Of a DNA stretch of 64,000 nucleotides, positions 1-64,000 are shown piece by piece. Every line of letters starts with the position of its first letter. The first letter of the stretch is position 1. The position numbers were made by a program, and so were the translations under genes. The notes under the pieces were generated by a model. That model saw only the letters and a program-made list of their open reading frames with translations. It was not told where the DNA came from and did not search any database. The stretch comes from Bacteroidales bacterium (GTDB lineage Bacteria; Bacteroidota; Bacteroidia; Bacteroidales; P3), in the NCBI GenBank assembly GCA_024685285.1, contig JAIKVZ010000012.1, positions 1 to 64,000 on the forward strand, read 5' to 3'.

Positions 1-1
1 G

Positions 2-991
2 CCTCTCGGCGGTGGTAAGGGTGGTGCCGATTTCGACCCCGTTGGAAAGAGCGACGCCGAAATCATGCGTTTCTGCCAGGCCTTCGTCTATGAATTGTGG
101 CGCAACATTGGTCCCGACCAGGACAGCCCCGCTGGTGACGTTGGAGTTGGTGGCCGCGAAATCGGTTACATGTACGGTATGTACAAGAAACTGGCCCGCG
201 AGCACAGCACCGGTGCCCTCACCGGCAAGAGCTACGGCTGGGGTGGTTCTCTCATCCGTCCCGAGGCTACCGGCTTCGGCGCTATCTACTATGTCGAGCG
301 CATGGTGAAGCAGAAAGGTGACAAGATGGAAGGCAAACGCATTGCCCTCTCCGGCTTCGGTAACGTTGCTTGGGGTGCTGCCATCAAGGCCACCGAGCTT
401 GGTGCCAAGGTCGTCGCCATCAGCGGCCCCGACGGTGTCTGCGAGATCGCCGACGGTATCACCAAAGATATGATTGACTACATGCTCGAGATGCGCGCCA
501 GCAACCGCAACAAGGTTCAGGACATGGCCGACAAATTCCCCGGCAAAGCCAAATTCACTGCCGGCAAGAAAGCTTGGAGCGTGAAGTGCGACATCGCTTG
601 CCCCTGCGCCTTCCAGAACGAGCTCGCAGAAGAGGATGCCAAGGAACTCATCGCCAATGGCGTGAAGTATGTTGCCGAGGTCTCCAACATGGGCTGCCAG
701 CCCGGCGCTATCGCCACCTTCCAGGCCGCTAAGATCCCCTTCGGCCCCGGTAAGGCTGTCAACGCCGGTGGTGTTGCCACTTCTGGCCTCGAAATCTGCC
801 AGAACGACGAGCACCGCAACTGGACCGCTGAAGAGGTCGACAAGAACCTCCACACCATCATGAACAACATCTACGACATGTGCGTTGAGCACGGCAAGAT
901 GGCCGATGGTACCATCAACTACGTGAAGGGCGCCAACATCGCCGGCTTCATGCGCGTTGCCAAAGCCATGGTGGCTCAGGGTATCATCTAA
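2..991 (+). CDS. gdhA: Glutamate dehydrogenase, 5'-truncated
   Basis: Interconverts glutamate and 2-oxoglutarate plus ammonia with NAD(P)H in the cytoplasm. The reading frame is open from base 2, so the N-terminal part lies outside the window; an ATG at 65 is internal. The first visible residues are PLGGGKGGADFDP, the family's substrate-binding loop with its lysine. Further on are SGFGNVAWGAA (Rossmann dinucleotide fold) and PFGPGKAVNAGGVATSGLE, both typical of the hexameric, usually NADP-linked bacterial enzyme of about 445 residues. A terminator hairpin follows 42 bases after the stop, so it ends its transcript. Coenzyme preference is inferred from family resemblance only. Confidence 0.96.
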   Translation, partial: PLGGGKGGADFDPVGKSDAEIMRFCQAFVYELWRNIGPDQDSPAGDVGVGGREIGYMYGMYKKLAREHSTGALTGKSYGWGGSLIRPEATGFGAIYYVERMVKQKGDKMEGKRIALSGFGNVAWGAAIKATELGAKVVAISGPDGVCEIADGITKDMIDYMLEMRASNRNKVQDMADKFPGKAKFTAGKKAWSVKCDIACPCAFQNELAEEDAKELIANGVKYVAEVSNMGCQPGAIATFQAAKIPFGPGKAVNAGGVATSGLEICQNDEHRNWTAEEVDKNLHTIMNNIYDMCVEHGKMADGTINYVKGANIAGFMRVAKAMVAQGII

Positions 992-1032
992 TCCCATTAC
1001 CCAAGAAGAGTAAAAACTTTTCATAATGTTGT

Positions 1033-1062
1033 TGAAAGACCCCGCGGAAGCGGGGTCTTTCA
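1033..1062 (+). terminator. Rho-independent terminator of gdhA
   Basis: A perfect 13-bp stem (TGAAAGACCCCGC with its complement) closes a GGAA loop, followed by CATTTT. It lies 42 bases after the gdhA stop. The stem is palindromic, but the position fits gdhA. Confidence 0.9.
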
Positions 1063-1147
1063 TTTTGCCCGAAAAACAGCCAAGAGCTTGAAAACCATAC
1101 GATTGGGCTAAAATAATATAAAGCCCTGACAGTCAGCCTGTTGAATG

Positions 1148-1231
1148 GGTTAGGTTCGGGTTAAGGTCGGGTTTGGTTCGGGTAAGGGTCTATAGAGACT
1201 ATAGATTCTATAGACTTTATATATTCTATAG
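1148..1231 (+). repeat. Dispersed G-rich array, copy 1, with nTATAGann tail
   Basis: 1148-1190 holds four 11-bp units close to GGTTnAGGTCG. From 1190 a second array with 9-bp period begins: CTATAG at 1190, 1199, 1208 and 1226, and a degenerate unit at 1217. The element lies between gdhA and the convergent gene ending at 1302, G-rich strand in the gdhA sense. Flanking inverted 9-mers (TGAAAACCA at 1089, TGGTATTCA at 1255) may mark wider boundaries. The rest of the 992-1301 gap holds the gdhA terminator, a weak GGGCT/AGCCC hairpin at 1106-1127, and no gene. Confidence 0.85.
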
Positions 1232-1301
1232 TAGACCCTATCGTCTCTTATGTCTGGTATTCAGTGGTTTAATTTCTTAGTACAAGCAGGCACATGCTCT
1301 G

Positions 1302-1937
1302 CTACCGGCTGCTGTAGTGCTCAGGGAAAAGCCTAAGCATTGATGTGTCTTTCTTCATATGTTCGAGCAGCGAGTCGGTGATGGATATGTTATAGGTCCA
1401 AATCACAGAATCCCCGATTGTTTCTGAGAGGTTGTGCCTCTCGAAAAGGGCAATCAGTGAGGGATCCTTATCCGTGTAACTATGCGACACTTCTACCGAT
1501 GCAGTGTCGTCAATATTATAAAAAACCAATCCTGCAAAAGTGACAGAATATAAAGTTGAGCATTTCCTGTCAGCGCCTACCCTGATTTCCTCTTCACAGG
1601 AAAACAGATTGATAGAATCCGTTTGTGGCGGTATGCAAAATCTAAAGTATGGATTGTTCCTGGAGGAAGCGTGGATTTGGATATTGTCGCATAGGACAGT
1701 ATCTTTATAATACCAAGAATGGATTTGTTTGTTTCCGCAGAATGTATGGACTGGCCCAGAGTCCTCACCCAGTATTACGCGGATGTATTCATAGTCCATA
1801 ACTATGGTTCTGTCTGTGAGGTTTCTGATTTTGTAGTTGTACACTGCATCACAGGTGTGCGATTTCGCACAAGACGTTACTAACAGCATCAAAGATGTTG
1901 CAAGTATGGATAATGTTACAACCCGGTTAAAGTTCAT
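1302..1937 (-). CDS. Putative lipoprotein of unknown function
   Basis: Not recognised as a named family. The ATG at 1937 is chosen because it places a short charged end (MNFNR) directly before a hydrophobic helix and the lipobox LLVTSC at residues 18-23, so export and lipid anchoring are likely. The mature part is about 190 residues, rich in beta-type sequence, with several cysteines. The start overlaps the end of the upstream gene by 11 bases, which suggests translational coupling in one operon with the metallopeptidase-like genes. Base composition is clearly more AT-rich than the housekeeping neighbours, hinting at acquired DNA. Confidence 0.7.
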   Translation of the reverse strand: MNFNRVVTLSILATSLMLLVTSCAKSHTCDAVYNYKIRNLTDRTIVMDYEYIRVILGEDSGPVHTFCGNKQIHSWYYKDTVLCDNIQIHASSRNNPYFRFCIPPQTDSINLFSCEEEIRVGADRKCSTLYSVTFAGLVFYNIDDTASVEVSHSYTDKDPSLIALFERHNLSETIGDSVIWTYNISITDSLLEHMKKDTSMLRLFPEHYSSR

Positions 1938-2898
1938 GTCGTGCAAATATTGAATCTATGGCATGTGCGTTTTGCGAGGAAACTCTATTTTTCATATTGT
2001 TCTTAAACTCGCTTATTGAGGTGGCGTTCAAACTACGGTATATACTGTCGAAAGATATATATTGTTTGTCAGGCCCTGTGATTTTTCGCAATATACCTGG
2101 TTTGAACCAATATTTGGTGGTATCGCAAGTGGTAATCTCTCTATAATCTGAGGTGTCATTTGGTCTATGCCATACATTCTTCATGTTTTCGTTATAAAAG
2201 ACAATTTCAGAGAAGAATCCCCACATTTCGCCCACACCAATGTATCCGCAAAAATCTCCGTTAGGGGTCCCGTAAGTACCTGTACTGTTGTTCAGTACGG
2301 CGGCCATACAGAAATGGAACCAGTAGTCGCCATTCACTAATACAGAGTGTGAAGCATGGGAAAGTTCATGAAATACCGTAGCATATATTCTATGTGTAGA
2401 ATCGGAATTATTGAATAGGATTATATCTGGAACTGTCCTGTCAAAGAATAGCAAGCCTCCAGTTCCAAGGTAAATAAAGAATGACTGATATGTATTGTAC
2501 TCACATGAGGCGCAACGCCAGTGCCGTAACATTGGCGCGGAACCATTCCAATCAGTATTTGGGAAGTTAAATATAGCAATACGTAGGTTTGTAGGCGCTC
2601 GGTATATGCCTAAGGAAGGACATAGAACATGGCTATATATGCTGGTAGCATTGTTCACAGTTGCCCAGAACCATGCGGGCGATTGTTGGTCTATATCATA
2701 AGAGTAACCGGTGTTTGACTGATTTCCCAAAGACAATGAGGCGGGAGCCAGACAGTAGTGATTGCCCCATATTTGAAATCCTGATGGTTTGTTATGAAAG
2801 TAAACTGTATAATTTACTTTAGTGAGAAATTTTTTTGAAGTAGAGTAATATCCTGATGTGTCGGTATAAACTCTCCGCACACGCACCAAAGTGTTCAT
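1927..2898 (-). CDS. Zinc-metallopeptidase-like protein, probably the 3' half of a frameshifted gene
   Basis: Contains VFHELSHASH, an HExxH-type motif followed by a third histidine; many Bacteroidota lipoproteins carry the form IHELAHASH. No signal peptide is present here. The ATG at 2898 overlaps the previous stop as ATGA, and an in-frame GTG lies at 2910. The N-terminal segment (LVRVRRVYTDTSGYY) looks like the continuation of a carboxypeptidase-regulatory-like beta domain that begins in the preceding frame. Alone it would lack export. I read 1927-3524 as one gene broken by a -1/+2 shift near 2910, either real or a sequencing error; coupled translation of two ORFs is the alternative. AT-rich like its neighbours. 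Confidence 0.7.
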   Translation of the reverse strand: MNTLVRVRRVYTDTSGYYSTSKKFLTKVNYTVYFHNKPSGFQIWGNHYCLAPASLSLGNQSNTGYSYDIDQQSPAWFWATVNNATSIYSHVLCPSLGIYRAPTNLRIAIFNFPNTDWNGSAPMLRHWRCASCEYNTYQSFFIYLGTGGLLFFDRTVPDIILFNNSDSTHRIYATVFHELSHASHSVLVNGDYWFHFCMAAVLNNSTGTYGTPNGDFCGYIGVGEMWGFFSEIVFYNENMKNVWHRPNDTSDYREITTCDTTKYWFKPGILRKITGPDKQYISFDSIYRSLNATSISEFKNNMKNRVSSQNAHAIDSIFARHEL

Positions 2899-3524
2899 GA
2901 CAATCTGCACATTTTACGGTTCGTAAACGTGTTTTGTACCCTTATGCGGCCAGAAGGTGCATGCCCAAGTTTTGTTGTTGGCATTTCAATTAGATTGCCT
3001 GTAAGATCAAGAGACTCGTGTTCCAATATTTCCAGATCTGGATTGTTGTCAATATCTGGAATATAGCAGTATTCCAGTATTTTATAGTCATTGATAATTC
3101 TATAGGGATAGTTTTTGGGTACAACAGCGTATAGGCATTGGCGAAGAGTTGTGTCGGGATAGTATACTCCTGGCGAGACAATTTCATAATCTAGTGGGTA
3201 TGGGAAAACGTCGATGGTGCTATCCTCTATAAGTATATCTATTTCCTCAGCACTTTCCGGGTAAAAGCATATATAGATGTGTGTTGTATCTATATTTATT
3301 GAGTCTATCATGTTAGATTTCCTCAAATTTCGATAGGCATTTCTCATGTTGTCAACTGAGTATGAGTTGTCAAGTTGATTTCCTAAAACCATCACACCAT
3401 CTGTGGAGGTCCCCCTTGACAGGGTCCTGTATGGGATGTCATTGTTCTGCAAGTCTTCTCTTTTGCACGATGTAATCGTGCAAAAGAACGAAATTATTAA
3501 TATTATAATAACCTTTGCTCTCAT
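2895..3524 (-). CDS. Lipoprotein, probably the 5' half of a frameshifted metallopeptidase-like gene
   Basis: The ATG at 3524 gives MRAKVIIILIISFFCTITSC, a signal peptide with lipobox TITSC. A longer upstream start would lie before the predicted promoter at 3539-3546. The body (209 residues) is acidic and ends with PSGRIRVQNTFTNRK, a motif that in related Bacteroidota lipoproteins leads into a domain continuing to the HExxH region. Here that continuation is found in the other frame of the next ORF. The encoded product would be a surface or periplasmic lipoprotein of roughly 530 residues if the frame were restored. Function unknown; peptidase activity is inferred only from the downstream HELSH. 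Confidence 0.7.
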   Translation of the reverse strand: MRAKVIIILIISFFCTITSCKREDLQNNDIPYRTLSRGTSTDGVMVLGNQLDNSYSVDNMRNAYRNLRKSNMIDSINIDTTHIYICFYPESAEEIDILIEDSTIDVFPYPLDYEIVSPGVYYPDTTLRQCLYAVVPKNYPYRIINDYKILEYCYIPDIDNNPDLEILEHESLDLTGNLIEMPTTKLGHAPSGRIRVQNTFTNRKMCRLS

Positions 3525-3538
3525 AGTTATTTTTTTTG

Positions 3539-3546
3539 CAAATTTA
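3539..3546 (-). promoter_or_regulatory. Promoter -7 box for the 3524 lipoprotein
   Basis: Reads TAAATTTG then C on the minus strand, matching the Bacteroidota -7 form TAnnTTTG. It lies about 15 bases before the chosen start; no clear -33 box. The rest of 3547-3682 is AT-rich with no gene. Confidence 0.5.
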
Positions 3547-3682
3547 CATAAAAGTTTTGAATTACACACAGGCACATGAGAAATATTATTAAACACGAAT
3601 TTATCGTTAATTAATTTATGGGATATTATGTTTTTTTCAGAGTATAGTTACGAAAAAATATGATATTCATTTTTTTATAAAA

Positions 3683-6352
3683 TTAGGATTGAATGGTGGA
3701 ATCGCTCAAATATATGCGGCCTGTTTCGGGGTCACGGCGGTAGTGGCTAAAATGCTTCACCACTTTGCGCAAAAACGGGGTCAGCTGGTGGGGCGAGGAG
3801 CCCGCGTAGTCGCTGTAGACCACGCAGAGGCGGCGCTTGGCACGCGAGAGGGCCACGTATAGGCGCCGCGCATCCTCTTGCAACTGCTGTTCGGTCCAGT
3901 TGCGGGCGTAGGGATAGGTGCCGTCTATGGCGTCGGCCACTATCACGGTCTCAAACTCCAGCCCCTTGGCCTTGTGCACGGTGCTCACAAAGAAGCGCTC
4001 GGTGAGACTGCCGCCGCACAGGTCGGCCTCTTTGCTGGTATTTAGGTCGGTGACATATCGGGCCAGCTGGGTAGCGAGGGTGGGGTAGGCGTGTGGGTCG
4101 ACAAGGTCGAGGGTGATGTAGTCGAGTAGGTGCTGCCACTTGTCAACGGGCTCCACGAGGCCCTCCTCAATCATGTTGCGGTAGGTTATGTCCAGCTCGT
4201 GCGCAATGGCCGGCAACTTTTGCGACGGGTCTGGTGGTATATGCAGCTGGGCCTCGCTGTGGCGGTAGTGGTGGGCGTAGCGGCTGCCGAAGCGGGCGGC
4301 CACGCGTGCCGTGGCGGCATCGGCCACAAAAATCTCTTGGGCGGGCAGTGTTTGCAGGGCCTGTCGGTAGCAGTAGCGCATAAGCTCGAGGGTGGCCTCG
4401 ATGTCGTCGTCGGCACGGTGCGAGTTGGCTCCCTCCAAGTGCAACTTGTCCAAGAGGTAGCCTAATTTGTAGTGCTTGAAACGGGGTTGCAGCAGGCGTA
4501 TGAGTTTTAGGGTGTCAATGCGCTCGGGGCACAGTTGCGGAAGCTCGATTTGCGGACAACAGCGTTGCAGATTGTGCAGCAAAATCTGGTAGTCGTATTC
4601 TACGTTGTGTCCTACTAAGGTGTGGCCGCTGCAATAGCGGGCAAAGAGTTCCAAGCCCTCGGTTCGGCTGTAGCGGCGCGACTTGGCGTAGAGTTCGAGC
4701 ATGGGGTTGGGTGCTCCGCCCACCTCCTCTGGTATAGGGCGCTGGGTTTCGATGATGATGTTGAAGCGGCTGCCAGGCAGCACGCGACCCTGTCGCACCT
4801 TGATTGCGGCTATCTGTATAATGTCGTCGTTGTAGATGTCGAGACCCGTGGTTTCGGTGTCGAATACAACGAGGTCCTGTTCCGAGTAGGCGCGGCAGAA
4901 ACGTGCCAGATAGGTACCCGTGGCACTCCATTCGGCTTGCAGCATATCGGTGGGTGCTATGGCATGGCGTTTAAGCAGTCGCATGAAGTTGCGTGCTTTG
5001 GAGTATGATGGTATGGCCCCCACCAAGTGCAATAATCGCGCCCATGCAATGAACACCGATTCGTCGGCCAGCACTGTGAGGTGGGCCAGAAGCAGGCGCA
5101 CCTGCGGGGTTGAGAAGAGGTCGGTGCCTGAAATCTTGAAGAGGTCTATGCCTTGACCGGACAAGGTCTCGGCCACGCTGTCGGCTGCTTTGTTGGTGGG
5201 TACCAATATTGCTATGCGACCCTGCCCCAACTCGGCATATCGGCGTGCAAAACGGGCTATATAGTAGGGCTCCAGGGCGGCATCGCCCACATCGAGCAGG
5301 CAGAGGTCCTCGGGTGCGCGTTGGCTTTTGTTGGCGGTGGTGGGCAGTAAGTCGGGTCGAATGCCGAGTTGCTGCGTGGCGTAGTCGTTGAGCAGGTCAA
5401 GCAGGTAGAGTGGCGAGCGGTAGTTATGGTACAGGTAGTGTATGTTGTTGCCGCAGGCTTCGCGCAGGCGCTTCAGGGTCTCTATCTTGGCTCCTATAAA
5501 GGAGTATATGGCTTGCTGTTCGTCGCCAAGATATACCACTGTGGCATCGGGTGTGGCAAGCAAGTCGATGATGGTGAGTTGCAGGGTGTTGAGGTCCTGT
5601 ACCTCATCAACCTGTATCCAGTCGTAGCGGCGTAGTGCGTCGGGGTTCTTCACGGCGTAGTCGTAAGCCAGCATGAGCAGATCGTCGAAATCTACGATGT
5701 CATTCTCTTCCTTATATAATTGGTAGCGTCGTGCCACCTCTATACGCCGTGCATAGCTAACCACCGAGTGCGACGAGGCCATGTGGGCCACGGTGTCGAT
5801 GTGGGTGTAAATGTAGGCTATTGAGCGGTCGCAGAAGGGCATACCGGCATCGGCGCAGAGGCGGCGCAGTGCGGGCTCGCGCAGCAGGTAGTTGTGCAGC
5901 ACTGCTTCGGTGGGATGCCCCAGGGCAATGCCCTGCATGGTGTGCTGTAACTTGAATATGTCCATAGGTGCAACGCGTATGTCGGGTGAGCGCAACAGTT
6001 CGTCGCGGATTATGTTGTCCATATCAACCTCATCGATAATAGCGCTACCCTGCGGCACCACGCCGTTCTCGAAGAGTAGCTGCGAGCAGTAGCGGTGCAC
6101 ATTGCCCACAAAGAGTTGCTGTGGCACGGGGTTAGAAGTGCGCTCCTCAATACGCTCCACCATACCTTTGGCGGCTCGGTTGGTAAAAGTGAGGCAGAGC
6201 ATACGTGCATAGTCGACCCCTCTGGTGTGAGCCTGGGCTATGCGCTCGGCCAGTATGTCGGTCTTGCCGCAACCCGGCGGAGCGAGCACCAGATGGTGCC
6301 CGCCGCTAAGGCCAATGGCCTCAAGTTGGTAGCGGTCGTAGACTTTGTCCAT
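3683..6352 (-). CDS. UvrD/Rep-family helicase with an inserted DnaQ-like 3'-5' exonuclease domain
   Basis: Predicted superfamily 1 DNA helicase fused to a proofreading-type nuclease, 889 residues. Helicase motifs in order: Walker A LAPPGCGKT at residues 23-31, motif Ia LTFTNRAA, Walker B VDEVQD, the LGDEQQAIYSFIGA block, then after the nuclease VSTVHKAKGLEFE and LYVALSRAKRRL. Between them lies a DEDD exonuclease: VVFDTETTGL (ExoI), LVGHNVEYD (ExoII) and HRADDDIEA (ExoIII), all acidic residues present. The start at 6352 (MDKVYDRYQ) fits the usual Q-motif position. Likely acts in DNA repair or end processing. Downstream of tilS but with its own promoter. The combination is seen in Bacteroidota; the exact pathway is unknown. 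Confidence 0.9.
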   Translation of the reverse strand: MDKVYDRYQLEAIGLSGGHHLVLAPPGCGKTDILAERIAQAHTRGVDYARMLCLTFTNRAAKGMVERIEERTSNPVPQQLFVGNVHRYCSQLLFENGVVPQGSAIIDEVDMDNIIRDELLRSPDIRVAPMDIFKLQHTMQGIALGHPTEAVLHNYLLREPALRRLCADAGMPFCDRSIAYIYTHIDTVAHMASSHSVVSYARRIEVARRYQLYKEENDIVDFDDLLMLAYDYAVKNPDALRRYDWIQVDEVQDLNTLQLTIIDLLATPDATVVYLGDEQQAIYSFIGAKIETLKRLREACGNNIHYLYHNYRSPLYLLDLLNDYATQQLGIRPDLLPTTANKSQRAPEDLCLLDVGDAALEPYYIARFARRYAELGQGRIAILVPTNKAADSVAETLSGQGIDLFKISGTDLFSTPQVRLLLAHLTVLADESVFIAWARLLHLVGAIPSYSKARNFMRLLKRHAIAPTDMLQAEWSATGTYLARFCRAYSEQDLVVFDTETTGLDIYNDDIIQIAAIKVRQGRVLPGSRFNIIIETQRPIPEEVGGAPNPMLELYAKSRRYSRTEGLELFARYCSGHTLVGHNVEYDYQILLHNLQRCCPQIELPQLCPERIDTLKLIRLLQPRFKHYKLGYLLDKLHLEGANSHRADDDIEATLELMRYCYRQALQTLPAQEIFVADAATARVAARFGSRYAHHYRHSEAQLHIPPDPSQKLPAIAHELDITYRNMIEEGLVEPVDKWQHLLDYITLDLVDPHAYPTLATQLARYVTDLNTSKEADLCGGSLTERFFVSTVHKAKGLEFETVIVADAIDGTYPYARNWTEQQLQEDARRLYVALSRAKRRLCVVYSDYAGSSPHQLTPFLRKVVKHFSHYRRDPETGRIYLSDSTIQS

Positions 6353-6372
6353 AGTTGAAATTTCTGCGTCTG

Positions 6373-6380
6373 CAAAGTTA
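6373..6380 (-). promoter_or_regulatory. Promoter -7 box for the helicase gene
   Basis: TAACTTTG followed by CA on the minus strand, about 20 bases before the ATG at 6352. The -33 region is weak. Confidence 0.55.
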
Positions 6381-6455
6381 CGCAAAAAAATTGACATTGC
6401 CGCCCTCGTTCCAAAAAAAATATATAGGCTATCCCGTATTGCTGTAAAATGATGG

Positions 6456-7748
6456 TCAGTAGCTGACGGTGACGCGCAGTGCGTGTTGTGTGCTGTTGGT
6501 GAGACGTACAGGGTTGGCGGTGCGGAGGCCTACGAGCCAAAGCAGTTGACCTTGGGCATCGCATAGCACACGCACCCTCTCTTTTTCGAAAAGGTTGAGT
6601 TTGGCATCAGTGAGCATATCGCTCACCAATCGCGTCCCGTTCATACCGAAAGGCACAAAGCGATCGGCCTCGCGCCAGGGGCGCAGGTTGAGGGGCTGCT
6701 GTAGGCGGTCGGCATCGAAGTAGGCTGTTAGAGACGAGCAGTGCAGGTCGGCTGCGGTTACTTTGGAAGGGGCCACGTCGACAATCTCAATCTGTGGCTC
6801 TGGCCATACGGCATTGAGTGGCTCTATGACGAGGTATGTGCGGTCGCGCAAGAGCCTATGGGTGGGTGAGACGAATATCTTGCCAGGCTGGGTGTTGAGA
6901 GAGGTTTCGATGTCGGCCACAGTTGCCGCGTTGAAACCGTAGGGACGCAGTAACTCGAAGAGCAGTGTGCGGCGTGGATTGAGTGTGATGAGTTCTGCTA
7001 TGGGCAGTGTGTCGGTGTTGCTGTTGGTGCACAACAGGTTCTGCCGTAGTTTGTCTACGGAGGTGCGGTATACGGTCTCGGTGTCGGCCAAATGCTGCAT
7101 GGCGCGTTGCATAGTGTTGTCGATGTTAGGCGAGATAGTTCGCAGCAGTGGCATGAGTTCGAGCCGTATGCGGTTTCGCAGGTACAAGGGCTGGTTGTTG
7201 GTGTAGTCGGTTACGTAGTTAATGTTGTGGCGCTTTGAATAGTCTGCAATCTCGGTTCTGGAGAAGCAGAGCATAGGCCTGACCACATAGCCTGAGCGGC
7301 AGGTTATGCCATGCAGGCCAGCGATGCCTGTGCCGCGAATGAGGTTGATGAAGAATGTCTCGGCCGAGTCATCTCTGTGGTGGGCTGTGGCTATGGCGGC
7401 GAAACAGTATTGCTGCCGTAGCCGCTCGAAGAAATCGTAACGCAGATTGCGTGCAGCCTCCTCAATAGAAAGATGGTTCTGGGTGGCGTATGCTTTGGTG
7501 TCGTAGTTCTCGGTGTAGAACGCAACGCCGTATTTGTGGGCCATCTCCTTTACAAACTGTTGATCACGGTCGCAATCGCCTGGCCTCAGGTTGAAGTTGC
7601 AGTGGGCTATGGCAAAGCGGTAGCTGGCACTGTGCATAAGATGGCACATAGCGCTTGAGTCAATGCCTCCACTAACGGCTAGCAACACCTCGTCGGAAGG
7701 TCCGAAGAGGTGTTGCTCTGTTATGTGTTGCTTGAAGCGTTGCAGCAT
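6456..7748 (-). CDS. tilS: tRNA(Ile)-lysidine synthase
   Basis: Modifies C34 of the CAU-anticodon tRNA-Ile with lysine using ATP, so it reads AUA instead of AUG; essential in most bacteria. The N-terminal PP-loop AVSGGIDSSAMCHLM is present at about residues 24-38, followed by AHHRDDSAETFF and NLIRGTGIAGLHG, both typical of TilS. The C-terminal part (MLTDAKLNLFEK...LLWLVGLR) matches the TilS C-terminal domain. At 430 residues it is full length. Its ATG shares one base with the TAA of the giant T9SS gene upstream (TAATG), so its translation may be coupled to that 12-kb message. Confidence 0.95.
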   Translation of the reverse strand: MLQRFKQHITEQHLFGPSDEVLLAVSGGIDSSAMCHLMHSASYRFAIAHCNFNLRPGDCDRDQQFVKEMAHKYGVAFYTENYDTKAYATQNHLSIEEAARNLRYDFFERLRQQYCFAAIATAHHRDDSAETFFINLIRGTGIAGLHGITCRSGYVVRPMLCFSRTEIADYSKRHNINYVTDYTNNQPLYLRNRIRLELMPLLRTISPNIDNTMQRAMQHLADTETVYRTSVDKLRQNLLCTNSNTDTLPIAELITLNPRRTLLFELLRPYGFNAATVADIETSLNTQPGKIFVSPTHRLLRDRTYLVIEPLNAVWPEPQIEIVDVAPSKVTAADLHCSSLTAYFDADRLQQPLNLRPWREADRFVPFGMNGTRLVSDMLTDAKLNLFEKERVRVLCDAQGQLLWLVGLRTANPVRLTNSTQHALRVTVSY

Positions 7749-10700
7749 TAATAGATGACCATTTTGCGCATTAGGCGTTCACCGCCGAACTCTACTGCAT
7801 AGTAGTAGATACCAGTGGCATAGCTGTCCATTGAGAGGGCTATGGTATGGCGGCCAGCTGCATAGAATGTGCTGCTGTGGCTCACGATGTGACCCATAAC
7901 ATCGATGATGTAGAATTTGACCTGTCCAGCGTTGGGGATGGCGAACTCAATGTTGGTCTCGTTGTGGAACGGGTTGGGATAATTCTGTTCAAGCACGAAC
8001 TCGCCCTCGTCGGTAGAGGGGATGTCATCAATGTAGTTGGCTACTTCAATTAGCGTGGTCTGGTTGTTGGCCTCATTGACATCGCCCGCCATTGCCACTG
8101 ATGCGGAGCCTTCGTAGATGCGGTCCCAATTCTTTGGTATTCGGTCATCGAAGTCTAGCAAGTGGACTTGGTTTGGAATGAGATTCTCGACGGTGACGGT
8201 CTTTGTGATGGTTTGATCGTTTATGGTAGCAGAGAAAGTTATCTGTTTGTCATGTATCGCCGCTGAACCGCGGTTTACGTACTGTGCTTTGACCACGCAG
8301 TCGTTGTTGCGGTTCTCAATGACGTACACTTTCTCTAAAGCGATGTCAACGAATTGTTCTGTACGCATACGAGTTGTGTCGTTTTTGCGGTTGTTGTCAT
8401 CGGCTATCGAAACGAAGGCGGTGATACTGTCGAGCAGGGAGCGGTCGGTGAATGTATGGTGAAAACGCCAGTAGCCAGAGGAGAGGGCTGCCAAGGGGAC
8501 ATTGTTGTGGTAGGTTTCGCGTATAATGTTGTTGGTGTCGCTGCCGAAGTACATACCCACTTCAAAATCGTTCACGCCACGTGCACCCACGTTGTCTATC
8601 ATCAGTGTCACCGAGTAGTTGCTGCCGCTGGTTGTGTCTATCACTATAGAGTTGGCTTTGAGATCCACGATGGTAGTTATGCCGTATAATATGGTGTTGA
8701 TGGTGTCGTTATATGGGTAGTCGTCCAAAGAGTAGCTGGAGTATGCGATGGCAGACATTTGGCCGAGCGAAGCACGGACTTTTTTCTTGAAAGTGTAATT
8801 GAAGTACTCGCGATAGCGCAAGGGTCGGCCGAGCAGGCTCCGAATGTTGACGGTCTCACGCACAGGAGGCTCGCCATTGAACTCGTAGACCAAGTCTGTG
8901 AGATAGATTGAGTCGAGGCCGAAGTTATAGAAGCGTACGGCTATCTCCAAAGAGTCGCCAGCAATGACACGGCTTTCAGGCAACAAGAATTCAATCATTT
9001 CCAAATCGTGTTCTAGTGGAGCTAAGTAGAAGTGGCTGCACACGGTGTCGTTCTCCCAGTATATGTCAGTGTTGACATTAGTATAAGCGCAGATGGAGAA
9101 GGTGTCGGGGAAGTTGCTTGTAACGATGAATGGAGCATCGAATTTGAATAGGTCTTCTCCGTCTGGTGGGAGCAGACCGTTGTATGTACCAATCTTTGAA
9201 AGGTTACTGCCGAAAGGTTTATAAGCAAGGTTGAAGGAGCGGATAGTGTCGTTGCCGAAGTTGTGCACAATGACCTCTGGTCGGATGGTCTGTCCGTACT
9301 TAGGTTCGGTGGGGTAGGTAATAGCTACCACTCCGACATCAACAGCTCGGCGGGCATGGCCTATACTGAACTCGTCGATTGCTGCACCTTCGCCGAATTT
9401 CTCGTTGAGGGTGTTTCCTGGGTTGGTCTCGTATACAAAACGGAACTGAGCCATCTCCGGGAAGTTACCGCCTACTTTGGTGGATGTGAGTGAGAAATAA
9501 ACCAATTCGTATTCAGTATTGGTGCCATCAAAAAATCTTACAGGTTTTTTATCGTCCTCTGGCGTGTTGTTGTACCAGTGCTGAAGCGAGTCGTGCTCAA
9601 CTTTTGACCAGAAGCCGTCGTAATTCCAGTACTCCATATACATACGGCTACCTTCGTTGATATTACGGCGCAGCCAGAAGAATATGGTATCAGGACGTAC
9701 CTGTGAGATGTCGAATACTGGTGAGTATAGCACGCTCTTGCTGCCATAGTATCCAGTTACAATATCAGGTGCCGAGAGATGGGTTACCCACGCATTAGAG
9801 TCAGAATAAGGTGCAGAGATACGTTGCTTGGTCGGGTAGCCGCGCTGCCAGAAGTTGGTGTCAAGGCGAGTATGGCCTTTAGGAGCAAACCAATTGTTCT
9901 CAAGGTCGAAGTTGTCCTCCATTGCCAACACTAGCACTTTAGGCCTGAATATTTCATGCCACAGAATGTTGTTGCTGCTGTCGGCATCGTCTTCGAGCAT
10001 TGCTTTGATGGTGAGGCGCGTAATGCCTTCTGGCATGGTGTCGGTAGGAAGTGTAACCAAAGCGGTTTGCCCGGAGTTTAGTGTACCATGCCAGGTATAG
10101 ATGAAGGTGGTGTCGGCTCGCAATGTGTCTTCGAAGACATAGTTACACTCAAATTGTACTAAGCTGAGAGTCTGTTTACCTTTGTTTGAGAATGCAAATT
10201 TGGGCGCAATCACAGAGTCTCTCTTGATAATGTTGTGATGCGGAGCTACCATACGGTTGAGGGCGACATCATAGTCCGGAAGGGTTTCTGGGTCGTCGAC
10301 AAATACCAACAGATCTAAAATGTGTGCCTCACTAAATTCGGTATATCTTATTTCAGGGCCGCTTGTGGTGTTGAATATTCGGTGGTAGAGATAGTTCGGG
10401 CGTATAGTTCTTGTGGTGTCATCCAAAAGAACGATTCTCATGCGTGTCATTCCAAGTGAGGCGGCTTTGGGCACTGTGATTACGGTGCCAAAATTGCCAA
10501 TGTTGGATGTTGCATGGCCCCATGCCACGACCTCATCGGCGAATGGCGGATTGTCGCCATAAAGCACGTATTTGTTGGCGGTGTCTATATCGCATTCGAA
10601 ATTGCCGTCACGGTTCCAGTCTATAAATACGGCCAGGCCTCCTATTTTTCTATTGTCGCTCGAGGTTGTGTTATTGGCCACACCTATTATTAGAGAGTCT

Positions 10701-13700
10701 GTCATGCCGCGAGTTACGTGCAGAGGCGGTATGTCATAGCGACCATCGGCCATATAGCGCACGGGTCGGTTGAAGTATGTGCGTTGCAGTGGGGGCAATT
10801 CGAGGTCTCTGGTGCCAAAAGATACTCTTGTTATGCTGAGTTCTGACGGTTCAACTGGCTTGAAGCGGTCGTCGTTGTAAGCTACTTCGTTGTCGAGTGT
10901 CTTGAACTGTTTGTCTTCTCGCATAGTGTCGTTGCGTTTGGTCATGTCACCTGGCAAACTTGTGTATGCTGTTATGCTGAAAGTCTGTTCTTTGGTGGGC
11001 GACGTGGCTACTGCACCTTTGAGGTTGGCCAAGGTTTTGAATTTGTAGTAGAGTGTGTCGCTTGGTCCAAGCACGCCCTCGTATGTCTCAGTAACCAGTT
11101 GATATGGATTTTTGCGGTTGGTTCCTTTACTGTTCATGAGTACATAAGTGATGGGTATGCTGGTTTGGGGCTGGGTGCCATAGTTGACAATGCGCACTCT
11201 CACCGTGTCATTCTCCATATAGACGCGTCCGCCTTCAGGCGATAGTATGGCTTCTATTGCAACATCTTTCTCTACTTTTGGATTGACTCGTACATGAACT
11301 GGTGAGAATGGGCTCTCGCAACCTGTTTGGGTGTTGCGGCATATCAGATAGTATGTGGAATCGTGGAAATACTGTGGGGTGTTGCTCCATCTGAACGAGA
11401 GCAGGGCATTATTCGTCTTTGGCCAGAAGTATGCTGTTGAGGTATCGGGCGCTCGATACCAGCGTACCACATAGTTGCGTTCTGCTTGCTCAGCGGTGAC
11501 TGCTCCCCATGTGCCGTAAGCTAAGTTGGTGTCGTGACCGACAGGGGCTGTTGGAGTGAAGTCGGCTTTGCAGCGGGCATATTCGGTAGTGTCGTTCTCT
11601 GGGTGCAGATCGGGTGGGTAACTTACCCATGTGCGTATATCGACTTGAATACCTGCTTGAGGTGCATTTGGACCAGTAAGGCCTGTGGGGTACAGATTGG
11701 CACGAGTTGCTAGCATAATAGTGTCGGTATCGCCAACGCTGAGGGCTTTCTTAAATCGGTAGGATTCACTGTTGACAGCCGGTATTGTAGGTACAGTTAT
11801 GCCAGTGGTGTGCATCTTGGTGTCGAAACCGAATTCCACTTCTGCACCTGACGGTATGGCACGTTTGCCGCGATTGGTAACTACAATGGATATGGGATTC
11901 TGGTCTCGGTAGCAGTCGCGATATATGTCATGTATCACAGTGCTGACGGCTTGCAGGTTATATGCTGGCGAGAGGTAGAATCTGGAGTCACGCTCGTTGT
12001 TCTCAGGAGCTTCATCGCTGCTTGTGTTGATATAGACGCGCACATACTGTGTGTCAAGTACACCAATGGTACATTTGAGTTTGACAGTACCGTGTATAAA
12101 CGTTTGTGGCGAGAAGGTGTTAATGACCTGTGTTGTGGAAGCAATTGATGTTCCCACCACTTCGGCGTACCACGTCACGTTGCGCTCGGTTGAATTGCCA
12201 TTGTTGTAGAAAGTGACATTTACTGTAATCTCGTCACCCTCAACATCGTTGGGGTTGGATATAGACTCTGGCCATACAGGATTGGTAATCTCCACGATAG
12301 ATATATCGTGGGTGCGCTTGGGCATTTCGAAAGCTCCGATAGAAGGCTTGGGCATATAGGGCCGTGCGTTGCCGTCAATATCGACGGTTACATCGGAGTT
12401 ATAGAGTGCTTTCTCGCTCATATTGCCTACCACAAGGTGCAAGTCGTCTTCGCCTGCAAAATAGGGTCGCTCAACAACCGATTGAGACTCGGTTCCATAG
12501 CGTGCTTGCAGGGTATCGAGCAGGCCATTGGTGGGCGCTGTTTTATTGAAATATATAATCTTGTTGTTGGCACTGTCAGCGTTGGAATAGTAGGCGTTGT
12601 AGTTTGAGGTTATGATACTGGTATCGCTTTCAACGTAGTAGGCATAGCCCTCGGCGGTATTGGACATGATGTTGTTGACCACTTGCATACGGCTGCAGGC
12701 CTTGCCAACGAATAGTGCTTGAGAGGTGATAATCTGGCGTGTCATGCCGTCAACCGACATGGAGTTGTAGTAAATGTTGATGTTTGCCGAGCTATCTATG
12801 TACATTGCCGTGGGGCTTGGACGGCTACCACCTTGGCTGACAACACCTACCATATTGTTGACAATGGTAACAGGTTGACGTTGTGTGCCTTTGATATTGC
12901 TCAAACGTATGCCGACCTTACTCGTTAGCCATGCGTCAGTTACGTATACATGGTTCGCTTCAAGTTCGGTCTTACCTGCGGTAGAGTATAGCCAAATGCC
13001 GTTGAGCGGACGACGGTTGGCCTTGGCAGAAGAGCGGACGGTATCGTATTTAATGACCACGTCGGCAACTTCTTCAAGGCGAATACCCATACGCAGGAAG
13101 TCGATAATCTTGCTATTGGTGACAGTTATGCCGCGTATCCCTGCGCTTCCGGGTACGTTAGCTATGGCACAGTAGCCACTGTCGATAACGGTATGAGTAA
13201 TGTTGAGCCCCACCACGTTGTTGCCAATCACTACAGACGAGGCCAAAGCGCGTTGCACATTATCGGTGGAAGGGGTGACATCTGATTTGCTAACTCTGAT
13301 ATTGCAGTGGGTGAAGGAGACATTGGTTGATGAGTCAATCACTACTGCATTAGCATATGAGTCTGCATTGGCCGTACGATTGGCACCGATTGATTTTATT
13401 CCGATGCCATCAAACACTATGCTTTCGGAATTGGACACTCGTAACACATAGTTACTGTCTGCCACGGGTGTGTGTTGTATTGATACTCCGTCGCCAGCGG
13501 CACGGAATGTTATTGTGTTGATGGAATCGTTGCCTTGAATGTTGTTGATAAGGACTTGCTCGCGATAGATGTCGGGCATTACGTCGAAAGTAACTGCTCC
13601 GCCAATACCCACTGCGTTCATTGTGTCTATGGCTTGCGAGAAAGTGGCAAAATCTTGGTTGGTGCCTATGGTGTAGTTACCACCACAGAATTTCACTTTG

Positions 13701-16700
13701 AATACGGCTTCGATGGTGTCGTTGGCAGAGATGGTATCGCCAGCAACTATGATGCAAGCTTTGACATGATGACGGCCAGGAGAAAGCGGAGTTGTAGTGA
13801 GGGCTACGTTGGCTATCTGTGCCGAGGCAAGGTTGGCATCGGTTATTTGCTTGGTTTGCCATTCTTCGCCGTCAATGGAGTAGCGCAGAGTGTAATCGTT
13901 AAGTGTCTTGCTGCCGAGATTGCGCACATTGACGTTGACAACAGAGTTGCTGCATGAGAGCATTTCTATAGGTCGCTCGTTGGTTGGCCACATCACTGTG
14001 GCGTCAGTGTCAGGTATACCGGTAAGGGTTACGTAGATTGGTGATGTTTTGCTCTCGCAAGAAAAAGCCATCATCTCAAACATTATGTCTGGTCGCGATG
14101 TAGCCAGTGCTGTACCTTCAGCATCAGAACCGTATAGCGAAGGTGTGGAGCGTGTGGCGGTTGCATATAGTGAACGGTTTTGGGTCGAGGTGTTGTAATA
14201 GATTGAAACGCCCGATGTGTTACGGGTATTTATATGCCAGTCCTGAATAACAATGTTCGACAGACCGTCCCATTCAAAAGGTGTACTGAACTCGTAGCGA
14301 ACCCAACCCTGGTGTGTTGTTGTGGACATGTCCATGTTGCTGTCTACATACACATCCGACACAGGTTTCCAGTCGCTCTTGTTCTTGAATACCGAGTCTG
14401 TTGTTGAGCCTATGCTTATGGCAAAGTTCTGATAGGTATTGGTCTTTGAATAAAGAATTTCGTCTAACTTGTATGATATGGCCGTAATATCGCCTGGCAA
14501 CAGCCCCATTGCGTAGAGTTCTTGGGCAGTGATGATATATTGCTCACGTGCTTGCACGTTGTAGGTCTGCCAGGGGTTAGGGTAGCGTGGTTCACGGCTC
14601 TGGCTCACAGTAGATGTGTCGCCAAGCAGTCCGTGAGAAAGACGCAGTACCTGCTGTGATACATAGAAAGTGTCGTCTATATAGAGATATGGCGAGGTGT
14701 AGGTGGGCCCAACACCGACCATTGTCATGCTCCTGTCGTACCACACTGGTTTTGCATTGGGGTTGTTGGGCAGTTGCATGGTGAGTTGAGTAGCGTAGTC
14801 AATAGTGTCGTACTCTTCTATCTCGGGGGCAGGCAGTGTGAAGCGAGATATTGCAGAGGCCTTTACGGTGTCGTTCTTGCGCACGAGGTCACCGTTTACA
14901 GAGTCGACCCATACAATAATATTAAATGTAGTGTCGTCGTTACGCTTCATATTGAGCAGGTGGGAGAAAGTATGTGCATACTCTTCGCGCACCTCTATTC
15001 CTTCGGCAATGGTGTCTTGATAGGTCTCGTTGCCTGTGGAATAGTTGATAAACACGGTGTCTGACTTTTGTATACCGAAGTTGCTCAGCATGAGTGATAC
15101 GGGTTCGTTGCCTAAATCGCAACCTTCTTTGACCTCAAGATTATACAACTCTATGTCTGACAGGGGGACGTTAATCAAGTCAATATGGAATCTACCGAGA
15201 TCGCCGCGGCATCCATTCTCGGCGTACAAGAATAAGTTGGGGTCGGATACGCCTGGAGTCAGACGGCGGCTGTTGGAAGCCATAACCCAGTAACTGGCGG
15301 TATTCGACGGAGTGGAGTTGGGGTCAGGCCACGAGTCGCGTATAATACCCGCAGGTGCACGCGTTGGCATGGTTATGCCACCACCGGACCAGATGTAGTT
15401 AGGTATCTGGAGTGATGTCCATGCGCTACGTGATGTTATGCCGTTCATAGCAACAGCATCGTCAACCTCGCCGTTGTGGTAGTATATAAAACCAATTTCG
15501 GTTTTAATTTGCATTTGCGGTATCTCGTTGTTGTTGCCGGTTATGAGGGCGGTTGGGTCGTCGTTGGCTGAAGAACGAGTCCACTGCACCACAATGCTTT
15601 GACCTGGCTGCACGGTGATATCGGGGAATGAATAGGTCTTACCGTTGTAATCGTTATTGCTCGAAACTACGTCCATCCTGTCTCCACGCATAGAGGCTGG
15701 TGCAGAACCTACGTTGGTCATCATGACCGAAGTTTGGGTACTGGAACTGAAATAAGACGGCAGACTGAGCGGGGCGCCATCGGTGCTGGTTGATTTACGA
15801 ATCTGCACCTGGGTTATACGCATCAACGGTATGTTACGTTTTTGCTCGGCGTAGTAAGTCACAGTATCGCGCAACGGAGGGGTCGTATAAGTGGTACCTA
15901 TGTAAATGGGCTCCTCGTCATCGGGTGTAGTATACCAGTATATTTCAGAGTTGACTTTGTCGCCAGAATTGTAGACGTGTCTGGGCCACTGTAATATGCC
16001 ACGGTTGGCGGTGAGTTGAGCGGTATTGCCGTATTCTACGGTGAGATTACTACCTGTTGGAGCGGTAGCGTGGTAGTGGCTTACTATGGTGAAATTGTTG
16101 GTATCGTTGGTGGGATTGGGGTCGAGGGTTGATGCAAGCCACACTTTTAGGTGGTGTACCGAGTCAGCCTGAAATGCCGGTAACACATTAAGCAGTATGC
16201 CAGTAGCGCAGGCTATGGAGTCTTCGGCTCCAACGCTGGTTGAGACGTTGAACGAGTGGGTGGGCCCTTCATTGAGCGAGCAGTATAGTGTGAGTGTGCC
16301 GCCCGATGTGTCGACATCGTAGGTTCCAACGCCTATATTGCGCAGCATGGGCACAAATTCAACCCTGTCAGGGGCGGAACAGTATTCAAGGAGTGGTGCA
16401 CTGAGTGACGATACAGTGAAATCGTACAGTAGTGTGGCAAACTCGAAAGCGCCTATACAGGGTGCAACGGTATCGCGCGGGTTGCCCAAGAGGTCAGTTG
16501 TTGCTGTACTCACCGGCATGCCTTTGCCTTTGATTGCACGGTTGTAGGTGCGCAGATCGGCATGGGTGGCGTTGAGGAAGTCGGGCTTGAATGATATGGA
16601 GTTGCTGTCGGCTGTGACTTGTGCGGCCCATTGCTCCAAGTTGTTACAGGCTACTATGGCATTGTAGCGGTTGAGTATGGTGCCGCCGGTGTAGTATAGG

Positions 16701-19700
16701 TTGTTTCTCACGGTGTTGGTAGTGGAGGTCCCGGGGTAGTAACTGAGAGCGTAGTTAGTCTCGTCGAACACTGCCAGTATGTTGTTCATGAAGCGGCTGT
16801 ATTCTAAGGAGCCTGCCATGCCAAATGCCGCCGCAGGTACATTGGTACGCGATGTGGCAATGAGTTTCACCGAGTTGTATACCACATCGGCATATGCGGC
16901 GGTGATAATATTGAGTGGCGTCATAAGACTGATGGCCGAACCGTCGTCGATAACCTCAATCATGTTGTTTGCAATCACGATGGGTACGCTGGCGGTACCT
17001 TCAATATCGGTTACGCCTATACCGCCGGCACCTTTGGTGACGAATATTTTGTTGCGGGTGGCACTCGAGACACCGTCGCACACTTGCAGGCGAACCACGT
17101 AGCGGTCGTTGGATCGCACGCCAGTGAAGGTGTTGCTGTCTATAGTGACGTTGGTTTGGTTGAGAGCTTCAACACCACTGTAGCGCTGATTGATGAAAGT
17201 GCTGCCAAACACGCTGTTGCCAATGGATCGGTCGTCGGAGGCGTCGCCGGCCAAGTTCACACCCATTTGTCCGTTGTAGAAGGTGCAGTTTCTTATCGTC
17301 AGCGAGTCGGCACCGTTGGAGGAAATTAGCGCGGTCATGAGCAGATAGTCTGCCACGCGGGAGCTGTCGGCGAAGAGGCAACTGTCAAAATGGCAGTCGG
17401 TACTATAGTAGTCGAGCTTAACGAAATCAGTCACTGAACTTGCAGTGGCAGGCAGGCGAACGAAATCAATTTTCTCAAAACGAATGTGTTGCGCCTGAGT
17501 GAGGTCGACCATATATGGTGTGGAACCGTCGCCGATAAATCTGACACGACCATTGTTGGCCTGGAATTTGATGTATGAAGTTGGCGAGAGTCCATTGACA
17601 TGCGGCATGACCATAACGCGATAATCGCCCGGTGCCAGTAGCACATTGAGGGTGGAGTCGATGCCGCAACGTTCAACAGCATATAGGAATTGCTGCAATG
17701 TGACATAATCGTCGTTCTCGCCGCCAACAGTTAATACACCGTGCATCGGGCCGGCACATGATATGAAGTCGGTTTTGCAGGTGTCGTTGTAGGGCTCGTG
17801 GTCGCGCATCACAATGGTACCGCTGGTCACGGTGTCTTCCACCCAAGAGGTGAGCGAATGGTATCCCTCGTCAACCTGCAGGGTATTGCAGATGGTCACC
17901 AAGGCTGTTTCGTTGGCACCGAGGTTGCCGGTCCAGTCGTAGTACTGCACTTCGCGGTCGTCAACTTTGTAGGCAATGCGCACCGCGGTGAGAGGCCGTA
18001 CGCCGAAGTTGCGCAGACGCACTATTATCTCTTCGTTGTCGGCAGTGGTGGTTGGTGTGTCGAAGTTGGGGTAGGCCATCGAGTCTATGCCCGCGTCGTA
18101 GTATAGTGGCAGGTTTTTGGTGGCATTGAATGCCAGGAACGGGCGCTGTTTCTCGGTGTTTCCGGCTTTGTAGTATGAGTATGGGTCGTCGGTGTTGTTG
18201 GTGCTTTTCTGGTATAGGGTCTGTTTCTCGGTGCCGCTGAGTGACTGCATAAGCAGTGGTGCCTCGCTGCCGTTGTCCATGTCGCTATAGGTCATCTCAA
18301 CAATTATGTCCTGTCCGGCATAGTAGAATGAGTCGATGTTGAAGTTTATGGTCTGGGTGTTGGTGCTACGTTCGGCGGACACAGTTAGGTCGCCTTCGTA
18401 TACGACGACGGTATTGGTTGAGAATAGTTTTTCGTTGGTGACGGCGTAGGTGCTGGGCACATTTTTGAGCGCAAGCTGGAATCGGCGCCGCAGGAGCGAC
18501 CCTGTGTATTGGTTGTAGAACATGTAGGTCATTGCCGATATGGTGGCCGGTTCGTAACCCATACGACGCATCTGGGCCTGGTCGATCACATATTCTGTGC
18601 GCGCCTTCTTTGCAACCGGGAACGGATGCTTGTTGTTCTTGGTGCGGACAGCCCCGGAGGTGTCTATGTCGTCAAATGTTATTATTCGTTCTTTGCCGCG
18701 CACACAGCGGTATTCAACCCTCGCCGCTTCGCTAACGGGATAGGTGCCGGTGTTCATGTTGCTGGTCATGTCGCGTGCCACAATGTGGTAGCGCATGAGG
18801 GTGTCGTAGCCGTTGAAAGGTATGTGTGCTTTGAAGCGTCCGGAAACTGTGGCGTCCTCTTCCATTTGCAGACGCAGCTCGGTGGGGTTGGAGCCTATGG
18901 AGTAGGTTATGTATACCGAGTCGGGATTAATACCGGCGGCCACAGTGGTCTTAATATCGGCCACTATATCGGCACCGCGGCTGTTGGCATGGAGACCTTC
19001 TGCAAATTGGCGCAGGGTGACGGTGGGGTCAATCATGGGGTCTTGGCTGGTACGCACGGTGATGGCATCGAGATACCATCCCGAACCGTCGGCGGGGCCG
19101 GTGCTGGGGTCGTTTTTGCGGCTCTTGAGCTCAAAGCGGAACTGTATCTTGCGGTTCTGGGTGGTGGCGTTGTTGAGCACGTTGTTGACGTTGAAGCGCT
19201 CGTGCCGCCACAGGCTGTTGTTCATGGTTGTGTTGCGCCAGGTGGCATACGACTCGTTGCTGAACGTGGGCGTGATGTTGAAGTCCTTGGCTCCATTTTC
19301 CACCGCGTACTGTTGGCCGCTGAGCTTGGTCCAGACACTTTCATCGATGCGCTTCACATAAACATTTGCCACGTTACTGGGGTTTGTCGAGGTCAGGGGG
19401 TTGATGTCGCAGATGTGGTCGAACTCAAGCGCGATGTACTGCAGGTTGGTGTTCTGGCTGAAGTCGATTGTGTCGGTTGTGAGCACGATGTCTATACCTA
19501 CGGTCTGCGTGATCTTCAACGACTGCGAACCGCTGCTGTACAGCGATGTTTGCAGCGAGTGGACCGCTCCCGACGAGAAACTGTAGTTCTCCTCTTCGGC
19601 CTCCTCGAAACCCTGAAAATAGGTCTGATAGATTTGCGCATGGGCCGGAATTACGGAAATTGCGAAAAAAAGTCCCACTGCGGCAACGAACCGAGCGGTA

Positions 19701-19726
19701 GTTTTCTGTGTATTTATGCGTTTCAT
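7748..19726 (-). CDS. Giant T9SS cargo protein (3,992 residues) with beta-helix, CARDB-like and GEVED domains
   Basis: Predicted cell-surface or secreted protein exported by Sec, then the type IX system. The start at 19726 gives MKRINTQKTT, a hydrophobic helix and a cleavage site after PAHA. From the N-terminus: QGFEE jelly-roll-like domain ending SGWYLDAITV; a module at about 18.6-17.8 kb; a right-handed beta-helix (17.75-16.45 kb) ending IGAFEF; adhesion-type beta domains, one lamin-tail-like; a second copy of the module (about 14.55 kb) and a second beta-helix (13.68-12.3 kb) ending IGAFEM; repeated CARDB-like domains; a GEVED domain (FIDWNRDGNFECD, near 10.6 kb); a MAM-like domain (9.9-9.35 kb). 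The tail LEQNYPNPF to the end is a classic type A sorting domain. No catalytic motif was seen; adhesion or glycan binding is inference. Confidence 0.93.
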   Translation of the reverse strand: MKRINTQKTTARFVAAVGLFFAISVIPAHAQIYQTYFQGFEEAEEENYSFSSGAVHSLQTSLYSSGSQSLKITQTVGIDIVLTTDTIDFSQNTNLQYIALEFDHICDINPLTSTNPSNVANVYVKRIDESVWTKLSGQQYAVENGAKDFNITPTFSNESYATWRNTTMNNSLWRHERFNVNNVLNNATTQNRKIQFRFELKSRKNDPSTGPADGSGWYLDAITVRTSQDPMIDPTVTLRQFAEGLHANSRGADIVADIKTTVAAGINPDSVYITYSIGSNPTELRLQMEEDATVSGRFKAHIPFNGYDTLMRYHIVARDMTSNMNTGTYPVSEAARVEYRCVRGKERIITFDDIDTSGAVRTKNNKHPFPVAKKARTEYVIDQAQMRRMGYEPATISAMTYMFYNQYTGSLLRRRFQLALKNVPSTYAVTNEKLFSTNTVVVYEGDLTVSAERSTNTQTINFNIDSFYYAGQDIIVEMTYSDMDNGSEAPLLMQSLSGTEKQTLYQKSTNNTDDPYSYYKAGNTEKQRPFLAFNATKNLPLYYDAGIDSMAYPNFDTPTTTADNEEIIVRLRNFGVRPLTAVRIAYKVDDREVQYYDWTGNLGANETALVTICNTLQVDEGYHSLTSWVEDTVTSGTIVMRDHEPYNDTCKTDFISCAGPMHGVLTVGGENDDYVTLQQFLYAVERCGIDSTLNVLLAPGDYRVMVMPHVNGLSPTSYIKFQANNGRVRFIGDGSTPYMVDLTQAQHIRFEKIDFVRLPATASSVTDFVKLDYYSTDCHFDSCLFADSSRVADYLLMTALISSNGADSLTIRNCTFYNGQMGVNLAGDASDDRSIGNSVFGSTFINQRYSGVEALNQTNVTIDSNTFTGVRSNDRYVVRLQVCDGVSSATRNKIFVTKGAGGIGVTDIEGTASVPIVIANNMIEVIDDGSAISLMTPLNIITAAYADVVYNSVKLIATSRTNVPAAAFGMAGSLEYSRFMNNILAVFDETNYALSYYPGTSTTNTVRNNLYYTGGTILNRYNAIVACNNLEQWAAQVTADSNSISFKPDFLNATHADLRTYNRAIKGKGMPVSTATTDLLGNPRDTVAPCIGAFEFATLLYDFTVSSLSAPLLEYCSAPDRVEFVPMLRNIGVGTYDVDTSGGTLTLYCSLNEGPTHSFNVSTSVGAEDSIACATGILLNVLPAFQADSVHHLKVWLASTLDPNPTNDTNNFTIVSHYHATAPTGSNLTVEYGNTAQLTANRGILQWPRHVYNSGDKVNSEIYWYTTPDDEEPIYIGTTYTTPPLRDTVTYYAEQKRNIPLMRITQVQIRKSTSTDGAPLSLPSYFSSSTQTSVMMTNVGSAPASMRGDRMDVVSSNNDYNGKTYSFPDITVQPGQSIVVQWTRSSANDDPTALITGNNNEIPQMQIKTEIGFIYYHNGEVDDAVAMNGITSRSAWTSLQIPNYIWSGGGITMPTRAPAGIIRDSWPDPNSTPSNTASYWVMASNSRRLTPGVSDPNLFLYAENGCRGDLGRFHIDLINVPLSDIELYNLEVKEGCDLGNEPVSLMLSNFGIQKSDTVFINYSTGNETYQDTIAEGIEVREEYAHTFSHLLNMKRNDDTTFNIIVWVDSVNGDLVRKNDTVKASAISRFTLPAPEIEEYDTIDYATQLTMQLPNNPNAKPVWYDRSMTMVGVGPTYTSPYLYIDDTFYVSQQVLRLSHGLLGDTSTVSQSREPRYPNPWQTYNVQAREQYIITAQELYAMGLLPGDITAISYKLDEILYSKTNTYQNFAISIGSTTDSVFKNKSDWKPVSDVYVDSNMDMSTTTHQGWVRYEFSTPFEWDGLSNIVIQDWHINTRNTSGVSIYYNTSTQNRSLYATATRSTPSLYGSDAEGTALATSRPDIMFEMMAFSCESKTSPIYVTLTGIPDTDATVMWPTNERPIEMLSCSNSVVNVNVRNLGSKTLNDYTLRYSIDGEEWQTKQITDANLASAQIANVALTTTPLSPGRHHVKACIIVAGDTISANDTIEAVFKVKFCGGNYTIGTNQDFATFSQAIDTMNAVGIGGAVTFDVMPDIYREQVLINNIQGNDSINTITFRAAGDGVSIQHTPVADSNYVLRVSNSESIVFDGIGIKSIGANRTANADSYANAVVIDSSTNVSFTHCNIRVSKSDVTPSTDNVQRALASSVVIGNNVVGLNITHTVIDSGYCAIANVPGSAGIRGITVTNSKIIDFLRMGIRLEEVADVVIKYDTVRSSAKANRRPLNGIWLYSTAGKTELEANHVYVTDAWLTSKVGIRLSNIKGTQRQPVTIVNNMVGVVSQGGSRPSPTAMYIDSSANINIYYNSMSVDGMTRQIITSQALFVGKACSRMQVVNNIMSNTAEGYAYYVESDTSIITSNYNAYYSNADSANNKIIYFNKTAPTNGLLDTLQARYGTESQSVVERPYFAGEDDLHLVVGNMSEKALYNSDVTVDIDGNARPYMPKPSIGAFEMPKRTHDISIVEITNPVWPESISNPNDVEGDEITVNVTFYNNGNSTERNVTWYAEVVGTSIASTTQVINTFSPQTFIHGTVKLKCTIGVLDTQYVRVYINTSSDEAPENNERDSRFYLSPAYNLQAVSTVIHDIYRDCYRDQNPISIVVTNRGKRAIPSGAEVEFGFDTKMHTTGITVPTIPAVNSESYRFKKALSVGDTDTIMLATRANLYPTGLTGPNAPQAGIQVDIRTWVSYPPDLHPENDTTEYARCKADFTPTAPVGHDTNLAYGTWGAVTAEQAERNYVVRWYRAPDTSTAYFWPKTNNALLSFRWSNTPQYFHDSTYYLICRNTQTGCESPFSPVHVRVNPKVEKDVAIEAILSPEGGRVYMENDTVRVRIVNYGTQPQTSIPITYVLMNSKGTNRKNPYQLVTETYEGVLGPSDTLYYKFKTLANLKGAVATSPTKEQTFSITAYTSLPGDMTKRNDTMREDKQFKTLDNEVAYNDDRFKPVEPSELSITRVSFGTRDLELPPLQRTYFNRPVRYMADGRYDIPPLHVTRGMTDSLIIGVANNTTSSDNRKIGGLAVFIDWNRDGNFECDIDTANKYVLYGDNPPFADEVVAWGHATSNIGNFGTVITVPKAASLGMTRMRIVLLDDTTRTIRPNYLYHRIFNTTSGPEIRYTEFSEAHILDLLVFVDDPETLPDYDVALNRMVAPHHNIIKRDSVIAPKFAFSNKGKQTLSLVQFECNYVFEDTLRADTTFIYTWHGTLNSGQTALVTLPTDTMPEGITRLTIKAMLEDDADSSNNILWHEIFRPKVLVLAMEDNFDLENNWFAPKGHTRLDTNFWQRGYPTKQRISAPYSDSNAWVTHLSAPDIVTGYYGSKSVLYSPVFDISQVRPDTIFFWLRRNINEGSRMYMEYWNYDGFWSKVEHDSLQHWYNNTPEDDKKPVRFFDGTNTEYELVYFSLTSTKVGGNFPEMAQFRFVYETNPGNTLNEKFGEGAAIDEFSIGHARRAVDVGVVAITYPTEPKYGQTIRPEVIVHNFGNDTIRSFNLAYKPFGSNLSKIGTYNGLLPPDGEDLFKFDAPFIVTSNFPDTFSICAYTNVNTDIYWENDTVCSHFYLAPLEHDLEMIEFLLPESRVIAGDSLEIAVRFYNFGLDSIYLTDLVYEFNGEPPVRETVNIRSLLGRPLRYREYFNYTFKKKVRASLGQMSAIAYSSYSLDDYPYNDTINTILYGITTIVDLKANSIVIDTTSGSNYSVTLMIDNVGARGVNDFEVGMYFGSDTNNIIRETYHNNVPLAALSSGYWRFHHTFTDRSLLDSITAFVSIADDNNRKNDTTRMRTEQFVDIALEKVYVIENRNNDCVVKAQYVNRGSAAIHDKQITFSATINDQTITKTVTVENLIPNQVHLLDFDDRIPKNWDRIYEGSASVAMAGDVNEANNQTTLIEVANYIDDIPSTDEGEFVLEQNYPNPFHNETNIEFAIPNAGQVKFYIIDVMGHIVSHSSTFYAAGRHTIALSMDSYATGIYYYAVEFGGERLMRKMVIY

Positions 19727-19757
19727 ATTCAGTATGTTATCTTGTATATTCAATGCC

Positions 19758-19784
19758 TTGGAGCGCGTTAGGGTAGCACTCCAA
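19758..19784 (-). other. 5'-UTR hairpin of the giant T9SS gene
   Basis: TTGGAGTGC pairs with GCGCTCCAA (one T-G pair) around a 9-base loop, immediately after the expected transcription start. It could stabilise or regulate the long mRNA; function is inferred. Confidence 0.45.
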
Positions 19785-19792
19785 ATGCAAAG

Positions 19793-19800
19793 CAAATATA
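19793..19800 (-). promoter_or_regulatory. Promoter -7 box for the giant T9SS gene
   Basis: TATATTTG then C on the minus strand; TTAGCCA lies at about the -33 spacing. It predicts a 5' UTR of about 60 bases. Confidence 0.6.
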
Positions 19801-19934
19801 CAACTTTTTTCTCAAATGGCTAAGTTTTTTTATTAATTTAATATATTTTAATATATTGGGAACGGGTTGGCAATGCTTTGTTTAGTGGCCAAATAGGGGC
19901 TTTGTTCGGCTCGTTTTTCAACATTGTGGTCGGC

Positions 19935-19972
19935 AACCCGACCTTGACCCGACCTCAACCCGAACCTAACCT
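19935..19972 (-). repeat. Dispersed G-rich array, copy 2
   Basis: Three to four 11-bp units (GGTTnAGGTCG type) read on the minus strand, just beyond the fba terminator hairpin. No nTATAGann tail. The region 19801-20054 otherwise holds the hairpin and no gene. Confidence 0.85.
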
Positions 19973-19983
19973 TGTTATAATGC

Positions 19984-20030
19984 TGAAAGCGAGCCTGTTA
20001 GATACAATATATCTAACAGGCTCGCTTTCA
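19984..20030 (-). terminator. Long perfect hairpin after fba
   Basis: A perfect 21-bp inverted repeat (TGAAAGCGAGCCTGTTAGATA and its complement) closes the loop CAATA. It starts 24 bases after the fba stop. There is no long U-run, so it may act as a terminator, an mRNA 3'-end stabiliser, or part of the repeat element that follows. Confidence 0.75.
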
Positions 20031-20054
20031 ATTAATTGCGTTGCGCGCCGAGGC

Positions 20055-21053
20055 TTAGAGTTTGTCGTTTGAGCCGAGCACGTTGACGATTTTGTGGATG
20101 TACATTTTTTTCATGCTCTCGCGTGCCGGTTTAAGGTACTGGCGCGGGTCGAAGTGGTCGGGGTGCTCTGCCATGTGTTTGCGGATGGCTGCGGTCATGG
20201 CCAGACGGCTGTCGCTGTCGATGTTAATCTTGCAGACGGCGCTCTTGGCGGCTTTGCGCAGCTGCTCCTCGGGAATTCCGACGGCTGCTTTGAGGGCGCC
20301 GCCGTTGGCGTTGATGGTGTCAACCTCGTCCTGCGGCACTGAGCTGGAGCCGTGGAGCACGATGGGGAAGCCGGGCAGTTTTTTCTCAACGGCTTCAAGT
20401 ACGTCGAAGGCGAGGGGAGGAGGCAGCAGGCGGCCGGTCTTGGGGTCGACGGTGCACTGCTCGGGTTTGAACTTGTAGGCGCCGTGGCTGGTGCCGATGC
20501 TGATGGCCAGCGAGTCGCAGCCGGTGCGGGTGGCGAAGTCGATGACCTCTTCGGGCTTGGTGTAGTGGCTCACCTCGGAGGACACCTCGTCCTCGACGCC
20601 GGCCAGCACGCCGAGTTCGCACTCAACGGTGACATCATATTTGTGGGCATATTCCACAACCTGGCGCGATATTTTGATGTTCTCCTCGTAGGGCAATGCG
20701 CTGCCGTCGTACATTACCGAACTGAAACCCATGTCGATACAGCTCTTGCAGGTCTCGAAGCTGTCGCCGTGGTCGAGGTGCAGCACAATCTGAGGGTTGG
20801 GGCAGCCGAGCTCCTTGGCGTACTCTACGGCACCTTCGGCCATGTAGCGCAGCAGGGTGGGGTTGGCGTAGTCGCGGGCGCCCTTGCTCACCTGCAGGAT
20901 GACGGGGCTCTTGGTCTCGACGGCGGCCTGTATGATGGCCTGCATCTGCTCCATGTTGTTGAAGTTGAATGCGGGGATGGCGTAGCCGCCGTCGACCGCT
21001 TTGGCGAACATCGCGCGGGTGTTCACTAATCCGATTTTCTTGTAATCTACCAT
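20055..21053 (-). CDS. fba: Class II fructose-bisphosphate aldolase
   Basis: Cleaves fructose 1,6-bisphosphate to the two triose phosphates in glycolysis, and runs in reverse in gluconeogenesis. It is a zinc enzyme. Visible signatures: AIPAFNFNN near the N-terminus, LHLDHGDS with the zinc-binding histidine and catalytic aspartate, SVMYDGSALP, VECELGVLAGVEDE, SIGTSHGAYK and LHGSSSVP (phosphate and zinc binding). At 332 residues it is full length. It is transcribed alone from the promoter at 21095-21125 and ends at a long hairpin. Confidence 0.97.
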   Translation of the reverse strand: MVDYKKIGLVNTRAMFAKAVDGGYAIPAFNFNNMEQMQAIIQAAVETKSPVILQVSKGARDYANPTLLRYMAEGAVEYAKELGCPNPQIVLHLDHGDSFETCKSCIDMGFSSVMYDGSALPYEENIKISRQVVEYAHKYDVTVECELGVLAGVEDEVSSEVSHYTKPEEVIDFATRTGCDSLAISIGTSHGAYKFKPEQCTVDPKTGRLLPPPLAFDVLEAVEKKLPGFPIVLHGSSSVPQDEVDTINANGGALKAAVGIPEEQLRKAAKSAVCKINIDSDSRLAMTAAIRKHMAEHPDHFDPRQYLKPARESMKKMYIHKIVNVLGSNDKL

Positions 21054-21094
21054 GATATTTTGTTTTTGTGAGTTGTCGGTGTGTAAATTGTTTG

Positions 21095-21125
21095 CAAAGG
21101 TACGAATTTTATTCGAAGTAGCAAA
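21095..21125 (-). promoter_or_regulatory. Promoter of fba
   Basis: -7 box TACCTTTG (21102-21095) then C; -33 TTTG (21125-21122), 19 bases apart. Predicted 5' UTR is about 35 bases. Confidence 0.75.
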
Positions 21126-21200
21126 ATGTATTGTATAAATTATTGGGTACCAGTGTTTAGGCTTCTATGTCTCGGCGTTAAGCAGTTGGCGTGGTGAAAC

Positions 21201-21713
21201 TCAGAAGGTGCACTCCATGGTGTATGGCGAAGGGTTCCAGTTTTTGAACACAAAGGTGTAGGTTCCAGGCGGCACATTGTTGATTTGGAACGAGTTGTCG
21301 GTCTCACACATGCAGTCGGCTTGCGGCCCGTCGGGGTTTTCGTACTCGTTGATGGTAATCCTGGAGCCGCGTGTGGTCATGTATACAATGATGCCGCCCT
21401 CTTGGAATGCGCAGTTCACCGTCAAGTTATAGTGGGTCACATACACAGTGCCGTTGTCGTAGCGCAGCGACACCGAGTCGGGGTGGACATGCCCTTTGTA
21501 CGAATCCTGATGGCATGGGGTATAGTCGATGTTGCTCACCCTGGCCTTGGAGGCGTCGCCAGTCACTGCGGTTGTGTCGGTTTGGCCGGATTTGTCGCCC
21601 GACCCTGGGTTGCCGGAATTGGGTCTTTCCGTGGTGGTCTCTTTTCCGCAGCCGGCTGCCAACGCGGCCGCAAACAGCAGGACAAGCAGGGTCTTGACGG
21701 TTGAACTTTTCAT
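21201..21713 (-). CDS. Putative lipoprotein of unknown function
   Basis: Not recognised. The N-terminus MKSSTVKTLLVLLFAAALAAGC is a lipoprotein signal with lipobox LAAGC. A Thr/Ser/Gly-rich linker follows (about residues 24-55), then a beta-rich domain of roughly 110 residues with cysteines at CHQ, NCAF, CMCE and MECTF. It ends GTYTFVFKNW, a pattern common in small immunoglobulin-like folds. Single gene with its own promoter at 21740-21772. GC content resembles the core genes. Confidence 0.75.
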   Translation of the reverse strand: MKSSTVKTLLVLLFAAALAAGCGKETTTERPNSGNPGSGDKSGQTDTTAVTGDASKARVSNIDYTPCHQDSYKGHVHPDSVSLRYDNGTVYVTHYNLTVNCAFQEGGIIVYMTTRGSRITINEYENPDGPQADCMCETDNSFQINNVPPGTYTFVFKNWNPSPYTMECTF

Positions 21714-21739
21714 GGCTGTTATAATTTTGTTTCAAAATG

Positions 21740-21772
21740 CAAAATTACGAAAAAAATCAATACCATGGCAAA
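21740..21772 (-). promoter_or_regulatory. Promoter of the 21713 lipoprotein gene
   Basis: TAATTTTG then C (21747-21740); TTTGCCA at about -33 (21772 downward), spacing 21. Confidence 0.65.
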
Positions 21773-21809
21773 AAAAATTACGGGTCGGCCTTTAGGCTGC
21801 CCCGTTGCG

Positions 21810-21884
21810 TGATCTGCACAAGATTTGAACTTGTGACCTCTTGCCTGTCAAGCAAGCGCTCTAAACCAACTGAGCTAGCAGATC
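21810..21884 (-). tRNA. tRNA-Val (anticodon GAC)
   Basis: Seen as a full cloverleaf: acceptor GATCTGC/GCAGATC with discriminator A, D-arm GCTC...GAGC, anticodon stem CTTGC/GCAAG with loop TTGACAG, and T-arm ACAAG TTCAAAT CTTGT. The CCA is not encoded. It lies 32 bases from its promoter -7 box. Confidence 0.93.
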
Positions 21885-21915
21885 ATAAGTGTTTCGCGCT
21901 CTTCGAAATCGGCTG

Positions 21916-21946
21916 CAAAAGTACAAACTTTTTCTGATATGGCAAA
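21916..21946 (-). promoter_or_regulatory. Promoter of tRNA-Val
   Basis: TACTTTTG then CAGCC (21923-21916) and TTTGCCA (21946-21940), 19 bases between TTTG and TA. The block 21900-21950 is almost identical to the one at 54250-54300 before tRNA-Asn. Confidence 0.85.
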
Positions 21947-21966
21947 TTTTTTTTTGAAAAAAGTTG

Positions 21967-21974
21967 TATCTTTG
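21967..21974 (+). promoter_or_regulatory. Promoter -7 box for the DUF2147-nitroreductase-comEC operon
   Basis: TATCTTTG then CA, 21 bases before the ATG at 21996. It diverges from the tRNA-Val promoter; no clear -33 TTTG. Confidence 0.6.
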
Positions 21975-21995
21975 CATTTCAAAACTGTTGCAAAA

Positions 21996-22457
21996 ATGTC
22001 AAAGAGATTTTTTATTGCGTTGATAATTATGTTGTTGTGCTGTGTTCCAGTTTGGGCGCAGTCGGCCAAAAATAATGCCGCCGACAATATCGTTGGACTC
22101 TACGAAGGTGTGCAAGACGGCTATAAATTCCGTGCCAAATTCGAAAAAGAACCCTCTGGCACTTACCGTGCACAGGTGGTATGGATGGAGAAGGACCGTG
22201 ATGCCAAAGGACGCAAGTTGCTTGACGAAAAGAACCCCGACCACAGCCTACGCAAAACCCCGTGCGACCGCATAGTACTTATCGCGGGATTGCGTTACGA
22301 CTCCCGCAAACACCATTGGGGCGACACCAAAATATACGACCCTCTGCGCGGCATAAAGGCCAAGGTGACTTGTCATTTCGAAAATGACAACACGCTGGTG
22401 GTCAAGGGTTCGTTGCTTGGTATAAGCGAATCGGTTAAGTGGCGCAAAATATCTTAG
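21996..22457 (+). CDS. Secreted DUF2147 family protein
   Basis: About 153 residues. The ATG at 21996 (MSKRFF) starts a signal peptide ending VWAQS; the longer frame from 21939 would begin upstream of the promoter. The body shows the DUF2147 pattern: an N-terminal GLYE (usual GxW), repeated beta strands, WMEKDRDAKGRKLLDEKNPD and the late WGDTKIYDPLRGIKAKV. Such proteins are small periplasmic or exported beta-barrels of unknown role in Bacteroidota and Proteobacteria. First gene of a tight operon: 6 bases separate it from the nitroreductase gene. Confidence 0.85.
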   Translation: MSKRFFIALIIMLLCCVPVWAQSAKNNAADNIVGLYEGVQDGYKFRAKFEKEPSGTYRAQVVWMEKDRDAKGRKLLDEKNPDHSLRKTPCDRIVLIAGLRYDSRKHHWGDTKIYDPLRGIKAKVTCHFENDNTLVVKGSLLGISESVKWRKIS

Positions 22458-22463
22458 CGAATC

Positions 22464-23102
22464 ATGGCAGACAACTATCTAGAGAAGCGCTACGAGGCCA
22501 CCCTCGGTAGCCAGAAACCCAAGGTGAAGCGTGTCGGCCCTACCCTTGACGACCTATTGCTGCGGGCCCGCAGCTGCCGAGGCTACAACCAGAATTATGT
22601 GGTTAAACGTGCCGAGCTTGAGCGTATTGTGGCAGCATGTGGCAAGATCGGCTCGGCCAAGAACCAGCAACTGTTGCGTTTCCGTTTAGTTACTCGAGGG
22701 CCAGAGGCCGATATGCTGAACGCTAATATCAAGCTCGGTGCCATGCTGCCCGAGCCGCACCTGCCGCTGCCGGGTACCGAGCCGCAGGCTTTCATTGTGG
22801 TTTGCGCAGTGGCCGATGCCAACCGCTGGATTGATATCGACCTCGGTATGGCGCTGCAGACCATAATGCTCAAAACCGCCGAGATGGGTCTCAACAGTAT
22901 AATTATAGGAGCCTTTAACCGTGCCGAAGTCAGGCGTGGGCTGAACCTTGAACTTGAACCTCAGATGGTTGTGGCCGTTGGTAAAGGCATAGAGCACTAC
23001 GCCATTGACACCATCTCCCCCGACGAGAGCCACGCCTACTACCGCCGTGACGGTATCCATCATATTCCCAAAATCGGGGTTGCCGACCTTATAATAGACT
23101 GA
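22464..23102 (+). CDS. Nitroreductase-family flavoprotein
   Basis: 212 residues, with the FMN-dependent nitroreductase pattern: LLLRARSCRGYN (usual RRSxRxF phosphate-binding start), KIGSAKNQQLLRF (the usual P-S-A-x-N-x-Q), a dimer helix IDIDLGMALQTIMLKTAEMGLNSIIIG, and VVAVGKG near the end. Known members reduce nitro groups, quinones or flavins with NAD(P)H; the substrate here cannot be read. Placed 6 bases after DUF2147 and 5 before comEC, so co-transcribed. Confidence 0.85.
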   Translation: MADNYLEKRYEATLGSQKPKVKRVGPTLDDLLLRARSCRGYNQNYVVKRAELERIVAACGKIGSAKNQQLLRFRLVTRGPEADMLNANIKLGAMLPEPHLPLPGTEPQAFIVVCAVADANRWIDIDLGMALQTIMLKTAEMGLNSIIIGAFNRAEVRRGLNLELEPQMVVAVGKGIEHYAIDTISPDESHAYYRRDGIHHIPKIGVADLIID

Positions 23103-23107
23103 CCGTT

Positions 23108-24682
23108 ATGCGCCGCGTGCCCCTGCTGATGGCCCTGCTGCCCTTTGTGGCGGGCATTGTGGCTACCGAACTGCTGCCGACACTGCACCTTGGGTACATT
23201 TTCTGGGCAATGACGGCTTTGGTGGTGTTGTTGGCCATCGCCCTGCTGTGGCGCGGAAATACGAAAGCTTCAGGCATTAAGAAGTCCGGTATGGGCACGT
23301 TGCCAGTTGTGCTTTTAATGCTGCTGTTTGTGACTTTCGGTGGATTGCGTGCAAGAATGGCCGATCCAATGCTGCACCCAGACCATTACGCTTACCATTT
23401 GCAGCCGGGTGCAACCCTCAGTATGAGACTCTGCTCCACACCGCTCAAACGGGCTCGCTCCTATTCGGTTGTGGCTGTCGTCGAGGCTGTGCAGCATGGC
23501 TCGCAACGTCATGCTTCCCGGGGTAAGATACAGCTTTTTGTGGCTGCCGACTCGCTGGCTGCTACCCTGCACTATGGCGACCGCCTTGTGGCCCATGCCA
23601 ATCCAGTGGTACCTTCAAGCTGTGTGGGCGACGATGGCTTCAACTACCGCAAGTATCTGCACCGCAAGGGGATAGAACGGCAGTGCTATTTGCCTGCAGG
23701 TTCCTACCGTGTAACTGCCACAGGCTCCAAGGGTCTTCGCAGTGTGGCTGAAAAGTGTCGTACTGACCTGCGAGATCGGCTGCAACGGCGTGCGTTGACC
23801 CCATCGCAGACGGCCGTGGCCGAGGCTCTGCTTTTGGGGTGGCGCGACGACCTGAGCGACGAGACCACCACACTCTACCGCAATGCCGGAGTGGCCCACT
23901 TGCTGTGTGTATCAGGGTTGCACGTGGGAATTGTGGCCGCTGTTCTGATGGCGCTGTTTTGGCCTGTTGGACGCCGCCGTTGGCAACGGGCTCTGAGAGG
24001 TGCGGCGACGATGACTGGCGTTTGGCTGTTTGCTCTGCTCAGCGGATTGGCTCCAGCCACAGTGAGGGCCGCAGTGATGTTCTCTATATTTATTGTCACC
24101 GATGTTTTTGTGGTGCGCACAAGCCGGTACAACACGATAGCACTTGCTGCTTTGGTGATGTTGGTGAGTAACCCGATGTTGCTTTTCGACGTTGGATTTG
24201 AGCTCTCTTATGCCGCAGTGCTCGGCATTGCGGCGGGCAGCTGTGCCGCCCGCCGCTTAAGGCTGCGCGGTGACTCGTGGTTTGCACGTGTGTTTTCACG
24301 TGCCATCGACTTGCTTGTGCTCACCACATCGGCACAGTTGGCCACGCTGCCATTCACACTCTACTATTTCCACAGTTTTCCCACATGGTTTGTGGTGGCC
24401 AATATGACCATAGTGCCTTGTGCCGGACTTCTCATGGCATCGGCTCTGGCGGTACTTGTCATTGGATCGTGGCCGATAGTGGGTCCCGTGGCCGAGTGGC
24501 TGCTCAGTACCCTTCTCTCGGCTGTCGATTGGTTGTTGCGTGCCGTGGCGATGCTCCCGTATGCCACGTTGCAGGTACCAAATTTCACGCTACCGGCGGC
24601 ATTGCTGGCCGGCGGCGCAGTGGTTGCCCTGTTTGTTGGAGTGAACGCTATTTCAGCAGGTTGCCAAGGATGCCGCGAGTGA
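23108..24682 (+). CDS. comEC: ComEC/Rec2-family inner-membrane protein
   Basis: 524 residues, many hydrophobic segments. An N-terminal DUF4131-like region is followed by the competence domain with EALLLGWRDDLSDETTTLYRNAG in two parts and the signature HLLCVSGLHVGIVAAVL. The C-terminal metallo-beta-lactamase domain of full ComEC proteins is absent, as in many Bacteroidota versions. In competent bacteria ComEC is the channel carrying single-stranded DNA inwards; no other competence gene is visible here, so natural transformation is not shown. The last 35 bases overlap the convergent HerA-like gene. Confidence 0.88.
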   Translation: MRRVPLLMALLPFVAGIVATELLPTLHLGYIFWAMTALVVLLAIALLWRGNTKASGIKKSGMGTLPVVLLMLLFVTFGGLRARMADPMLHPDHYAYHLQPGATLSMRLCSTPLKRARSYSVVAVVEAVQHGSQRHASRGKIQLFVAADSLAATLHYGDRLVAHANPVVPSSCVGDDGFNYRKYLHRKGIERQCYLPAGSYRVTATGSKGLRSVAEKCRTDLRDRLQRRALTPSQTAVAEALLLGWRDDLSDETTTLYRNAGVAHLLCVSGLHVGIVAAVLMALFWPVGRRRWQRALRGAATMTGVWLFALLSGLAPATVRAAVMFSIFIVTDVFVVRTSRYNTIALAALVMLVSNPMLLFDVGFELSYAAVLGIAAGSCAARRLRLRGDSWFARVFSRAIDLLVLTTSAQLATLPFTLYYFHSFPTWFVVANMTIVPCAGLLMASALAVLVIGSWPIVGPVAEWLLSTLLSAVDWLLRAVAMLPYATLQVPNFTLPAALLAGGAVVALFVGVNAISAGCQGCRE

Positions 24683-26237
24683 GCTCGCGCGTCAGTGTGC
24701 GTGTGGCGGCCGAAGTGGTGTTTTTCACAATCTTTTGGCCGGTAGAGGTTCTCGAGGTGGTCTTTTTGCCACTCACTTTGTCGCTTACGGCTGTGCCGAC
24801 AGCCGTAGCCACGGTGGCCGTGGCGGCGGTGATTACGGCTTTGAGCAGTTTGGAACCCACGCCTGCGGCAATCTTTTTCCCGCCAGCCGAATTGTCCGAC
24901 CCCTTACGGGCTATGCTCTTTTCGGGTGTCTCGACTTGTTCGGCCAGCGCTGTCTCGGCCTCGTTGAGTAGCACTTCGAAGGCACTTTCGCGGTCGACCA
25001 TCGTGTCGTACTTGCCGTAGATGGGGCTGCGCTTCACAATGTCGAGCCGCTGTCCCTCGCTTATGGCACCAATCTGGCTCAGCGGGAAGAGAATTCTGGC
25101 GCGCTGAACCACCGACGGTGCTCCCTTCTCGTCAAGGAAACTGACCAATGCTTCGCCGGTTTCGAGGTTGGTAATGGCCTCGTCGGTCTTGAAGGCTGGG
25201 TTAGGTCTGAAGGTGTCGGCTGCGGTGCGCACGGCGCGCTGGTCCTTGGGCGTGTAGGCGCGCAGAGCGTGCTGCACGCGGTTGCCCAGCTGGCCGAGTA
25301 TGTTTTCGGGTATGTCGGTGGGGCTTTGGGTCACAAAGTAGATGCCCACCCCCTTGGAGCGGATGAGGCGTATCACCTGCTCAATTTTGTCGACCAACGC
25401 TTTCGAGGTGTCTTCGAAGAGGGTGTGCGCCTCGTCGAAGAAGAATACCAGCCGCGGCAACTCCTGGTCGCCCACCTCGGGCAGGGTGGAGTAGAGCTCG
25501 CTCAGCAGCCAGAGCAGGAAGGTGCTGTAGAGCTTGGGCTGCAGCATCAGCTTGTCGGCGGCCAGCACGTTCATAATGCCGCGTCCGCCCTCGGTTTGCA
25601 GCAGGTCGGTTATGTCGAATGCCGGCTCGCCGAAGAAACGGTCGGCCCCCTGGTTCTCGAGCTGCAGCAGTGCACGCTGGATGGCACCCACCGTGGCGGC
25701 CGATATGTTGCCGTATCGGGTGGTGTATTCCTTGGCGTGCTGCGACACATAGTCCAGCATGGCGCGCAGGTCCTTCATGTCGAGGATGAGCAGGCCGCGC
25801 TCGTCGGCAATGCGGAACACGATGTTGAGCACCCCGTCCTGCGTCTCGTTGAGGCCCAGCAGGCGGCTCAGCAGCTGCGGCCCCATCTGGCTCACGGTGG
25901 CGCGTATGGGGTGGCCCTGCTCGCCATACACGTCGAAAAACCTCACCGGGCAGGCCTGGAAGTGTGGGTCGGCAATGCCAAACTCGTCCTTGCGCTTGGC
26001 TATGAATCCGCTCATGGCCCCGGGCTGGCTTATGCCGCTCAGGTCGCCCTTCATGTCGGCCATGAAACATGGCACCCCGGCCTGGCCGAAAGTCTCGGCC
26101 AGCACCTGCAAGGTCACTGTCTTGCCCGTGCCGGTGGCTCCGGCAATGAGTCCGTGACGGTTGGCCATCCGGCCGTTGATGGCGAGAGGACCCTCGCTGC
26201 AGTGGGCCACATAGAGCCCGTGTTCGTTGTCGTACAT
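24648..26237 (-). CDS. HerA-like DUF853 family ATPase
   Basis: 529 residues. Walker A GLIAGATGTGKTVTLQ lies near residue 30, followed by FMADMKGDLSG; Walker B is VFFFDEAHTLF, and VGIYFVTQSPTDIPENILGQLGNRVQHALR is the sensor and arginine-finger region. This matches DUF853 (E. coli YjgR), related to HerA/FtsK translocases; cellular role unknown. The C-terminal 100 residues are Ala/Thr/Lys/Arg-rich and less conserved. Start at 26237 (MYDNEHG) lies after the promoter; an upstream ATG at 26300 precedes it and is rejected. Confidence 0.88.
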   Translation of the reverse strand: MYDNEHGLYVAHCSEGPLAINGRMANRHGLIAGATGTGKTVTLQVLAETFGQAGVPCFMADMKGDLSGISQPGAMSGFIAKRKDEFGIADPHFQACPVRFFDVYGEQGHPIRATVSQMGPQLLSRLLGLNETQDGVLNIVFRIADERGLLILDMKDLRAMLDYVSQHAKEYTTRYGNISAATVGAIQRALLQLENQGADRFFGEPAFDITDLLQTEGGRGIMNVLAADKLMLQPKLYSTFLLWLLSELYSTLPEVGDQELPRLVFFFDEAHTLFEDTSKALVDKIEQVIRLIRSKGVGIYFVTQSPTDIPENILGQLGNRVQHALRAYTPKDQRAVRTAADTFRPNPAFKTDEAITNLETGEALVSFLDEKGAPSVVQRARILFPLSQIGAISEGQRLDIVKRSPIYGKYDTMVDRESAFEVLLNEAETALAEQVETPEKSIARKGSDNSAGGKKIAAGVGSKLLKAVITAATATVATAVGTAVSDKVSGKKTTSRTSTGQKIVKNTTSAATRTLTRELTRGILGNLLK

Positions 26238-26270
26238 CGCTGTGGTGTTTTCAAGGATTAATTCAGACTG

Positions 26271-26301
26271 CAAAAATACAAAAAATGCCCGACATGACAA
26301 A
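26271..26301 (-). promoter_or_regulatory. Promoter of the HerA-like gene
   Basis: TATTTTTG then CAG (26278-26271), TTTGTCA (26301 downward), spacing 19. Confidence 0.75.
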
Positions 26302-26399
26302 ATATTTTTTTCAAGGCCTTACACGGCTGGGTACCTGCCGACGCATGAAACATGGCTGCCAAACCACTGAAAACCAGGCTAAAGACGGCCTTTCTTCGG

Positions 26400-26474
26400 C
26401 TATAGGACCTATAAACTATTACCCCCGCCGAACCCTACCCGACCTCAACCCGACCTTAACCCGAACCTAACCTA
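26400..26474 (-). repeat. Dispersed G-rich array, copy 3, with TATAG tail
   Basis: Four 11-bp units on the minus strand (26474-26430), then TAATAG/TTATAG/CTATAG at 7-9 base spacing (to 26400). It follows the terminator of the T9SS gene ending at 26552. Inverted 10-mers TGAAAACCAG (26368) and CTGGTTTTCA (26522) bound a 164-bp segment; a third copy at 26485 forms the hairpin. No gene lies in 26302-26551. Confidence 0.85.
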
Positions 26475-26484
26475 TCTATATTAT

Positions 26485-26531
26485 TGAAAACCAGATTGTT
26501 GTGTGGTGTTTTTGCAACAGGCTGGTTTTCA
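26485..26531 (-). terminator. Terminator-like hairpin of the 26552 T9SS gene
   Basis: Ten-bp stem CTGGTTTTCA/TGAAAACCAG with inner partial pairing (GTTG/CAAC), 21 bases after the stop codon; no strong U-run. Confidence 0.65.
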
Positions 26532-26551
26532 GAGGTTTAGTAAATTTCGGG

Positions 26552-27718
26552 CTAACGTATGGTCAATTTTTTGGTGGTGGTGCCGGCGGTGGTGACCAAG
26601 CGCACCAAGTAGCTGCCTCGCGGCAGGGCTGTGCAGTCCACCGCGGCGGCGGTGCCTCGGGCCGGACGGCTCTGCACCAAGCGGCCGGCGGCATCGTAGA
26701 GCTCGACGGCCTGCAGGTGGAACGACGAGAGCACCGTGGCTGTGCCGCCGGCCTCGACAATGCTGGGTATCAGCTGCGTATACCTTTCGAGCAGCTGCGG
26801 CGAGTAGATGGCGGCACCCGTGGTGTCAACGCCCGTGGTGTCGATTCCCTGCCCCGTGGTGTCTATTATCGTGGTGTCAATTGCCGTGGTGTCGAAATAG
26901 CTCAGCACCGTGTCCACCGGCGTGGGGGTGCTCCTGTTCGGGTCCGGCGTCAGGATGGGAAAGATGATATGGTGAAACCCAAATGGATTTGTAAAAATGC
27001 TCCAACTTTGAGACTCGTCGGTATAGCATTTATATGTCTTGGTATTAACCCTATACTGTTGATTTGTGCTATACGGGGTTACCAGTCCCAAGAACGGGGC
27101 TGAGTATGTTGTTGTTCCGCCTAATGTGTTTTCCACATGGAAGCAATTGGACGTTGTGCCAATATAAAAAGAATCTGTTACATAAAAGGCTGTGTCAAAG
27201 TATGTCTCGTGCAGGGGTGGCGTTATTTTTGAGCTATCTTGGGCATAAACGTAAATATTATTTATTACCTGAGACGGATCTGAGATGTTGTATATTCTGT
27301 GTGGAGGAAGAACATATCGTGGCACTGAAAATTGGTTGTAACCTGCTTTGGTCACTAAAACCATACTGTCGCCTATAGGTTTGTAGAGGCATGAATATTC
27401 TCTCCAATTCTCTCGGGAAGTGTCCGCATATGATGTCAACGGGATATTTGCCTCCATATACATGGCGCTTATTGCTACACCATATATCGTTATACCTTCA
27501 TCCACACTGTCAAGCATTAGTTGAACTGTATAGTATTCACCAGATAGACCTTTGGTGGACAAATAGGTGCATGTGCTGTCATTCAGCATAGGTACTAGGA
27601 CTGAGTCTTGCACTCGATAGTTGTCATAACTTCTCAGAGGAATGGGATGACCGTGCTGCGCAAATGCGGTAAACTGCAGCATCGTGACAAATACCAAAAA
27701 CAATACATTTTTTCTCAT
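26552..27718 (-). CDS. T9SS-exported protein with mosaic composition
   Basis: 388 residues. The ATG at 27718 gives MRKNVLFLVFVTMLQFTAFAQ, a signal peptide. Residues about 20-250 are beta-rich and unrecognised. A DTT-repeat linker follows (26820-26900), then a type A sorting domain (VELYDAAGRLV...LPRGSYLVRLVT...KKLTIR). DNA from 26552 to about 26950 is GC-rich like core genes, while the rest is AT-rich, suggesting a foreign body joined to a resident secretion tail. It starts 17 bases after the stop of the upstream secreted gene, so the two are probably co-transcribed. Confidence 0.85.
   Translation of the reverse strand: MRKNVLFLVFVTMLQFTAFAQHGHPIPLRSYDNYRVQDSVLVPMLNDSTCTYLSTKGLSGEYYTVQLMLDSVDEGITIYGVAISAMYMEANIPLTSYADTSRENWREYSCLYKPIGDSMVLVTKAGYNQFSVPRYVLPPHRIYNISDPSQVINNIYVYAQDSSKITPPLHETYFDTAFYVTDSFYIGTTSNCFHVENTLGGTTTYSAPFLGLVTPYSTNQQYRVNTKTYKCYTDESQSWSIFTNPFGFHHIIFPILTPDPNRSTPTPVDTVLSYFDTTAIDTTIIDTTGQGIDTTGVDTTGAAIYSPQLLERYTQLIPSIVEAGGTATVLSSFHLQAVELYDAAGRLVQSRPARGTAAAVDCTALPRGSYLVRLVTTAGTTTKKLTIR
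26820..26900 (-). repeat. Short tandem repeat encoding xxDTT units
   Basis: Five to six imperfect copies of a 15-21 bp unit encode ...DTTAIDTTIIDTT..., a Thr/Asp linker between the body and the sorting domain of the T9SS protein. Confidence 0.7.
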
Positions 27719-27735
27719 AATTCTATATTTTACAA

Positions 27736-29097
27736 TTACTGACATATTTTATTTATTATCATGGTTGCGATAGATAGTGTTGGTGATACCATGTTAATAC
27801 TTCTGTCTATAGGAAGCATTTCATCAAAATCTCTGACATCAGTAGTATATGGTAGGGCAAGTTCTATTACATCATTAGAGCATGAAGAACTGGGATTTGT
27901 GAAATCAAAGTTATGTAGAGTCAAGCGGTTTATTGGAAGCGTTCCGGACACTACAGCACTGTTGGTTGTGGATAAATTCACATCAAGAGAAGTGTTTCTA
28001 TTACCAAACGAAATATTCTCGTATCGGCAATCAATATTGAAAGCGGTATCCACATGAAGTATAGCACTAACAGTGCCATCGGTCGGTGTTAATAAATCAT
28101 GCAATAAATATATACCATCGTTCCAATAAGCCATATCTTTGACTTCGCCCGTAAAATTGTAGCCACTCACTGGTGAGGATATTATGTATCGCATATAATT
28201 ATTAGTGCCTGCATATAGTGACAACATAATGCCCCCGGGTGCTATCCCTGCTCTTGGAACAAGGTACGCCGTGGCTACCGTATCTCCGCCACAATGGACA
28301 ACGGCACCATTCCCTATGATAGCTGTATTACCCGTAGCATAGGGGACATTTGATGTGGCATCAAATATTGTCTCATTAGAACTAACAGGTTTGTTGAAAA
28401 ACCATACCTTATGAGGTCTCATATCAGGTTTGTTCTTACCTGCCACTACTACATAATTGTCTGTTATTGCAACATCATGAAATACCCAATCGGTTTTTCC
28501 AAAAGTATACATTTCCATTTGCCATGATGTTGATGTTGGTGAGGGTGCATAAGCATCAATAATACAAGAGGAAATGATGTGTGGTCCGGCGTTTCTCAAA
28601 CTGCACATTCCAATCAATATTAGGTGGATGTCACCAGAAACAGCCTTGAATGCGGCAATCTTATTCAGATTAACTATTGTGTCATTCCCAAAAACCAAAG
28701 GTGCAGGTGTTATGTTAATAGATAAACTTGTGGAAGGCGTCATTAATGATGACAACGATAGTCCCCCAAAAAATGATGTACCACTTGTGTTTGTTCCACA
28801 AAAATATGCAACGTTCTGATTTTTAAGGATACAGATGTCATTTACTCCATTGGCTACAGGCGTTGGAGAAAATGGCAAACGGTGAGATGTAGTGCCATCA
28901 AGCAATTTAGATAAACTGAAATAAGATCCTGTAGCATCTTCACTATATGTTAAGCAAGTATCGTTGGTAACACTTCGCACGATAGATCTTTGTGATGGTA
29001 TAGGTAAAGAAAATATTATTTCTTGTGCAATTGTGTTTTTCGCTGGAGCAATAATTGCCGTCATAATTATGGTCATTAATAAAGTGCTGTTTTTCAT
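27736..29097 (-). CDS. Secreted protein of unknown function
   Basis: 453 residues; N-terminus MKNSTLLMTIIMTAIIAPAK followed by NTIAQ is a signal peptide. The rest is beta-rich with blocks of similar spacing (KNQNVAYFCGTN, DNYVVVAGKNKPD, YWNDGIYLLHD), which could be a beta-propeller, but no named family is recognised. It ends MIINKICQ without a T9SS sorting domain. Strongly AT-rich compared with core genes. Co-directional with the T9SS gene 17 bases downstream; they may form a two-protein surface unit. Confidence 0.75.
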   Translation of the reverse strand: MKNSTLLMTIIMTAIIAPAKNTIAQEIIFSLPIPSQRSIVRSVTNDTCLTYSEDATGSYFSLSKLLDGTTSHRLPFSPTPVANGVNDICILKNQNVAYFCGTNTSGTSFFGGLSLSSLMTPSTSLSINITPAPLVFGNDTIVNLNKIAAFKAVSGDIHLILIGMCSLRNAGPHIISSCIIDAYAPSPTSTSWQMEMYTFGKTDWVFHDVAITDNYVVVAGKNKPDMRPHKVWFFNKPVSSNETIFDATSNVPYATGNTAIIGNGAVVHCGGDTVATAYLVPRAGIAPGGIMLSLYAGTNNYMRYIISSPVSGYNFTGEVKDMAYWNDGIYLLHDLLTPTDGTVSAILHVDTAFNIDCRYENISFGNRNTSLDVNLSTTNSAVVSGTLPINRLTLHNFDFTNPSSSCSNDVIELALPYTTDVRDFDEMLPIDRSINMVSPTLSIATMIINKICQ

Positions 29098-29133
29098 GGT
29101 GTTAATATGTGCTTGTTTATCTTATTATTTTTG

Positions 29134-29165
29134 CAAATATACATTTTTTTTCAAATAATGGCAAG
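29134..29165 (-). promoter_or_regulatory. Promoter of the 29097 secreted-protein gene
   Basis: TATATTTG then CA (29141-29134); CTTGCCA about 20 bases upstream. Confidence 0.6.
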
Positions 29166-29274
29166 TGTTTTCCGATTTTTCATATATAATAGACGACGGG
29201 AAGGCCAAAACGGCTCAAAATTTAACATTTATTTAAGATTATTTAACATTTGAGCAATATGGGTTGGTAAATGG

Positions 29275-29305
29275 CAGGGGCCGCAACGTTCCGTTGCGGC
29301 CCCTG
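29275..29305 (-). terminator. Strong stem-loop after rplS
   Basis: Perfect 14-bp stem CAGGGGCCGCAACG with its complement around a 3-base loop, 33 bases after the rplS stop. It lacks a U-run, so Rho-independent termination is likely but not certain. Confidence 0.7.
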
Positions 29306-29337
29306 TGGCCAAGTATATCTTGCTGAAGGGAGGGGGC

Positions 29338-29691
29338 TTAGTGCCTTCTCTCTTTAATACGGGCTTTCTTACCGGTGAGATTGCGCAGGTAGAAGATGCG
29401 GGCACGGCGCACGGCGCCACGTTTGTTGACGTCGATTTGCTCGATGGCCGGACTTGCGAAGGGGAAGATTCTCTCTACTCCAACTCCGTTGGCAATTTTG
29501 CGGACAGTAAAGGTCTCGGTAGCTCCGCTTCCGCTGCGTTGCAGCACAACGCCCTGGAAGTTCTGGATACGTTCTTTGTTTCCTTCTTTAATTTTGTAAT
29601 GGACAGTGATGGTATCGCCAGCCTTGAATTCGGGGAACTCCTTGCGCTCGACCAAATTCTCTACATATTGCATTAATTCAGTTTTTCCCAT
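29338..29691 (-). CDS. rplS: 50S ribosomal protein L19
   Basis: 117 residues, full length. Typical L19 sequence: [51 protein letters not shown] and a basic C-terminus. It sits at the 30S-50S interface. Placed last in the thrS-infC-rpmI-rplT run on the same strand, 47 bases after rplT, so it may share that transcript; a stem-loop follows it. Confidence 0.97.
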
Positions 29692-29738
29692 GACATGAAG
29701 TTTTTTATAGGTTAAAGACTTGGTTTATTGAGTTGGGC

Positions 29739-30083
29739 TTATTTAACCATCTTGACAACAGCGGCGAAAGCCTCGGGGTTGTTCATGGCCAGGTCGGCCA
29801 GGACTTTGCGGTTAAGCTCGATGTTGTTCTTGTGCAAGCCTCCCATAAAAACGGAGTAGGAAATCCCGTTGATGCGGCAACCGGCGTTGATGCGGTTGAT
29901 CCACAGCGAGCGGAATTCGCGCTTCTTGTTCTTTCTGTCGCGGTAGGCGTAGGTTTGACCTTTCTCCCATTTGTTTTTGGCGACGGTCCATACGTTTTTA
30001 CCTCTGCCCCAGTAGCCCTTGGTGCGGTTGAGGATTTTTTTTCTGCGTGCTCTTGAAGCAACGGCATTTACTGATCTTGGCAT
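29739..30083 (-). CDS. rplT: 50S ribosomal protein L20
   Basis: 114 residues, full length. [18 protein letters not shown] and [15 protein letters not shown] are the L20 hallmarks; the rest is basic and helical. L20 is needed early in 50S assembly. It follows rpmI after an unusually long spacer of 181 bases that carries AT-rich repeats. Confidence 0.97.
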
Positions 30084-30179
30084 TTTCTTTCTTTAATTTG
30101 TTTTTCGTTTAGGCGGAGGTTTCTTTGCGGTCCTCTCTTTGGTGCTCTAAACAATGGTTAATAACTCCTTTTTCGCTTT

Positions 30180-30266
30180 AAGATTAAAAGATTGAAAGAT
30201 ATGGAGATTAAAAGATTTCATTATTGCCTTTTAGTCTTTTTATCTTCTCGCCTTTTAGTCTTTTTT
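30180..30266. repeat. AT-rich direct and inverted repeats in the rpmI-rplT spacer
   Basis: AGATTAAAAGATT occurs at 30181 and 30206, and CCTTTTAGTCTTTTT at 30227 and 30251. The two pairs are partly complementary (AAAAGA/TCTTTT), so the transcript could fold. No gene in the spacer. Confidence 0.6.
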
Positions 30267-30459
30267 ACGCTAAAAGCATACGTTTCACGCGGCTTTCGTC
30301 GTCACGGCTGACCAGGGTGGTGTGGTCCAGATTGCGTTTCTGGGTGGTCTCCTTTTTGGTCAGGATGTGGCTGTGATAAGCATGCTTTCTTTTGATTTTG
30401 CCGGTGCCGGTGAAAGTGAAACGCTTCTTGGCAGCGGCCTTGGTTTTCATTTTAGGCAT
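30265..30459 (-). CDS. rpmI: 50S ribosomal protein L35
   Basis: 64 residues. [20 protein letters not shown] is the L35 signature, followed by basic residues and a conserved [18 protein letters not shown] end. Fifty bases downstream of infC, in the conserved order infC-rpmI-rplT. Confidence 0.97.
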
Positions 30460-30509
30460 TACTTTACTGTTTTTTAAGTTAGACTATATTGGTGTGATAT
30501 ACTTGGTTT

Positions 30510-31082
30510 CTATTTCTTTGGGGCGATGATCATGAGCATGCGCTTGCCTTCGAGCCGGGGCATGACCTCGGGTTTGCCGTATTCGAGCAGTGCCTCGGCG
30601 AATTTGAGCAGCTGGGCCTCGCCCTGCTCTTTGTATACTATAGAGCGGCCGCGGAAGAAGACGTCGACCTTGACTTTGTTGCCTTCCTTGAGGAAACGGA
30701 TGGCGTGGTTGAGCTTGAACTCGAAGTCGTGGTCGTCGGTCTGCGGGCTGAGTCGTATCTCTTTGATGACGATTTTGGTTGAGTTGGCTTTGCGCTCTTT
30801 CTCACGTTTTTTCTGCTCGTAGAGATACTTTTGGTACTCGATGATTTTGCACACCGGCGGGTTGGCGCTGGGCGAAATCATCACTAAGTCCAGACCCTGG
30901 TCGTAGGCCAACTTGAGGGCGTCGCGGGTGTTCATGATGGTGGCCTCCATACCTTCGCCCACCACGCGTACCATGGGTACGTTGATGCGCTCATTGGTAA
31001 GGTGCTCGGGCTCTTTCCTGACGGGCCCGCGTCCGCGTCCTTGCTGTGGCGAGGTGCTGTTGGGTTTGAATGGTGCTGCTAT
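30510..31082 (-). CDS. infC: Translation initiation factor IF-3, apparent AUA start
   Basis: Binds the 30S subunit and checks start codon and initiator tRNA. The conserved core begins NERINVPMVRVVGEGME and ends with EVMPRLEGKRMLMIIAPKK. The first in-frame ATG (30974) would cut into the N-domain. Upstream, the frame stays open to a TAG at 31095-31097 and contains no ATG, GTG or TTG. An ATA at 31082-31080 follows an AGGAG by 9 bases and gives a 190-residue protein with a basic Gly/Arg/Pro-rich extension, as seen in other Bacteroidota. A near-cognate start is the known self-regulatory device of infC, usually AUU. Confidence 0.9.
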   Translation of the reverse strand: MAAPFKPNSTSPQQGRGRGPVRKEPEHLTNERINVPMVRVVGEGMEATIMNTRDALKLAYDQGLDLVMISPSANPPVCKIIEYQKYLYEQKKREKERKANSTKIVIKEIRLSPQTDDHDFEFKLNHAIRFLKEGNKVKVDVFFRGRSIVYKEQGEAQLLKFAEALLEYGKPEVMPRLEGKRMLMIIAPKK

Positions 31083-31091
31083 GGCTTGGCT

Positions 31092-31096
31092 CTCCT
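31092..31096 (-). promoter_or_regulatory. Ribosome binding site of infC
   Basis: AGGAG, 9 bases before the ATA. Clear Shine-Dalgarno sites are rare in Bacteroidota, so this supports the unusual start. Confidence 0.65.
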
Positions 31097-31123
31097 ATAT
31101 TAATTAATAATGTATGTTCAGGG

Positions 31124-33055
31124 TTACATGACTTGCGAGATTTCCTGCTCGATAATCTTGGCGAAGTCCTGCGGTGTCATTGCACCCAGGTCGCCGGCGC
31201 CTTGGCGGCGCACACTCACGGTGCCGTTCTCAATCTCTTTCTCGCCCAAGATGAGCATGAAGGGTATGCGTGCCAGCTCGGCATCGCGTATTTTGCGGCC
31301 AATCTTCTCGCTGCGCTCGTCAATGGTGCCGCGCAGGTCCATCTCGTCGAGTTTGGCCTTGAGTTCACGGGCTTGGTCGATGTATTTCTCGCTGACGGGC
31401 AGGATGATGAACTGCTCGGGGGTGAGCCACAGGGGGAACTTGCCGCCGGTGTGCTCTATGAGCACGGCGCAGAAACGCTCCATGGAGCCGAAGGGGGCGC
31501 GGTGAATCATGACGGGGCGGTGTTTCTGACCGTCGCTGCCTATGTATTCCAGACCGAAACGCTCGGGCAGGTTGTAGTCGACCTGGATGGTGCCCAGCTG
31601 CCAGCGGCGTCCGATGGCGTCTTTGACCATGAAGTCGAGTTTGGGGCCGTAGAATGCAGCCTCGCCCAACTCAACCTTGGCCTTGAGGCCTTTTTCCTTG
31701 CAGGCGTCGACGATGGCTTGCTCGGCGCGTGCCCAGTTTTCGTCAGAACCAACATACTTGGTGGTGTTGTTGGGGTCGCGGAGCGATATTTGGGCTTCGA
31801 AGGTCTCAAAACTGAGGGCCTTGAAGATTATTTCGATGATGTCCATCACCTTGAGGAACTCCTCCTTGACTTGGTCGGGACGGCAGAATATATGGGCGTC
31901 GTCCTGGGTGAATGAGCGAACCCTGGTGAGGCCGTGCAGCTCGCCGCTTTGCTCGTAGCGGTATACGGTGCCGAACTCGGCGTAGCGCAACGGCAGGTCC
32001 TTGTACGAATGGGGCTCATTCTTGTATATCATGCAGTGGTGGGGGCAGTTCATGGGCTTGAGCATATAGACCTCGCCCTCCTCGGGGGTGGTGATGGGGC
32101 GGAAACTGTCCTCGCCGTAGTGCTCCCAGTGGCCGGAGGTCTCATAGAGCTGTTTGCCGCCGATATGCGGGGTGATGACCTGCTGGTAGCCGTAGCGTTT
32201 TTGTATCTTGGTCAAGAAGGCCTGAAGGCGCAGACGCAGTTCGGTGCCCTTGGGCAGCCAGATGGGAAGACCCTTGCCGACGGTTTCGCTGAACATGAAG
32301 AGCCCCAGCTCCTTGCCAATCTTGCGGTGGTCGCGCTTCTTGGCTTCCTCGAGCATCACCATATATTCGTCCAGTTCTTTCTTCTTGGGGAAAGAGATGG
32401 CGTAGACGCGAGTAAGCTGGGGACGGTGCTCGTCGCCGCGCCAGTAGGCTCCGGCCAAGTTGATGAGCTTGACGGCCTTGATGGGGCTGAAGTCGACCAA
32501 ATGCGGTCCGCGGCAGAGGTCGGTGAACGAGCCGCTCTCGTAGAACGATATGGTACCGTCCTCCAAGGCGTCGATAAGCTCGACCTTGTACACCTCGTTA
32601 CGGCCCTTGAATTCTTTCAGAGCCTCGGCTTTGCTCACCTCGCGGCGGCGTATGGGGGTCTTGGCGCTCACCAGTTCTTGCATTTTCTTCTCAATCTTCT
32701 CAAAGTCGTCGCTCGATACCTCGTATTTGCCGAAGTCAATGTCGTAGTAGAATCCGTTCTCGATGGCGGGGCCTATGCCGAACTTGATGCCGGGATAGAG
32801 TTCGTTGAGGGCGGTGGCGAGCAAGTGGGCGCTGGTGTGCCAGAAAGTCTCCTTGCCTTCTTCGTCGTTCCAGGTCAGGAGCTGCACGGTGGCGTCGGTG
32901 TCGATGGGGCGATAGAGTTCCATGACTTTGTCGTTCACTTTGGCAGCCAAAACGTTGCGAGCCAAACCCTCGCTAATGCTTTTGGCTATGTCAAGGGGTG
33001 TGGTGCCAGCCTCAAACTGACGCACAGAACCATCTGGTAATGTGATATTTATCAT
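31124..33055 (-). CDS. thrS: Threonine-tRNA ligase
   Basis: 643 residues, full length. Domains: N-terminal TGS ([20 protein letters not shown]), editing domain with [16 protein letters not shown] and the later [13 protein letters not shown], class II catalytic core ([51 protein letters not shown]) and an anticodon-binding C-terminus. The core holds the zinc-binding Cys of MNCP and two histidines. First gene of thrS-infC-rpmI-rplT(-rplS). Its promoter at 33092-33122 leaves a short leader of about 30 bases with no visible T-box. Confidence 0.98.
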
Positions 33056-33091
33056 GATATTTTTGTTCTTTTCCGTTCAAAAATTGCTCTG

Positions 33092-33122
33092 CAAAAATAC
33101 AACATTTTTTAGAATTGACAAA
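33092..33122 (-). promoter_or_regulatory. Promoter of thrS and the ribosomal genes behind it
   Basis: TATTTTTG then CAG (33099-33092), TTTGTCA (33122 downward), spacing 19. Confidence 0.75.
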
Positions 33123-33224
33123 AAAAACATTTTGGCCGACTACAACGAACTGCAACGATTCTTCAGTTTCGGGGGCTTTTGCAAAAAATTTCGTTGCAGT
33201 TTCCGACTTTTTCGTTGCAGTCGC

Positions 33225-33255
33225 TTGGCCTGTCTGGAAGAAATGCGTAACTTTG
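33225..33255 (+). promoter_or_regulatory. Promoter of the candidate RNA
   Basis: TAACTTTG then CAGC (33248-33255), and CTTGGCC at the -33 spacing (about 33224-33230). No coding frame starts downstream. Confidence 0.6.
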
Positions 33256-33261
33256 CAGCAG

Positions 33262-33490
33262 TCTTTCCCGTGAAGGCGGGAGGATTAGTTGCCCGGCAAT
33301 CAGCCGGATCACCCGCGCACTTTGGAAGAAAACGGGTCAGAAGTCGGGTTAGAGGTCTGCCACAGGATGGCACACCGAGTTCGCTCATCAAGCTCGCGGG
33401 GCACACCAGTCCCCGATAGCGACGAAAACAATGCAGCGCGCAAGCCCTGCATCAAACCAGTGGGGCGGCTCGCTGTCGCTCGCCGCCCCC
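33262..33490 (+). ncRNA. Candidate structured non-coding RNA
   Basis: A promoter on this strand is followed by no plausible CDS. There are successive short hairpins: CCCG/CGGG (33267-33281), CCGGC/GCCGG (33294-33308), TGCC/GGCA (33358-33372), GGGG/CCCC (33399-33415) and TGCAG/CTGCA (33431-33450). A GC-rich stem GGGGCGGC/GCCGCCCC (33462-33489) follows and could terminate this RNA or the convergent gene ending at 33533. GGCACACC occurs twice. Nothing matched tmRNA, RNase P or SRP RNA motifs by eye. It fills most of the 33056-33532 gap. Confidence 0.4.
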
Positions 33491-33532
33491 AGAGATATAA
33501 TTCAAATCAGAATTCTTATAATACTCCAAAAC

Positions 33533-36500
33533 CTATCTCACCACCGCGACCTTTCGGGCCGGCAGGGTACCCACTTTGACTAGGTACACGCCGGCGGGCA
33601 AAGCCTCGTTGCGGACTTCGCGGCCAACCATATCAAACACACTCACCCTCTCTTCTCCGGCGCCTTCGACCACAATACGGCCTTCGTATGAATACACGTT
33701 GAAGTCATTAGCATTGATGTTTTCAATGCCAACTTCTCCCTCTGCAAGGAATACGGCAGTCAGTTCAACATCTTCTGTTACTGCAAAGGTATAAGGGTTG
33801 TAGGTCGAGCCGTCACTCCAACCGGCAAATGTATATCCAGAATATGGAATTGCCTCAACGGTACAGGGCGTTAAATAAACAAACTCCGTGCCACTTTGCG
33901 TGACCATACCGCGGACAGGGTCGCTTGGCACAACGTTTACCGTATGGGTGTCGATAGCAAAGAAAGCTGTCAGCGTCCTATCTCCTTCCACACGAAACTG
34001 ACGTGGGTTGTCTGTGATGCCGTCGTTCCATCGTGTGAAGTGGTAGTGCGGCTCTGGCACTGCCTGAATAGTGACGGTATCACCGTAGTCATAAGTCCCG
34101 CTACCAGTTGTCGCTCCATGTTCGCCAGCCGTCACTATCAGAGTATACTGGTTCGGTGCGAAATGTGCGGTAAACGAGGTGTCCTGAGTAAGCGTAATGA
34201 CACGAGGATTGTTTGTGTCGCCGTCGTCCCATTGAGTGAAATGGTAACCATAATTGGCAGTGGCATTAATGGTACACTCGTAAAGATAGCTGAACGATCC
34301 ATCACCGCTCACTGTACCGTGTATAGAGGTGTCAGCTAAAAGTGTGAGTGTGTACTGGTTGTAATCGAATATGGCGGTTAAACTGATATTTTCAGTTGCA
34401 GCAACCTTGCGTGGGTTTTCAGTATTATAATCGTTCCATCGCAGGAAATGATATCCATAGTTGGCCGTCGCCGTCAATGTCACGCTGTCAAGGTATTCCA
34501 CGGTCTCACTGCCAAAGACAACACCCATTACACTGTCGTTTGTTGTACCTGTTACCGAATACTGGTTCTTTGCATACATGGCGACAAACTGCGTATCCTG
34601 TGTCAATGTTATTGTACGAGGGTTTGTGTTCACACCATCGTTCCATTGTGTGAAATGATACCCGTAATATGCATTTGCTTGAATGGTACGTGACGAGAGG
34701 TAGTTGTAGCTACCGCCACCTGTACAGTAACCGTGTATCGATGTGTCTGCATTCGCATTGATTGTATACCGGTTGTATTCAAATATTGCTGTCAGGTTAA
34801 TATTTTCATTGGCTACCACAGTTCTTGGATTGTTGGTATCATTATCGCTCCAGCACAAAAAATGATAACCATAGTAAGCCTGGGCAGTTAAAGTTACACT
34901 GTCGAGGTAGTCCACCGTATCACTTCCATCGACCGATCCTTTTGTTCCATCGTTTGGTGATCCAACAACTGAATACTGATTTTTGGCAAAGATGGCTGTG
35001 ATGGAAGTGTCGTTTGTCAATTTCAGAGTATCGGGATTTGTAGTTTTATTGTTACTCCAATGGTCAAAGTGGTAGCCATAGTTTGCAGTAGCCTCTATTA
35101 CAGTTGTGGAGTCGCAACGTATATCGCGATTGCTGCGACCAGGAACAACATTTGCAGTCCCAAACGTAGAATCATTTGCTAAAACATTGAGCGAAATATT
35201 GATTATTGGATCGCAGAGATATGTACGATAAGAATTCCACGAAGAATTATTATAGTAGTTATCATACGAGCAGCCGTTTAAAATAAACACTCTGTCTGAT
35301 GCATTGTGGAAAAAAACACTTGAGCCAAGCGTTGGTGCTTCCAGGGGCATCATGTATACCGTGTCAAGGCTGTTGCAGTTACCGAAAGCATACCAATCTA
35401 TCGATGTGACGCTGTTCGGGATGGTGACGGATGTGAGGCCGGAGCAGCTATAGAAAGCATAGGCGTCTATCCAGGTTACACTGCCAGGGATGGTGATATT
35501 ATACAAACTGGTCAAATCACGACACAAATATGACGGAATCACCTTAACATTGTCCCCCAAAGTAAAACTAGTTATATTAGTGCATCCATGGAACGGACCG
35601 TAATCAAAAGTTCCGGCATATGTGCAACTGTCAGCATTAAACGCAACGGATATCAGGCCAGTGCAGTCCATGAAGGAATCTTCGCCGATGGAGATGACGG
35701 AGTTGGGAATGGTGATAGACGTCAGGCCGCTGCAGTTCCTGAAAGATCCACGTCCTATCGAGGTGACACCGTCAGGGATTAAGGCGGACGTTAGGCCGCA
35801 GCAGTCAGAGAAAGCATAATTGCCTATCGATGTGACGCTGTTCGGGATAGTTACGGAGGTCAGGCCGCTGCAGTTCAAGAAAGCCATTCCGCCTATCGAG
35901 GTGACGCTGTTCGGGATAGTTACGGATGTCAGGCCGCTGCAGTCATAGAAAGCATATATGCCTATCGAGGTGACACTGTTTGGGATGATGACGGATGTTA
36001 GGCCACTGCAGCCAGTGAAAGCATAAGCTGGTATAGTTTGCACGTTATTACCTATTGTCACAGTATTGAGGTTTGTACAACTCTGGAATACAGGATAAGC
36101 GGAACTACCCATGGATGTACAGTTGATTGCATTAAAATTGACGGACGTCAGGCCACTGCAGCTCGAGAAAGCCATTTCGCCTATCGAGGTTACGCTGTCC
36201 GGGATAGTTATGGATGTCAGGCCGCTGCAGTCATAGAAAGCATACATGCCTATCGAGGTGACACTGTTTGGGATGATGACGGATGTTAGGCCACTGCAGC
36301 CAGAGAAAGCATCATAGCCTATCGAGGTGACGCTGTTTGGTATAGTTACGGAGGTTAGGCCACTGCAGCCATAGAAAGCATCATAGCCTATCGAGGTGAC
36401 GGCGTTTGGTATAGTTACGGAGGTTAGGCCACTGCAGCCATAGAAAGCCATTCCGCCTATCGAGGTGACGGCGTAGGTTTGGCCGTTATTTGGGTTGGTG

Positions 36501-36703
36501 ACGCTGCTTGGAATTGATAGGTCGCCCGTGAGATTGTAGTAATGAGGGCTTGAAGTTCTTTGGTATGTAACTTGAGCCTCGCCGTTGACAATGTTGTAGT
36601 ACAACCTGTGGCCGCTCGGAGCTACTGCCGAGAAATCATAGGCAAAAGCGCTTTGACACACTGCCAGCAGGGCGAGAGCGAGAATTAATAACAGTTTCTT
36701 CAT
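33533..36703 (-). CDS. BspA-type leucine-rich repeat and InlB-repeat T9SS surface protein
   Basis: 1,056 residues. The N-terminus MKKLLLILALALLAVCQSAFA is a signal peptide. Next come about 15 BspA-type (LRR_5) repeats of 23 residues, typified by GLTSVTIPNSVTSIGxxAFY (35.4-36.5 kb). Seven InlB B-type repeats of about 70 residues follow (ANYGYHFxxW...NPRxxTLTxDTxxTAxF, 33.77-35.17 kb). The end is a type A sorting domain: EERVSVFDMVGREV...LPAGVYLVKVG...ARKVAVVR. BspA relatives bind host proteins or other bacteria; binding here is inferred. Transcribed alone from the promoter at 36751-36781. Confidence 0.95.
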   Translation of the reverse strand: MKKLLLILALALLAVCQSAFAYDFSAVAPSGHRLYYNIVNGEAQVTYQRTSSPHYYNLTGDLSIPSSVTNPNNGQTYAVTSIGGMAFYGCSGLTSVTIPNAVTSIGYDAFYGCSGLTSVTIPNSVTSIGYDAFSGCSGLTSVIIPNSVTSIGMYAFYDCSGLTSITIPDSVTSIGEMAFSSCSGLTSVNFNAINCTSMGSSAYPVFQSCTNLNTVTIGNNVQTIPAYAFTGCSGLTSVIIPNSVTSIGIYAFYDCSGLTSVTIPNSVTSIGGMAFLNCSGLTSVTIPNSVTSIGNYAFSDCCGLTSALIPDGVTSIGRGSFRNCSGLTSITIPNSVISIGEDSFMDCTGLISVAFNADSCTYAGTFDYGPFHGCTNITSFTLGDNVKVIPSYLCRDLTSLYNITIPGSVTWIDAYAFYSCSGLTSVTIPNSVTSIDWYAFGNCNSLDTVYMMPLEAPTLGSSVFFHNASDRVFILNGCSYDNYYNNSSWNSYRTYLCDPIINISLNVLANDSTFGTANVVPGRSNRDIRCDSTTVIEATANYGYHFDHWSNNKTTNPDTLKLTNDTSITAIFAKNQYSVVGSPNDGTKGSVDGSDTVDYLDSVTLTAQAYYGYHFLCWSDNDTNNPRTVVANENINLTAIFEYNRYTINANADTSIHGYCTGGGSYNYLSSRTIQANAYYGYHFTQWNDGVNTNPRTITLTQDTQFVAMYAKNQYSVTGTTNDSVMGVVFGSETVEYLDSVTLTATANYGYHFLRWNDYNTENPRKVAATENISLTAIFDYNQYTLTLLADTSIHGTVSGDGSFSYLYECTINATANYGYHFTQWDDGDTNNPRVITLTQDTSFTAHFAPNQYTLIVTAGEHGATTGSGTYDYGDTVTIQAVPEPHYHFTRWNDGITDNPRQFRVEGDRTLTAFFAIDTHTVNVVPSDPVRGMVTQSGTEFVYLTPCTVEAIPYSGYTFAGWSDGSTYNPYTFAVTEDVELTAVFLAEGEVGIENINANDFNVYSYEGRIVVEGAGEERVSVFDMVGREVRNEALPAGVYLVKVGTLPARKVAVVR
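33770..35170 (-). repeat. Seven InlB B-type repeats, partly duplicated as dimers
   Basis: Period is about 210 bp. Repeats 2 and 4 resemble each other (LDSVTLTA...HFLxW), as do 3 and 5 (DTSIHG...HFTQW), which points to duplication of a two-repeat block. Confidence 0.8.
35390..36490 (-). repeat. 69-bp leucine-rich repeat array
   Basis: About 15 copies of a 69-bp unit. Several neighbours are nearly identical in DNA (for example units around 35.9 and 36.2 kb), implying recent duplication or gene conversion. Confidence 0.85.
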
Positions 36704-36750
36704 AACATCTTATTTTATGTGTCCTGCAGTTTCCTGTGGTATTACGGCTG

Positions 36751-36781
36751 CAAAGATACAAACTTTTTCTAAACTGGCAAT
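36751..36781 (-). promoter_or_regulatory. Promoter of the BspA-like gene
   Basis: TATCTTTG then CAGCC (36758-36751), TTTGCCA (36781-36775), spacing 19. Confidence 0.8.
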
Positions 36782-36804
36782 TATTTTTTGAGAGGTCAAG
36801 AAAA

Positions 36805-36830
36805 AAGGCGGCTCTGTCGAGTCGCCTTTC
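36805..36830 (-). terminator. Rho-independent terminator of DUF177-rpmF
   Basis: On the minus strand an 11-bp stem (AAAGGCGACTC with GAGCCGCCTTT, one G-T pair) closes a 4-base loop and runs into TTTTTT. It lies 46 bases after the rpmF stop. Confidence 0.85.
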
Positions 36831-36875
36831 TTTTCTGGATTTGGATGGCTCCGGTGCGGAGCCGAAAGCCAGCGG

Positions 36876-37061
36876 TTAGGCTTCGCCGTTTTTCTCGATG
36901 GCGAGTTTACCACGGTAGTAGCCGCACTGGGGGCATACGTGGTGGTACATGACGGGGGCACCGCAGTTGCTGCAGGTGGTGAGCTGGGCTTTCTCCAAGC
37001 TGTCGTGTGTTCTTCTCTTGGCAGTACGTGTCTGCGAGAATCTGTGTTTTGGATGTGGCAT
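36876..37061 (-). CDS. rpmF: 50S ribosomal protein L32
   Basis: 61 residues. MPHPKHRFSQTRTAKRRTH is the L32 start. A zinc ribbon follows with Cys pairs in CSNCG and CPQCG. It follows DUF177 by 12 bases, the usual arrangement, and is closed by a terminator. Confidence 0.97.
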   Translation of the reverse strand: MPHPKHRFSQTRTAKRRTHDSLEKAQLTTCSNCGAPVMYHHVCPQCGYYRGKLAIEKNGEA

Positions 37062-37073
37062 AATACTTTATAT

Positions 37074-37592
37074 TTAATTATTTTTGTTTTCTTGGTTTTT
37101 GAGGTCGAGCAGGGCGTCCCATCGGTGGTCGGTGGCCGATGGTGCCGACTGCTCCAGGATGGCTGTCATGGCGGGGTCGCAGGCGCCTTCGGGGTGCGAG
37201 TGCTGCATGGGCAGCCTCACGGCCACGTATTCGTAGAACCACTGCGCGAGGTCTATCTCGGTGGCGCTCTCTGGCAGTATCACGGTGTCGTCGCTGTCGC
37301 ACTGCTCGCCGTCGGGGCTGAATTTGACGCATAGCGTCTCGGTACCCTCCACGGGCAGGGTGATGAGCCCGAGGCAACGGTCGCAGGTGGTGCTGACCTT
37401 TCCGCTGAAGCTGAAATTTATTACCAGCGTGTGCTCTTTTTTGTCCAAAATTACGTCGTAACGGACCTCGGCGGCGGCAATTTCGTCGTTTTCGAACTCG
37501 GCGAAAAAGTCGTTGCCTAACTCAAAATCATACGTGTAACGTCCTGATTTTAAGCCACTAAATTGTATTGTAGTGTCCTGTTTACGGCTCAT
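37074..37592 (-). CDS. DUF177 (YceD-like) protein
   Basis: 172 residues. YceD/DUF177 proteins are encoded beside rpmF across bacteria and are linked to 23S rRNA accumulation. Visible: FSGKVSTTCDRCLGLITLP with the paired cysteines, then an acidic middle and a conserved DPAMTAILEQ end. First gene of the two-gene operon with rpmF; the promoter is at 37615-37645. Confidence 0.88.
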   Translation of the reverse strand: MSRKQDTTIQFSGLKSGRYTYDFELGNDFFAEFENDEIAAAEVRYDVILDKKEHTLVINFSFSGKVSTTCDRCLGLITLPVEGTETLCVKFSPDGEQCDSDDTVILPESATEIDLAQWFYEYVAVRLPMQHSHPEGACDPAMTAILEQSAPSATDHRWDALLDLKNQENKNN

Positions 37593-37614
37593 AATGGCAC
37601 TTGTATTGAGTTTG

Positions 37615-37645
37615 CAAAGATACGCCTTTTTTTTGAAATGCCAAA
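37615..37645 (-). promoter_or_regulatory. Promoter of DUF177-rpmF
   Basis: TATCTTTG then CAAAC (37622-37615), TTTGGCA (37645 downward), spacing 19. Confidence 0.8.
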
Positions 37646-37722
37646 TTTTTTTTATTTATATGGCAATAAAAAGGGGAGGGCTGCGTTATTATTGGGTACA
37701 GTTTTTTTATCAACATAAAGCC

Positions 37723-39216
37723 ATGGGTTTCATTGCCAAACAGAGCATTAAAGGGGCCACCGCCAACTACATAGGGGTGGCGTTGGGCTTTTTCATAACC
37801 TTCTTTGTGCTCACCGACTGCCTCACGCAGGCCGAGATAGGCCTCACACGTGTGATGGTCGACGCGGCAATGCTCTTCTCGGCTCTGGCACAGATTGGCT
37901 CCAATTCGTCGATTATGCGCTTCTTCCCCCGCTTCAAGGACGGCACCGGCGCCAACCACGGCATTTTCGGCCTCTCGCTGCTCATCCCCTTGGCTGGCTT
38001 CGTGCTCTTTGCGGTGCTTTTCCTGATATTCAAGGACTCTATCGTGGGGCTCTACATAGAGAAGTCGCCAATGATAGCCGACTACTGCTACCTGCTGCTG
38101 CCCCTCACTTTCTTTGCACTTTACATGACGGTGTTCGAGACCAACGCCAGCATATTGCAGCACATAGCCCTGCCAAAGGCTGTGCGCGAGGTGGGCGTGA
38201 GGGCCGTCAACTTGGTGAGCTACCTGCTCTACGGCCACGGTGTGGTGAGCCTCGACGTGTTTGTGATGCTTTTTGTGGGTGCCTACGGGCTGGCCATGGT
38301 GGTCGACTTTGTGTACCTGCTGCGCCTGGGCGGCATCTCGTTCAAGATTGACTGGCATTTCATCGACCGCCGCTTGGCAGGCGAGATGGTGCGCTACACC
38401 CTCTTCATGACTGCCACTGTGTTGGCCGCAAATATACCGCTCATCAACTCGCTTTTCCTTGGCGCGCAGGCCGGTCTGGCCCTCACCGGCGTCTACACCA
38501 TTGCGTTCTATATCGCCAATATCGTCGAGGTGCCCTACCGCTCGCTTGGAGCCATTGCGAGGCCCGTGGTGGCCGAGGCCGTGGGCCGCAACGACCTGGC
38601 CGAAACCAACCGCCTGGCGCGCCAGGTGTCGCTGCACCAGTTTCTGGTCAGCAGCATGATTTTCTGTGTCATCTGGCTCAACCTCAGGGCCATGTTTGCA
38701 GTCATACCCAACGGTGCCGACTATGCCGGCGGCATGGGGGTGGTGCTGCTGCTCTCGGTGGCAAAAATCGTCAATTCGTCGCTCTCTATTGCCACCGATA
38801 TACTCAACTTCTCGCGTCGTTACGCCTATTCGCTCATTTTCATCGCACTGCTCACCGTCTCGGCCATAGTGCTCAACCGCAAGCTCATACCTCTGTGGAG
38901 CATCAACGGTTCGGCGGCGGCCACGCTATGTTCATACGCCCTCTATTTCGGCGGGCTGCTGCTCTACCTGTGGTTCACCTACGGCGTGAGCCTCTTTGCC
39001 GCCGGCCACCTCAAGGTGCTGGCTATCATGGCGGCCGTGTTGGCTGCCGACTGGCTTTGGAACTTTGCCCTTGGCGGTGCTATGAGGATAGTGGCGGGCT
39101 CGCTGCTCAAAACCCTTGTTTTGGGTTCGGCTGCGCTGGCGGCGGTCTACTTCTGGCGGGTGTCGCCAACCGTCAACGAGGCGGTAGATAAGGCGTTGAG
39201 GAGAAAAAAAGCCTAA
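37723..39216 (+). CDS. Oligosaccharide flippase-family membrane protein
   Basis: 497 residues with 12-14 hydrophobic segments, of the Wzx/MATE-like polysaccharide-export superfamily. The ATG at 37723 (MGFIAKQSIKGATANYIGV) gives the usual short cytoplasmic start before helix 1; earlier starts add an unsupported 50-residue extension. SALAQIGSNSSIMRFFPRF and YTIAFYIANIVEVPYRSLGAI are typical of this group. Likely moves lipid-linked sugars across the inner membrane. No glycosyltransferases are adjacent, so the substrate is unknown. Divergent from DUF177-rpmF. Confidence 0.88.
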   Translation: MGFIAKQSIKGATANYIGVALGFFITFFVLTDCLTQAEIGLTRVMVDAAMLFSALAQIGSNSSIMRFFPRFKDGTGANHGIFGLSLLIPLAGFVLFAVLFLIFKDSIVGLYIEKSPMIADYCYLLLPLTFFALYMTVFETNASILQHIALPKAVREVGVRAVNLVSYLLYGHGVVSLDVFVMLFVGAYGLAMVVDFVYLLRLGGISFKIDWHFIDRRLAGEMVRYTLFMTATVLAANIPLINSLFLGAQAGLALTGVYTIAFYIANIVEVPYRSLGAIARPVVAEAVGRNDLAETNRLARQVSLHQFLVSSMIFCVIWLNLRAMFAVIPNGADYAGGMGVVLLLSVAKIVNSSLSIATDILNFSRRYAYSLIFIALLTVSAIVLNRKLIPLWSINGSAAATLCSYALYFGGLLLYLWFTYGVSLFAAGHLKVLAIMAAVLAADWLWNFALGGAMRIVAGSLLKTLVLGSAALAAVYFWRVSPTVNEAVDKALRRKKA

Positions 39217-39284
39217 AACCTGAACTTAATTGGCTGAAACATAGGTTGAAGAAGTACAAACATCGGGATTTGTACGGACAATGT

Positions 39285-39341
39285 CTATAGGTACCCGATG
39301 TTGACCCGACCTCAACCCGACCTTAACCCGAACCTAACCCA
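39285..39341 (-). repeat. Dispersed G-rich array, copy 4
   Basis: Three clear 11-bp units and a degenerate fourth on the minus strand (39341-39293), then one CTATAG at 39290-39285. Downstream of lptB in sense, with only a weak GCTG/CAGC hairpin between. Positions 39293-39309 share 17 bases exactly with 44172-44188. Confidence 0.8.
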
Positions 39342-39403
39342 TGTATCAGGCTGATTTACAGCGGGTTGGGCGTTGTTTATTTATCGTGTTGATTGTCAGT
39401 TGG

Positions 39404-40150
39404 TTAGATATTTTGGGTGTGGGCGCGGCGCAGTTCGAAATCGCGACCGAGATATTTTTCGCGCACCTCGGGGTCGGCGGCCATCTCTTCGGGGGTGCCG
39501 TGCTGCAGCACCGAGCCCTCGTAGAGCAGGTAGGCGCGGTCGGTAATGGCGAGGGTTTCGCGCACGTTGTGGTCGGTTATGAGTATGCCTATGTTGCGGT
39601 CTTTGAGGTGAGCCACGATGTCCTGGATGTCCTGCACGGCAATGGGGTCGACGCCGGCAAAAGGCTCGTCGAGCAGCAGGAACTTGGGGTCGTTGGCCAG
39701 TGCGCGTGCAATCTCGGTGCGGCGGCGTTCGCCACCGGAAAGCTGAATGCCGCGGCTACGGCGTATGTGCTGTAGGCGGAACTCGTCGAGGAGCGACTCC
39801 AACTTTTCTTTCTGCTGGCTGCGGGTCAGGTCGCTACGGAATTCGAGTATGGCCGAGATGTTGTCTTCGACTGTCATTTGGCGGAATACCGAGGCCTCCT
39901 GAGCCAGGTAGCCTATGCCCAGTTGGGCACGGCGGTACATGGGCATATTGGTGATGTCGGTGTTGTCGAGGTATACGCGGCCTTCGTAGGGCTTGATGAT
40001 GCCCACTATCATATAAAAGGTGGTGGTCTTTCCGGCTCCGTTTGGTCCCAGCAGGCCCACTATTTCGCCCTGTTTGACGTGGACGCTCACTTTGCGCACA
40101 ACGGTGCGTGAGCGGTATATCTTGACTACGTTTTCGGTTCTGAGTTCCAT
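39404..40150 (-). CDS. lptB: LPS export ABC transporter ATP-binding protein
   Basis: 248 residues, full length. Walker [33 protein letters not shown] (Q-loop), signature [15 protein letters not shown], Walker [14 protein letters not shown] and the H-loop ITDHNVRET are all present. The sequence follows LptB closely ([12 protein letters not shown] start). Partners LptF/G supply the membrane part and drive lipopolysaccharide to the outer membrane; they are not in this window. Downstream of kdsD by 22 bases, linking Kdo synthesis and LPS export. Confidence 0.95.
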
Positions 40151-40172
40151 TGTGTTGTTGATTGTTAGATGT

Positions 40173-41147
40173 TTAGATAATGCCTTCGCGCAGTATGTCG
40201 TGCAGGTGCAGCACGCCGAGGTAGGCTCCGTCGGGGTCCACCACCACGAGTTGTGTTATAGCCGACTGCTGCATGAGGTGGAGGGCTGTTACCGCGAACT
40301 CTGTTGCCTGGATGGTTTTGGGACCACGTGTCATGACGTCGGCGGCAGTAAGGTGGTCGAAAGTGTTGTGGTTGCGCATCATGCGGCGCAGGTCGCCGTC
40401 GGTGACTATGCCTATGGGCCGGCCGCCTTCGGTTACCACAGCGCAGCCCAGTCGTTTCGAGGTCATTTCGAGTATGGTGTCGCGCAGTGGGGTGCTGGGG
40501 GCCACTTCGGGGCGCTCGTTCTGGGGGTAGAGGTCGCTGGCGTGGAGGTAGAGTTGTTTGCCCAGGGCTCCTCCGGGGTGGAAACGTGCAAAGTCGGCTG
40601 CCGAGAAGTTGCGGCACTCTATAAGGGCCACTGCTATGGCGTCACCCATGGCCAGTTGTGCGGTGGTGCTGCTGGTGGGTGCCAGGTTGTTGGGGCAGGC
40701 CTCGTGGTCCACCGTGGTGTCGAGAACTATGTCGGCTTGCGAGGCCAGGAACGAGTTGCGGTTGCCAACAACGGCTATTATGGGGTTGCCGAAGTTTTTG
40801 ATGAGGGGCACCAGCACTTTGATTTCAGGAGTGTCGCCGCTTTTGGAGAAACAGAGCACCACGTCGCCGGGCTGCACCATGCCGAGGTCGCCGTGGATGG
40901 CGTCGGCTGCATGGAGGAATAGGGCGGGGGTGCCGGTAGAGTTGAGGGTCGAGACTACCTTCTGGGCTATGTTGGCACTCTTGCCGATACCAGTGGCAAC
41001 AACCCTGCCGGAGGCTAAAAAAATGGTTTCCACGGCGTGTGCAAAGCCATCGTCGAGCAGATTTTCGAGATTTGCGATAGCTTTTTTTTCGTCGCTAAAT
41101 ACCTGAGTGGCAATCTGTTTCAGTTCTTCGTGCGTTTTCAAGGTCAA
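40173..41147 (-). CDS. kdsD: D-arabinose 5-phosphate isomerase, apparent TTG start
   Basis: Converts ribulose 5-phosphate to arabinose 5-phosphate, the first step to Kdo of lipopolysaccharide. SIS domain with [16 protein letters not shown] and [11 protein letters not shown], then [33 protein letters not shown], and two C-terminal CBS domains. The only upstream in-frame ATG (41246) lies above the predicted transcription start and inside recQ. I therefore place the start at TTG 41147 (324 residues) or TTG 41141, which matches the family length. Operon with lptB. Confidence 0.92.
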
Positions 41148-41153
41148 TTTTTT

Positions 41154-41184
41154 TTTGCAGTTTGCGATTTTTTCACTAACTTTG
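41154..41184 (+). promoter_or_regulatory. Promoter of recQ (and perhaps the efflux operon)
   Basis: TAACTTTG at 41177-41184; TTTGCAG near 41154 at about 19-20 bases. It faces the kdsD promoter. Confidence 0.65.
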
Positions 41185-41203
41185 TAGTTAGAATTTCGAT
41201 TTG

Positions 41204-41211
41204 CAAAATTA
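41204..41211 (-). promoter_or_regulatory. Promoter -7 box of kdsD-lptB
   Basis: TAATTTTG then CAAA on the minus strand. It points towards the recQ promoter; the two starts would be within about 10 bases. Confidence 0.6.
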
Positions 41212-41228
41212 CGAGTTTTTTTTGAATT

Positions 41229-43439
41229 ATGACCGACCTGCAACAAAAGTTAAAAGAAATATTTGGTTTCGACCAGTTCAAAGGCGACCAGGAGGCTATC
41301 ATTGAATCGCTGCTTGGGGGCTACGACACCTTCGTCATTATGCCTACTGGCGGCGGCAAGAGCTTGTGTTACCAGCTGCCGGCCATGATACTGCCCGGCA
41401 CCGCCATCGTGGTGTCGCCCCTTATTGCGCTGATGAAAAACCAGGTTGACGCTGTGCGTTTCACGGCCGGCAACGACTGTGTGGCCCATTTCCTTAACTC
41501 GTCGCTCTCGCGCGTCCAGTCGGCCGAGGTCAAGGAAGACCTCCTCAAAGGGGGAACCAAGCTGCTCTACGTGGCGCCGGAGACCCTCTCGAAGGAGGAG
41601 ACGGTCGAGTTCCTCAAGCAGCTCGATATCTCGTTCTTCGCCATCGACGAGGCGCACTGTATCTCGGAGTGGGGTCACGATTTCCGTCCCGAATACCGCC
41701 GCCTGCGCGCCGCCATAACCTCCATAGGCCGTCAGGTGCCCATACTCACCCTCACTGCCTCGGCTACCCCAAAGGTGCAGCAGGACATCATCAAGAACCT
41801 CCAGATGGAGCACGCCAAGCAGTTCATTTCGTCGTTCAACAGGCCCAACCTCTTCTACGAAGTGCGCCCCAAACCCTCCGATACCCTCCAGTTGCACAAA
41901 GAGATTGTGCGTTTCATCAAAGAGCGGCCCGGCAAGAGCGGCATCATCTACTGTCTCACCCGCAAGAAGGTCGAGGACCTCGCCGCATTGCTATGCCTCA
42001 ACGGCGTCAAAGCCCTGCCATATCACGCCGGCATGGACACCAAAACCCGATCGGACAACCAGGACAAGTTCCTGCGCGAGGAGGCCGACGTTATCGTGGC
42101 CACCATAGCCTTCGGCATGGGTATCGACAAACCCGATGTGCGCTTCGTCATACATTATGATATACCCAAGAGCATCGAGGGCTACTATCAGGAGACCGGC
42201 CGCGCCGGCCGCGACGGCGGCGAGGGTCACTGCCTGGCTTTCTACTGTGAGCAGGACATCGAGAAACTCTACAAATTCTTCTCCGACAAGAACATCACCG
42301 AACAGGAGATGGCCATACAGCTGGTGCAGGAGGTCGTCTCTTACGCCGAAACATCGGCCTGCCGCCGCCGCGCCATACTGCACTATTTTGGCGAGCACTA
42401 TGAGCCCGATAACTGCGGCTGCTGCGACAATTGCGTCAATCCACGCCCGCGGGTTGAAGCCCATGAAGAGGTGGCCTACCTCATCGAGACCATCATAGCC
42501 ATGAAGCAGGCCTTCAAACCCAAAGAGATCATCGATGTCGTCATGGGCCGCAAAAACTCCGTCACCCGCTCATACCACCACGACAGCCTGCCCCAGTTCG
42601 GGCAGGGTAACGATCAGCCCGACACCTTCTGGCGCGCCGCCATACGCCAGGCCATGTTCGAAGGCCTTCTGGCCAAAGAGGTCGAAACTTTTGGCACCGT
42701 CAAAGTTACCCCGGCCGGCCGCGCTTTCGTGCACAAACCCTACCAAATCTTCGTAACCCCCGACCGCGACTACAAGCAGGACGCCTCCGGTGATGGGGAG
42801 AACGAGGGCGAGCCGTCAGAATACTCCACCTCGGCCGCTGTGGGCGACGAGGCTCTCTATGCACAACTCAAATCACTTCTCAAATCAATAGCCTCCAAAC
42901 AAAAACTACCCCTCTACGTAATATTTGAAGACCGTTCGCTGCGTGACATGACCATACAATACCCTGTCACCGTCGAAGAACTCTCTCGCTGTTCCGGTGT
43001 TGGTGTCGGCAAAGCCCAAAAATACGGCAAACCATTCGTAGAACTCATCAAAAACTACGTTGAGACCAACGACATCGAGCGCCCGCAGGACTTTGTCATA
43101 CGCTCCGCACCCAACAAATCTGGCCTCAAAGTCTACATTATACAAAGCATAGACCGACAGCTGCCGCTCGACGACATCGCACGCGCAAAAGGACTCACCT
43201 TCGACGAACTCCTCACCGAGATAGAACATATCATCTCTTCGGGTGCCAAATTAAATATCGACTACTACATCGATGCCAACGTCGACCCCGACCACTACGA
43301 CGATATCCTCGACTATTGGCGTCAAGCCCCCACCGACAGCCTCGACGAAGCCTATGCCGAGTTCGACGACGACCCCGACTACACTCAGGAGGAGATACGC
43401 CTCATGCGCATCAAATTCCTTTCAGACTTCGGCCACTAA
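41229..43439 (+). CDS. recQ: ATP-dependent DNA helicase RecQ
   Basis: 736 residues. Unwinds DNA 3'-5' in recombinational repair. Motif 0 FGFDQFKGDQEAII, Walker A MPTGGGKSLCYQLPA, Walker B AIDEAHCISEWGHDFRPEY, TASATPKVQ, motif V GMGIDKPDVRFVIH and motif VI YYQETGRAGRDG are intact. The RQC zinc site (CRRRAIL, then NCGCCDNC) and a C-terminal HRDC domain (about residues 540-620) follow, plus an acidic tail. The efflux genes start 13 bases after its stop, so they may share its transcript. Confidence 0.97.
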   Translation: MTDLQQKLKEIFGFDQFKGDQEAIIESLLGGYDTFVIMPTGGGKSLCYQLPAMILPGTAIVVSPLIALMKNQVDAVRFTAGNDCVAHFLNSSLSRVQSAEVKEDLLKGGTKLLYVAPETLSKEETVEFLKQLDISFFAIDEAHCISEWGHDFRPEYRRLRAAITSIGRQVPILTLTASATPKVQQDIIKNLQMEHAKQFISSFNRPNLFYEVRPKPSDTLQLHKEIVRFIKERPGKSGIIYCLTRKKVEDLAALLCLNGVKALPYHAGMDTKTRSDNQDKFLREEADVIVATIAFGMGIDKPDVRFVIHYDIPKSIEGYYQETGRAGRDGGEGHCLAFYCEQDIEKLYKFFSDKNITEQEMAIQLVQEVVSYAETSACRRRAILHYFGEHYEPDNCGCCDNCVNPRPRVEAHEEVAYLIETIIAMKQAFKPKEIIDVVMGRKNSVTRSYHHDSLPQFGQGNDQPDTFWRAAIRQAMFEGLLAKEVETFGTVKVTPAGRAFVHKPYQIFVTPDRDYKQDASGDGENEGEPSEYSTSAAVGDEALYAQLKSLLKSIASKQKLPLYVIFEDRSLRDMTIQYPVTVEELSRCSGVGVGKAQKYGKPFVELIKNYVETNDIERPQDFVIRSAPNKSGLKVYIIQSIDRQLPLDDIARAKGLTFDELLTEIEHIISSGAKLNIDYYIDANVDPDHYDDILDYWRQAPTDSLDEAYAEFDDDPDYTQEEIRLMRIKFLSDFGH

Positions 43440-43452
43440 CCACGCCCGACCA

Positions 43453-44481
43453 ATGAAAAACCATACAACAATAATCATCGCCGCCCTCCTGCTGGGAGGC
43501 TGCCATGGCGGCACAATCCCGTCACAGGAGTCCGCACCCGTAAGAGTGCAGGTGCAAAGTGTTGAACCCGTTGTTTCGCAGGATGGGAATTACTATGTTG
43601 GTACCGTCGAAGAGGGCTATTCAGCATCTTTGGGCTTCGAGGCTGGAGGCCGTGTAGCAGCCGTGTATGTGCACGAAGGGCAGGCTGTGCGGCAAGGTCA
43701 GCTTTTAGCCGAACTTGACAGCACCATTGCGGTCTCGACATGGCGTGCGGCTCACTCTGCATTGGAGCGTGCCGAAGACGGCTACCGCCGCTCTAAAATA
43801 GTATATGACCAAGGTGGTTTGCCTGAGGTTAAATGGGTAGAAGTCAGCTCGCAGCTTGACCAGGCTCGAGCAATGGCCGACTTGGCACGACACAACCTCG
43901 ACAATTGCCGTCTCAAGGCACCTTCAGCAGGCACAGTTGGCGCTCGGTTGGTTGAAGCAGGTTCGGTAGTGGCTCCCGGACAACCGGTGTTGCGAATAGT
44001 GGGCACAGACCGTCTATATGTGAAACTTAGCATACCTGAGGTTGATATCAGCCACATCTCCGTTGGGCAGCGTGCACTGGTTGATGTGTTGGCTGACGAG
44101 AGCCGCACTTACAGTGGCCGTGTTGAAGAACGTGCCATCGAGGCCGATATGCTTTCACATACATATAAGGTTCGGGTCAACATCGGGTCAGGTTCGGGGA
44201 AACTATTGCCTGGCATGGTCTGTAGGGTGCGTTTTGCTGAGGGCAGTGCGTCTCTTGGCTGTGAAATTCCTCGTCGTGCCGTACAGCTTGACCCCGATGG
44301 CAGTCGTTATGTATGGGTAGTGACCGACTCGGCCACAGTTTGTAGGCGTATGATTACAATAGGCGACGTCACACCTGGCGGCGTCATAGTTGATAGTGGT
44401 TTGCACCAGGGCGAGATAGTGGTAACAGACGGGGCTCAAAAACTCAGCGAAGGCTCAAAAGTAACAATAGCAGGGCAGTGA
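43453..44481 (+). CDS. RND efflux periplasmic adaptor, lipoprotein
   Basis: 342 residues. The ATG at 43453 gives MKNHTTIIIAALLLGGCHGG with lipobox LLGGC. The membrane-fusion pattern is clear: YYVGTVEEGYSASLGFEAGGRVAAVYVHEGQAV in two parts (lipoyl half), a helical hairpin, then NCRLKAPSAGTVGARLVEAGSVV and a beta-barrel domain. It bridges the AcrB-like pump and the TolC-like channel encoded next. Its stop overlaps the pump's GTG start. The stretch 44169-44200 (VRVNIGSGSGK) resembles the intergenic G-rich repeat in DNA. Confidence 0.93.
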   Translation: MKNHTTIIIAALLLGGCHGGTIPSQESAPVRVQVQSVEPVVSQDGNYYVGTVEEGYSASLGFEAGGRVAAVYVHEGQAVRQGQLLAELDSTIAVSTWRAAHSALERAEDGYRRSKIVYDQGGLPEVKWVEVSSQLDQARAMADLARHNLDNCRLKAPSAGTVGARLVEAGSVVAPGQPVLRIVGTDRLYVKLSIPEVDISHISVGQRALVDVLADESRTYSGRVEERAIEADMLSHTYKVRVNIGSGSGKLLPGMVCRVRFAEGSASLGCEIPRRAVQLDPDGSRYVWVVTDSATVCRRMITIGDVTPGGVIVDSGLHQGEIVVTDGAQKLSEGSKVTIAGQ

Positions 44482-47400
44482 AAAAGAACGGGTTCATAGA
44501 AACCGTTATGTCCAACGCCAAGATTGTGTTCCTCATAGTGGCGTTGTTGGTTACTTTCGGAGTGTTCGGACTGTTGCACATGAATAAGCATGAGTTTCCG
44601 GAATTTGTTATACGACAAGGCATAGTGGCTGCAGTGTACCCTGGAGCTACTACCGAGGAGGTAGAGCAGCAACTAACCAATCCTCTTGAGGATTACCTGT
44701 TCACCTTTCAAGAGGTTGACAAAGAACGTACCTATAGTTATACCAAAGAGGGTGTGGTGTATGTGTATGTTGAACTCGTAAACAGTGTCCGCAATCAAAC
44801 TGAGGTATGGTCAAAAATACGCCATGGACTCAAAGATTTCAAGAGCCAATTGCCTGCCGGAGTATTGGCGGTAGTGGTTATTGACGATTTTGGCAACACT
44901 TCATCGCTGCTCATTACTATGGACTCTCGCGACAAGACATATCGCGACATGGAACGCTATATGGACGACCTCAAGGCGCGTTTGCGGCGCGTGCCGGCTG
45001 TGGCTGGCCTAACATCGCTTGGCGAACAGCACGAAGAGGTGGCCATACATCTCGACCCATCACGTTTAGCCACCTATGGCATAAGCCAACAAACTGTCAC
45101 AGCAGCCTTGATGACGCAGGGCTTGGTGAGTGTTGGCGCCACTTTGACAGATAGCCTTAACACTTTGCCTCTGTATGTGGCTTCGCCATTGCACTCTGAA
45201 AATGAGGTGGCCGATCAAGTAATTCTTTCGCTACCCACGGGTGAGAATGTGCGTTTGCGCGATGTGGCACGTGTTGAGCGCCAGTATGCCGAACCTACAT
45301 CTTACATCACCAAGGATGGAAATCATGCATTGGTGCTTTCGGTAGAAATGAGGCCTGGTAACAATATAGTGAAGTTTGGCAAGGCTGTTGACGAGGTAAT
45401 GGCCGACTTTGGGCGTACTCTACCCGACGGGGTTAGTATTTATCGTATAACCGATCTGCCTAAGGTTGTGGACGACAGCATTTGGAGTTTCATGCGCGAC
45501 CTTCTTACGGCTATTCTGGTGGTCATTGCCGTCATGCTGCTACTTTTCCCACTGTCGTCGGCCCTTATCCCTGCCATTGAGATACCTCTCACCACCGCTA
45601 TTACTATAGGTATAATGTATATTGTGGGGTTTGAGATGAATATCGTTACCCTTGCAGCCTTGATCGTGACGCTGGGCATGATAGTAGACGATTCGATAGT
45701 GATGATAGACGGCTATATGGACAACTTGCGCCATGGTATGAAGCCGTGGGAAGCCGCCCTCAAGAGCGCCAAAGTGTTTTTCCCGTCGCTGTTGGTGGCA
45801 ACCATAGCCATAAGTGGCATATTCTTCCCATACCTCTTTACAATGCACGGTCCTTTAGCCGATTTTGTCAAATATTTCCCTACTACCATCAGTATCTCGT
45901 TGGGAGTGTCGTTGGCGCTTGCTATGCTACTCACGCCGTGGTTGGAGCAGCATATGATAGGCCTTGGTCGCCCAATGGCTAAAGGAACGATGTTTTCGCG
46001 TGTGCAAAAACGTTTCTTTGTAATTCTCGAAGGGGGCTATGAGCGTTTGTTAAGGGCTTGTTTTGCCCGTCCGTGGATTACCATCGGCGCAGGTGCTCTG
46101 TCGGTGACGGTTGCGGTGCTTATCTTTTTCCATTTGCCATTGCAGCTTATGCCCAAGGCGGAGCGCGACAGCTTCGCGGTAGAGATACACTTGCCAGAAG
46201 GTTCATCGCTCAAACGCACCGCCAAGGTGTGTGAGGACATGGAACAGATGTTGCGCAGCAACGACAGTGTTGAGAGTGTGACCACTTTCGTTGGCTCCAG
46301 TTCGCCGCGTTTCATGGCCACCTACAGTCCTCAGATGCCGGGCAAGAACTACGCCCAGATGATTGTTAAGACCCGCGGCAGCCGTCATACTGAAGGCTTG
46401 ATGAAGCACTATAAAGACGCGTGCGTCGATACCTTTGCCGAGGCTTCGATACGTTTCAAACAGCTCGATTACCAGGCTGTCAACAATCCCATAGAGATTA
46501 GGCTGAGGGGTGACAATTTGTCAGACCTGCGTACAGCGGCAAGCAAATTGATGGAACATCTCAGGGCCGACAACGACCTGGTGTGGGTGCACAGCGATTT
46601 TGGTGGCACTATGCCTGCCATAAAGCTCGAACTCAAACCAGAGGAAGCTTCGCGTTTAGGGATTACAAAGGCTATGCTATCTGCCAATTTGGCAGCTTTG
46701 TACAGTGGGGTGCCCGTGGCCACTATATGGGAGGATGACTACAAGATGCAAGTGAAGTTATATACTGATGACAATGCCACTGCCGACGAGGTCTCTCGCC
46801 TGTCAGACTTGCTTATACCCACAGCCCTGCCAGGTTTATGGGTGCCGCTGCGTCAGGTGGCCACTATAGAGCCAGATTGGCAGCAAGCCTGCATCGCCCA
46901 CCGCAACGGTACACCCTGCCTCACCGTCGGTGCCGATCTGAGTTACGGATGCAGTCAGCCTGTGGCCATGAAGCACTTGCGCCCTTGGTTGGAACAGGAA
47001 TTCGCTCCGGCGTTGCCCGACGGCGTGAGCATGAGCTACGGTGGTCTGAATGCCGTAAACAACGATACCTTGGGCGACATTATAGTAGGCCTCATTGCTT
47101 CAGTTGCTATCGTGTTCTTCTTCCTCTTGTTCAATTTCAAGAAGATAAGACTGACTTTGCTTTCGCTGTGCGGTACTCTGCTATGCTTGTTGGGTGCCTT
47201 CGTTGGGTTGTGGATTTTTGGCTGCGATGTGAGTATGACCGCCATTATAGGTATTGTAAGCCTCATAGGAATCAACGTGCGCAACACTATAGTCATGTTT
47301 GATTATGCCGAAGAGTTGAAGGCCGACGGTATGCGTGACCCGCAACACCCCGATGCTCCACCACGCAAGCTTACCGTCAAAGAGGTGGCTTTCGAGGCAG

Positions 47401-47612
47401 GCATACGTCGTATGAGGCCCATATTTCTCACCTCGGCCACTACAGCTGTGGGTGTCATACCGATGATAATCCATCGCTCAACACTCTGGATGCCTATGGG
47501 TGTTGTGATATGTTTCGGAACCATATGTGCCATTGGGTTTATTGTGACTGTGCTGCCGGTGGCTTACTGGAAACTTTTTGACCGTACCCCTAAACCTCAG
47601 CCAGCATCATGA
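44478..47612 (+). CDS. RND efflux permease (AcrB-like)
   Basis: 1,044 residues, full length, with the 12-helix RND layout: one N-terminal helix, large periplasmic loop, helices 2-6, second loop and final helices. VTLGMIVDDSIVMIDGYMDNL is the helix-4 region, carrying the Asp pair of the proton relay. The start is GTG, overlapping the adaptor stop (GTGA); no ATG nearby fits. The export substrate cannot be read from sequence; drugs, metals and small molecules are all possible for this branch. Confidence 0.95.
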   Translation: MKKNGFIETVMSNAKIVFLIVALLVTFGVFGLLHMNKHEFPEFVIRQGIVAAVYPGATTEEVEQQLTNPLEDYLFTFQEVDKERTYSYTKEGVVYVYVELVNSVRNQTEVWSKIRHGLKDFKSQLPAGVLAVVVIDDFGNTSSLLITMDSRDKTYRDMERYMDDLKARLRRVPAVAGLTSLGEQHEEVAIHLDPSRLATYGISQQTVTAALMTQGLVSVGATLTDSLNTLPLYVASPLHSENEVADQVILSLPTGENVRLRDVARVERQYAEPTSYITKDGNHALVLSVEMRPGNNIVKFGKAVDEVMADFGRTLPDGVSIYRITDLPKVVDDSIWSFMRDLLTAILVVIAVMLLLFPLSSALIPAIEIPLTTAITIGIMYIVGFEMNIVTLAALIVTLGMIVDDSIVMIDGYMDNLRHGMKPWEAALKSAKVFFPSLLVATIAISGIFFPYLFTMHGPLADFVKYFPTTISISLGVSLALAMLLTPWLEQHMIGLGRPMAKGTMFSRVQKRFFVILEGGYERLLRACFARPWITIGAGALSVTVAVLIFFHLPLQLMPKAERDSFAVEIHLPEGSSLKRTAKVCEDMEQMLRSNDSVESVTTFVGSSSPRFMATYSPQMPGKNYAQMIVKTRGSRHTEGLMKHYKDACVDTFAEASIRFKQLDYQAVNNPIEIRLRGDNLSDLRTAASKLMEHLRADNDLVWVHSDFGGTMPAIKLELKPEEASRLGITKAMLSANLAALYSGVPVATIWEDDYKMQVKLYTDDNATADEVSRLSDLLIPTALPGLWVPLRQVATIEPDWQQACIAHRNGTPCLTVGADLSYGCSQPVAMKHLRPWLEQEFAPALPDGVSMSYGGLNAVNNDTLGDIIVGLIASVAIVFFFLLFNFKKIRLTLLSLCGTLLCLLGAFVGLWIFGCDVSMTAIIGIVSLIGINVRNTIVMFDYAEELKADGMRDPQHPDAPPRKLTVKEVAFEAGIRRMRPIFLTSATTAVGVIPMIIHRSTLWMPMGVVICFGTICAIGFIVTVLPVAYWKLFDRTPKPQPAS

Positions 47613-49030
47613 AGCCCCGTCTCATCATAATAGTATCGTTTTTGCTCTGGCCTGCACTGGCTTTGTCTCAGCCTCTCTCGCTCGACAGCTGCAAGGCTCT
47701 TGCACTGCGCAACCAGGCGGCCATGCGCGTGGCACGGCTCGACCTCGAGGCAGCGCGTCAAACCAAAGCCGAGGCGTTTACGCACCATTTCCCCACGCTC
47801 AGCCTATCGGCAGCCGCATTCCGCGCCAGTAACAACTTGGTTGATATCACCACTTCGTCGGGCGACAGTCGAGTCAGTGTCGAGACATCGATAGCCGGAC
47901 AGAGTACCGACAGCCGTATAGCCCAGTTGCAGGAACTTATAGACCGCTACGGTATCAATATAAATATCAACGGTATTTTGCAGGAGATGGTGTCGCAGTT
48001 CGACTATACCGCTCGCATACAGATGATTGACCGCGGTACCACAGCCGGGGCTGTGGCCACATGGCCTATTTATGCCGGAGGCCGGATATCGCGCGGCAAC
48101 GAACTGGCAGCTTTGGGCGTTGATGTGGCTGCGTTGCAGTTGACGATGGCCGAGCAACAGACCTTGATAGGTGCGGAGCAGCGCTACTGGTTAGTGGCAT
48201 CGCTGCTCGAGAAAGAGCGAGCCTTGGCTGAGGCCGAGGCATTGCTCGACACCCTGCGGCGCGATGCCGAGGCCGCTTCGGCGGCAGGCGTTATAGGTCG
48301 CAACGACCTGCTCAAAGTCAAACTGCGCCAGAGCGAGTTGGCTGCACAGAAAGTGCAGCTGGCCAACGGTTTGCAGTTGGCCAATCTGGCTCTGTGCCAG
48401 TATGTAGGGATGGAGTATACCGACAGCCTGAAGCTGACCGACAGCCTCGACGGCCATCTGCCGTTGCCCCTGATGGCCGATACAGGCGGTTATGCCGCCA
48501 TGGCCGAGCAACGCCCTGAGACCCAGCTGCTGCATCATGCCGTTACGGCCGAGCACCTGCGCTACCGTATGACCCTCGGCGAGGCTCTGCCGCAATTGCT
48601 TATAGGTGCAACCTACGGCGCAAGCAACATAATGGGCGACGATTACACCGCCCGTGGCATTGTCTTTGCCACGGCACAGGTGCCACTAACCGCCTGGTGG
48701 GGTACAGCCCACAAGGCCCGCAGGCAGCACATTGAGCTTGAGAAGGCCGCTTGGCGCAATATCGACCTGCGTCAGCAACTGGCTTTGCAAACCCGGCAAG
48801 CCTGGAACGAGATGACCGAGGCCTACGCCTTCATCGATGTCAAGCGGCAGGCTTTGGCCGATGCCGACGACAATCTACAACAACTAAAGGCATACTATAG
48901 CGCCGGCATGGCGTCGGCAAGCGAATATCTTGAAGCCCAGGCTTTAAGGCAACAGGCTGCGGCCAGTTTGGCGGAGCAACTTGTTGATTATCGGCTCAAA
49001 CGCTTGCAATGTTCGCTTATGTTACGTTAA
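47609..49030 (+). CDS. TolC-family outer membrane efflux protein
   Basis: 473 residues. Signal peptide MKPRLIIIVSFLLWPALALS, then two OEP repeats with long helices (LALRNQAAMRVARLDLEAAR; AHKARRQHIELEKAAW). It forms the outer-membrane channel of the tripartite pump. Start and pump stop overlap as ATGA, completing adaptor-pump-channel as one translationally coupled unit. Confidence 0.93.
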   Translation: MKPRLIIIVSFLLWPALALSQPLSLDSCKALALRNQAAMRVARLDLEAARQTKAEAFTHHFPTLSLSAAAFRASNNLVDITTSSGDSRVSVETSIAGQSTDSRIAQLQELIDRYGINININGILQEMVSQFDYTARIQMIDRGTTAGAVATWPIYAGGRISRGNELAALGVDVAALQLTMAEQQTLIGAEQRYWLVASLLEKERALAEAEALLDTLRRDAEAASAAGVIGRNDLLKVKLRQSELAAQKVQLANGLQLANLALCQYVGMEYTDSLKLTDSLDGHLPLPLMADTGGYAAMAEQRPETQLLHHAVTAEHLRYRMTLGEALPQLLIGATYGASNIMGDDYTARGIVFATAQVPLTAWWGTAHKARRQHIELEKAAWRNIDLRQQLALQTRQAWNEMTEAYAFIDVKRQALADADDNLQQLKAYYSAGMASASEYLEAQALRQQAAASLAEQLVDYRLKRLQCSLMLR

Positions 49031-49043
49031 GAAATGTTAAAAC

Positions 49044-49074
49044 TCCGACCTCAACCCGACCTTAACCCGACCTT
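49044..49074 (-). repeat. Dispersed G-rich array, copy 5
   Basis: Three 11-bp units, G-rich on the minus strand, between the TolC-like gene and thyA, both on the plus strand. This is the only copy not in the sense orientation of an upstream gene; no tail and no clear hairpin. Confidence 0.8.
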
Positions 49075-49147
49075 GGTGTTATGTTGGAGTGTGGATTTTT
49101 TTTCATGGCTGTACAATTTTTTTTCTGAGTCGGCGTTATTATGATGT

Positions 49148-49942
49148 ATGAAGCAGTATTTGGATTTAGTACAACATATTCTTGACCACGGTACGCCGCG
49201 TCAGGACCGCACCGGCACCGGCACCATAGGCGTGTTCGGCTATCAGATGAGGTTCCCGCTTCAGGACGGCTTCCCTTTGCTCACTACCAAGAAACTCCAT
49301 CTGCGCTCCATCATCTACGAGCTGCTGTGGTTTCTGCGGGGCGACACTAATATAGGATACCTCAAGGAACACGGTGTTTCGATATGGGACGAGTGGGCAG
49401 ACCCCGATGGCAACCTCGGGCCCGTCTACGGAAGCCAGTGGCGCTCGTGGCCCGACGGCCAGGGTGGCACCATCGACCAGATTGCCAACGTAGTGGCAGA
49501 GATTAAAAACAACCCCTTCAGCCGCCGCCTATTGGTCACCGCATGGAACCCTGCAGAGCAGTCCCTCATGGCACTGCCCCCGTGCCACTGCCTCTTCCAG
49601 TTCTATGTCGATGGCGGCCGACTCAGCTGCCAGCTCTACCAGCGCAGCGCCGATGTGTTCCTCGGTGTACCCTTCAACATAGCCAGTTATGCCCTCCTCA
49701 CTATGATGATGGCCCAGGTGTGCGACCTCGAGCCGGGCGACTTTGTTCACACGTTGGGCGACGCCCATATATACTCCAACCATATTGACCAGTGCCATCT
49801 GCAGTTGGGCCGCGACCCCAGGCCCCTGCCCACCATGCGTATCAATCCCGCTGTTAAAGATATTTTTGGGTTCGACTATGCCGACTTCACCCTCGAAGGC
49901 TATAATCCACACCCCCACATTAAAGGCCAGGTGAGCGTGTGA
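49148..49942 (+). CDS. thyA: Thymidylate synthase
   Basis: 264 residues, full length. Makes dTMP from dUMP with methylene-tetrahydrofolate. [17 protein letters not shown] at the start, [19 protein letters not shown], active-site region [15 protein letters not shown] with the catalytic Cys, [16 protein letters not shown] and the end [19 protein letters not shown] are all present. First of three co-directional genes; manC follows after 25 bases. No dihydrofolate reductase gene is beside it. Confidence 0.98.
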
Positions 49943-49967
49943 ACCACCCCAGTAAACAAAAAAACCG

Positions 49968-51050
49968 ATGAACTCAAACCAACATCTCTGGTGCATAATC
50001 ATGGCCGGCGGCATAGGCAGCCGCTTCTGGCCCATGAGCCAAGCCGACAACCCCAAACAGTTTCTCGATATAATGGGCACCGGCCAAAGTATGCTTCAAG
50101 GCACCTTTGCCCGTATGGAGTTGATATGCCCCCGGAACAACATCATAATAGTGACCGCCGCTGGCCAGGCTCCCAAGGTGCGCGAGCAGGTGAGCGGGCT
50201 GGCCGCCTACCAGGTGCTGAGCGAGCCGGTGCGCCGCAATACGGCCCCATGCGTGGCCTACGCCGCCGCCGTCATCGCCAGTCTGGACCCGCAGGCCACC
50301 GTGATTGTCACCCCGTCAGACCATGCCGTTTTCGGTACCAGCCGCTTTGTGGCCGACATGGCCGAGGCCGTCGAGGTGGCAACCCAGCAGGGCTGGACGG
50401 TGACCATAGGCTCTGAACCTACCAACCCAAACAGTAAGTACGGCTACATACAGTATGCCGAGGGTGCCTCGCTCGTCGAGGGGCACCGCAGGCTCCATCC
50501 CGTAGTCACATTCACCGAAAAGCCTCCCACCGAAGTAGCCCAACAATTCATAGCCTCTGGCGAGTTCTTCTGGAACACCGGTATACAAGTGTGGCCCCTC
50601 GGGCAGCTCATGGAGGCCTACCGCCAGCACCTGCCGGCAGTGGCTCAACTCCTTTTTGGGCTCGACAGCCGCAGCAGTGCCGAGCAGGTCAAAGCGGCCT
50701 ATTCAACAGTCGAATCCATATCGATAGACAACGGCATTATGGAGCACATGAGCAACGTGCATGTGCTTGAAGCTTCGTTTGGCTGGAGCGACATCGAGAC
50801 GTGGGACTCGCTGTACAACACCTACCCCCACGACCCCGATGGCAACGCCGTGGTGAGCGGCAACGCCTACCTCTACGACGTTAAAGATTCGGTCGTCCAC
50901 ATACCACACAACAAAACTGTCGTAATCAAAGGGCTTGAAGGCTACATCGTGGTGTCGAAGGACGATACCCTCCTCATCTGCCCACGGGCCGATGAAGAAC
51001 AACTATTCCGCTTCTCGAACGACGTCGAGCTCGGCCTTAGAGGACAATAA
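49968..51050 (+). CDS. manC: Mannose-1-phosphate guanylyltransferase
   Basis: 360 residues. Makes GDP-mannose from mannose 1-phosphate and GTP for surface polysaccharides. Nucleotidyltransferase signature IMAGGIGSRFWPMSQADNPK, then VIVTPSDHAV, TFTEKPP, GEFFWNTGIQVW and EASFGWSDIETWDSLY. It lacks the extra C-terminal isomerase domain of bifunctional ManC/AlgA. Within a thyA-manC-asnS run. Confidence 0.94.
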   Translation: MNSNQHLWCIIMAGGIGSRFWPMSQADNPKQFLDIMGTGQSMLQGTFARMELICPRNNIIIVTAAGQAPKVREQVSGLAAYQVLSEPVRRNTAPCVAYAAAVIASLDPQATVIVTPSDHAVFGTSRFVADMAEAVEVATQQGWTVTIGSEPTNPNSKYGYIQYAEGASLVEGHRRLHPVVTFTEKPPTEVAQQFIASGEFFWNTGIQVWPLGQLMEAYRQHLPAVAQLLFGLDSRSSAEQVKAAYSTVESISIDNGIMEHMSNVHVLEASFGWSDIETWDSLYNTYPHDPDGNAVVSGNAYLYDVKDSVVHIPHNKTVVIKGLEGYIVVSKDDTLLICPRADEEQLFRFSNDVELGLRGQ

Positions 51051-51087
51051 CAAAACTTGAACCAAGAACAAAACACACACAACAATA

Positions 51088-52491
51088 ATGAAACACTACG
51101 AAATAAAACACCTGTTGAAAGAAGATGTGAGCGCCCTGCTGGGCACCACAATATGTGTCAAAGGCTGGGTGCGCACCAAGCGCGGCAACAAGAACGTGGC
51201 TTTCCTGGCCGTCAACGACGGCTCTATCATCCACAACATCCAGATCGTTGCCGACCCCACGAAGTTCGAAGAGGAGTTGAAACGCATTACCACCGGAGCC
51301 TGCATAGGCGTCGAGGGCAAACTGGTTGAGAGCCAGGGCTCGGGCCAGGCCGTCGAAGTGCAGGCCGAGAAAATCGTCGTCTATGGCGAGGCCGACCCCA
51401 ATACCTACCCCCTGCAGAAGAAAGGCCACAGCATGGAGTTCCTGCGCGAGATAGGCCACTTGCGGCTCCGCACCAACACTTTCGGTGCCGTCATGCGTCT
51501 GCGCCACAACATGGCCATGGCCATCCACACTTTCTTCCACGAGCGTGGCTTCTTCTACTTCCACACCCCCCTCATCACTGCAAGCGACTGCGAGGGTGCC
51601 GGCGAGATGTTCCATGTCTCGACCCTCGACCCAGAGAACCCGCCTCGCAGGGAGGACGGCACGATAGACTGGGAGCAGGACTTCTTTGGCAAGTTCACCG
51701 CCCTCACCGTCAGCGGCCAACTCGAAGGCGAACTCGGAGCCACCTCGCTGGGCAAAATCTACACTTTCGGCCCTACCTTCCGTGCCGAGAACAGCAACAC
51801 TCCGCGCCACCTGGCCGAGTTCTGGATGATTGAGCCCGAGATGGCCTTCTACCAGCTTGACGAACTCACCGCCCTCGAGGAGGAGTTCATCAAATACTGC
51901 GTCCGCTGGGCCTTAGACCACTGCATGGACGACCTCGAGTTCCTCAACAAAATGATTGACAATGGTCTGATTGAACGTTTGAAGAGCGTTATCGACACCG
52001 ACTTCGTCCGTCTGCCATACACCGAGGGTATCAAGATACTCGAGGAGGCCGTCGCCAAGGGTCATAAATTTGAATTCCCCGTCAGCTGGGGAGTCGATCT
52101 GGCCTCGGAGCATGAGCGCTACCTGGTGGAACAGCATTTCAAGAAGCCCGTCATCATGATTGACTACCCGAAGGAAATCAAGGCTTTCTACATGAAGCAG
52201 AACGACGACGGCAAGACTGTGCAGGGTACCGACGTTCTCTTCCCGCAGATTGGCGAGATTATTGGTGGTAGTGTCCGCGAGGAGAATTACGATAAACTGA
52301 TGAATCGTATCAACGAGCTCAACATCCCGATGAAGGACATGTGGTGGTACCTCGACACTCGCCGTTTCGGCACCTGTCCCCACGCCGGCTTCGGCCTCGG
52401 TTTCGAGCGCCTGATGCTCTTCGTCACCGGCATGGCCAACATCCGCGATGTCATTCCCTTCCCCCGCACCCCCAAGACCGCCGAGTTCTAA
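51088..52491 (+). CDS. asnS: Asparagine-tRNA ligase
   Basis: 467 residues, full length class II synthetase. N-terminal OB fold ([25 protein letters not shown]), motif 2 region [26 protein letters not shown] and motif 3 [29 protein letters not shown]. The N-E-F residues of motif 2 fit AsnRS rather than AspRS. Ends with a strong terminator, followed by G-rich copy 6. Confidence 0.97.
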
Positions 52492-52510
52492 AATAACGGT
52501 AAATCATTAA

Positions 52511-52543
52511 TATGCTGGTATTATTATGAAATACCGGCATATT
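52511..52543 (+). terminator. Rho-independent terminator of asnS
   Basis: Thirteen-bp stem ATATGCTGGTATT/AATACCGGCATAT (one G-T pair), 7-base loop, then a run of T. Confidence 0.92.
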
Positions 52544-52598
52544 TTTTTGCAGGGAAGATAGTTGTTTATATAACTCGCTCTGTGTTAGGGCGAAAGAT

Positions 52599-52634
52599 AG
52601 GTTAGGTTCGGGTTGAGGTCGGGTAGGGGTCGGA
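52599..52634 (+). repeat. Dispersed G-rich array, copy 6
   Basis: Three 11-bp units, G-rich strand in the asnS sense, 56 bases after its terminator. No TATAG tail. Confidence 0.82.
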
Positions 52635-52709
52635 CGAGGCACGGTGTGGCGTGCTTTTTGTGCGTACAAAGGCTATCGAAATACCGACCTTGAGGGGGCT
52701 TCCCCCGGG

Positions 52710-53687
52710 TTAGATGAAGAACAAGCTCACTCCGGCAACACTGATTATGGCACCGAGAACCTCGCGCAGCGTCACTCGCTGGTGGAAGAGCACAGCGGCC
52801 GGGGCAATGATGAGCACGGGGGTTAGTGCGAAGAGGGTCTGTGCTATGCCGGTGGAGGTATAGCGTGTGGCTAAGAGCGAGGCGCTGACTCCTATGAAAG
52901 GCCCGAACAGGGTTGAACCGACCGTGCACCACATGGCCTTGCGGTCGGCGATGGCGTGGCCGAGACGTTCGCGCCAGTCGGGGTGCAGCAGCCTCAGCAT
53001 AAGCATGAAGCCCGCTATGCCCATGGTGGCACGTATCATGGTGGCCGCAAAAGGTATGCCAAGGTCGAGCGGCAGCGGCAGCAATGCGTCGGGCAATGCC
53101 TTTGTGGGGTCTATGCCGGCGTTGGCGACGGCCGAGCCATAGTGTTCGAGCCCCCTCTTGCTCAGTACCAACCCCACGCCTTGGCATATCCCGGCCACAG
53201 TGGCGTAGGCTATGCCGCGCCGTGGCAGCGAGGTGTGCAGCCGGTTGTCGCCAGGCTGCGGCTTGGCCAAGATGGACAGGGCTATGCCTCCGAGGGTTAC
53301 CACCATGCCAGCTATGGCTGTGGGCCTCATCTGCTCGCCCAACAGCAATCGGCCTGTAATGGCTGCCGCCGGTGCCGAGAGGGTCATGAATAGCTGCCCG
53401 AAACGCGAGCCGATGTGTATATAGCCCTGCATCAGACAGTAGTCGCCCACCACGTAGCCCACCGCACCGCTCAACAGCAGCCAAAGCCATGTCGAGGCAT
53501 CGGCATAGCGGGGGTAGGGGGTACCCATGGTGAGCCAAAGGGTGGCTGCCAGCAGCACGAGCGACAAGGCCATGCGCACCGTGTTGAACGGCAGCGAGCC
53601 CATACGTTTCGATGCCACCTCGGCAAAGAGGGCGGTGACGGTCCATAGCAGGGCCACGAAGAGCGATATTATTTCTCCTGCAAACAT
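52710..53687 (-). CDS. EamA/DMT-family transporter
   Basis: 325 residues, about ten membrane helices in two EamA repeats (residues about 5-140 and 165-320). [21 protein letters not shown] and [21 protein letters not shown], each ending a repeat, show the duplicated fold. The family exports or imports metabolites such as amino acids; substrate unknown. Convergent with asnS. Confidence 0.88.
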
Positions 53688-53779
53688 GGTGAGTCTCGGC
53701 TATATGCGGTTTGGGCTCCTGGCAGGCCAGATGCTGGCCAAACGGAAATGCCGCATCGGTGTTGCGGCATTATCAGTGG

Positions 53780-53864
53780 CGGAAAGAGAGGGATTCGAAC
53801 CCCCGGACCCTCGCAGGTCAACGGTTTTCAAGACCGCCGCGATCGACCACTCCGCCATCTTTCC
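53780..53864 (-). tRNA. tRNA-Ser (anticodon TGA)
   Basis: Class II tRNA of 85 bases. Acceptor GGAAAGA/TCTTTCC with discriminator G, anticodon loop CTTGAAA, long variable arm, T-loop GGTTCGAATCC. CCA is not encoded. Confidence 0.95.
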
Positions 53865-53869
53865 GGGTG

Positions 53870-53901
53870 CAAAAATACGCCAATTTGGCGACATGGCCAA
53901 A
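53870..53901 (-). promoter_or_regulatory. Promoter of tRNA-Ser
   Basis: TATTTTTG then CACCC (53877-53870), TTTGGCCA (53901 downward), spacing 20. It begins just after the stop of the 59-residue gene. Confidence 0.8.
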
Positions 53902-53907
53902 TTTTTT

Positions 53908-54087
53908 TTATTTATGATTGATTTCGTGACATTTGCAGTTGGCGCAACGGCCTGTTGTGGGGTCGGCGTTTGCGCAGGGACGGCGAAACTCGTGGCTTTT
54001 GCGGACCAGCATTTTCACTCCAAGGCCGGCCATCATGGCGCCCACGCACAGCACGGCTGCAATTATCACTATGATTATTGTCTTCAT
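53908..54087 (-). CDS. Small membrane protein of 59 residues with four cysteines
   Basis: ATG at 54087 gives [20 protein letters not shown], one membrane helix, then a basic stretch and a Cys-rich end: [18 protein letters not shown]. The spacing C-x10-C-x2-C-x-C looks able to bind metal or an Fe-S cluster. Similar short 'membrane or secreted' proteins are known in Bacteroidota, function unknown. It lies between tRNA-Ser and tRNA-Asn on the same strand, after the tRNA-Asn terminator and without an obvious promoter. Confidence 0.7.
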
Positions 54088-54097
54088 GGCAACAAAA

Positions 54098-54119
54098 AAG
54101 CCGCATTGTTTTGCGGCTT
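54098..54119 (-). terminator. Terminator of tRNA-Asn
   Basis: Stem AAGCCGCA/TGCGGCTT, 6-base loop, followed by TTTT on the minus strand. Starts directly after the tRNA. Confidence 0.85.
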
Positions 54120-54120
54120 G

Positions 54121-54194
54121 CTCCCCAAGCAGGACTTGAACCTGCGACCCCCTGATTAACAGTCAGGTGCTCTAACCAACTGAGCTATTGAGGA
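54121..54194 (-). tRNA. tRNA-Asn (anticodon GTT)
   Basis: 74 bases. Acceptor TCCTCAA/TTGGGGA with discriminator G, D-arm GCTC...GAGC, anticodon loop CTGTTAA, T-arm GCAGG TTCAAGT CCTGC. CCA not encoded. Confidence 0.95.
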
Positions 54195-54265
54195 ATGTTG
54201 GAGTGCGACCTTGCGGCGCAAACTACGTCAATATTAGTGGTGATTTCTTCTTTCGAAATCGGCTG

Positions 54266-54296
54266 CAAAAGTACAAACTTTTTTTGATATGGCAAA
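54266..54296 (-). promoter_or_regulatory. Promoter of tRNA-Asn
   Basis: TACTTTTG then CAGCC (54273-54266), TTTGCCA (54296-54290), spacing near 19. Nearly the same block precedes tRNA-Val. Confidence 0.85.
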
Positions 54297-54327
54297 ATTT
54301 TTTTTGCTTTTTTGCCGTGGTGTTGGT

Positions 54328-55149
54328 TTAAAAGTCTGATTGGTTGAGCGTTGTGTAGCGCAGATTTTCTACCAAATCTGAAGCTATCAGCGAGGCCTGG
54401 GTCTGTTTTTGGGTGGCGTTATCGCCACTTTTGCCATGCATGAGCACTCCTATTTTGGCAGCCTGTGCCGGGGGCAATCCTTGGGCGGCGAGGCCGAGGA
54501 TGATGCCAGTGAGGACATCGCCGCTGCCGGCGGTGGCCATACCAGCGTTGCCGGTGCTGTTGGTGTAGGTGGTGCCTTCTGGGGTGTGGATTTTGGTTCG
54601 GTGGCTTTTCTGCACTATGACGAGGCGGTTCCGCACCGCTGTCTCTGCCGCGTCGGCGTTGCCAAAAAGGCGCTGATACTCGCCTGCGTGCGGTGTCACT
54701 ATGGTGTTTGGCGGCAATATAGCGAGCATTGAGGGGTGGAGTGCGATGATGTTGAGGGCGTCGGCGTCGAGTATGAGGGTCTGCCGCTCAGGATTCATGG
54801 CGGCTAAGGTGGCGCGCAGTGCGCGGACGGTACGCGGGTGAGTGCCTATACCAGGGCCTATTGCAATAGCGTTGTAGCGCTCAAGATGTCGTGGCGGCGC
54901 ACTGAATCGGACTGCCGAGCGGTCTATGCTCACCATGGCCTCGGGAACCCCAGTCTGCATGGGGTCCACGCAGCGGCGCGGCAGGTGCGTGGTGAGCAGG
55001 CCTACGCCTGAACGCAAAGTGGCTTTGGCAGCCAACAGGGCGCAGCCCATACGGCTGTAGCTGCCGGCAATGAGCAGGGCGTGGCCGTAGTGGGTTTTGT
55101 TGGTCTCGGGGTCGCGGTCGTTGATCAAAGCAATGGGGTCGGGACTCAT
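54328..55149 (-). CDS. nnrD: ADP/ATP-dependent NAD(P)H-hydrate dehydratase
   Basis: 273 residues. Repairs hydrated NAD(P)H. Ribokinase-like fold with HYGHALLIAGSYSRMGCALLA, IVTPHAGEYQRLFG, GNAGMATAGSGDVLTGIILGL (the conserved N-x-G-x-x-x-GD-loop) and a final SLIASDLVENL. Only the dehydratase domain is present; the epimerase domain (NnrE), often fused at the N-terminus, is absent. Follows the decarboxylase gene by 10 bases. Confidence 0.92.
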   Translation of the reverse strand: MSPDPIALINDRDPETNKTHYGHALLIAGSYSRMGCALLAAKATLRSGVGLLTTHLPRRCVDPMQTGVPEAMVSIDRSAVRFSAPPRHLERYNAIAIGPGIGTHPRTVRALRATLAAMNPERQTLILDADALNIIALHPSMLAILPPNTIVTPHAGEYQRLFGNADAAETAVRNRLVIVQKSHRTKIHTPEGTTYTNSTGNAGMATAGSGDVLTGIILGLAAQGLPPAQAAKIGVLMHGKSGDNATQKQTQASLIASDLVENLRYTTLNQSDF

Positions 55150-55159
55150 GACAGTTGTT

Positions 55160-56560
55160 TTAGTAGCCGAGTATTTTGAGCATAGACTTGTGACTCTGCT
55201 CTTTGGCGAAGAGTTTTGTGGTGTATTCGCCGTTTTCGTCCTTATCTATTATTATATGTTTCGGAGCCGGGATGAGGCAGTGCTGTATACCGCCATATCC
55301 GCCGAGGCTCTCTTGGTAGGCCCCGGTATGGAAGAAACCGATGTAAAGCGGCTCGTCTTTTTGCAGTTTAGGCAGGAATATGGCGTTGGCGTGACTGTCG
55401 GCGTTATAGTAGTCTTCGCTATCGCAGGTGAGACCTCCGAGGAAGACGCGCTGGTACTCGCAGTCCCAGTGGTTGACAGGCAGCATGATGAAGCGCTGGT
55501 TGATGCCCCAGGTGTCGGGTAGTGTGGTGATAAACGAGGAGTCTATCATATACCACAGCTCTCGATCGTTCTGCTGTTTCTGGTCTAAAATGCTGTATAG
55601 GGTGGCACCGCTTTCGCCAACGGTGAAGGACCCGAATTCGGTAAATATGTTGGGCTCCTCGACGTCGCGCAGGGTGCATATGTTTTTAATCTGAGCCAGT
55701 ATTTCCTCAGCCATGTATTCATAGTCATAGTTGGCGGCGAGGGAGTTCTTGAGAGGGAAACCACCGCCTATGTTGAGGCTGTCGAGTGCCGGGCATACAC
55801 GCTTCAGGTCGCAATAAACGTTGACGCATTTGGCCAGTTCGTTCCAGTAGTAAGCAGTGTCGCGTATGCCTGTGTTTATAAAGAAGTGCAGCATTTTGAA
55901 GCTGAATTTTGGATTCGGGGCAATCTGATCTTCGTAAAAACTGACTATGTCGTTGTATCGGATACCAAGGCGTGAAGTGTAGAAATCGAACTTGGGTTCC
56001 TCCTCAGAGGCGATACGTATGCCTATTTTCATCGGCTGGTCGGGGTCTTGCAGCTGTTGGTCGAAGGTGTAGTATTCGTTTTTGTTGTCAAGTATGGGGA
56101 CCACGTTGGTGAAGCCGTCGCGGTATATTTCGATTATATTGTCAATGTATTGTTGACGTTTGTACCCATTGCATACAATGAATTTATCTTTTCCGATAAG
56201 ACCTTGGGCATAGAGCTCTTGGATGAGATTTATGTCAAAAGCTGACGAAGTTTCAAGGTTTATGTCGTTTTTCAAGGCCTCTTCCATAACGAAAGAAAAG
56301 TGACTTGACTTGGTGCAGTAGCAGTAGTTGTAGGTTCCGCGGTAGTCGGTTTTGGCAATAGCGACGTTGAAGAGGCGCTTTGCACGTTGTATCTGCGAAC
56401 TTATCTTGGGTAAGTAGGTGATTTTGAGTGGCGTTCCATACTGCTTTATGATTTCCATCAAAGGTATGTCATGGAAATAAAGTTCGCCGTCCTCAGTGCG
56501 AAATTCGTCCTGCGGGAAGTCGAAAGTTTGGTCAATTAGGTCCTGATATTTGTTTTTCAT
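55160..56560 (-). CDS. speA: Arginine decarboxylase-like PLP enzyme (fold type III)
   Basis: 466 residues. A TIM-barrel with the PLP lysine in YCYCTKSSHFSF, then NLETSSAFDINLI, FIVCNGYK, LNIGGGFPLKN (phosphate loop) and a C-terminal beta domain with GLTCDSEDYY (active-site Cys-Asp). The arrangement fits biosynthetic arginine decarboxylases giving agmatine for polyamines, in the short form annotated in Bacteroidota. Other substrates such as diaminopimelate are less likely. The ATG at 56560 is chosen because the upstream one at 56614 lies inside the promoter. Confidence 0.82.
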   Translation of the reverse strand: MKNKYQDLIDQTFDFPQDEFRTEDGELYFHDIPLMEIIKQYGTPLKITYLPKISSQIQRAKRLFNVAIAKTDYRGTYNYCYCTKSSHFSFVMEEALKNDINLETSSAFDINLIQELYAQGLIGKDKFIVCNGYKRQQYIDNIIEIYRDGFTNVVPILDNKNEYYTFDQQLQDPDQPMKIGIRIASEEEPKFDFYTSRLGIRYNDIVSFYEDQIAPNPKFSFKMLHFFINTGIRDTAYYWNELAKCVNVYCDLKRVCPALDSLNIGGGFPLKNSLAANYDYEYMAEEILAQIKNICTLRDVEEPNIFTEFGSFTVGESGATLYSILDQKQQNDRELWYMIDSSFITTLPDTWGINQRFIMLPVNHWDCEYQRVFLGGLTCDSEDYYNADSHANAIFLPKLQKDEPLYIGFFHTGAYQESLGGYGGIQHCLIPAPKHIIIDKDENGEYTTKLFAKEQSHKSMLKILGY

Positions 56561-56611
56561 TTCAATTGGATTGTTGAAAAATTGCCAATCCGACTCATTC
56601 AGATTTCGGTG

Positions 56612-56619
56612 CAAAGATA
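56612..56619 (-). promoter_or_regulatory. Promoter -7 box of the speA-like gene and nnrD
   Basis: TATCTTTG then CACC on the minus strand, about 50 bases before the ATG. Confidence 0.65.
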
Positions 56620-56778
56620 CAACTTATTTTTATTATATCGAAAAATTTTCAATAATCCGCGTTTGTTGAAGTTGTTTCATGACGTTATAAGGCGGTCTTC
56701 GATATGCTTGCCGTATGGCAAAAACAAACATTTTTTATAAAATCAGCGAAAAAATATCAAAATGTCATCATTTTTATG

Positions 56779-56786
56779 TATCTTTG
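56779..56786 (+). promoter_or_regulatory. Promoter -7 box of the C1 peptidase gene
   Basis: TATCTTTG then CACC; gives a leader of about 45 bases. Confidence 0.65.
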
Positions 56787-56836
56787 CACCGCGAAAAAAG
56801 TTCAATTTGAATAAAATCAAACACAATATCAAAACA

Positions 56837-58090
56837 ATGAAAAAAATATTCCTTACACTTGGCGCCATAGCCATTTGCGCCACCTGCGTCTTTGCACAAG
56901 ATGAGAAGAAAGAAGACGAAGGCTACAAGTTCGACACCATCAAGGTGTTACCTATCACCTCTGTCAAAAACCAGAACAATGCAGGCACTTGCTGGAGCTA
57001 CAGTGCTATCGCATTCCTCGAGAGCGAATTGCTCCGTATGGGCAAGGGCGAGTACGACTTGAGTGAGATGTATGTGGTTGAGAAGACTTACAACGACCGC
57101 GCCTATGCCGCTGTGCGCACCCACGGCGATGTAAGTTTTGCTCAGGGTGGTGCCTTCAACGATGTTTTATATTGCCTGCGCCATTACGGTATGGTGCCCG
57201 ACGAGGTTATGCCTGCCGGTGTTATGTACGGTGATACCCTCTCGAACCACACCGAGCTCAGCGCCCTCACCGACGTGATGGTCGAGGCCATTGCCAAAGG
57301 CAAACTCAAGAAACTCCAGATGAGCCCCGACGGTCAACCGCTGTGGCAAAAAGCAATCGCAGCCGTGCATGAGACTTACCTTGGCCCCATACCCGAGAAG
57401 TTCACCTACAAAGGCGTGCAGTACACTCCCAAGAGCTTTGGCGAGAGCCTCGGCCTCAATCCCGACGACTATGTGAGCATCACCTCCTTCACCCATCATC
57501 CATTCTATGAGCAGTTCGTTATTGAGATTCAGGACAACTGGCGCTGGGGATTGAGCTACAATGTCCCCATTGATGAAATGATGGATATTTTTGACTACGC
57601 CATCGACAATGGTTACACCGTGGCTTGGGGCAGCGATGTCAGCGAGCCGGGTTTCAAATATAGCCGCAAAGGTTTTGCCGTATTGCCCGCCACCGAAGCC
57701 CCGAAGGCCGGCGTAGGCAGCGACCAGGCTAAATGGAGCGGCATGAAGGCTGCCGACATTGCCGACGAGGCCGCCAAACATCCCACTCCGCAGCGCTGGG
57801 TTACCCAGGAAGAGCGTCAGCAGGGCTACGACAACTGGGAGACCACCGACGACCACGGTATGCTCATCTTCGGCAAGGCCAAAGACCAGATGGGCAATGA
57901 ATATTATATGGTAAAGAACAGCTGGGGCAAGTACAATGGCGAGTTCGGCGGCAATTTCTTCTGCAGCAAAGCCTTTGTGCGCTACAAAACCATCAATATT
58001 GTGGTCCATAAGGACGCCATCCCTCCCGCAATTAAAGCCAAGTTGGGCATCAGCGACAGCCAGCCCGCCAAGAAAGGCAAAAAGAAATAA
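56837..58090 (+). CDS. Secreted C1-family cysteine peptidase (bleomycin hydrolase-like)
   Basis: 417 residues. The ATG at 56837 gives MKKIFLTLGAIAICATCVFA, a signal peptide, so unlike cytoplasmic bleomycin hydrolase it is exported. Catalytic Cys in NQNNAGTCWSYSAIAFLE, His in DDHGMLIFG and Asn in VKNSWG are all present. No T9SS tail; the C-terminus is basic (KKGKKK). Aminopeptidase activity is the family norm. Monocistronic with a clear promoter and terminator. Confidence 0.92.
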   Translation: MKKIFLTLGAIAICATCVFAQDEKKEDEGYKFDTIKVLPITSVKNQNNAGTCWSYSAIAFLESELLRMGKGEYDLSEMYVVEKTYNDRAYAAVRTHGDVSFAQGGAFNDVLYCLRHYGMVPDEVMPAGVMYGDTLSNHTELSALTDVMVEAIAKGKLKKLQMSPDGQPLWQKAIAAVHETYLGPIPEKFTYKGVQYTPKSFGESLGLNPDDYVSITSFTHHPFYEQFVIEIQDNWRWGLSYNVPIDEMMDIFDYAIDNGYTVAWGSDVSEPGFKYSRKGFAVLPATEAPKAGVGSDQAKWSGMKAADIADEAAKHPTPQRWVTQEERQQGYDNWETTDDHGMLIFGKAKDQMGNEYYMVKNSWGKYNGEFGGNFFCSKAFVRYKTINIVVHKDAIPPAIKAKLGISDSQPAKKGKKK

Positions 58091-58112
58091 ACATAAAAAC
58101 CAATAGCAACAG

Positions 58113-58145
58113 AAACCGGAGAGCAACATCGTTGCTCTCCGGTTT
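58113..58145 (+). terminator. Terminator of the C1 peptidase gene
   Basis: Perfect 15-bp stem AAACCGGAGAGCAAC with its complement, 3-base loop, then TATTATTTTTT. Confidence 0.93.
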
Positions 58146-58153
58146 TATTATTT

Positions 58154-58184
58154 TTTGCTGATTTGAAAAAAATGTGTATCTTTG
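58154..58184 (+). promoter_or_regulatory. Promoter of the TIGR04076-SDR-M16-channel operon
   Basis: TATCTTTG then CAG (58177-58184), TTTGCTG at 58154, spacing 19. Confidence 0.75.
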
Positions 58185-58210
58185 CAGTTTGATTAACGAC
58201 CGGAAGATTT

Positions 58211-58510
58211 ATGCACGATGTCAAGATAACAGCCGTACGCAAAGTGAACCACAGCGATTTGCAGGCTCGGTATGAGAACCCTATCGAGCACACGTGCGAA
58301 GTGTGCGAAGGCCAGACGTGGGTGAGCCGCAGTGGGCAACGCCCCGACGGCCTCTGCGAGAGTGCATGGGACAGTATGCGTTGGTTCGTGGAGGAGCTGG
58401 CGGCGGGCCGCGGCAATTTCTACGACGGCTGGATGAAAAATCCCTACAGTGCCATGATTAGTTGCAACGACGGCTTTCGCCCGGTGAGTTTTTTATTGGA
58501 GAGAATATGA
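58211..58510 (+). CDS. TIGR04076-family protein
   Basis: 99 residues. MHDVKITAVRK start, CEVCEGQTWVS, GLCESAWDSMRWFVEEL and a late CNDGFRPVSF match the small TIGR04076 family, whose function is unknown. Four cysteines could bind a metal. Stop and the next start overlap as ATGA, so it is translated with the SDR gene. Confidence 0.8.
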   Translation: MHDVKITAVRKVNHSDLQARYENPIEHTCEVCEGQTWVSRSGQRPDGLCESAWDSMRWFVEELAAGRGNFYDGWMKNPYSAMISCNDGFRPVSFLLERI

Positions 58511-59346
58511 AACAGAAAGTGATATTAGTGACCGGTGCCAGCAGCGGCATCGGGTTCGACACGGCCAAGGCCTTCGCCTCCCACGGCCATAAAGTGTATG
58601 CCGCCGCGCGGCGGGTGGACTTGATGGAGCCCCTCAAGTCTCTTGGCATAGTCGTTCTGCCGCTCGATGTCACCGATGAGGCCTCCATGACCTCGTGCGT
58701 GAAGACCCTGATAGACCGCGAAGGCCGCATAGACGCATTGGTGAACAACGCCGGCTACGGCTATTTCGGAGCCGTAGAGAATGTGTCGATGGCCGAGGCA
58801 CGCCGCCAGCAGGAGGTCAACGTGTTCGGCTTGGCACGCATGTGTCAGTTGGTGTTGCCCGCCATGCGCAGCCAGCACAGCGGCCGCATTGTCAACCTCT
58901 CGTCGGTAGCCGGCCGCACGGTGATACCCTTTGGTGGCTGGTATCACGTGTCGAAATACTCGGTTGAGGCGCTCAGCGACGCCATGCGTATGGAACTCAA
59001 ACCCTATGGCATCGATGTGATCAAAATTGAGCCTGGTGCTATCAAGACCGACTGGGGCATTATAGCGGCCCGCCATTTGCGCGAGTCGTCGGCCGGCACC
59101 CCCTACGAGGAGGCCGGCACCCGCTGGGCGGCCACTATGCACTGGGGCTACAGTTCGCGCTACCTCTCCGGGCCTAAGGTCATAACTCGCGCCATCTGCC
59201 GTGCCGTCGAGAGCCGCCATCCGCGCACACGCTACTGTACTGGCCGTTTCGCGGGCCTTATGATTTTACTCCACAACATGTTGCCTCCTCGATGGTGGGA
59301 CGCCCTGCTCCGCTCCATGACCCGCCTCAACCCAGGACAGAACTGA
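58507..59346 (+). CDS. Short-chain dehydrogenase/reductase
   Basis: 279 residues. The start at 58507 places the cofactor loop VTGASSGIG at residues 7-15. NNAGYGYFG, the catalytic Ser in NLSSVAGRTV and YHVSK complete the triad. The group (ends with a membrane-proximal hydrophobic helix) acts on lipids, steroids or sugars; substrate unknown. Coupled to the gene before it and 7 bases from the M16 gene. Confidence 0.92.
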   Translation: MKQKVILVTGASSGIGFDTAKAFASHGHKVYAAARRVDLMEPLKSLGIVVLPLDVTDEASMTSCVKTLIDREGRIDALVNNAGYGYFGAVENVSMAEARRQQEVNVFGLARMCQLVLPAMRSQHSGRIVNLSSVAGRTVIPFGGWYHVSKYSVEALSDAMRMELKPYGIDVIKIEPGAIKTDWGIIAARHLRESSAGTPYEEAGTRWAATMHWGYSSRYLSGPKVITRAICRAVESRHPRTRYCTGRFAGLMILLHNMLPPRWWDALLRSMTRLNPGQN

Positions 59347-59353
59347 TTATTAT

Positions 59354-60628
59354 ATGATTGAATATAGTGAGCACATATTAGACAACGGCCTCACCGTTAT
59401 CACACACACCGACCGCACCACACCACTTGCGGCCGTCAATGTGCTCTATGGCGTGGGCGCCCGCAACGAGCAGCCAGACCTCACCGGCATGGCGCACCTG
59501 CTCGAACACCTTATGTTTAGCGGCACGCCGCGCCACCCCGACCACGATGCTGAGGTGAGCCGTATGGGCGGCGAGGCCAACGCCTTTACCAACAACGACT
59601 TCACCAACTACTACCTTACCGTGCCTGCCGCCGCAGTGGAGGATGCCCTTGACCTGGAGCTCGACCGCATGACCTGTCTTGATGTCTCCGAGCGCGCCCT
59701 CGAAGTGCAACGCCAGGTGGTTACCGAGGAATACAAGCAGCGCTACCTTGGTCAGCCTTACGGCGACGTGTGGCTGTTGCTGCGCAAACTCTGTTACCAG
59801 ACACACCCCTACCGCTGGGCCACCATCGGAGCCGATATAGCGCATGTGCAACGCGCCACCCTCGACCAGGTGCGCAGCTTCTACACCGCGCACTACCGCC
59901 CCGACAACGCCGTGCTGGCTGTGTGCGGCAACATCGACGCCGACCGCGTGCTCGCCCTCGCCGACCGTTTCAGCCCTGCCGCCGTGCCGGTGCCAGCTGC
60001 CACACAGACACTGCCGTCAGAGCCGCCGCAGGCCGTGCGCCGCACACTTACCGTGCACCGCGATGTGCCGGCCAACGCCATATACAAAGCCTATCACATG
60101 GGGCCGCGATTGAGCTCCGACTACTACGCCTGCGACCTGATGACCGACATATTGGCCAGCGGCCATTCGTCGCGACTACACGACCGCTTGGTGCGCCGCG
60201 ACGGCATTTTCAGCGAGGCCAACGCCTACATCACCGCCGACCTCGACCCGGGTTTGCTCGTGGTGACAGGCCGCCTGGCCGACGGCGTGAGCCTCGAGCG
60301 CGCCGAGCAGGCCATCGACGCCGAATTGGCAGAGCTGGCTACCACTGGCGTTACCGACTACGAGCTGGCCAAGGTGCAAAACCGCTATGAGTCGACCTTC
60401 GTCTTCTCGCAATACAAGGCCGCCGACCGTGCCTACTCGCTCTGCTACTACAACCGGATTGGCCACACCGACTGGGTCAACAACGAGCCGCAAAACTACC
60501 GCCAAATAACGGCCGACACCATGCGCCAAACCGCCGCCCGTCTCATCGTGCCGGCCAACGAGTGTGTGCTCTACTACCTCAAAGACAACGACACTTCAAC
60601 CCACAACACCATAACAACCCAACCATGA
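59354..60628 (+). CDS. M16-family zinc peptidase
   Basis: 424 residues, the size of one PqqL/MPP-type unit. The inverted zinc site HLLEH (in AHLLEHLMFSGT) and the downstream glutamate in VVTEEYKQR are intact, so it should be active; M16 enzymes often pair with an inactive partner, which is not seen here. No signal peptide is visible. Stop overlaps the channel gene start (ATGA). Confidence 0.93.
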   Translation: MIEYSEHILDNGLTVITHTDRTTPLAAVNVLYGVGARNEQPDLTGMAHLLEHLMFSGTPRHPDHDAEVSRMGGEANAFTNNDFTNYYLTVPAAAVEDALDLELDRMTCLDVSERALEVQRQVVTEEYKQRYLGQPYGDVWLLLRKLCYQTHPYRWATIGADIAHVQRATLDQVRSFYTAHYRPDNAVLAVCGNIDADRVLALADRFSPAAVPVPAATQTLPSEPPQAVRRTLTVHRDVPANAIYKAYHMGPRLSSDYYACDLMTDILASGHSSRLHDRLVRRDGIFSEANAYITADLDPGLLVVTGRLADGVSLERAEQAIDAELAELATTGVTDYELAKVQNRYESTFVFSQYKAADRAYSLCYYNRIGHTDWVNNEPQNYRQITADTMRQTAARLIVPANECVLYYLKDNDTSTHNTITTQP

Positions 60629-61587
60629 AACTCTGGAACCGCATAACCGATACCTTCTGGCTCGTGTGGGGCCGTCTGCGCGAGGTCAACTACAAGGCTA
60701 TGGCCAAGCGCATAATCAACGCCATTGGCAACGTGATGCACACGATTCTCTTCGAGTGGCTGTTGCCGAAGCGCTACCGCAACATTACCAAGCGCCAAAT
60801 CTACGAAATAATATTCAAGGCCGACACCCCTGCAGGCAAGCGCTTCGACGTGTGGCTCCTTGTGCTGATAGTGCTCAACATCATACTGCTCATGATCGAC
60901 AGTATGCTCGACATGAGCAGCACCATCATCGTAGGGGCCCACAGCTCGGCCATGTGGTGGGTTATGAAGGCCTTGGAGTGGATGTTCACACTGCTCTTCA
61001 CTTTTGAGTACTACCTGCGTATCTACTGCCTCAAGCACCCCTGGAAATACGTTTTCTCGTTCTGGGGCTTCATCGACTTCCTCTCCATATTCCCTGCCTA
61101 CCTCAGCCTCATAGTGCCTGCCACCCAGGCCCTCACCGTGCTGCGTCTGCTCAGGGTGCTGCGCATATTCCGCATCTTCAAGCTCGAGCGTTTCCAGCAG
61201 GAGGCGGGGCGTCTCTTGGCGGCATTGCGCAACAGCGCCGTCAAGATACTTATCTTTATGCTTTTTGTGCTGGTGGCTGCCATCATACTCGGCACCATCA
61301 TCTACGCCATCGAGGGCGACCGCAACCCGGCCCTGCAGAGCATTCCGCAAGGTATCTACTGGGCTGTGGTGACCATGACCACCGTAGGCTACGGCGACGT
61401 GGCCCCGGTTACACCAGCGGGCCGTTTCTTGGCAGTGATAGTCATGCTGTTAGGCTATTCCATAATAGCTGTGCCCACAGGCATAGTGGCCGGCGAGGTT
61501 GTCGTGCAACACCGCCAGCCGAGGCAGAGGCAGCGCAAGGCCGCCATCGAGCATGAATATGACGACGAGGCCGACGCCCTCAACTAA
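60625..61587 (+). CDS. Voltage-gated potassium channel
   Basis: 320 residues, six membrane segments. S4 carries regularly spaced arginines (LRLLRVLRIFRIFKLERF), and the pore has the filter TTVGYGD. A cytoplasmic N-terminus of about 75 residues and a short charged tail (EHEYDDEADALN) flank the channel. Kv-like bacterial channels conduct K+ and set membrane potential. Last gene of the operon; a strong hairpin follows. Confidence 0.93.
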   Translation: MKLWNRITDTFWLVWGRLREVNYKAMAKRIINAIGNVMHTILFEWLLPKRYRNITKRQIYEIIFKADTPAGKRFDVWLLVLIVLNIILLMIDSMLDMSSTIIVGAHSSAMWWVMKALEWMFTLLFTFEYYLRIYCLKHPWKYVFSFWGFIDFLSIFPAYLSLIVPATQALTVLRLLRVLRIFRIFKLERFQQEAGRLLAALRNSAVKILIFMLFVLVAAIILGTIIYAIEGDRNPALQSIPQGIYWAVVTMTTVGYGDVAPVTPAGRFLAVIVMLLGYSIIAVPTGIVAGEVVVQHRQPRQRQRKAAIEHEYDDEADALN

Positions 61588-61618
61588 GTATTAACCCCCG
61601 ACCCGCAGAAAATAGCTA

Positions 61619-61655
61619 AAAGCACAAGTCGCTGAGAATCAGCGGCTTGTGCTTT
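61619..61655 (+). terminator. Terminator of the channel operon
   Basis: Seventeen-bp stem AAAGCACAAGTCGCTGA with its near complement (one G-T pair), loop GAA, then a short T-run. Confidence 0.9.
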
Positions 61656-61689
61656 TAAATATAACCCACTGAATTACAGTGTGGTAGAT

Positions 61690-61774
61690 GGGTTAGGTTC
61701 GGGTTAAGGTCGGGTTGGGGTCGGGTAGGGGTTTATAGCGACTATAGATTATATAGATTCTATAGTATATATAG
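61690..61774 (+). repeat. Dispersed G-rich array, copy 7, with nTATAGann tail
   Basis: Four 11-bp units (61690-61732), then five 9-bp units with TATAG at 61733, 61742, 61751, 61760 and 61769. Almost the same order and sequence as copy 1, 60 kb away. Confidence 0.9.
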
Positions 61775-61785
61775 TAGTCTAAATA

Positions 61786-61819
61786 GTATGCCCAGCCGGT
61801 GGAAACAGGCTGGGCATAC
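61786..61819 (-). terminator. Terminator-like hairpin of the 61852 gene
   Basis: Perfect 12-bp stem GTATGCCCAGCC with its complement, 10-base loop, 33 bases after the stop codon; AT-rich beyond. Confidence 0.8.
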
Positions 61820-61851
61820 TGATGTTCAAGCGTTTAGACAGCTGCGGTGCG

Positions 61852-63999
61852 TTATTGGCGCATCATGACTATCTTGCGTGCGGGCAAGCCCTCGATGTGT
61901 ACCACATATGTACCGGTGGCGGGCACGTCGAAGAGCAGGCGGTCTATGCTGTCGTACTTGGTGGCCAGCAGGCGACCCACGGCGTCGTAGAGGCGCACCA
62001 TGCGGCCCTGGGCTCCCTCGACGGCTATCTGCTTGCCGGTGGAGTAGATACGGGCCTCGTCGCCCTCCTCGACATCGGTTATGTCGACTTGGATGGTGTC
62101 GTACACAGTGTCGAATACGGTGACGTGCAGGGTGTCGTATATATATATGGTGTCGTAGTAGTCGCTGTCGACATAGTGCCAGATGATGCTGTCGATAACA
62201 TTGTAGACCACGGTGTCGCGGTTGATGATGTTATAGATCAGGCTGTCGACGGTGGTGATGTTGACAACCACACTGTCGCGGGTGATAACATTGTAGACCA
62301 CGCTGTCGATAGTGGTGACGTTGTAGATGACACTGTCGCGGTTGATGACGTTGACAACCACGCTGTCGATGTTGGTGATGTTGTAGACCACGCTGTCGAC
62401 GGTGCGGTACACGGTGTCGATTATCACAACGAGGCTGTCGACCGAGCCAGAGCCGCGGAACTTGCTAACCATAATGTTGTCAATTTGGGCTCCATCGTAA
62501 GCTTCAATGGCAAAACGGCTCACGCCTTTGGGGAGATAGACGGAGATGTGCGACTGGTTGGCGGTGACGGTGTGTGACTGGTAGAAATAGACGCTGTCGT
62601 ATGCGCGGTGGAGGCTGGAAATGGTCAGATCGTTCTGGTTGGTCATGCCGTAGTCAGAGTAGTAGTCGAAGGTAACCTGATAGACGGCGTCGTTATCGAA
62701 CTCGAATACTGGCGATACAATGTAGCCATTGTTACCTTCGTTGATTACGGCTTTGCCGTCGACCACTGTGGTATTGCCGAGGGTCCAGCAGGTCGGGGTG
62801 TTGTCGAAGGTCTCCAACACCGGTAACTCGTCGACGGTGCAGGGCTCGCTGATGGTGACCTGGATAGAGGCGGTGTCGCTCACGCCGTATTTGGTCACGA
62901 TGACTGTCACGGTGTATGTGCCCGGGGTGTTCCATATTGCTTCGGCATAGTCGTTTGATGTGTAGGAGTTGTCGGCGCCTTCAATCATCCAGTCGACGGT
63001 AACGCCGTCATCGTAGAGATTGATGTTACACAGGGGATGGAACGAAATCCACTGGCCGGGCTCAAGCATGGGGTAGGATGAGACGAGAATGTCGTCGACA
63101 AGGTTGCTGTCATCAACCTGTTGCTGGTCGGCATATTCCACACCGAAGTTGCGCAGCACCACGTAGTTGTTGGCAATATCGGTGGTGTCGTACACTTGGG
63201 GGTACATCGCAATTCTTACAGTCTGGCCGGCGTAGTCGTTGAGGCTGAATGAATATTGGTTTAAGCTATTGTCAAGCTCATAACCGCCAAGGCCGGTGTA
63301 GTTTGTATTTTCGTCAATTACAAATACCGAGATGGCGGCTTCGCCAACGGTTGCAGCCTCGAATTTAAGAGTCATTTCCTGGTAGGGCAGGACGAGCTCG
63401 CGAGTTATGAGTCCGGAGTAGACGGGGTCTACGCACGCAGCGAAATCGTCGGTGAATTGCCATGAACCTTCATTGAATAGCCAGCAGTCGGGTTGTGATG
63501 TAAGGCTCTCGTAGTAGGGGAACTGGTACACAGCGTCGCACTCGATGGCTTCGCCGGTCACGGTGATAGTGGCCGTGGCTGTGTCGGCACCGAGATCGTT
63601 GTAGACAATCATCATCACGGTGTAGGTGCCGGGGCGTTTCCAGTAAATGCCGCCGTCATCAGACCACTGGCCGTTGCCTTCAATAACCCAATCAGTTTCG
63701 CACGCCAGACCGCCCCATTTGTAAGACCAGGAGAGGTAGGCAGTCTCGCCGACGGTGACCTCTGCAGGCATCTCGAACAGGGTGATGGTGGGAGCCGAGG
63801 CGGGCAGCACTGTCACAGTCCACGAGGTGTCGATAGAGCCAATGGCGTTGGTGATGGTCAGGGTAACGGTGTAGGTGCCGGGCTCGGTCCAGAACATATT
63901 GACGCTGTCGTCAGCCCATTGGCCGCCGCCGAGATCCCATGTTGCGGTGCATTCCAGGCCACCGCCGTAGTACCACCAGCTGTAGTAGATGTACTGGTT
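61852..63999 (-). CDS. T9SS surface protein with PKD-like repeats, 5'-truncated
   Basis: The frame is open to the window end; an internal ATG at 63897 is not the true start. At least three PKD/Ig-like repeats are visible, each with a tryptophan-rich start (YSWWYYGGG, LSWSYKWGG) and the end PGTYTVTxxV. A jelly-roll-like domain and CTWTLG-type segments follow (62.8-63.5 kb), then seven 10-residue repeats (DSVVYNVxxx) and a type A sorting domain (MVRLYDAVGRLLAT...GTYVVHIEGLPARKIVMM). Surface adhesion or glycan binding is inferred. No catalytic motif seen. Confidence 0.9.
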   Translation of the reverse strand, partial: NQYIYYSWWYYGGGLECTATWDLGGGQWADDSVNMFWTEPGTYTVTLTITNAIGSIDTSWTVTVLPASAPTITLFEMPAEVTVGETAYLSWSYKWGGLACETDWVIEGNGQWSDDGGIYWKRPGTYTVMMIVYNDLGADTATATITVTGEAIECDAVYQFPYYESLTSQPDCWLFNEGSWQFTDDFAACVDPVYSGLITRELVLPYQEMTLKFEAATVGEAAISVFVIDENTNYTGLGGYELDNSLNQYSFSLNDYAGQTVRIAMYPQVYDTTDIANNYVVLRNFGVEYADQQQVDDSNLVDDILVSSYPMLEPGQWISFHPLCNINLYDDGVTVDWMIEGADNSYTSNDYAEAIWNTPGTYTVTVIVTKYGVSDTASIQVTISEPCTVDELPVLETFDNTPTCWTLGNTTVVDGKAVINEGNNGYIVSPVFEFDNDAVYQVTFDYYSDYGMTNQNDLTISSLHRAYDSVYFYQSHTVTANQSHISVYLPKGVSRFAIEAYDGAQIDNIMVSKFRGSGSVDSLVVIIDTVYRTVDSVVYNITNIDSVVVNVINRDSVIYNVTTIDSVVYNVITRDSVVVNITTVDSLIYNIINRDTVVYNVIDSIIWHYVDSDYYDTIYIYDTLHVTVFDTVYDTIQVDITDVEEGDEARIYSTGKQIAVEGAQGRMVRLYDAVGRLLATKYDSIDRLLFDVPATGTYVVHIEGLPARKIVMMRQ
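62191..62400 (-). repeat. 30-bp tandem repeat encoding DSVVYNVxxx
   Basis: About seven units of exactly 30 bp, each opening GTCG on the plus strand. The third-position pattern alternates (Arg-Asp and Ile/Val-Asp), suggesting duplication of 60-bp pairs. Confidence 0.9.
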
Positions 64000-64000
64000 G

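Follow-up and report, generated by a model that had tools for sequence, protein, structure and literature searches.

Even spacing of 11-bp repeat arrays in a gut Bacteroidales genome suggests a new kind of site that helps to organise the chromosome

Introduction

Chi, KOPS, and matS are dispersed motifs read by chromosome maintenance proteins, and Chi and KOPS are polar; unlike the repeats described here, none of them forms 11-bp arrays that recur at even distances of 8.5 to 9 kb. The uptake sequences of Pasteurellaceae and Neisseriaceae (USS and DUS) resemble the arrays in being short, genome-wide, and species specific and in occurring in both genes and gaps. However, uptake sequences are not known to be built as obligatory arrays of three to four units or as several families per genome, whereas the present arrays are tandem 11-bp repeats, occur once per ~8.5 to 9 kb, are mostly intergenic, belong to multiple families per genome, and are found in a genome (G029) without ComEC or DprA. 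Even spacing has been described for uptake sequences also (PMC1939737). REP and BIME palindromes are described as intergenic, present in many copies, and often located between unidirectional or convergent genes (PMC3733652). The arrays are likewise intergenic and multicopy, but they differ from REP/RAYT systems in their direct 11-bp units, even spacing, and in-gene copies.

Within the Bacteroidales, the BrickBuilt MITE of Porphyromonas gingivalis is reported to have a 23-nt tandem unit, 19 copies, and IS-like terminal repeats, and as described there it shares with the arrays the tandem units, the flanking inverted parts, and the intergenic location (PMC4596501). The arrays differ from it in having in-gene copies and 82 sites in 710 kb, and identity with BrickBuilt was rejected on the basis of their pitch, which is 11 bp and not 23 nt. 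In yeast, cohesin sites are spaced at ~10 kb. Yeast cohesin, a complex that organises chromosomes, collects in the gaps of convergent genes, which are places of positive supercoil accumulation (PMC8360656). Unlike the arrays, these are sites of a eukaryotic complex, and no sequence array marks them.

Results

The window (the whole stretch of 64,000 nucleotides analysed, from contig JAIKVZ010000012.1) contains all seven arrays at the places given by the original prediction. The pattern GGTTNAGGTCGGGTTNAGGTC, with up to three mismatches, matched it 15 times, compared to a mean of 0.01 in 100 shuffled sequences. The intergenic location that had been claimed applies to the seven named arrays but not to an eighth, which lies inside a gene. 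On the G-rich strand, the units follow the order GGTTAGGTTCG, GGTTAAGGTCG, and GGTTGAGGTCG or GGTTGACATCG, often followed by GGTAGGGGTCG. This strand is the plus strand at arrays 1148, 52600, and 61691 and the minus strand at arrays 19971, 26472, 39339, and 49067. The features are as follows.

1073..1147, plus: palindrome region preceding array 1 (5' half of element 1)
1148..1190, plus: array 1, units GGTTAGGTTCG GGTTAAGGTCG GGTTTGGTTCG GGTAAGGGTC; gap with plus-strand ORF 65..991 on one side and minus-strand ORFs from 1302 on the other
1189..1236, plus: tail of 9-bp TATAG-type repeats following array 1 (tandem repeat finder)
19939..19971, minus: array 2, three units; tandem gap between minus-strand ORFs 20055..21053 and 7748..19795
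19985..20029, minus: element 2 hairpin (inverted repeat), between the array and the end of gene 20055..21053
26429..26472, minus: array 3, four units; between minus-strand ORFs 26552..27745 and 24648..26300
26485..26531, minus: element 3 hairpin
39286..39339, minus: array 4, four units and a TATAG-like end; convergent gap between plus-strand ORF 37573..39216 and minus-strand ORF 39404..40150
44168..44198, plus: eighth array, in frame in the RND-adaptor-like ORF 43273..44481; scores 13.9 bits against the array profile
49045..49077, minus: array 5, a short copy without flanking palindromes; tandem gap between plus-strand ORFs 47609..49030 and 49148..49942
52600..52632, plus: array 6, three units; convergent gap between plus-strand ORF 51088..52491 and minus-strand ORF 52710..53687
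61618..61656, plus: element 7 hairpin, with CTGAGAATCAG at its centre
61691..61733, plus: array 7, four units; convergent gap between plus-strand ORF 60562..61587 and minus-strand ORF 61852..63897
61743..61788, plus: tail of 9-bp TATAG-type repeats following array 7

The eighth array is ~4.9 kb from the neighbouring array on each side, and the largest of all the unfilled intervals lies in this window, from 1163 to 19954. The 5' half of element 3 recurs almost unchanged at three other loci (C12 52932, C19 18176, and C19 46827). One of nine matches scored as genic (26444, in array 3) falls in a false small ORF and is intergenic.

The seven arrays are neither the only copies nor equally common inside genes. 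The whole genome contained 227 + 245 matches with at most three mismatches, versus 2 + 2 for the reversed pattern. In 710,604 sampled bases, strict matches occupied 71 of 592 called gaps, and only 6 of 78 strict matches were genic; the 82 array sites in these 710 kb include those in genes. In this genome and in the congener RGIG5037, most arrays lie in convergent gaps. In this genome, they were present in 43 of 68 convergent but only 2 of 66 divergent gaps, and in RGIG5037 in 26 of 35 convergent but only 3 of 35 divergent gaps. In this genome, all 33 convergent gaps of 150 to 300 bp held an array, and none of the 13 gaps under 60 bp did. Where gene order is conserved between the two genomes, the one common convergent pair has an array in both, while arrays were found in none of the 79 tandem and 4 divergent gene pairs in common. 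Array orientation, judged against the local GC skew in place of the replication direction, was mixed (45:27 and 15:22), and a polar motif of the Chi/KOPS type was rejected on this measure.

In the sampled parts of the chromosome, arrays occur about once per 8.5 kb, and their intervals are more even than gap types would predict. The interval CV was 0.443 in this genome and 0.413 in RGIG5037, versus 0.846 and 0.822 under a gap-type-matched null, and intervals below 4 kb made up 3.2% and 0%, versus 27.1% and 24.0%. For each genome, none of 4,000 simulations was as extreme as the observation, which rejects the idea that the spacing merely echoes the positions of convergent gaps. Arrays in tandem or divergent gaps were located far from convergent ones: the median distance in this genome was 8.9 kb (n = 28), whereas the 205 empty gaps had a median of 4.0 kb (p 6e-6), and in RGIG5037 it was 10.4 kb (n = 11), versus 3.7 kb for empty gaps (p 7e-5). 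Conversely, empty convergent gaps were 2.7 kb from another array (n = 12) in this genome, versus 8.1 kb (p 2e-5), and 3.5 kb (n = 4) in RGIG5037, versus 7.8 kb (p 9e-4).

Arrays were also found inside genes. At a threshold of at least 10 bits, there were 10 in this genome and 7 in RGIG5037, versus 0 and 1 with the reversed profile. They lie in frame within ordinary genes and also antisense to murC, and in CoaE the array took the place of a variable stretch with gene length unchanged. The median distance from an in-gene array to the nearest intergenic one was 6.2 kb in this genome (2.7 kb for random genic positions; p 6e-5) and 7.6 kb in RGIG5037 (2.8 kb; p 2e-4). In-gene arrays were present in 5 of 9 intervals longer than 13.5 kb in this genome, versus 2 of 45 intervals of 6 to 13.5 kb, and in RGIG5037 in 4 of 8 versus 1 of 25. 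When intergenic and in-gene arrays were combined, the 42 intervals of RGIG5037 ranged from 4.6 to 14.4 kb (mean, 8.9 kb; CV, 0.303) and the 74 intervals of this genome ranged from 2.6 to 18.8 kb (CV, 0.384); both sets were more regular than hard-core spacing would produce (P 0.004 and at most 0.0001, respectively). With laxer profile cut-offs, the RGIG5037 CV rises to 0.343 and 0.412 as control matches rise to 6 and 12.

The original prediction had proposed a search for the species range, and among 120 genomes of the genus, no more than 3 share the unit. Intergenic arrays with the same 11-bp pitch but other units were identified in four further sampled congeners, and several unrelated unit families coexist per genome. 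No such arrays were found in samples of three other families. In addition, no lag-11 arrays were present in 80 kb of G031 or 100 kb of G018, and the system is therefore not universal in the genus. Close array pairs were significantly avoided in three of the four other species tested, the minimum spacings in these three congeners with other units being 5.2, 4.2, and 5.2 kb (P 0 of 3,000, 0.006, and 0.0013, respectively); in G023 alone the avoidance was not significant (P 0.089). Only three occupied gaps were available for the spacing test in G035. An exclusion of 4 to 5 kb alone suffices for intergenic-array spacing in five of six species, so that evenness beyond avoidance rests on this genome and RGIG5037; even coverage was accordingly rejected as a genus-wide rule, since only these two exceed simple exclusion. 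Convergent gaps were not preferred in G029 (2 of 15 occupied), G012 (3 of 15), G009 (3 of 23), or G023 (1 of 15). The lag detector found no in-gene arrays in G029, G012, or G009, one in G023, and two in G035.

In G029, arrays of two distinct unit families also keep apart from one another (P 0.004). In G012, one gap holds two arrays of different families, and the cross-family value there (P 0.024), which leaves out one same-gap pair, is not relied on. One orthologous gap pair was 167 bp long with an element in G127 and 39 bp long without it in this genome. Among the 30 fetched G127 loci, 16 were classified on one strand: 9 convergent, 5 tandem, and 2 at an edge.

Discussion

The repeat pattern suggests a new kind of site that helps to organise the chromosome. 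Even, self-avoiding placement over several kilobases is expected of a chromosome-structuring sequence, and we tentatively favour the reading that the arrays are putative sites for a chromosome-organising protein, selected for a spacing of roughly 9 kb. Such a protein might act by looping, bridging, or topology from one platform every 8.5 to 9 kb, with units spaced by one turn placing its contacts on one face of the helix. A single bound array would serve several kilobases; another one nearby would then be of no benefit, and long stretches without any would be disfavoured. A preference for sites between converging terminators may arise because they are not traversed by RNA polymerase and because positive supercoiling builds up at such places. 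Coevolution of protein and unit would change the units from species to species but leave the 11-bp pitch and the spacing as they are. The presence of HU/IHF genes in all nine genomes checked, whether array bearing or not, counts against this reading, as do the long unfilled interval in this window, the gap that two arrays share in G012, and the lack of arrays in the sampled DNA of G031 and G018. A more specific version is conceivable, with somewhat greater reserve: in this genus of uncultured Bacteroidales, the arrays would form a chromosome ruler, in which a fast-evolving protein reads arrays of one-helical-turn (11-bp) units and holds the chromosome at points ~9 kb apart, the dialects changing between species and co-occurring yet keeping their distance, and, in regions that lack a free gap, a site being encoded within a gene, which tolerates the resulting peptide. 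A protein-binding ruler would make the domains of bacterial chromosomes accessible through a defined sequence and would provide a fast-evolving pair of protein and DNA site for study. Of the two roles originally suggested, that of a genome-structure element is the better supported, by even spacing and mutual avoidance. The mRNA 3'-end element holds as a description of place, given the occupancy of convergent gaps, but is weak as a function, because tandem gaps, divergent gaps, and genes contain arrays too and because congeners with other units show no convergent preference.

The main rival, which we consider unlikely, is an uptake-like motif: array DNA would be preferentially taken up by transformation and recombined, accumulating by drive at tolerated places, and a fresh copy near an old one would gain nothing. 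The species-specific units, the in-place evolution of the CoaE array, and the even spacing that uptake sequences share would fit this, as would the presence of ComEC and DprA in this genome and RGIG5037 and the mild enrichment of single units in genes of this genome (56 copies, with the reversed unit giving 19; GGTTGAGGTCG, 11 versus 2.1 expected). However, neither protein was found in G029, a 97% complete genome whose arrays are regular and nearly identical. ComEC was found in seven of nine genomes (not in G029 or G009) and DprA in seven of nine (not in G029 or G035), although MAG gaps are possible; since the competence machinery was not found in some array-bearing genomes, the arrays were not assigned to uptake sequences on this basis. 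The tested units also have no copies in 175 to 182 kb of coding DNA of G029, G012, and G023, and several unrelated families per genome and obligatory arrays of three to four units speak against drive. To our knowledge, no uptake sequence system is known in Bacteroidota, and drive would make this the first.

Neither a terminator nor an inserted mobile element is likely to explain the array pattern. It is quite improbable that the arrays are boundaries or bidirectional terminators of convergent units, the hairpin stopping one transcript and the C- or G-rich array stopping or blocking the other. The convergent-gap bias in the two genomes agrees with this, four GGG tracts are present in 55 of 72 elements, and across these 72 elements covariation supports a stem that joins the two palindromes (0.431 paired versus 0.272 expected; z 5.4); covariation was absent from the local flanks and the 3' arm, which pairs no better with its own array than with that of another element (p 0.13). 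Termination would not need spacing, yet convergent gaps near another array stay empty, and neither the arrays within genes, also antisense to murC, nor the lack of convergent preference in G029, G012, G009, and G023 is accounted for. Least probable is a putative nonautonomous mobile element with target immunity, which would insert at gene ends and bar further insertion within a few kilobases. The occupied and empty orthologous gap, the filling of 150- to 300-bp convergent gaps but not of those under 60 bp, the 5' half almost identical at four loci, and mutual avoidance are compatible with such an element, but the CoaE array arose without a length change, other in-frame arrays sit in ordinary genes, and in G029 the avoidance extends to arrays of different families. 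A REP/RAYT origin was rejected, as the Y1 transposase domain (Y1_Tnp; PF01797) was present in neither this genome nor RGIG5037, with the control positive in 5 of 14. Some other cause or a mixture, such as spread by gene conversion with a spacing that arises because close pairs are selected against on other grounds, is improbable too; it would agree with the copying of 5' halves between loci but on its own leaves the in-gene arrays within long intervals unexplained.

Within the searches made, the view that no named repeat resembles the array was borne out: the unit was not found in searches of an open-access library, there was no REP transposase domain, BrickBuilt differs, and no Rfam family matched the arrays at the gathering score, which also rejects a known RNA family. 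Only three tRNAs reach that score, and five weak matches fall below it, some of them beside elements 1 and 2. A plasmid or phage origin was rejected with no exact match of two array patterns in viral_contigs. Curved DNA or a plectoneme pin was not supported either, as predicted curvature was not above that of shuffled sequences in this genome under either model; in RGIG5037 alone it was raised under the wedge model, not under the other. An order-wide meaning of the palindrome TAACNNNCTGAWWWTCAG was also rejected: matches elsewhere outnumber the reversed control, but in four relisted genomes all but one of the matches listed were mismatched, and at scattered positions, so we draw no conclusion from it beyond this genome and RGIG5037, in which an array lies within 150 bp of 21 of 22 and 12 of 13 nongenic matches, respectively.

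Structure of the element

The seven intergenic arrays of G-rich 11-bp units named in the original prediction are present at the positions given, far above chance (15 pattern matches versus 0.01 expected), and are part of a dispersed element of the window's own genome, G000 (227 + 245 matches genome-wide with ≤3 mismatches; 2 + 2 for the reversed control). Across 72 elements sampled from G000, the G-rich strand carries, in order, a palindrome at about -54, the palindrome CTGnnnnTCAG at about -17, and units at 0, 11, 22, and often also 33, followed on the 3' side by a less conserved part with recurring CCGA. In this sample, covariation was detected in the stem between the two palindromes (0.431 paired versus 0.272 expected; z = 5.4) and in the core of the distal palindrome (0.490 versus 0.329 expected; z = 6.9), and the flanks of each palindrome, tested alone, showed none. 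The complementarity of the 3' arm of G000 elements to the array exceeded that of shuffles (P = 2e-18), and its pairing was not better with its own array than with that of another element (P = 0.13). Four G000 loci, including the third window array (26429..26472), share a near-identical 5' half.

Units of a related element in a second species, G016 (MAG RGIG5037), include GGTTAGGGTCG and TATTGAGGTCG, and those of a third, G127, are GGTTCGGGTCG, GGTTTGGTTCG, and GCCTTACATCG. Some elements carry TGTTAAATTTTAACA-like palindromes on both sides (G127 loci L328, L330, L332, and L346; G000 contig C1, ~22113). At 34642-34783 of G016 contig C22, a far longer array consists of at least 12 successive copies of the same unit.

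Distribution among genomes

All genomes compared were MAGs, none a complete chromosome. Of the 120 genomes of the genus, 3 contained the unit pair at ≤1 mismatch (290 matches in G000, 70 in G016, and 25 in G127); among 393 genomes sampled across the order, only G000 itself did. Self-similarity at a fixed lag was also counted in called intergenic DNA, ignoring the letters. At lag 11, this gave 65 places in G000 (1.7 in shuffled DNA), 24 in G016 (0.3), and 31, 5 (in 60 kb), 27, and 23 in genomes G023, G009, G012, and G029, respectively (0 in shuffled DNA for all four). No such place turned up in 100 kb of G018 or in three other families, sampled at 100 kb each. In G007, G010, G021, and G025, individual loci fetched via the palindrome bear 11-bp arrays with other units; there were no arrays in 80 kb of G031 or in 36 kb of a sister genus. 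Thus, the 11-bp pitch, and not the unit itself, is common to several congeners.

Other tandem repeats were also observed. Repeats of a 9-bp TATAG type lie 3' of some G000 arrays (window 1189-1236 and 61743-61788), and gaps of G018 carry 9-bp ATAGA-type arrays in place of 11-bp arrays (locus L295; contig C8, ~20750-20864). A second intergenic class with a 7-bp pitch and some inverted copies occurs in G012 contig C1 (e.g., 56431) and G023 contig C13 (e.g., 44013).

Gap preference and turnover

Genes and gaps were defined with a simple gene caller written for this analysis; around six arrays of other species that were checked, the calls were sensible proteins. The DNA analyzed comprised 710,604 bases of G000 (the window plus seven contigs or contig parts; 35% of an assembly of 2,007,956 bases in 61 contigs, with an estimated contamination of 5.97%) and 400,000 bases of G016 (about 17% of its genome). 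In G000, arrays occupied 43 of the 68 convergent gaps, 26 of the 458 tandem gaps, and 2 of the 66 divergent gaps; the corresponding counts in G016 were 26 of 35, 8 of 251, and 3 of 35. All 33 G000 convergent gaps of 150 to 300 bp were occupied, and none of the 13 under 60 bp. The convergent preference is not common to G029, G012, G009, and G023, in which 2/15, 3/15, 3/23, and 1/15 convergent and 7/15, 5/15, 7/22, and 9/14 divergent gaps, respectively, were occupied.

Orthologous 3' ends share arrays above chance: of the 28 ends that have an array in G000, 13 also have one in G016, compared with 12 of the 109 ends that lack a G000 array (protein identity, 76% at the median). One tandem gap bears an array in G127, where it is 167 bp long, and none in G000, where it is 39 bp long. 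Arrays come and go, with even spacing in both closely measured species, G000 and G016.

Spacing

G000 and G016 arrays are far more regular than if gaps had been picked at random within each gap type. The interval CV was 0.443 in G000 (null, 0.846) and 0.413 in G016 (null, 0.822), values reached in 0 of 4,000 simulations each; the G000 test was post hoc, the regularity having first been spotted by eye, and other species were tested later. Intervals under 4 kb made up 3.2% in G000 (null, 27.1%) and 0% in G016 (null, 24.0%). In both species, the arrays found in tandem or divergent gaps are distant from those in convergent gaps, and convergent gaps without an array have one nearby. The smallest interval was 5.2 kb in G029 (P, 0 of 3,000), 4.2 kb in G012 (P = 0.006), 5.2 kb in G009 (P = 0.0013), and 3.9 kb in G023, where avoidance was not significant (P = 0.089); G035, with three occupied gaps, had too few for the test. 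In G029, two array families that differ in their units come no closer to each other than 6.3 kb (P = 0.004). For five of the six species, exclusion by itself suffices to explain how intergenic arrays are spaced; G000 is evener still (P = 0.002).

Arrays inside genes

A 33-bp profile built from intergenic arrays, and trained on the same genomes that it then scanned, scored 10 arrays within genes of G000 and 7 within genes of G016 at ≥10 bits; the reversed profile gave 0 and 1 matches, respectively. As read from translations, the hosts include FolC, FtsZ, KdtA, an ABC transporter, and MurC (antisense) in G000 and FolC and CoaE in G016; CoaE and FolC are also backed by homologues and Pfam domains. 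Genic arrays lie far from intergenic ones (median distance to the nearest, 6.2 kb versus 2.7 kb for random genic positions in G000, P = 6e-5; 7.6 kb versus 2.8 kb in G016, P = 2e-4). They occur in 5 of 9 G000 intervals over 13.5 kb versus 2 of 45 of 6 to 13.5 kb (Fisher P = 0.0007), and in 4 of 8 versus 1 of 25 in G016 (P = 0.008). Every one of the four G016 intervals over 15 kb held one, as did three of the four such intervals in G000; the remaining interval (window 1163-19954) is mostly one ORF:

7748-19795, 4015-residue ORF, filling most of the largest array-free interval

When genic and intergenic arrays are pooled, G016 has 42 intervals of 4.6 to 14.4 kb (mean, 8.9; CV, 0.303) and G000 has 74 of 2.6 to 18.8 kb (mean, 8.5; CV, 0.384). 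Both are evener than a hard-core model of the same density (G000, P at most 0.0001; G016, P = 0.004 with an exclusion of 4.6 kb, the G016 evenness weakening and control matches increasing at lower profile cutoffs).

The CoaE stretch bearing the array has 34 residues in G016 and 33 to 34 in 119 homologues, so the G016 array evolved in place; G000 CoaE has no array. In FolC, G000 and G016 both have the array within one shared variable loop, which measures 47 and 69 residues in these species and 46 to 85 in 118 others. Coding repeats with 69- and 30-bp units at window positions 35721-36470 and 62194-62404 probably belong to repeat proteins.

Possible function

An element that only inserts would not be expected within CoaE at constant length. 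Termination of transcription gives no reason for mutual avoidance or for location inside genes. With these set aside, two mechanisms are left, a selected organizing site or biased spread of the motif through DNA uptake. The latter is the less likely, since arrays occur in G029, which lacks both ComEC and DprA, and since coding DNA of three species is free of single units; it may still apply to G000 and G016, whose genes show a mild enrichment of single units. One published account places positive supercoils and, in yeast, cohesin at convergent sites (PMC8360656), which the convergent-gap preference in G000 and G016 recalls. Given this likeness, the in-place origin in CoaE, the mutual avoidance, and the weakened case for uptake, we tentatively favor a chromosome ruler, in which a predicted protein would bind the arrays and each site would serve a stretch of DNA and be kept by selection; the protein, its binding, and the phenotype are all putative. 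A ComEC-type competence domain of G000 lies inside the window, at 23828-24637.
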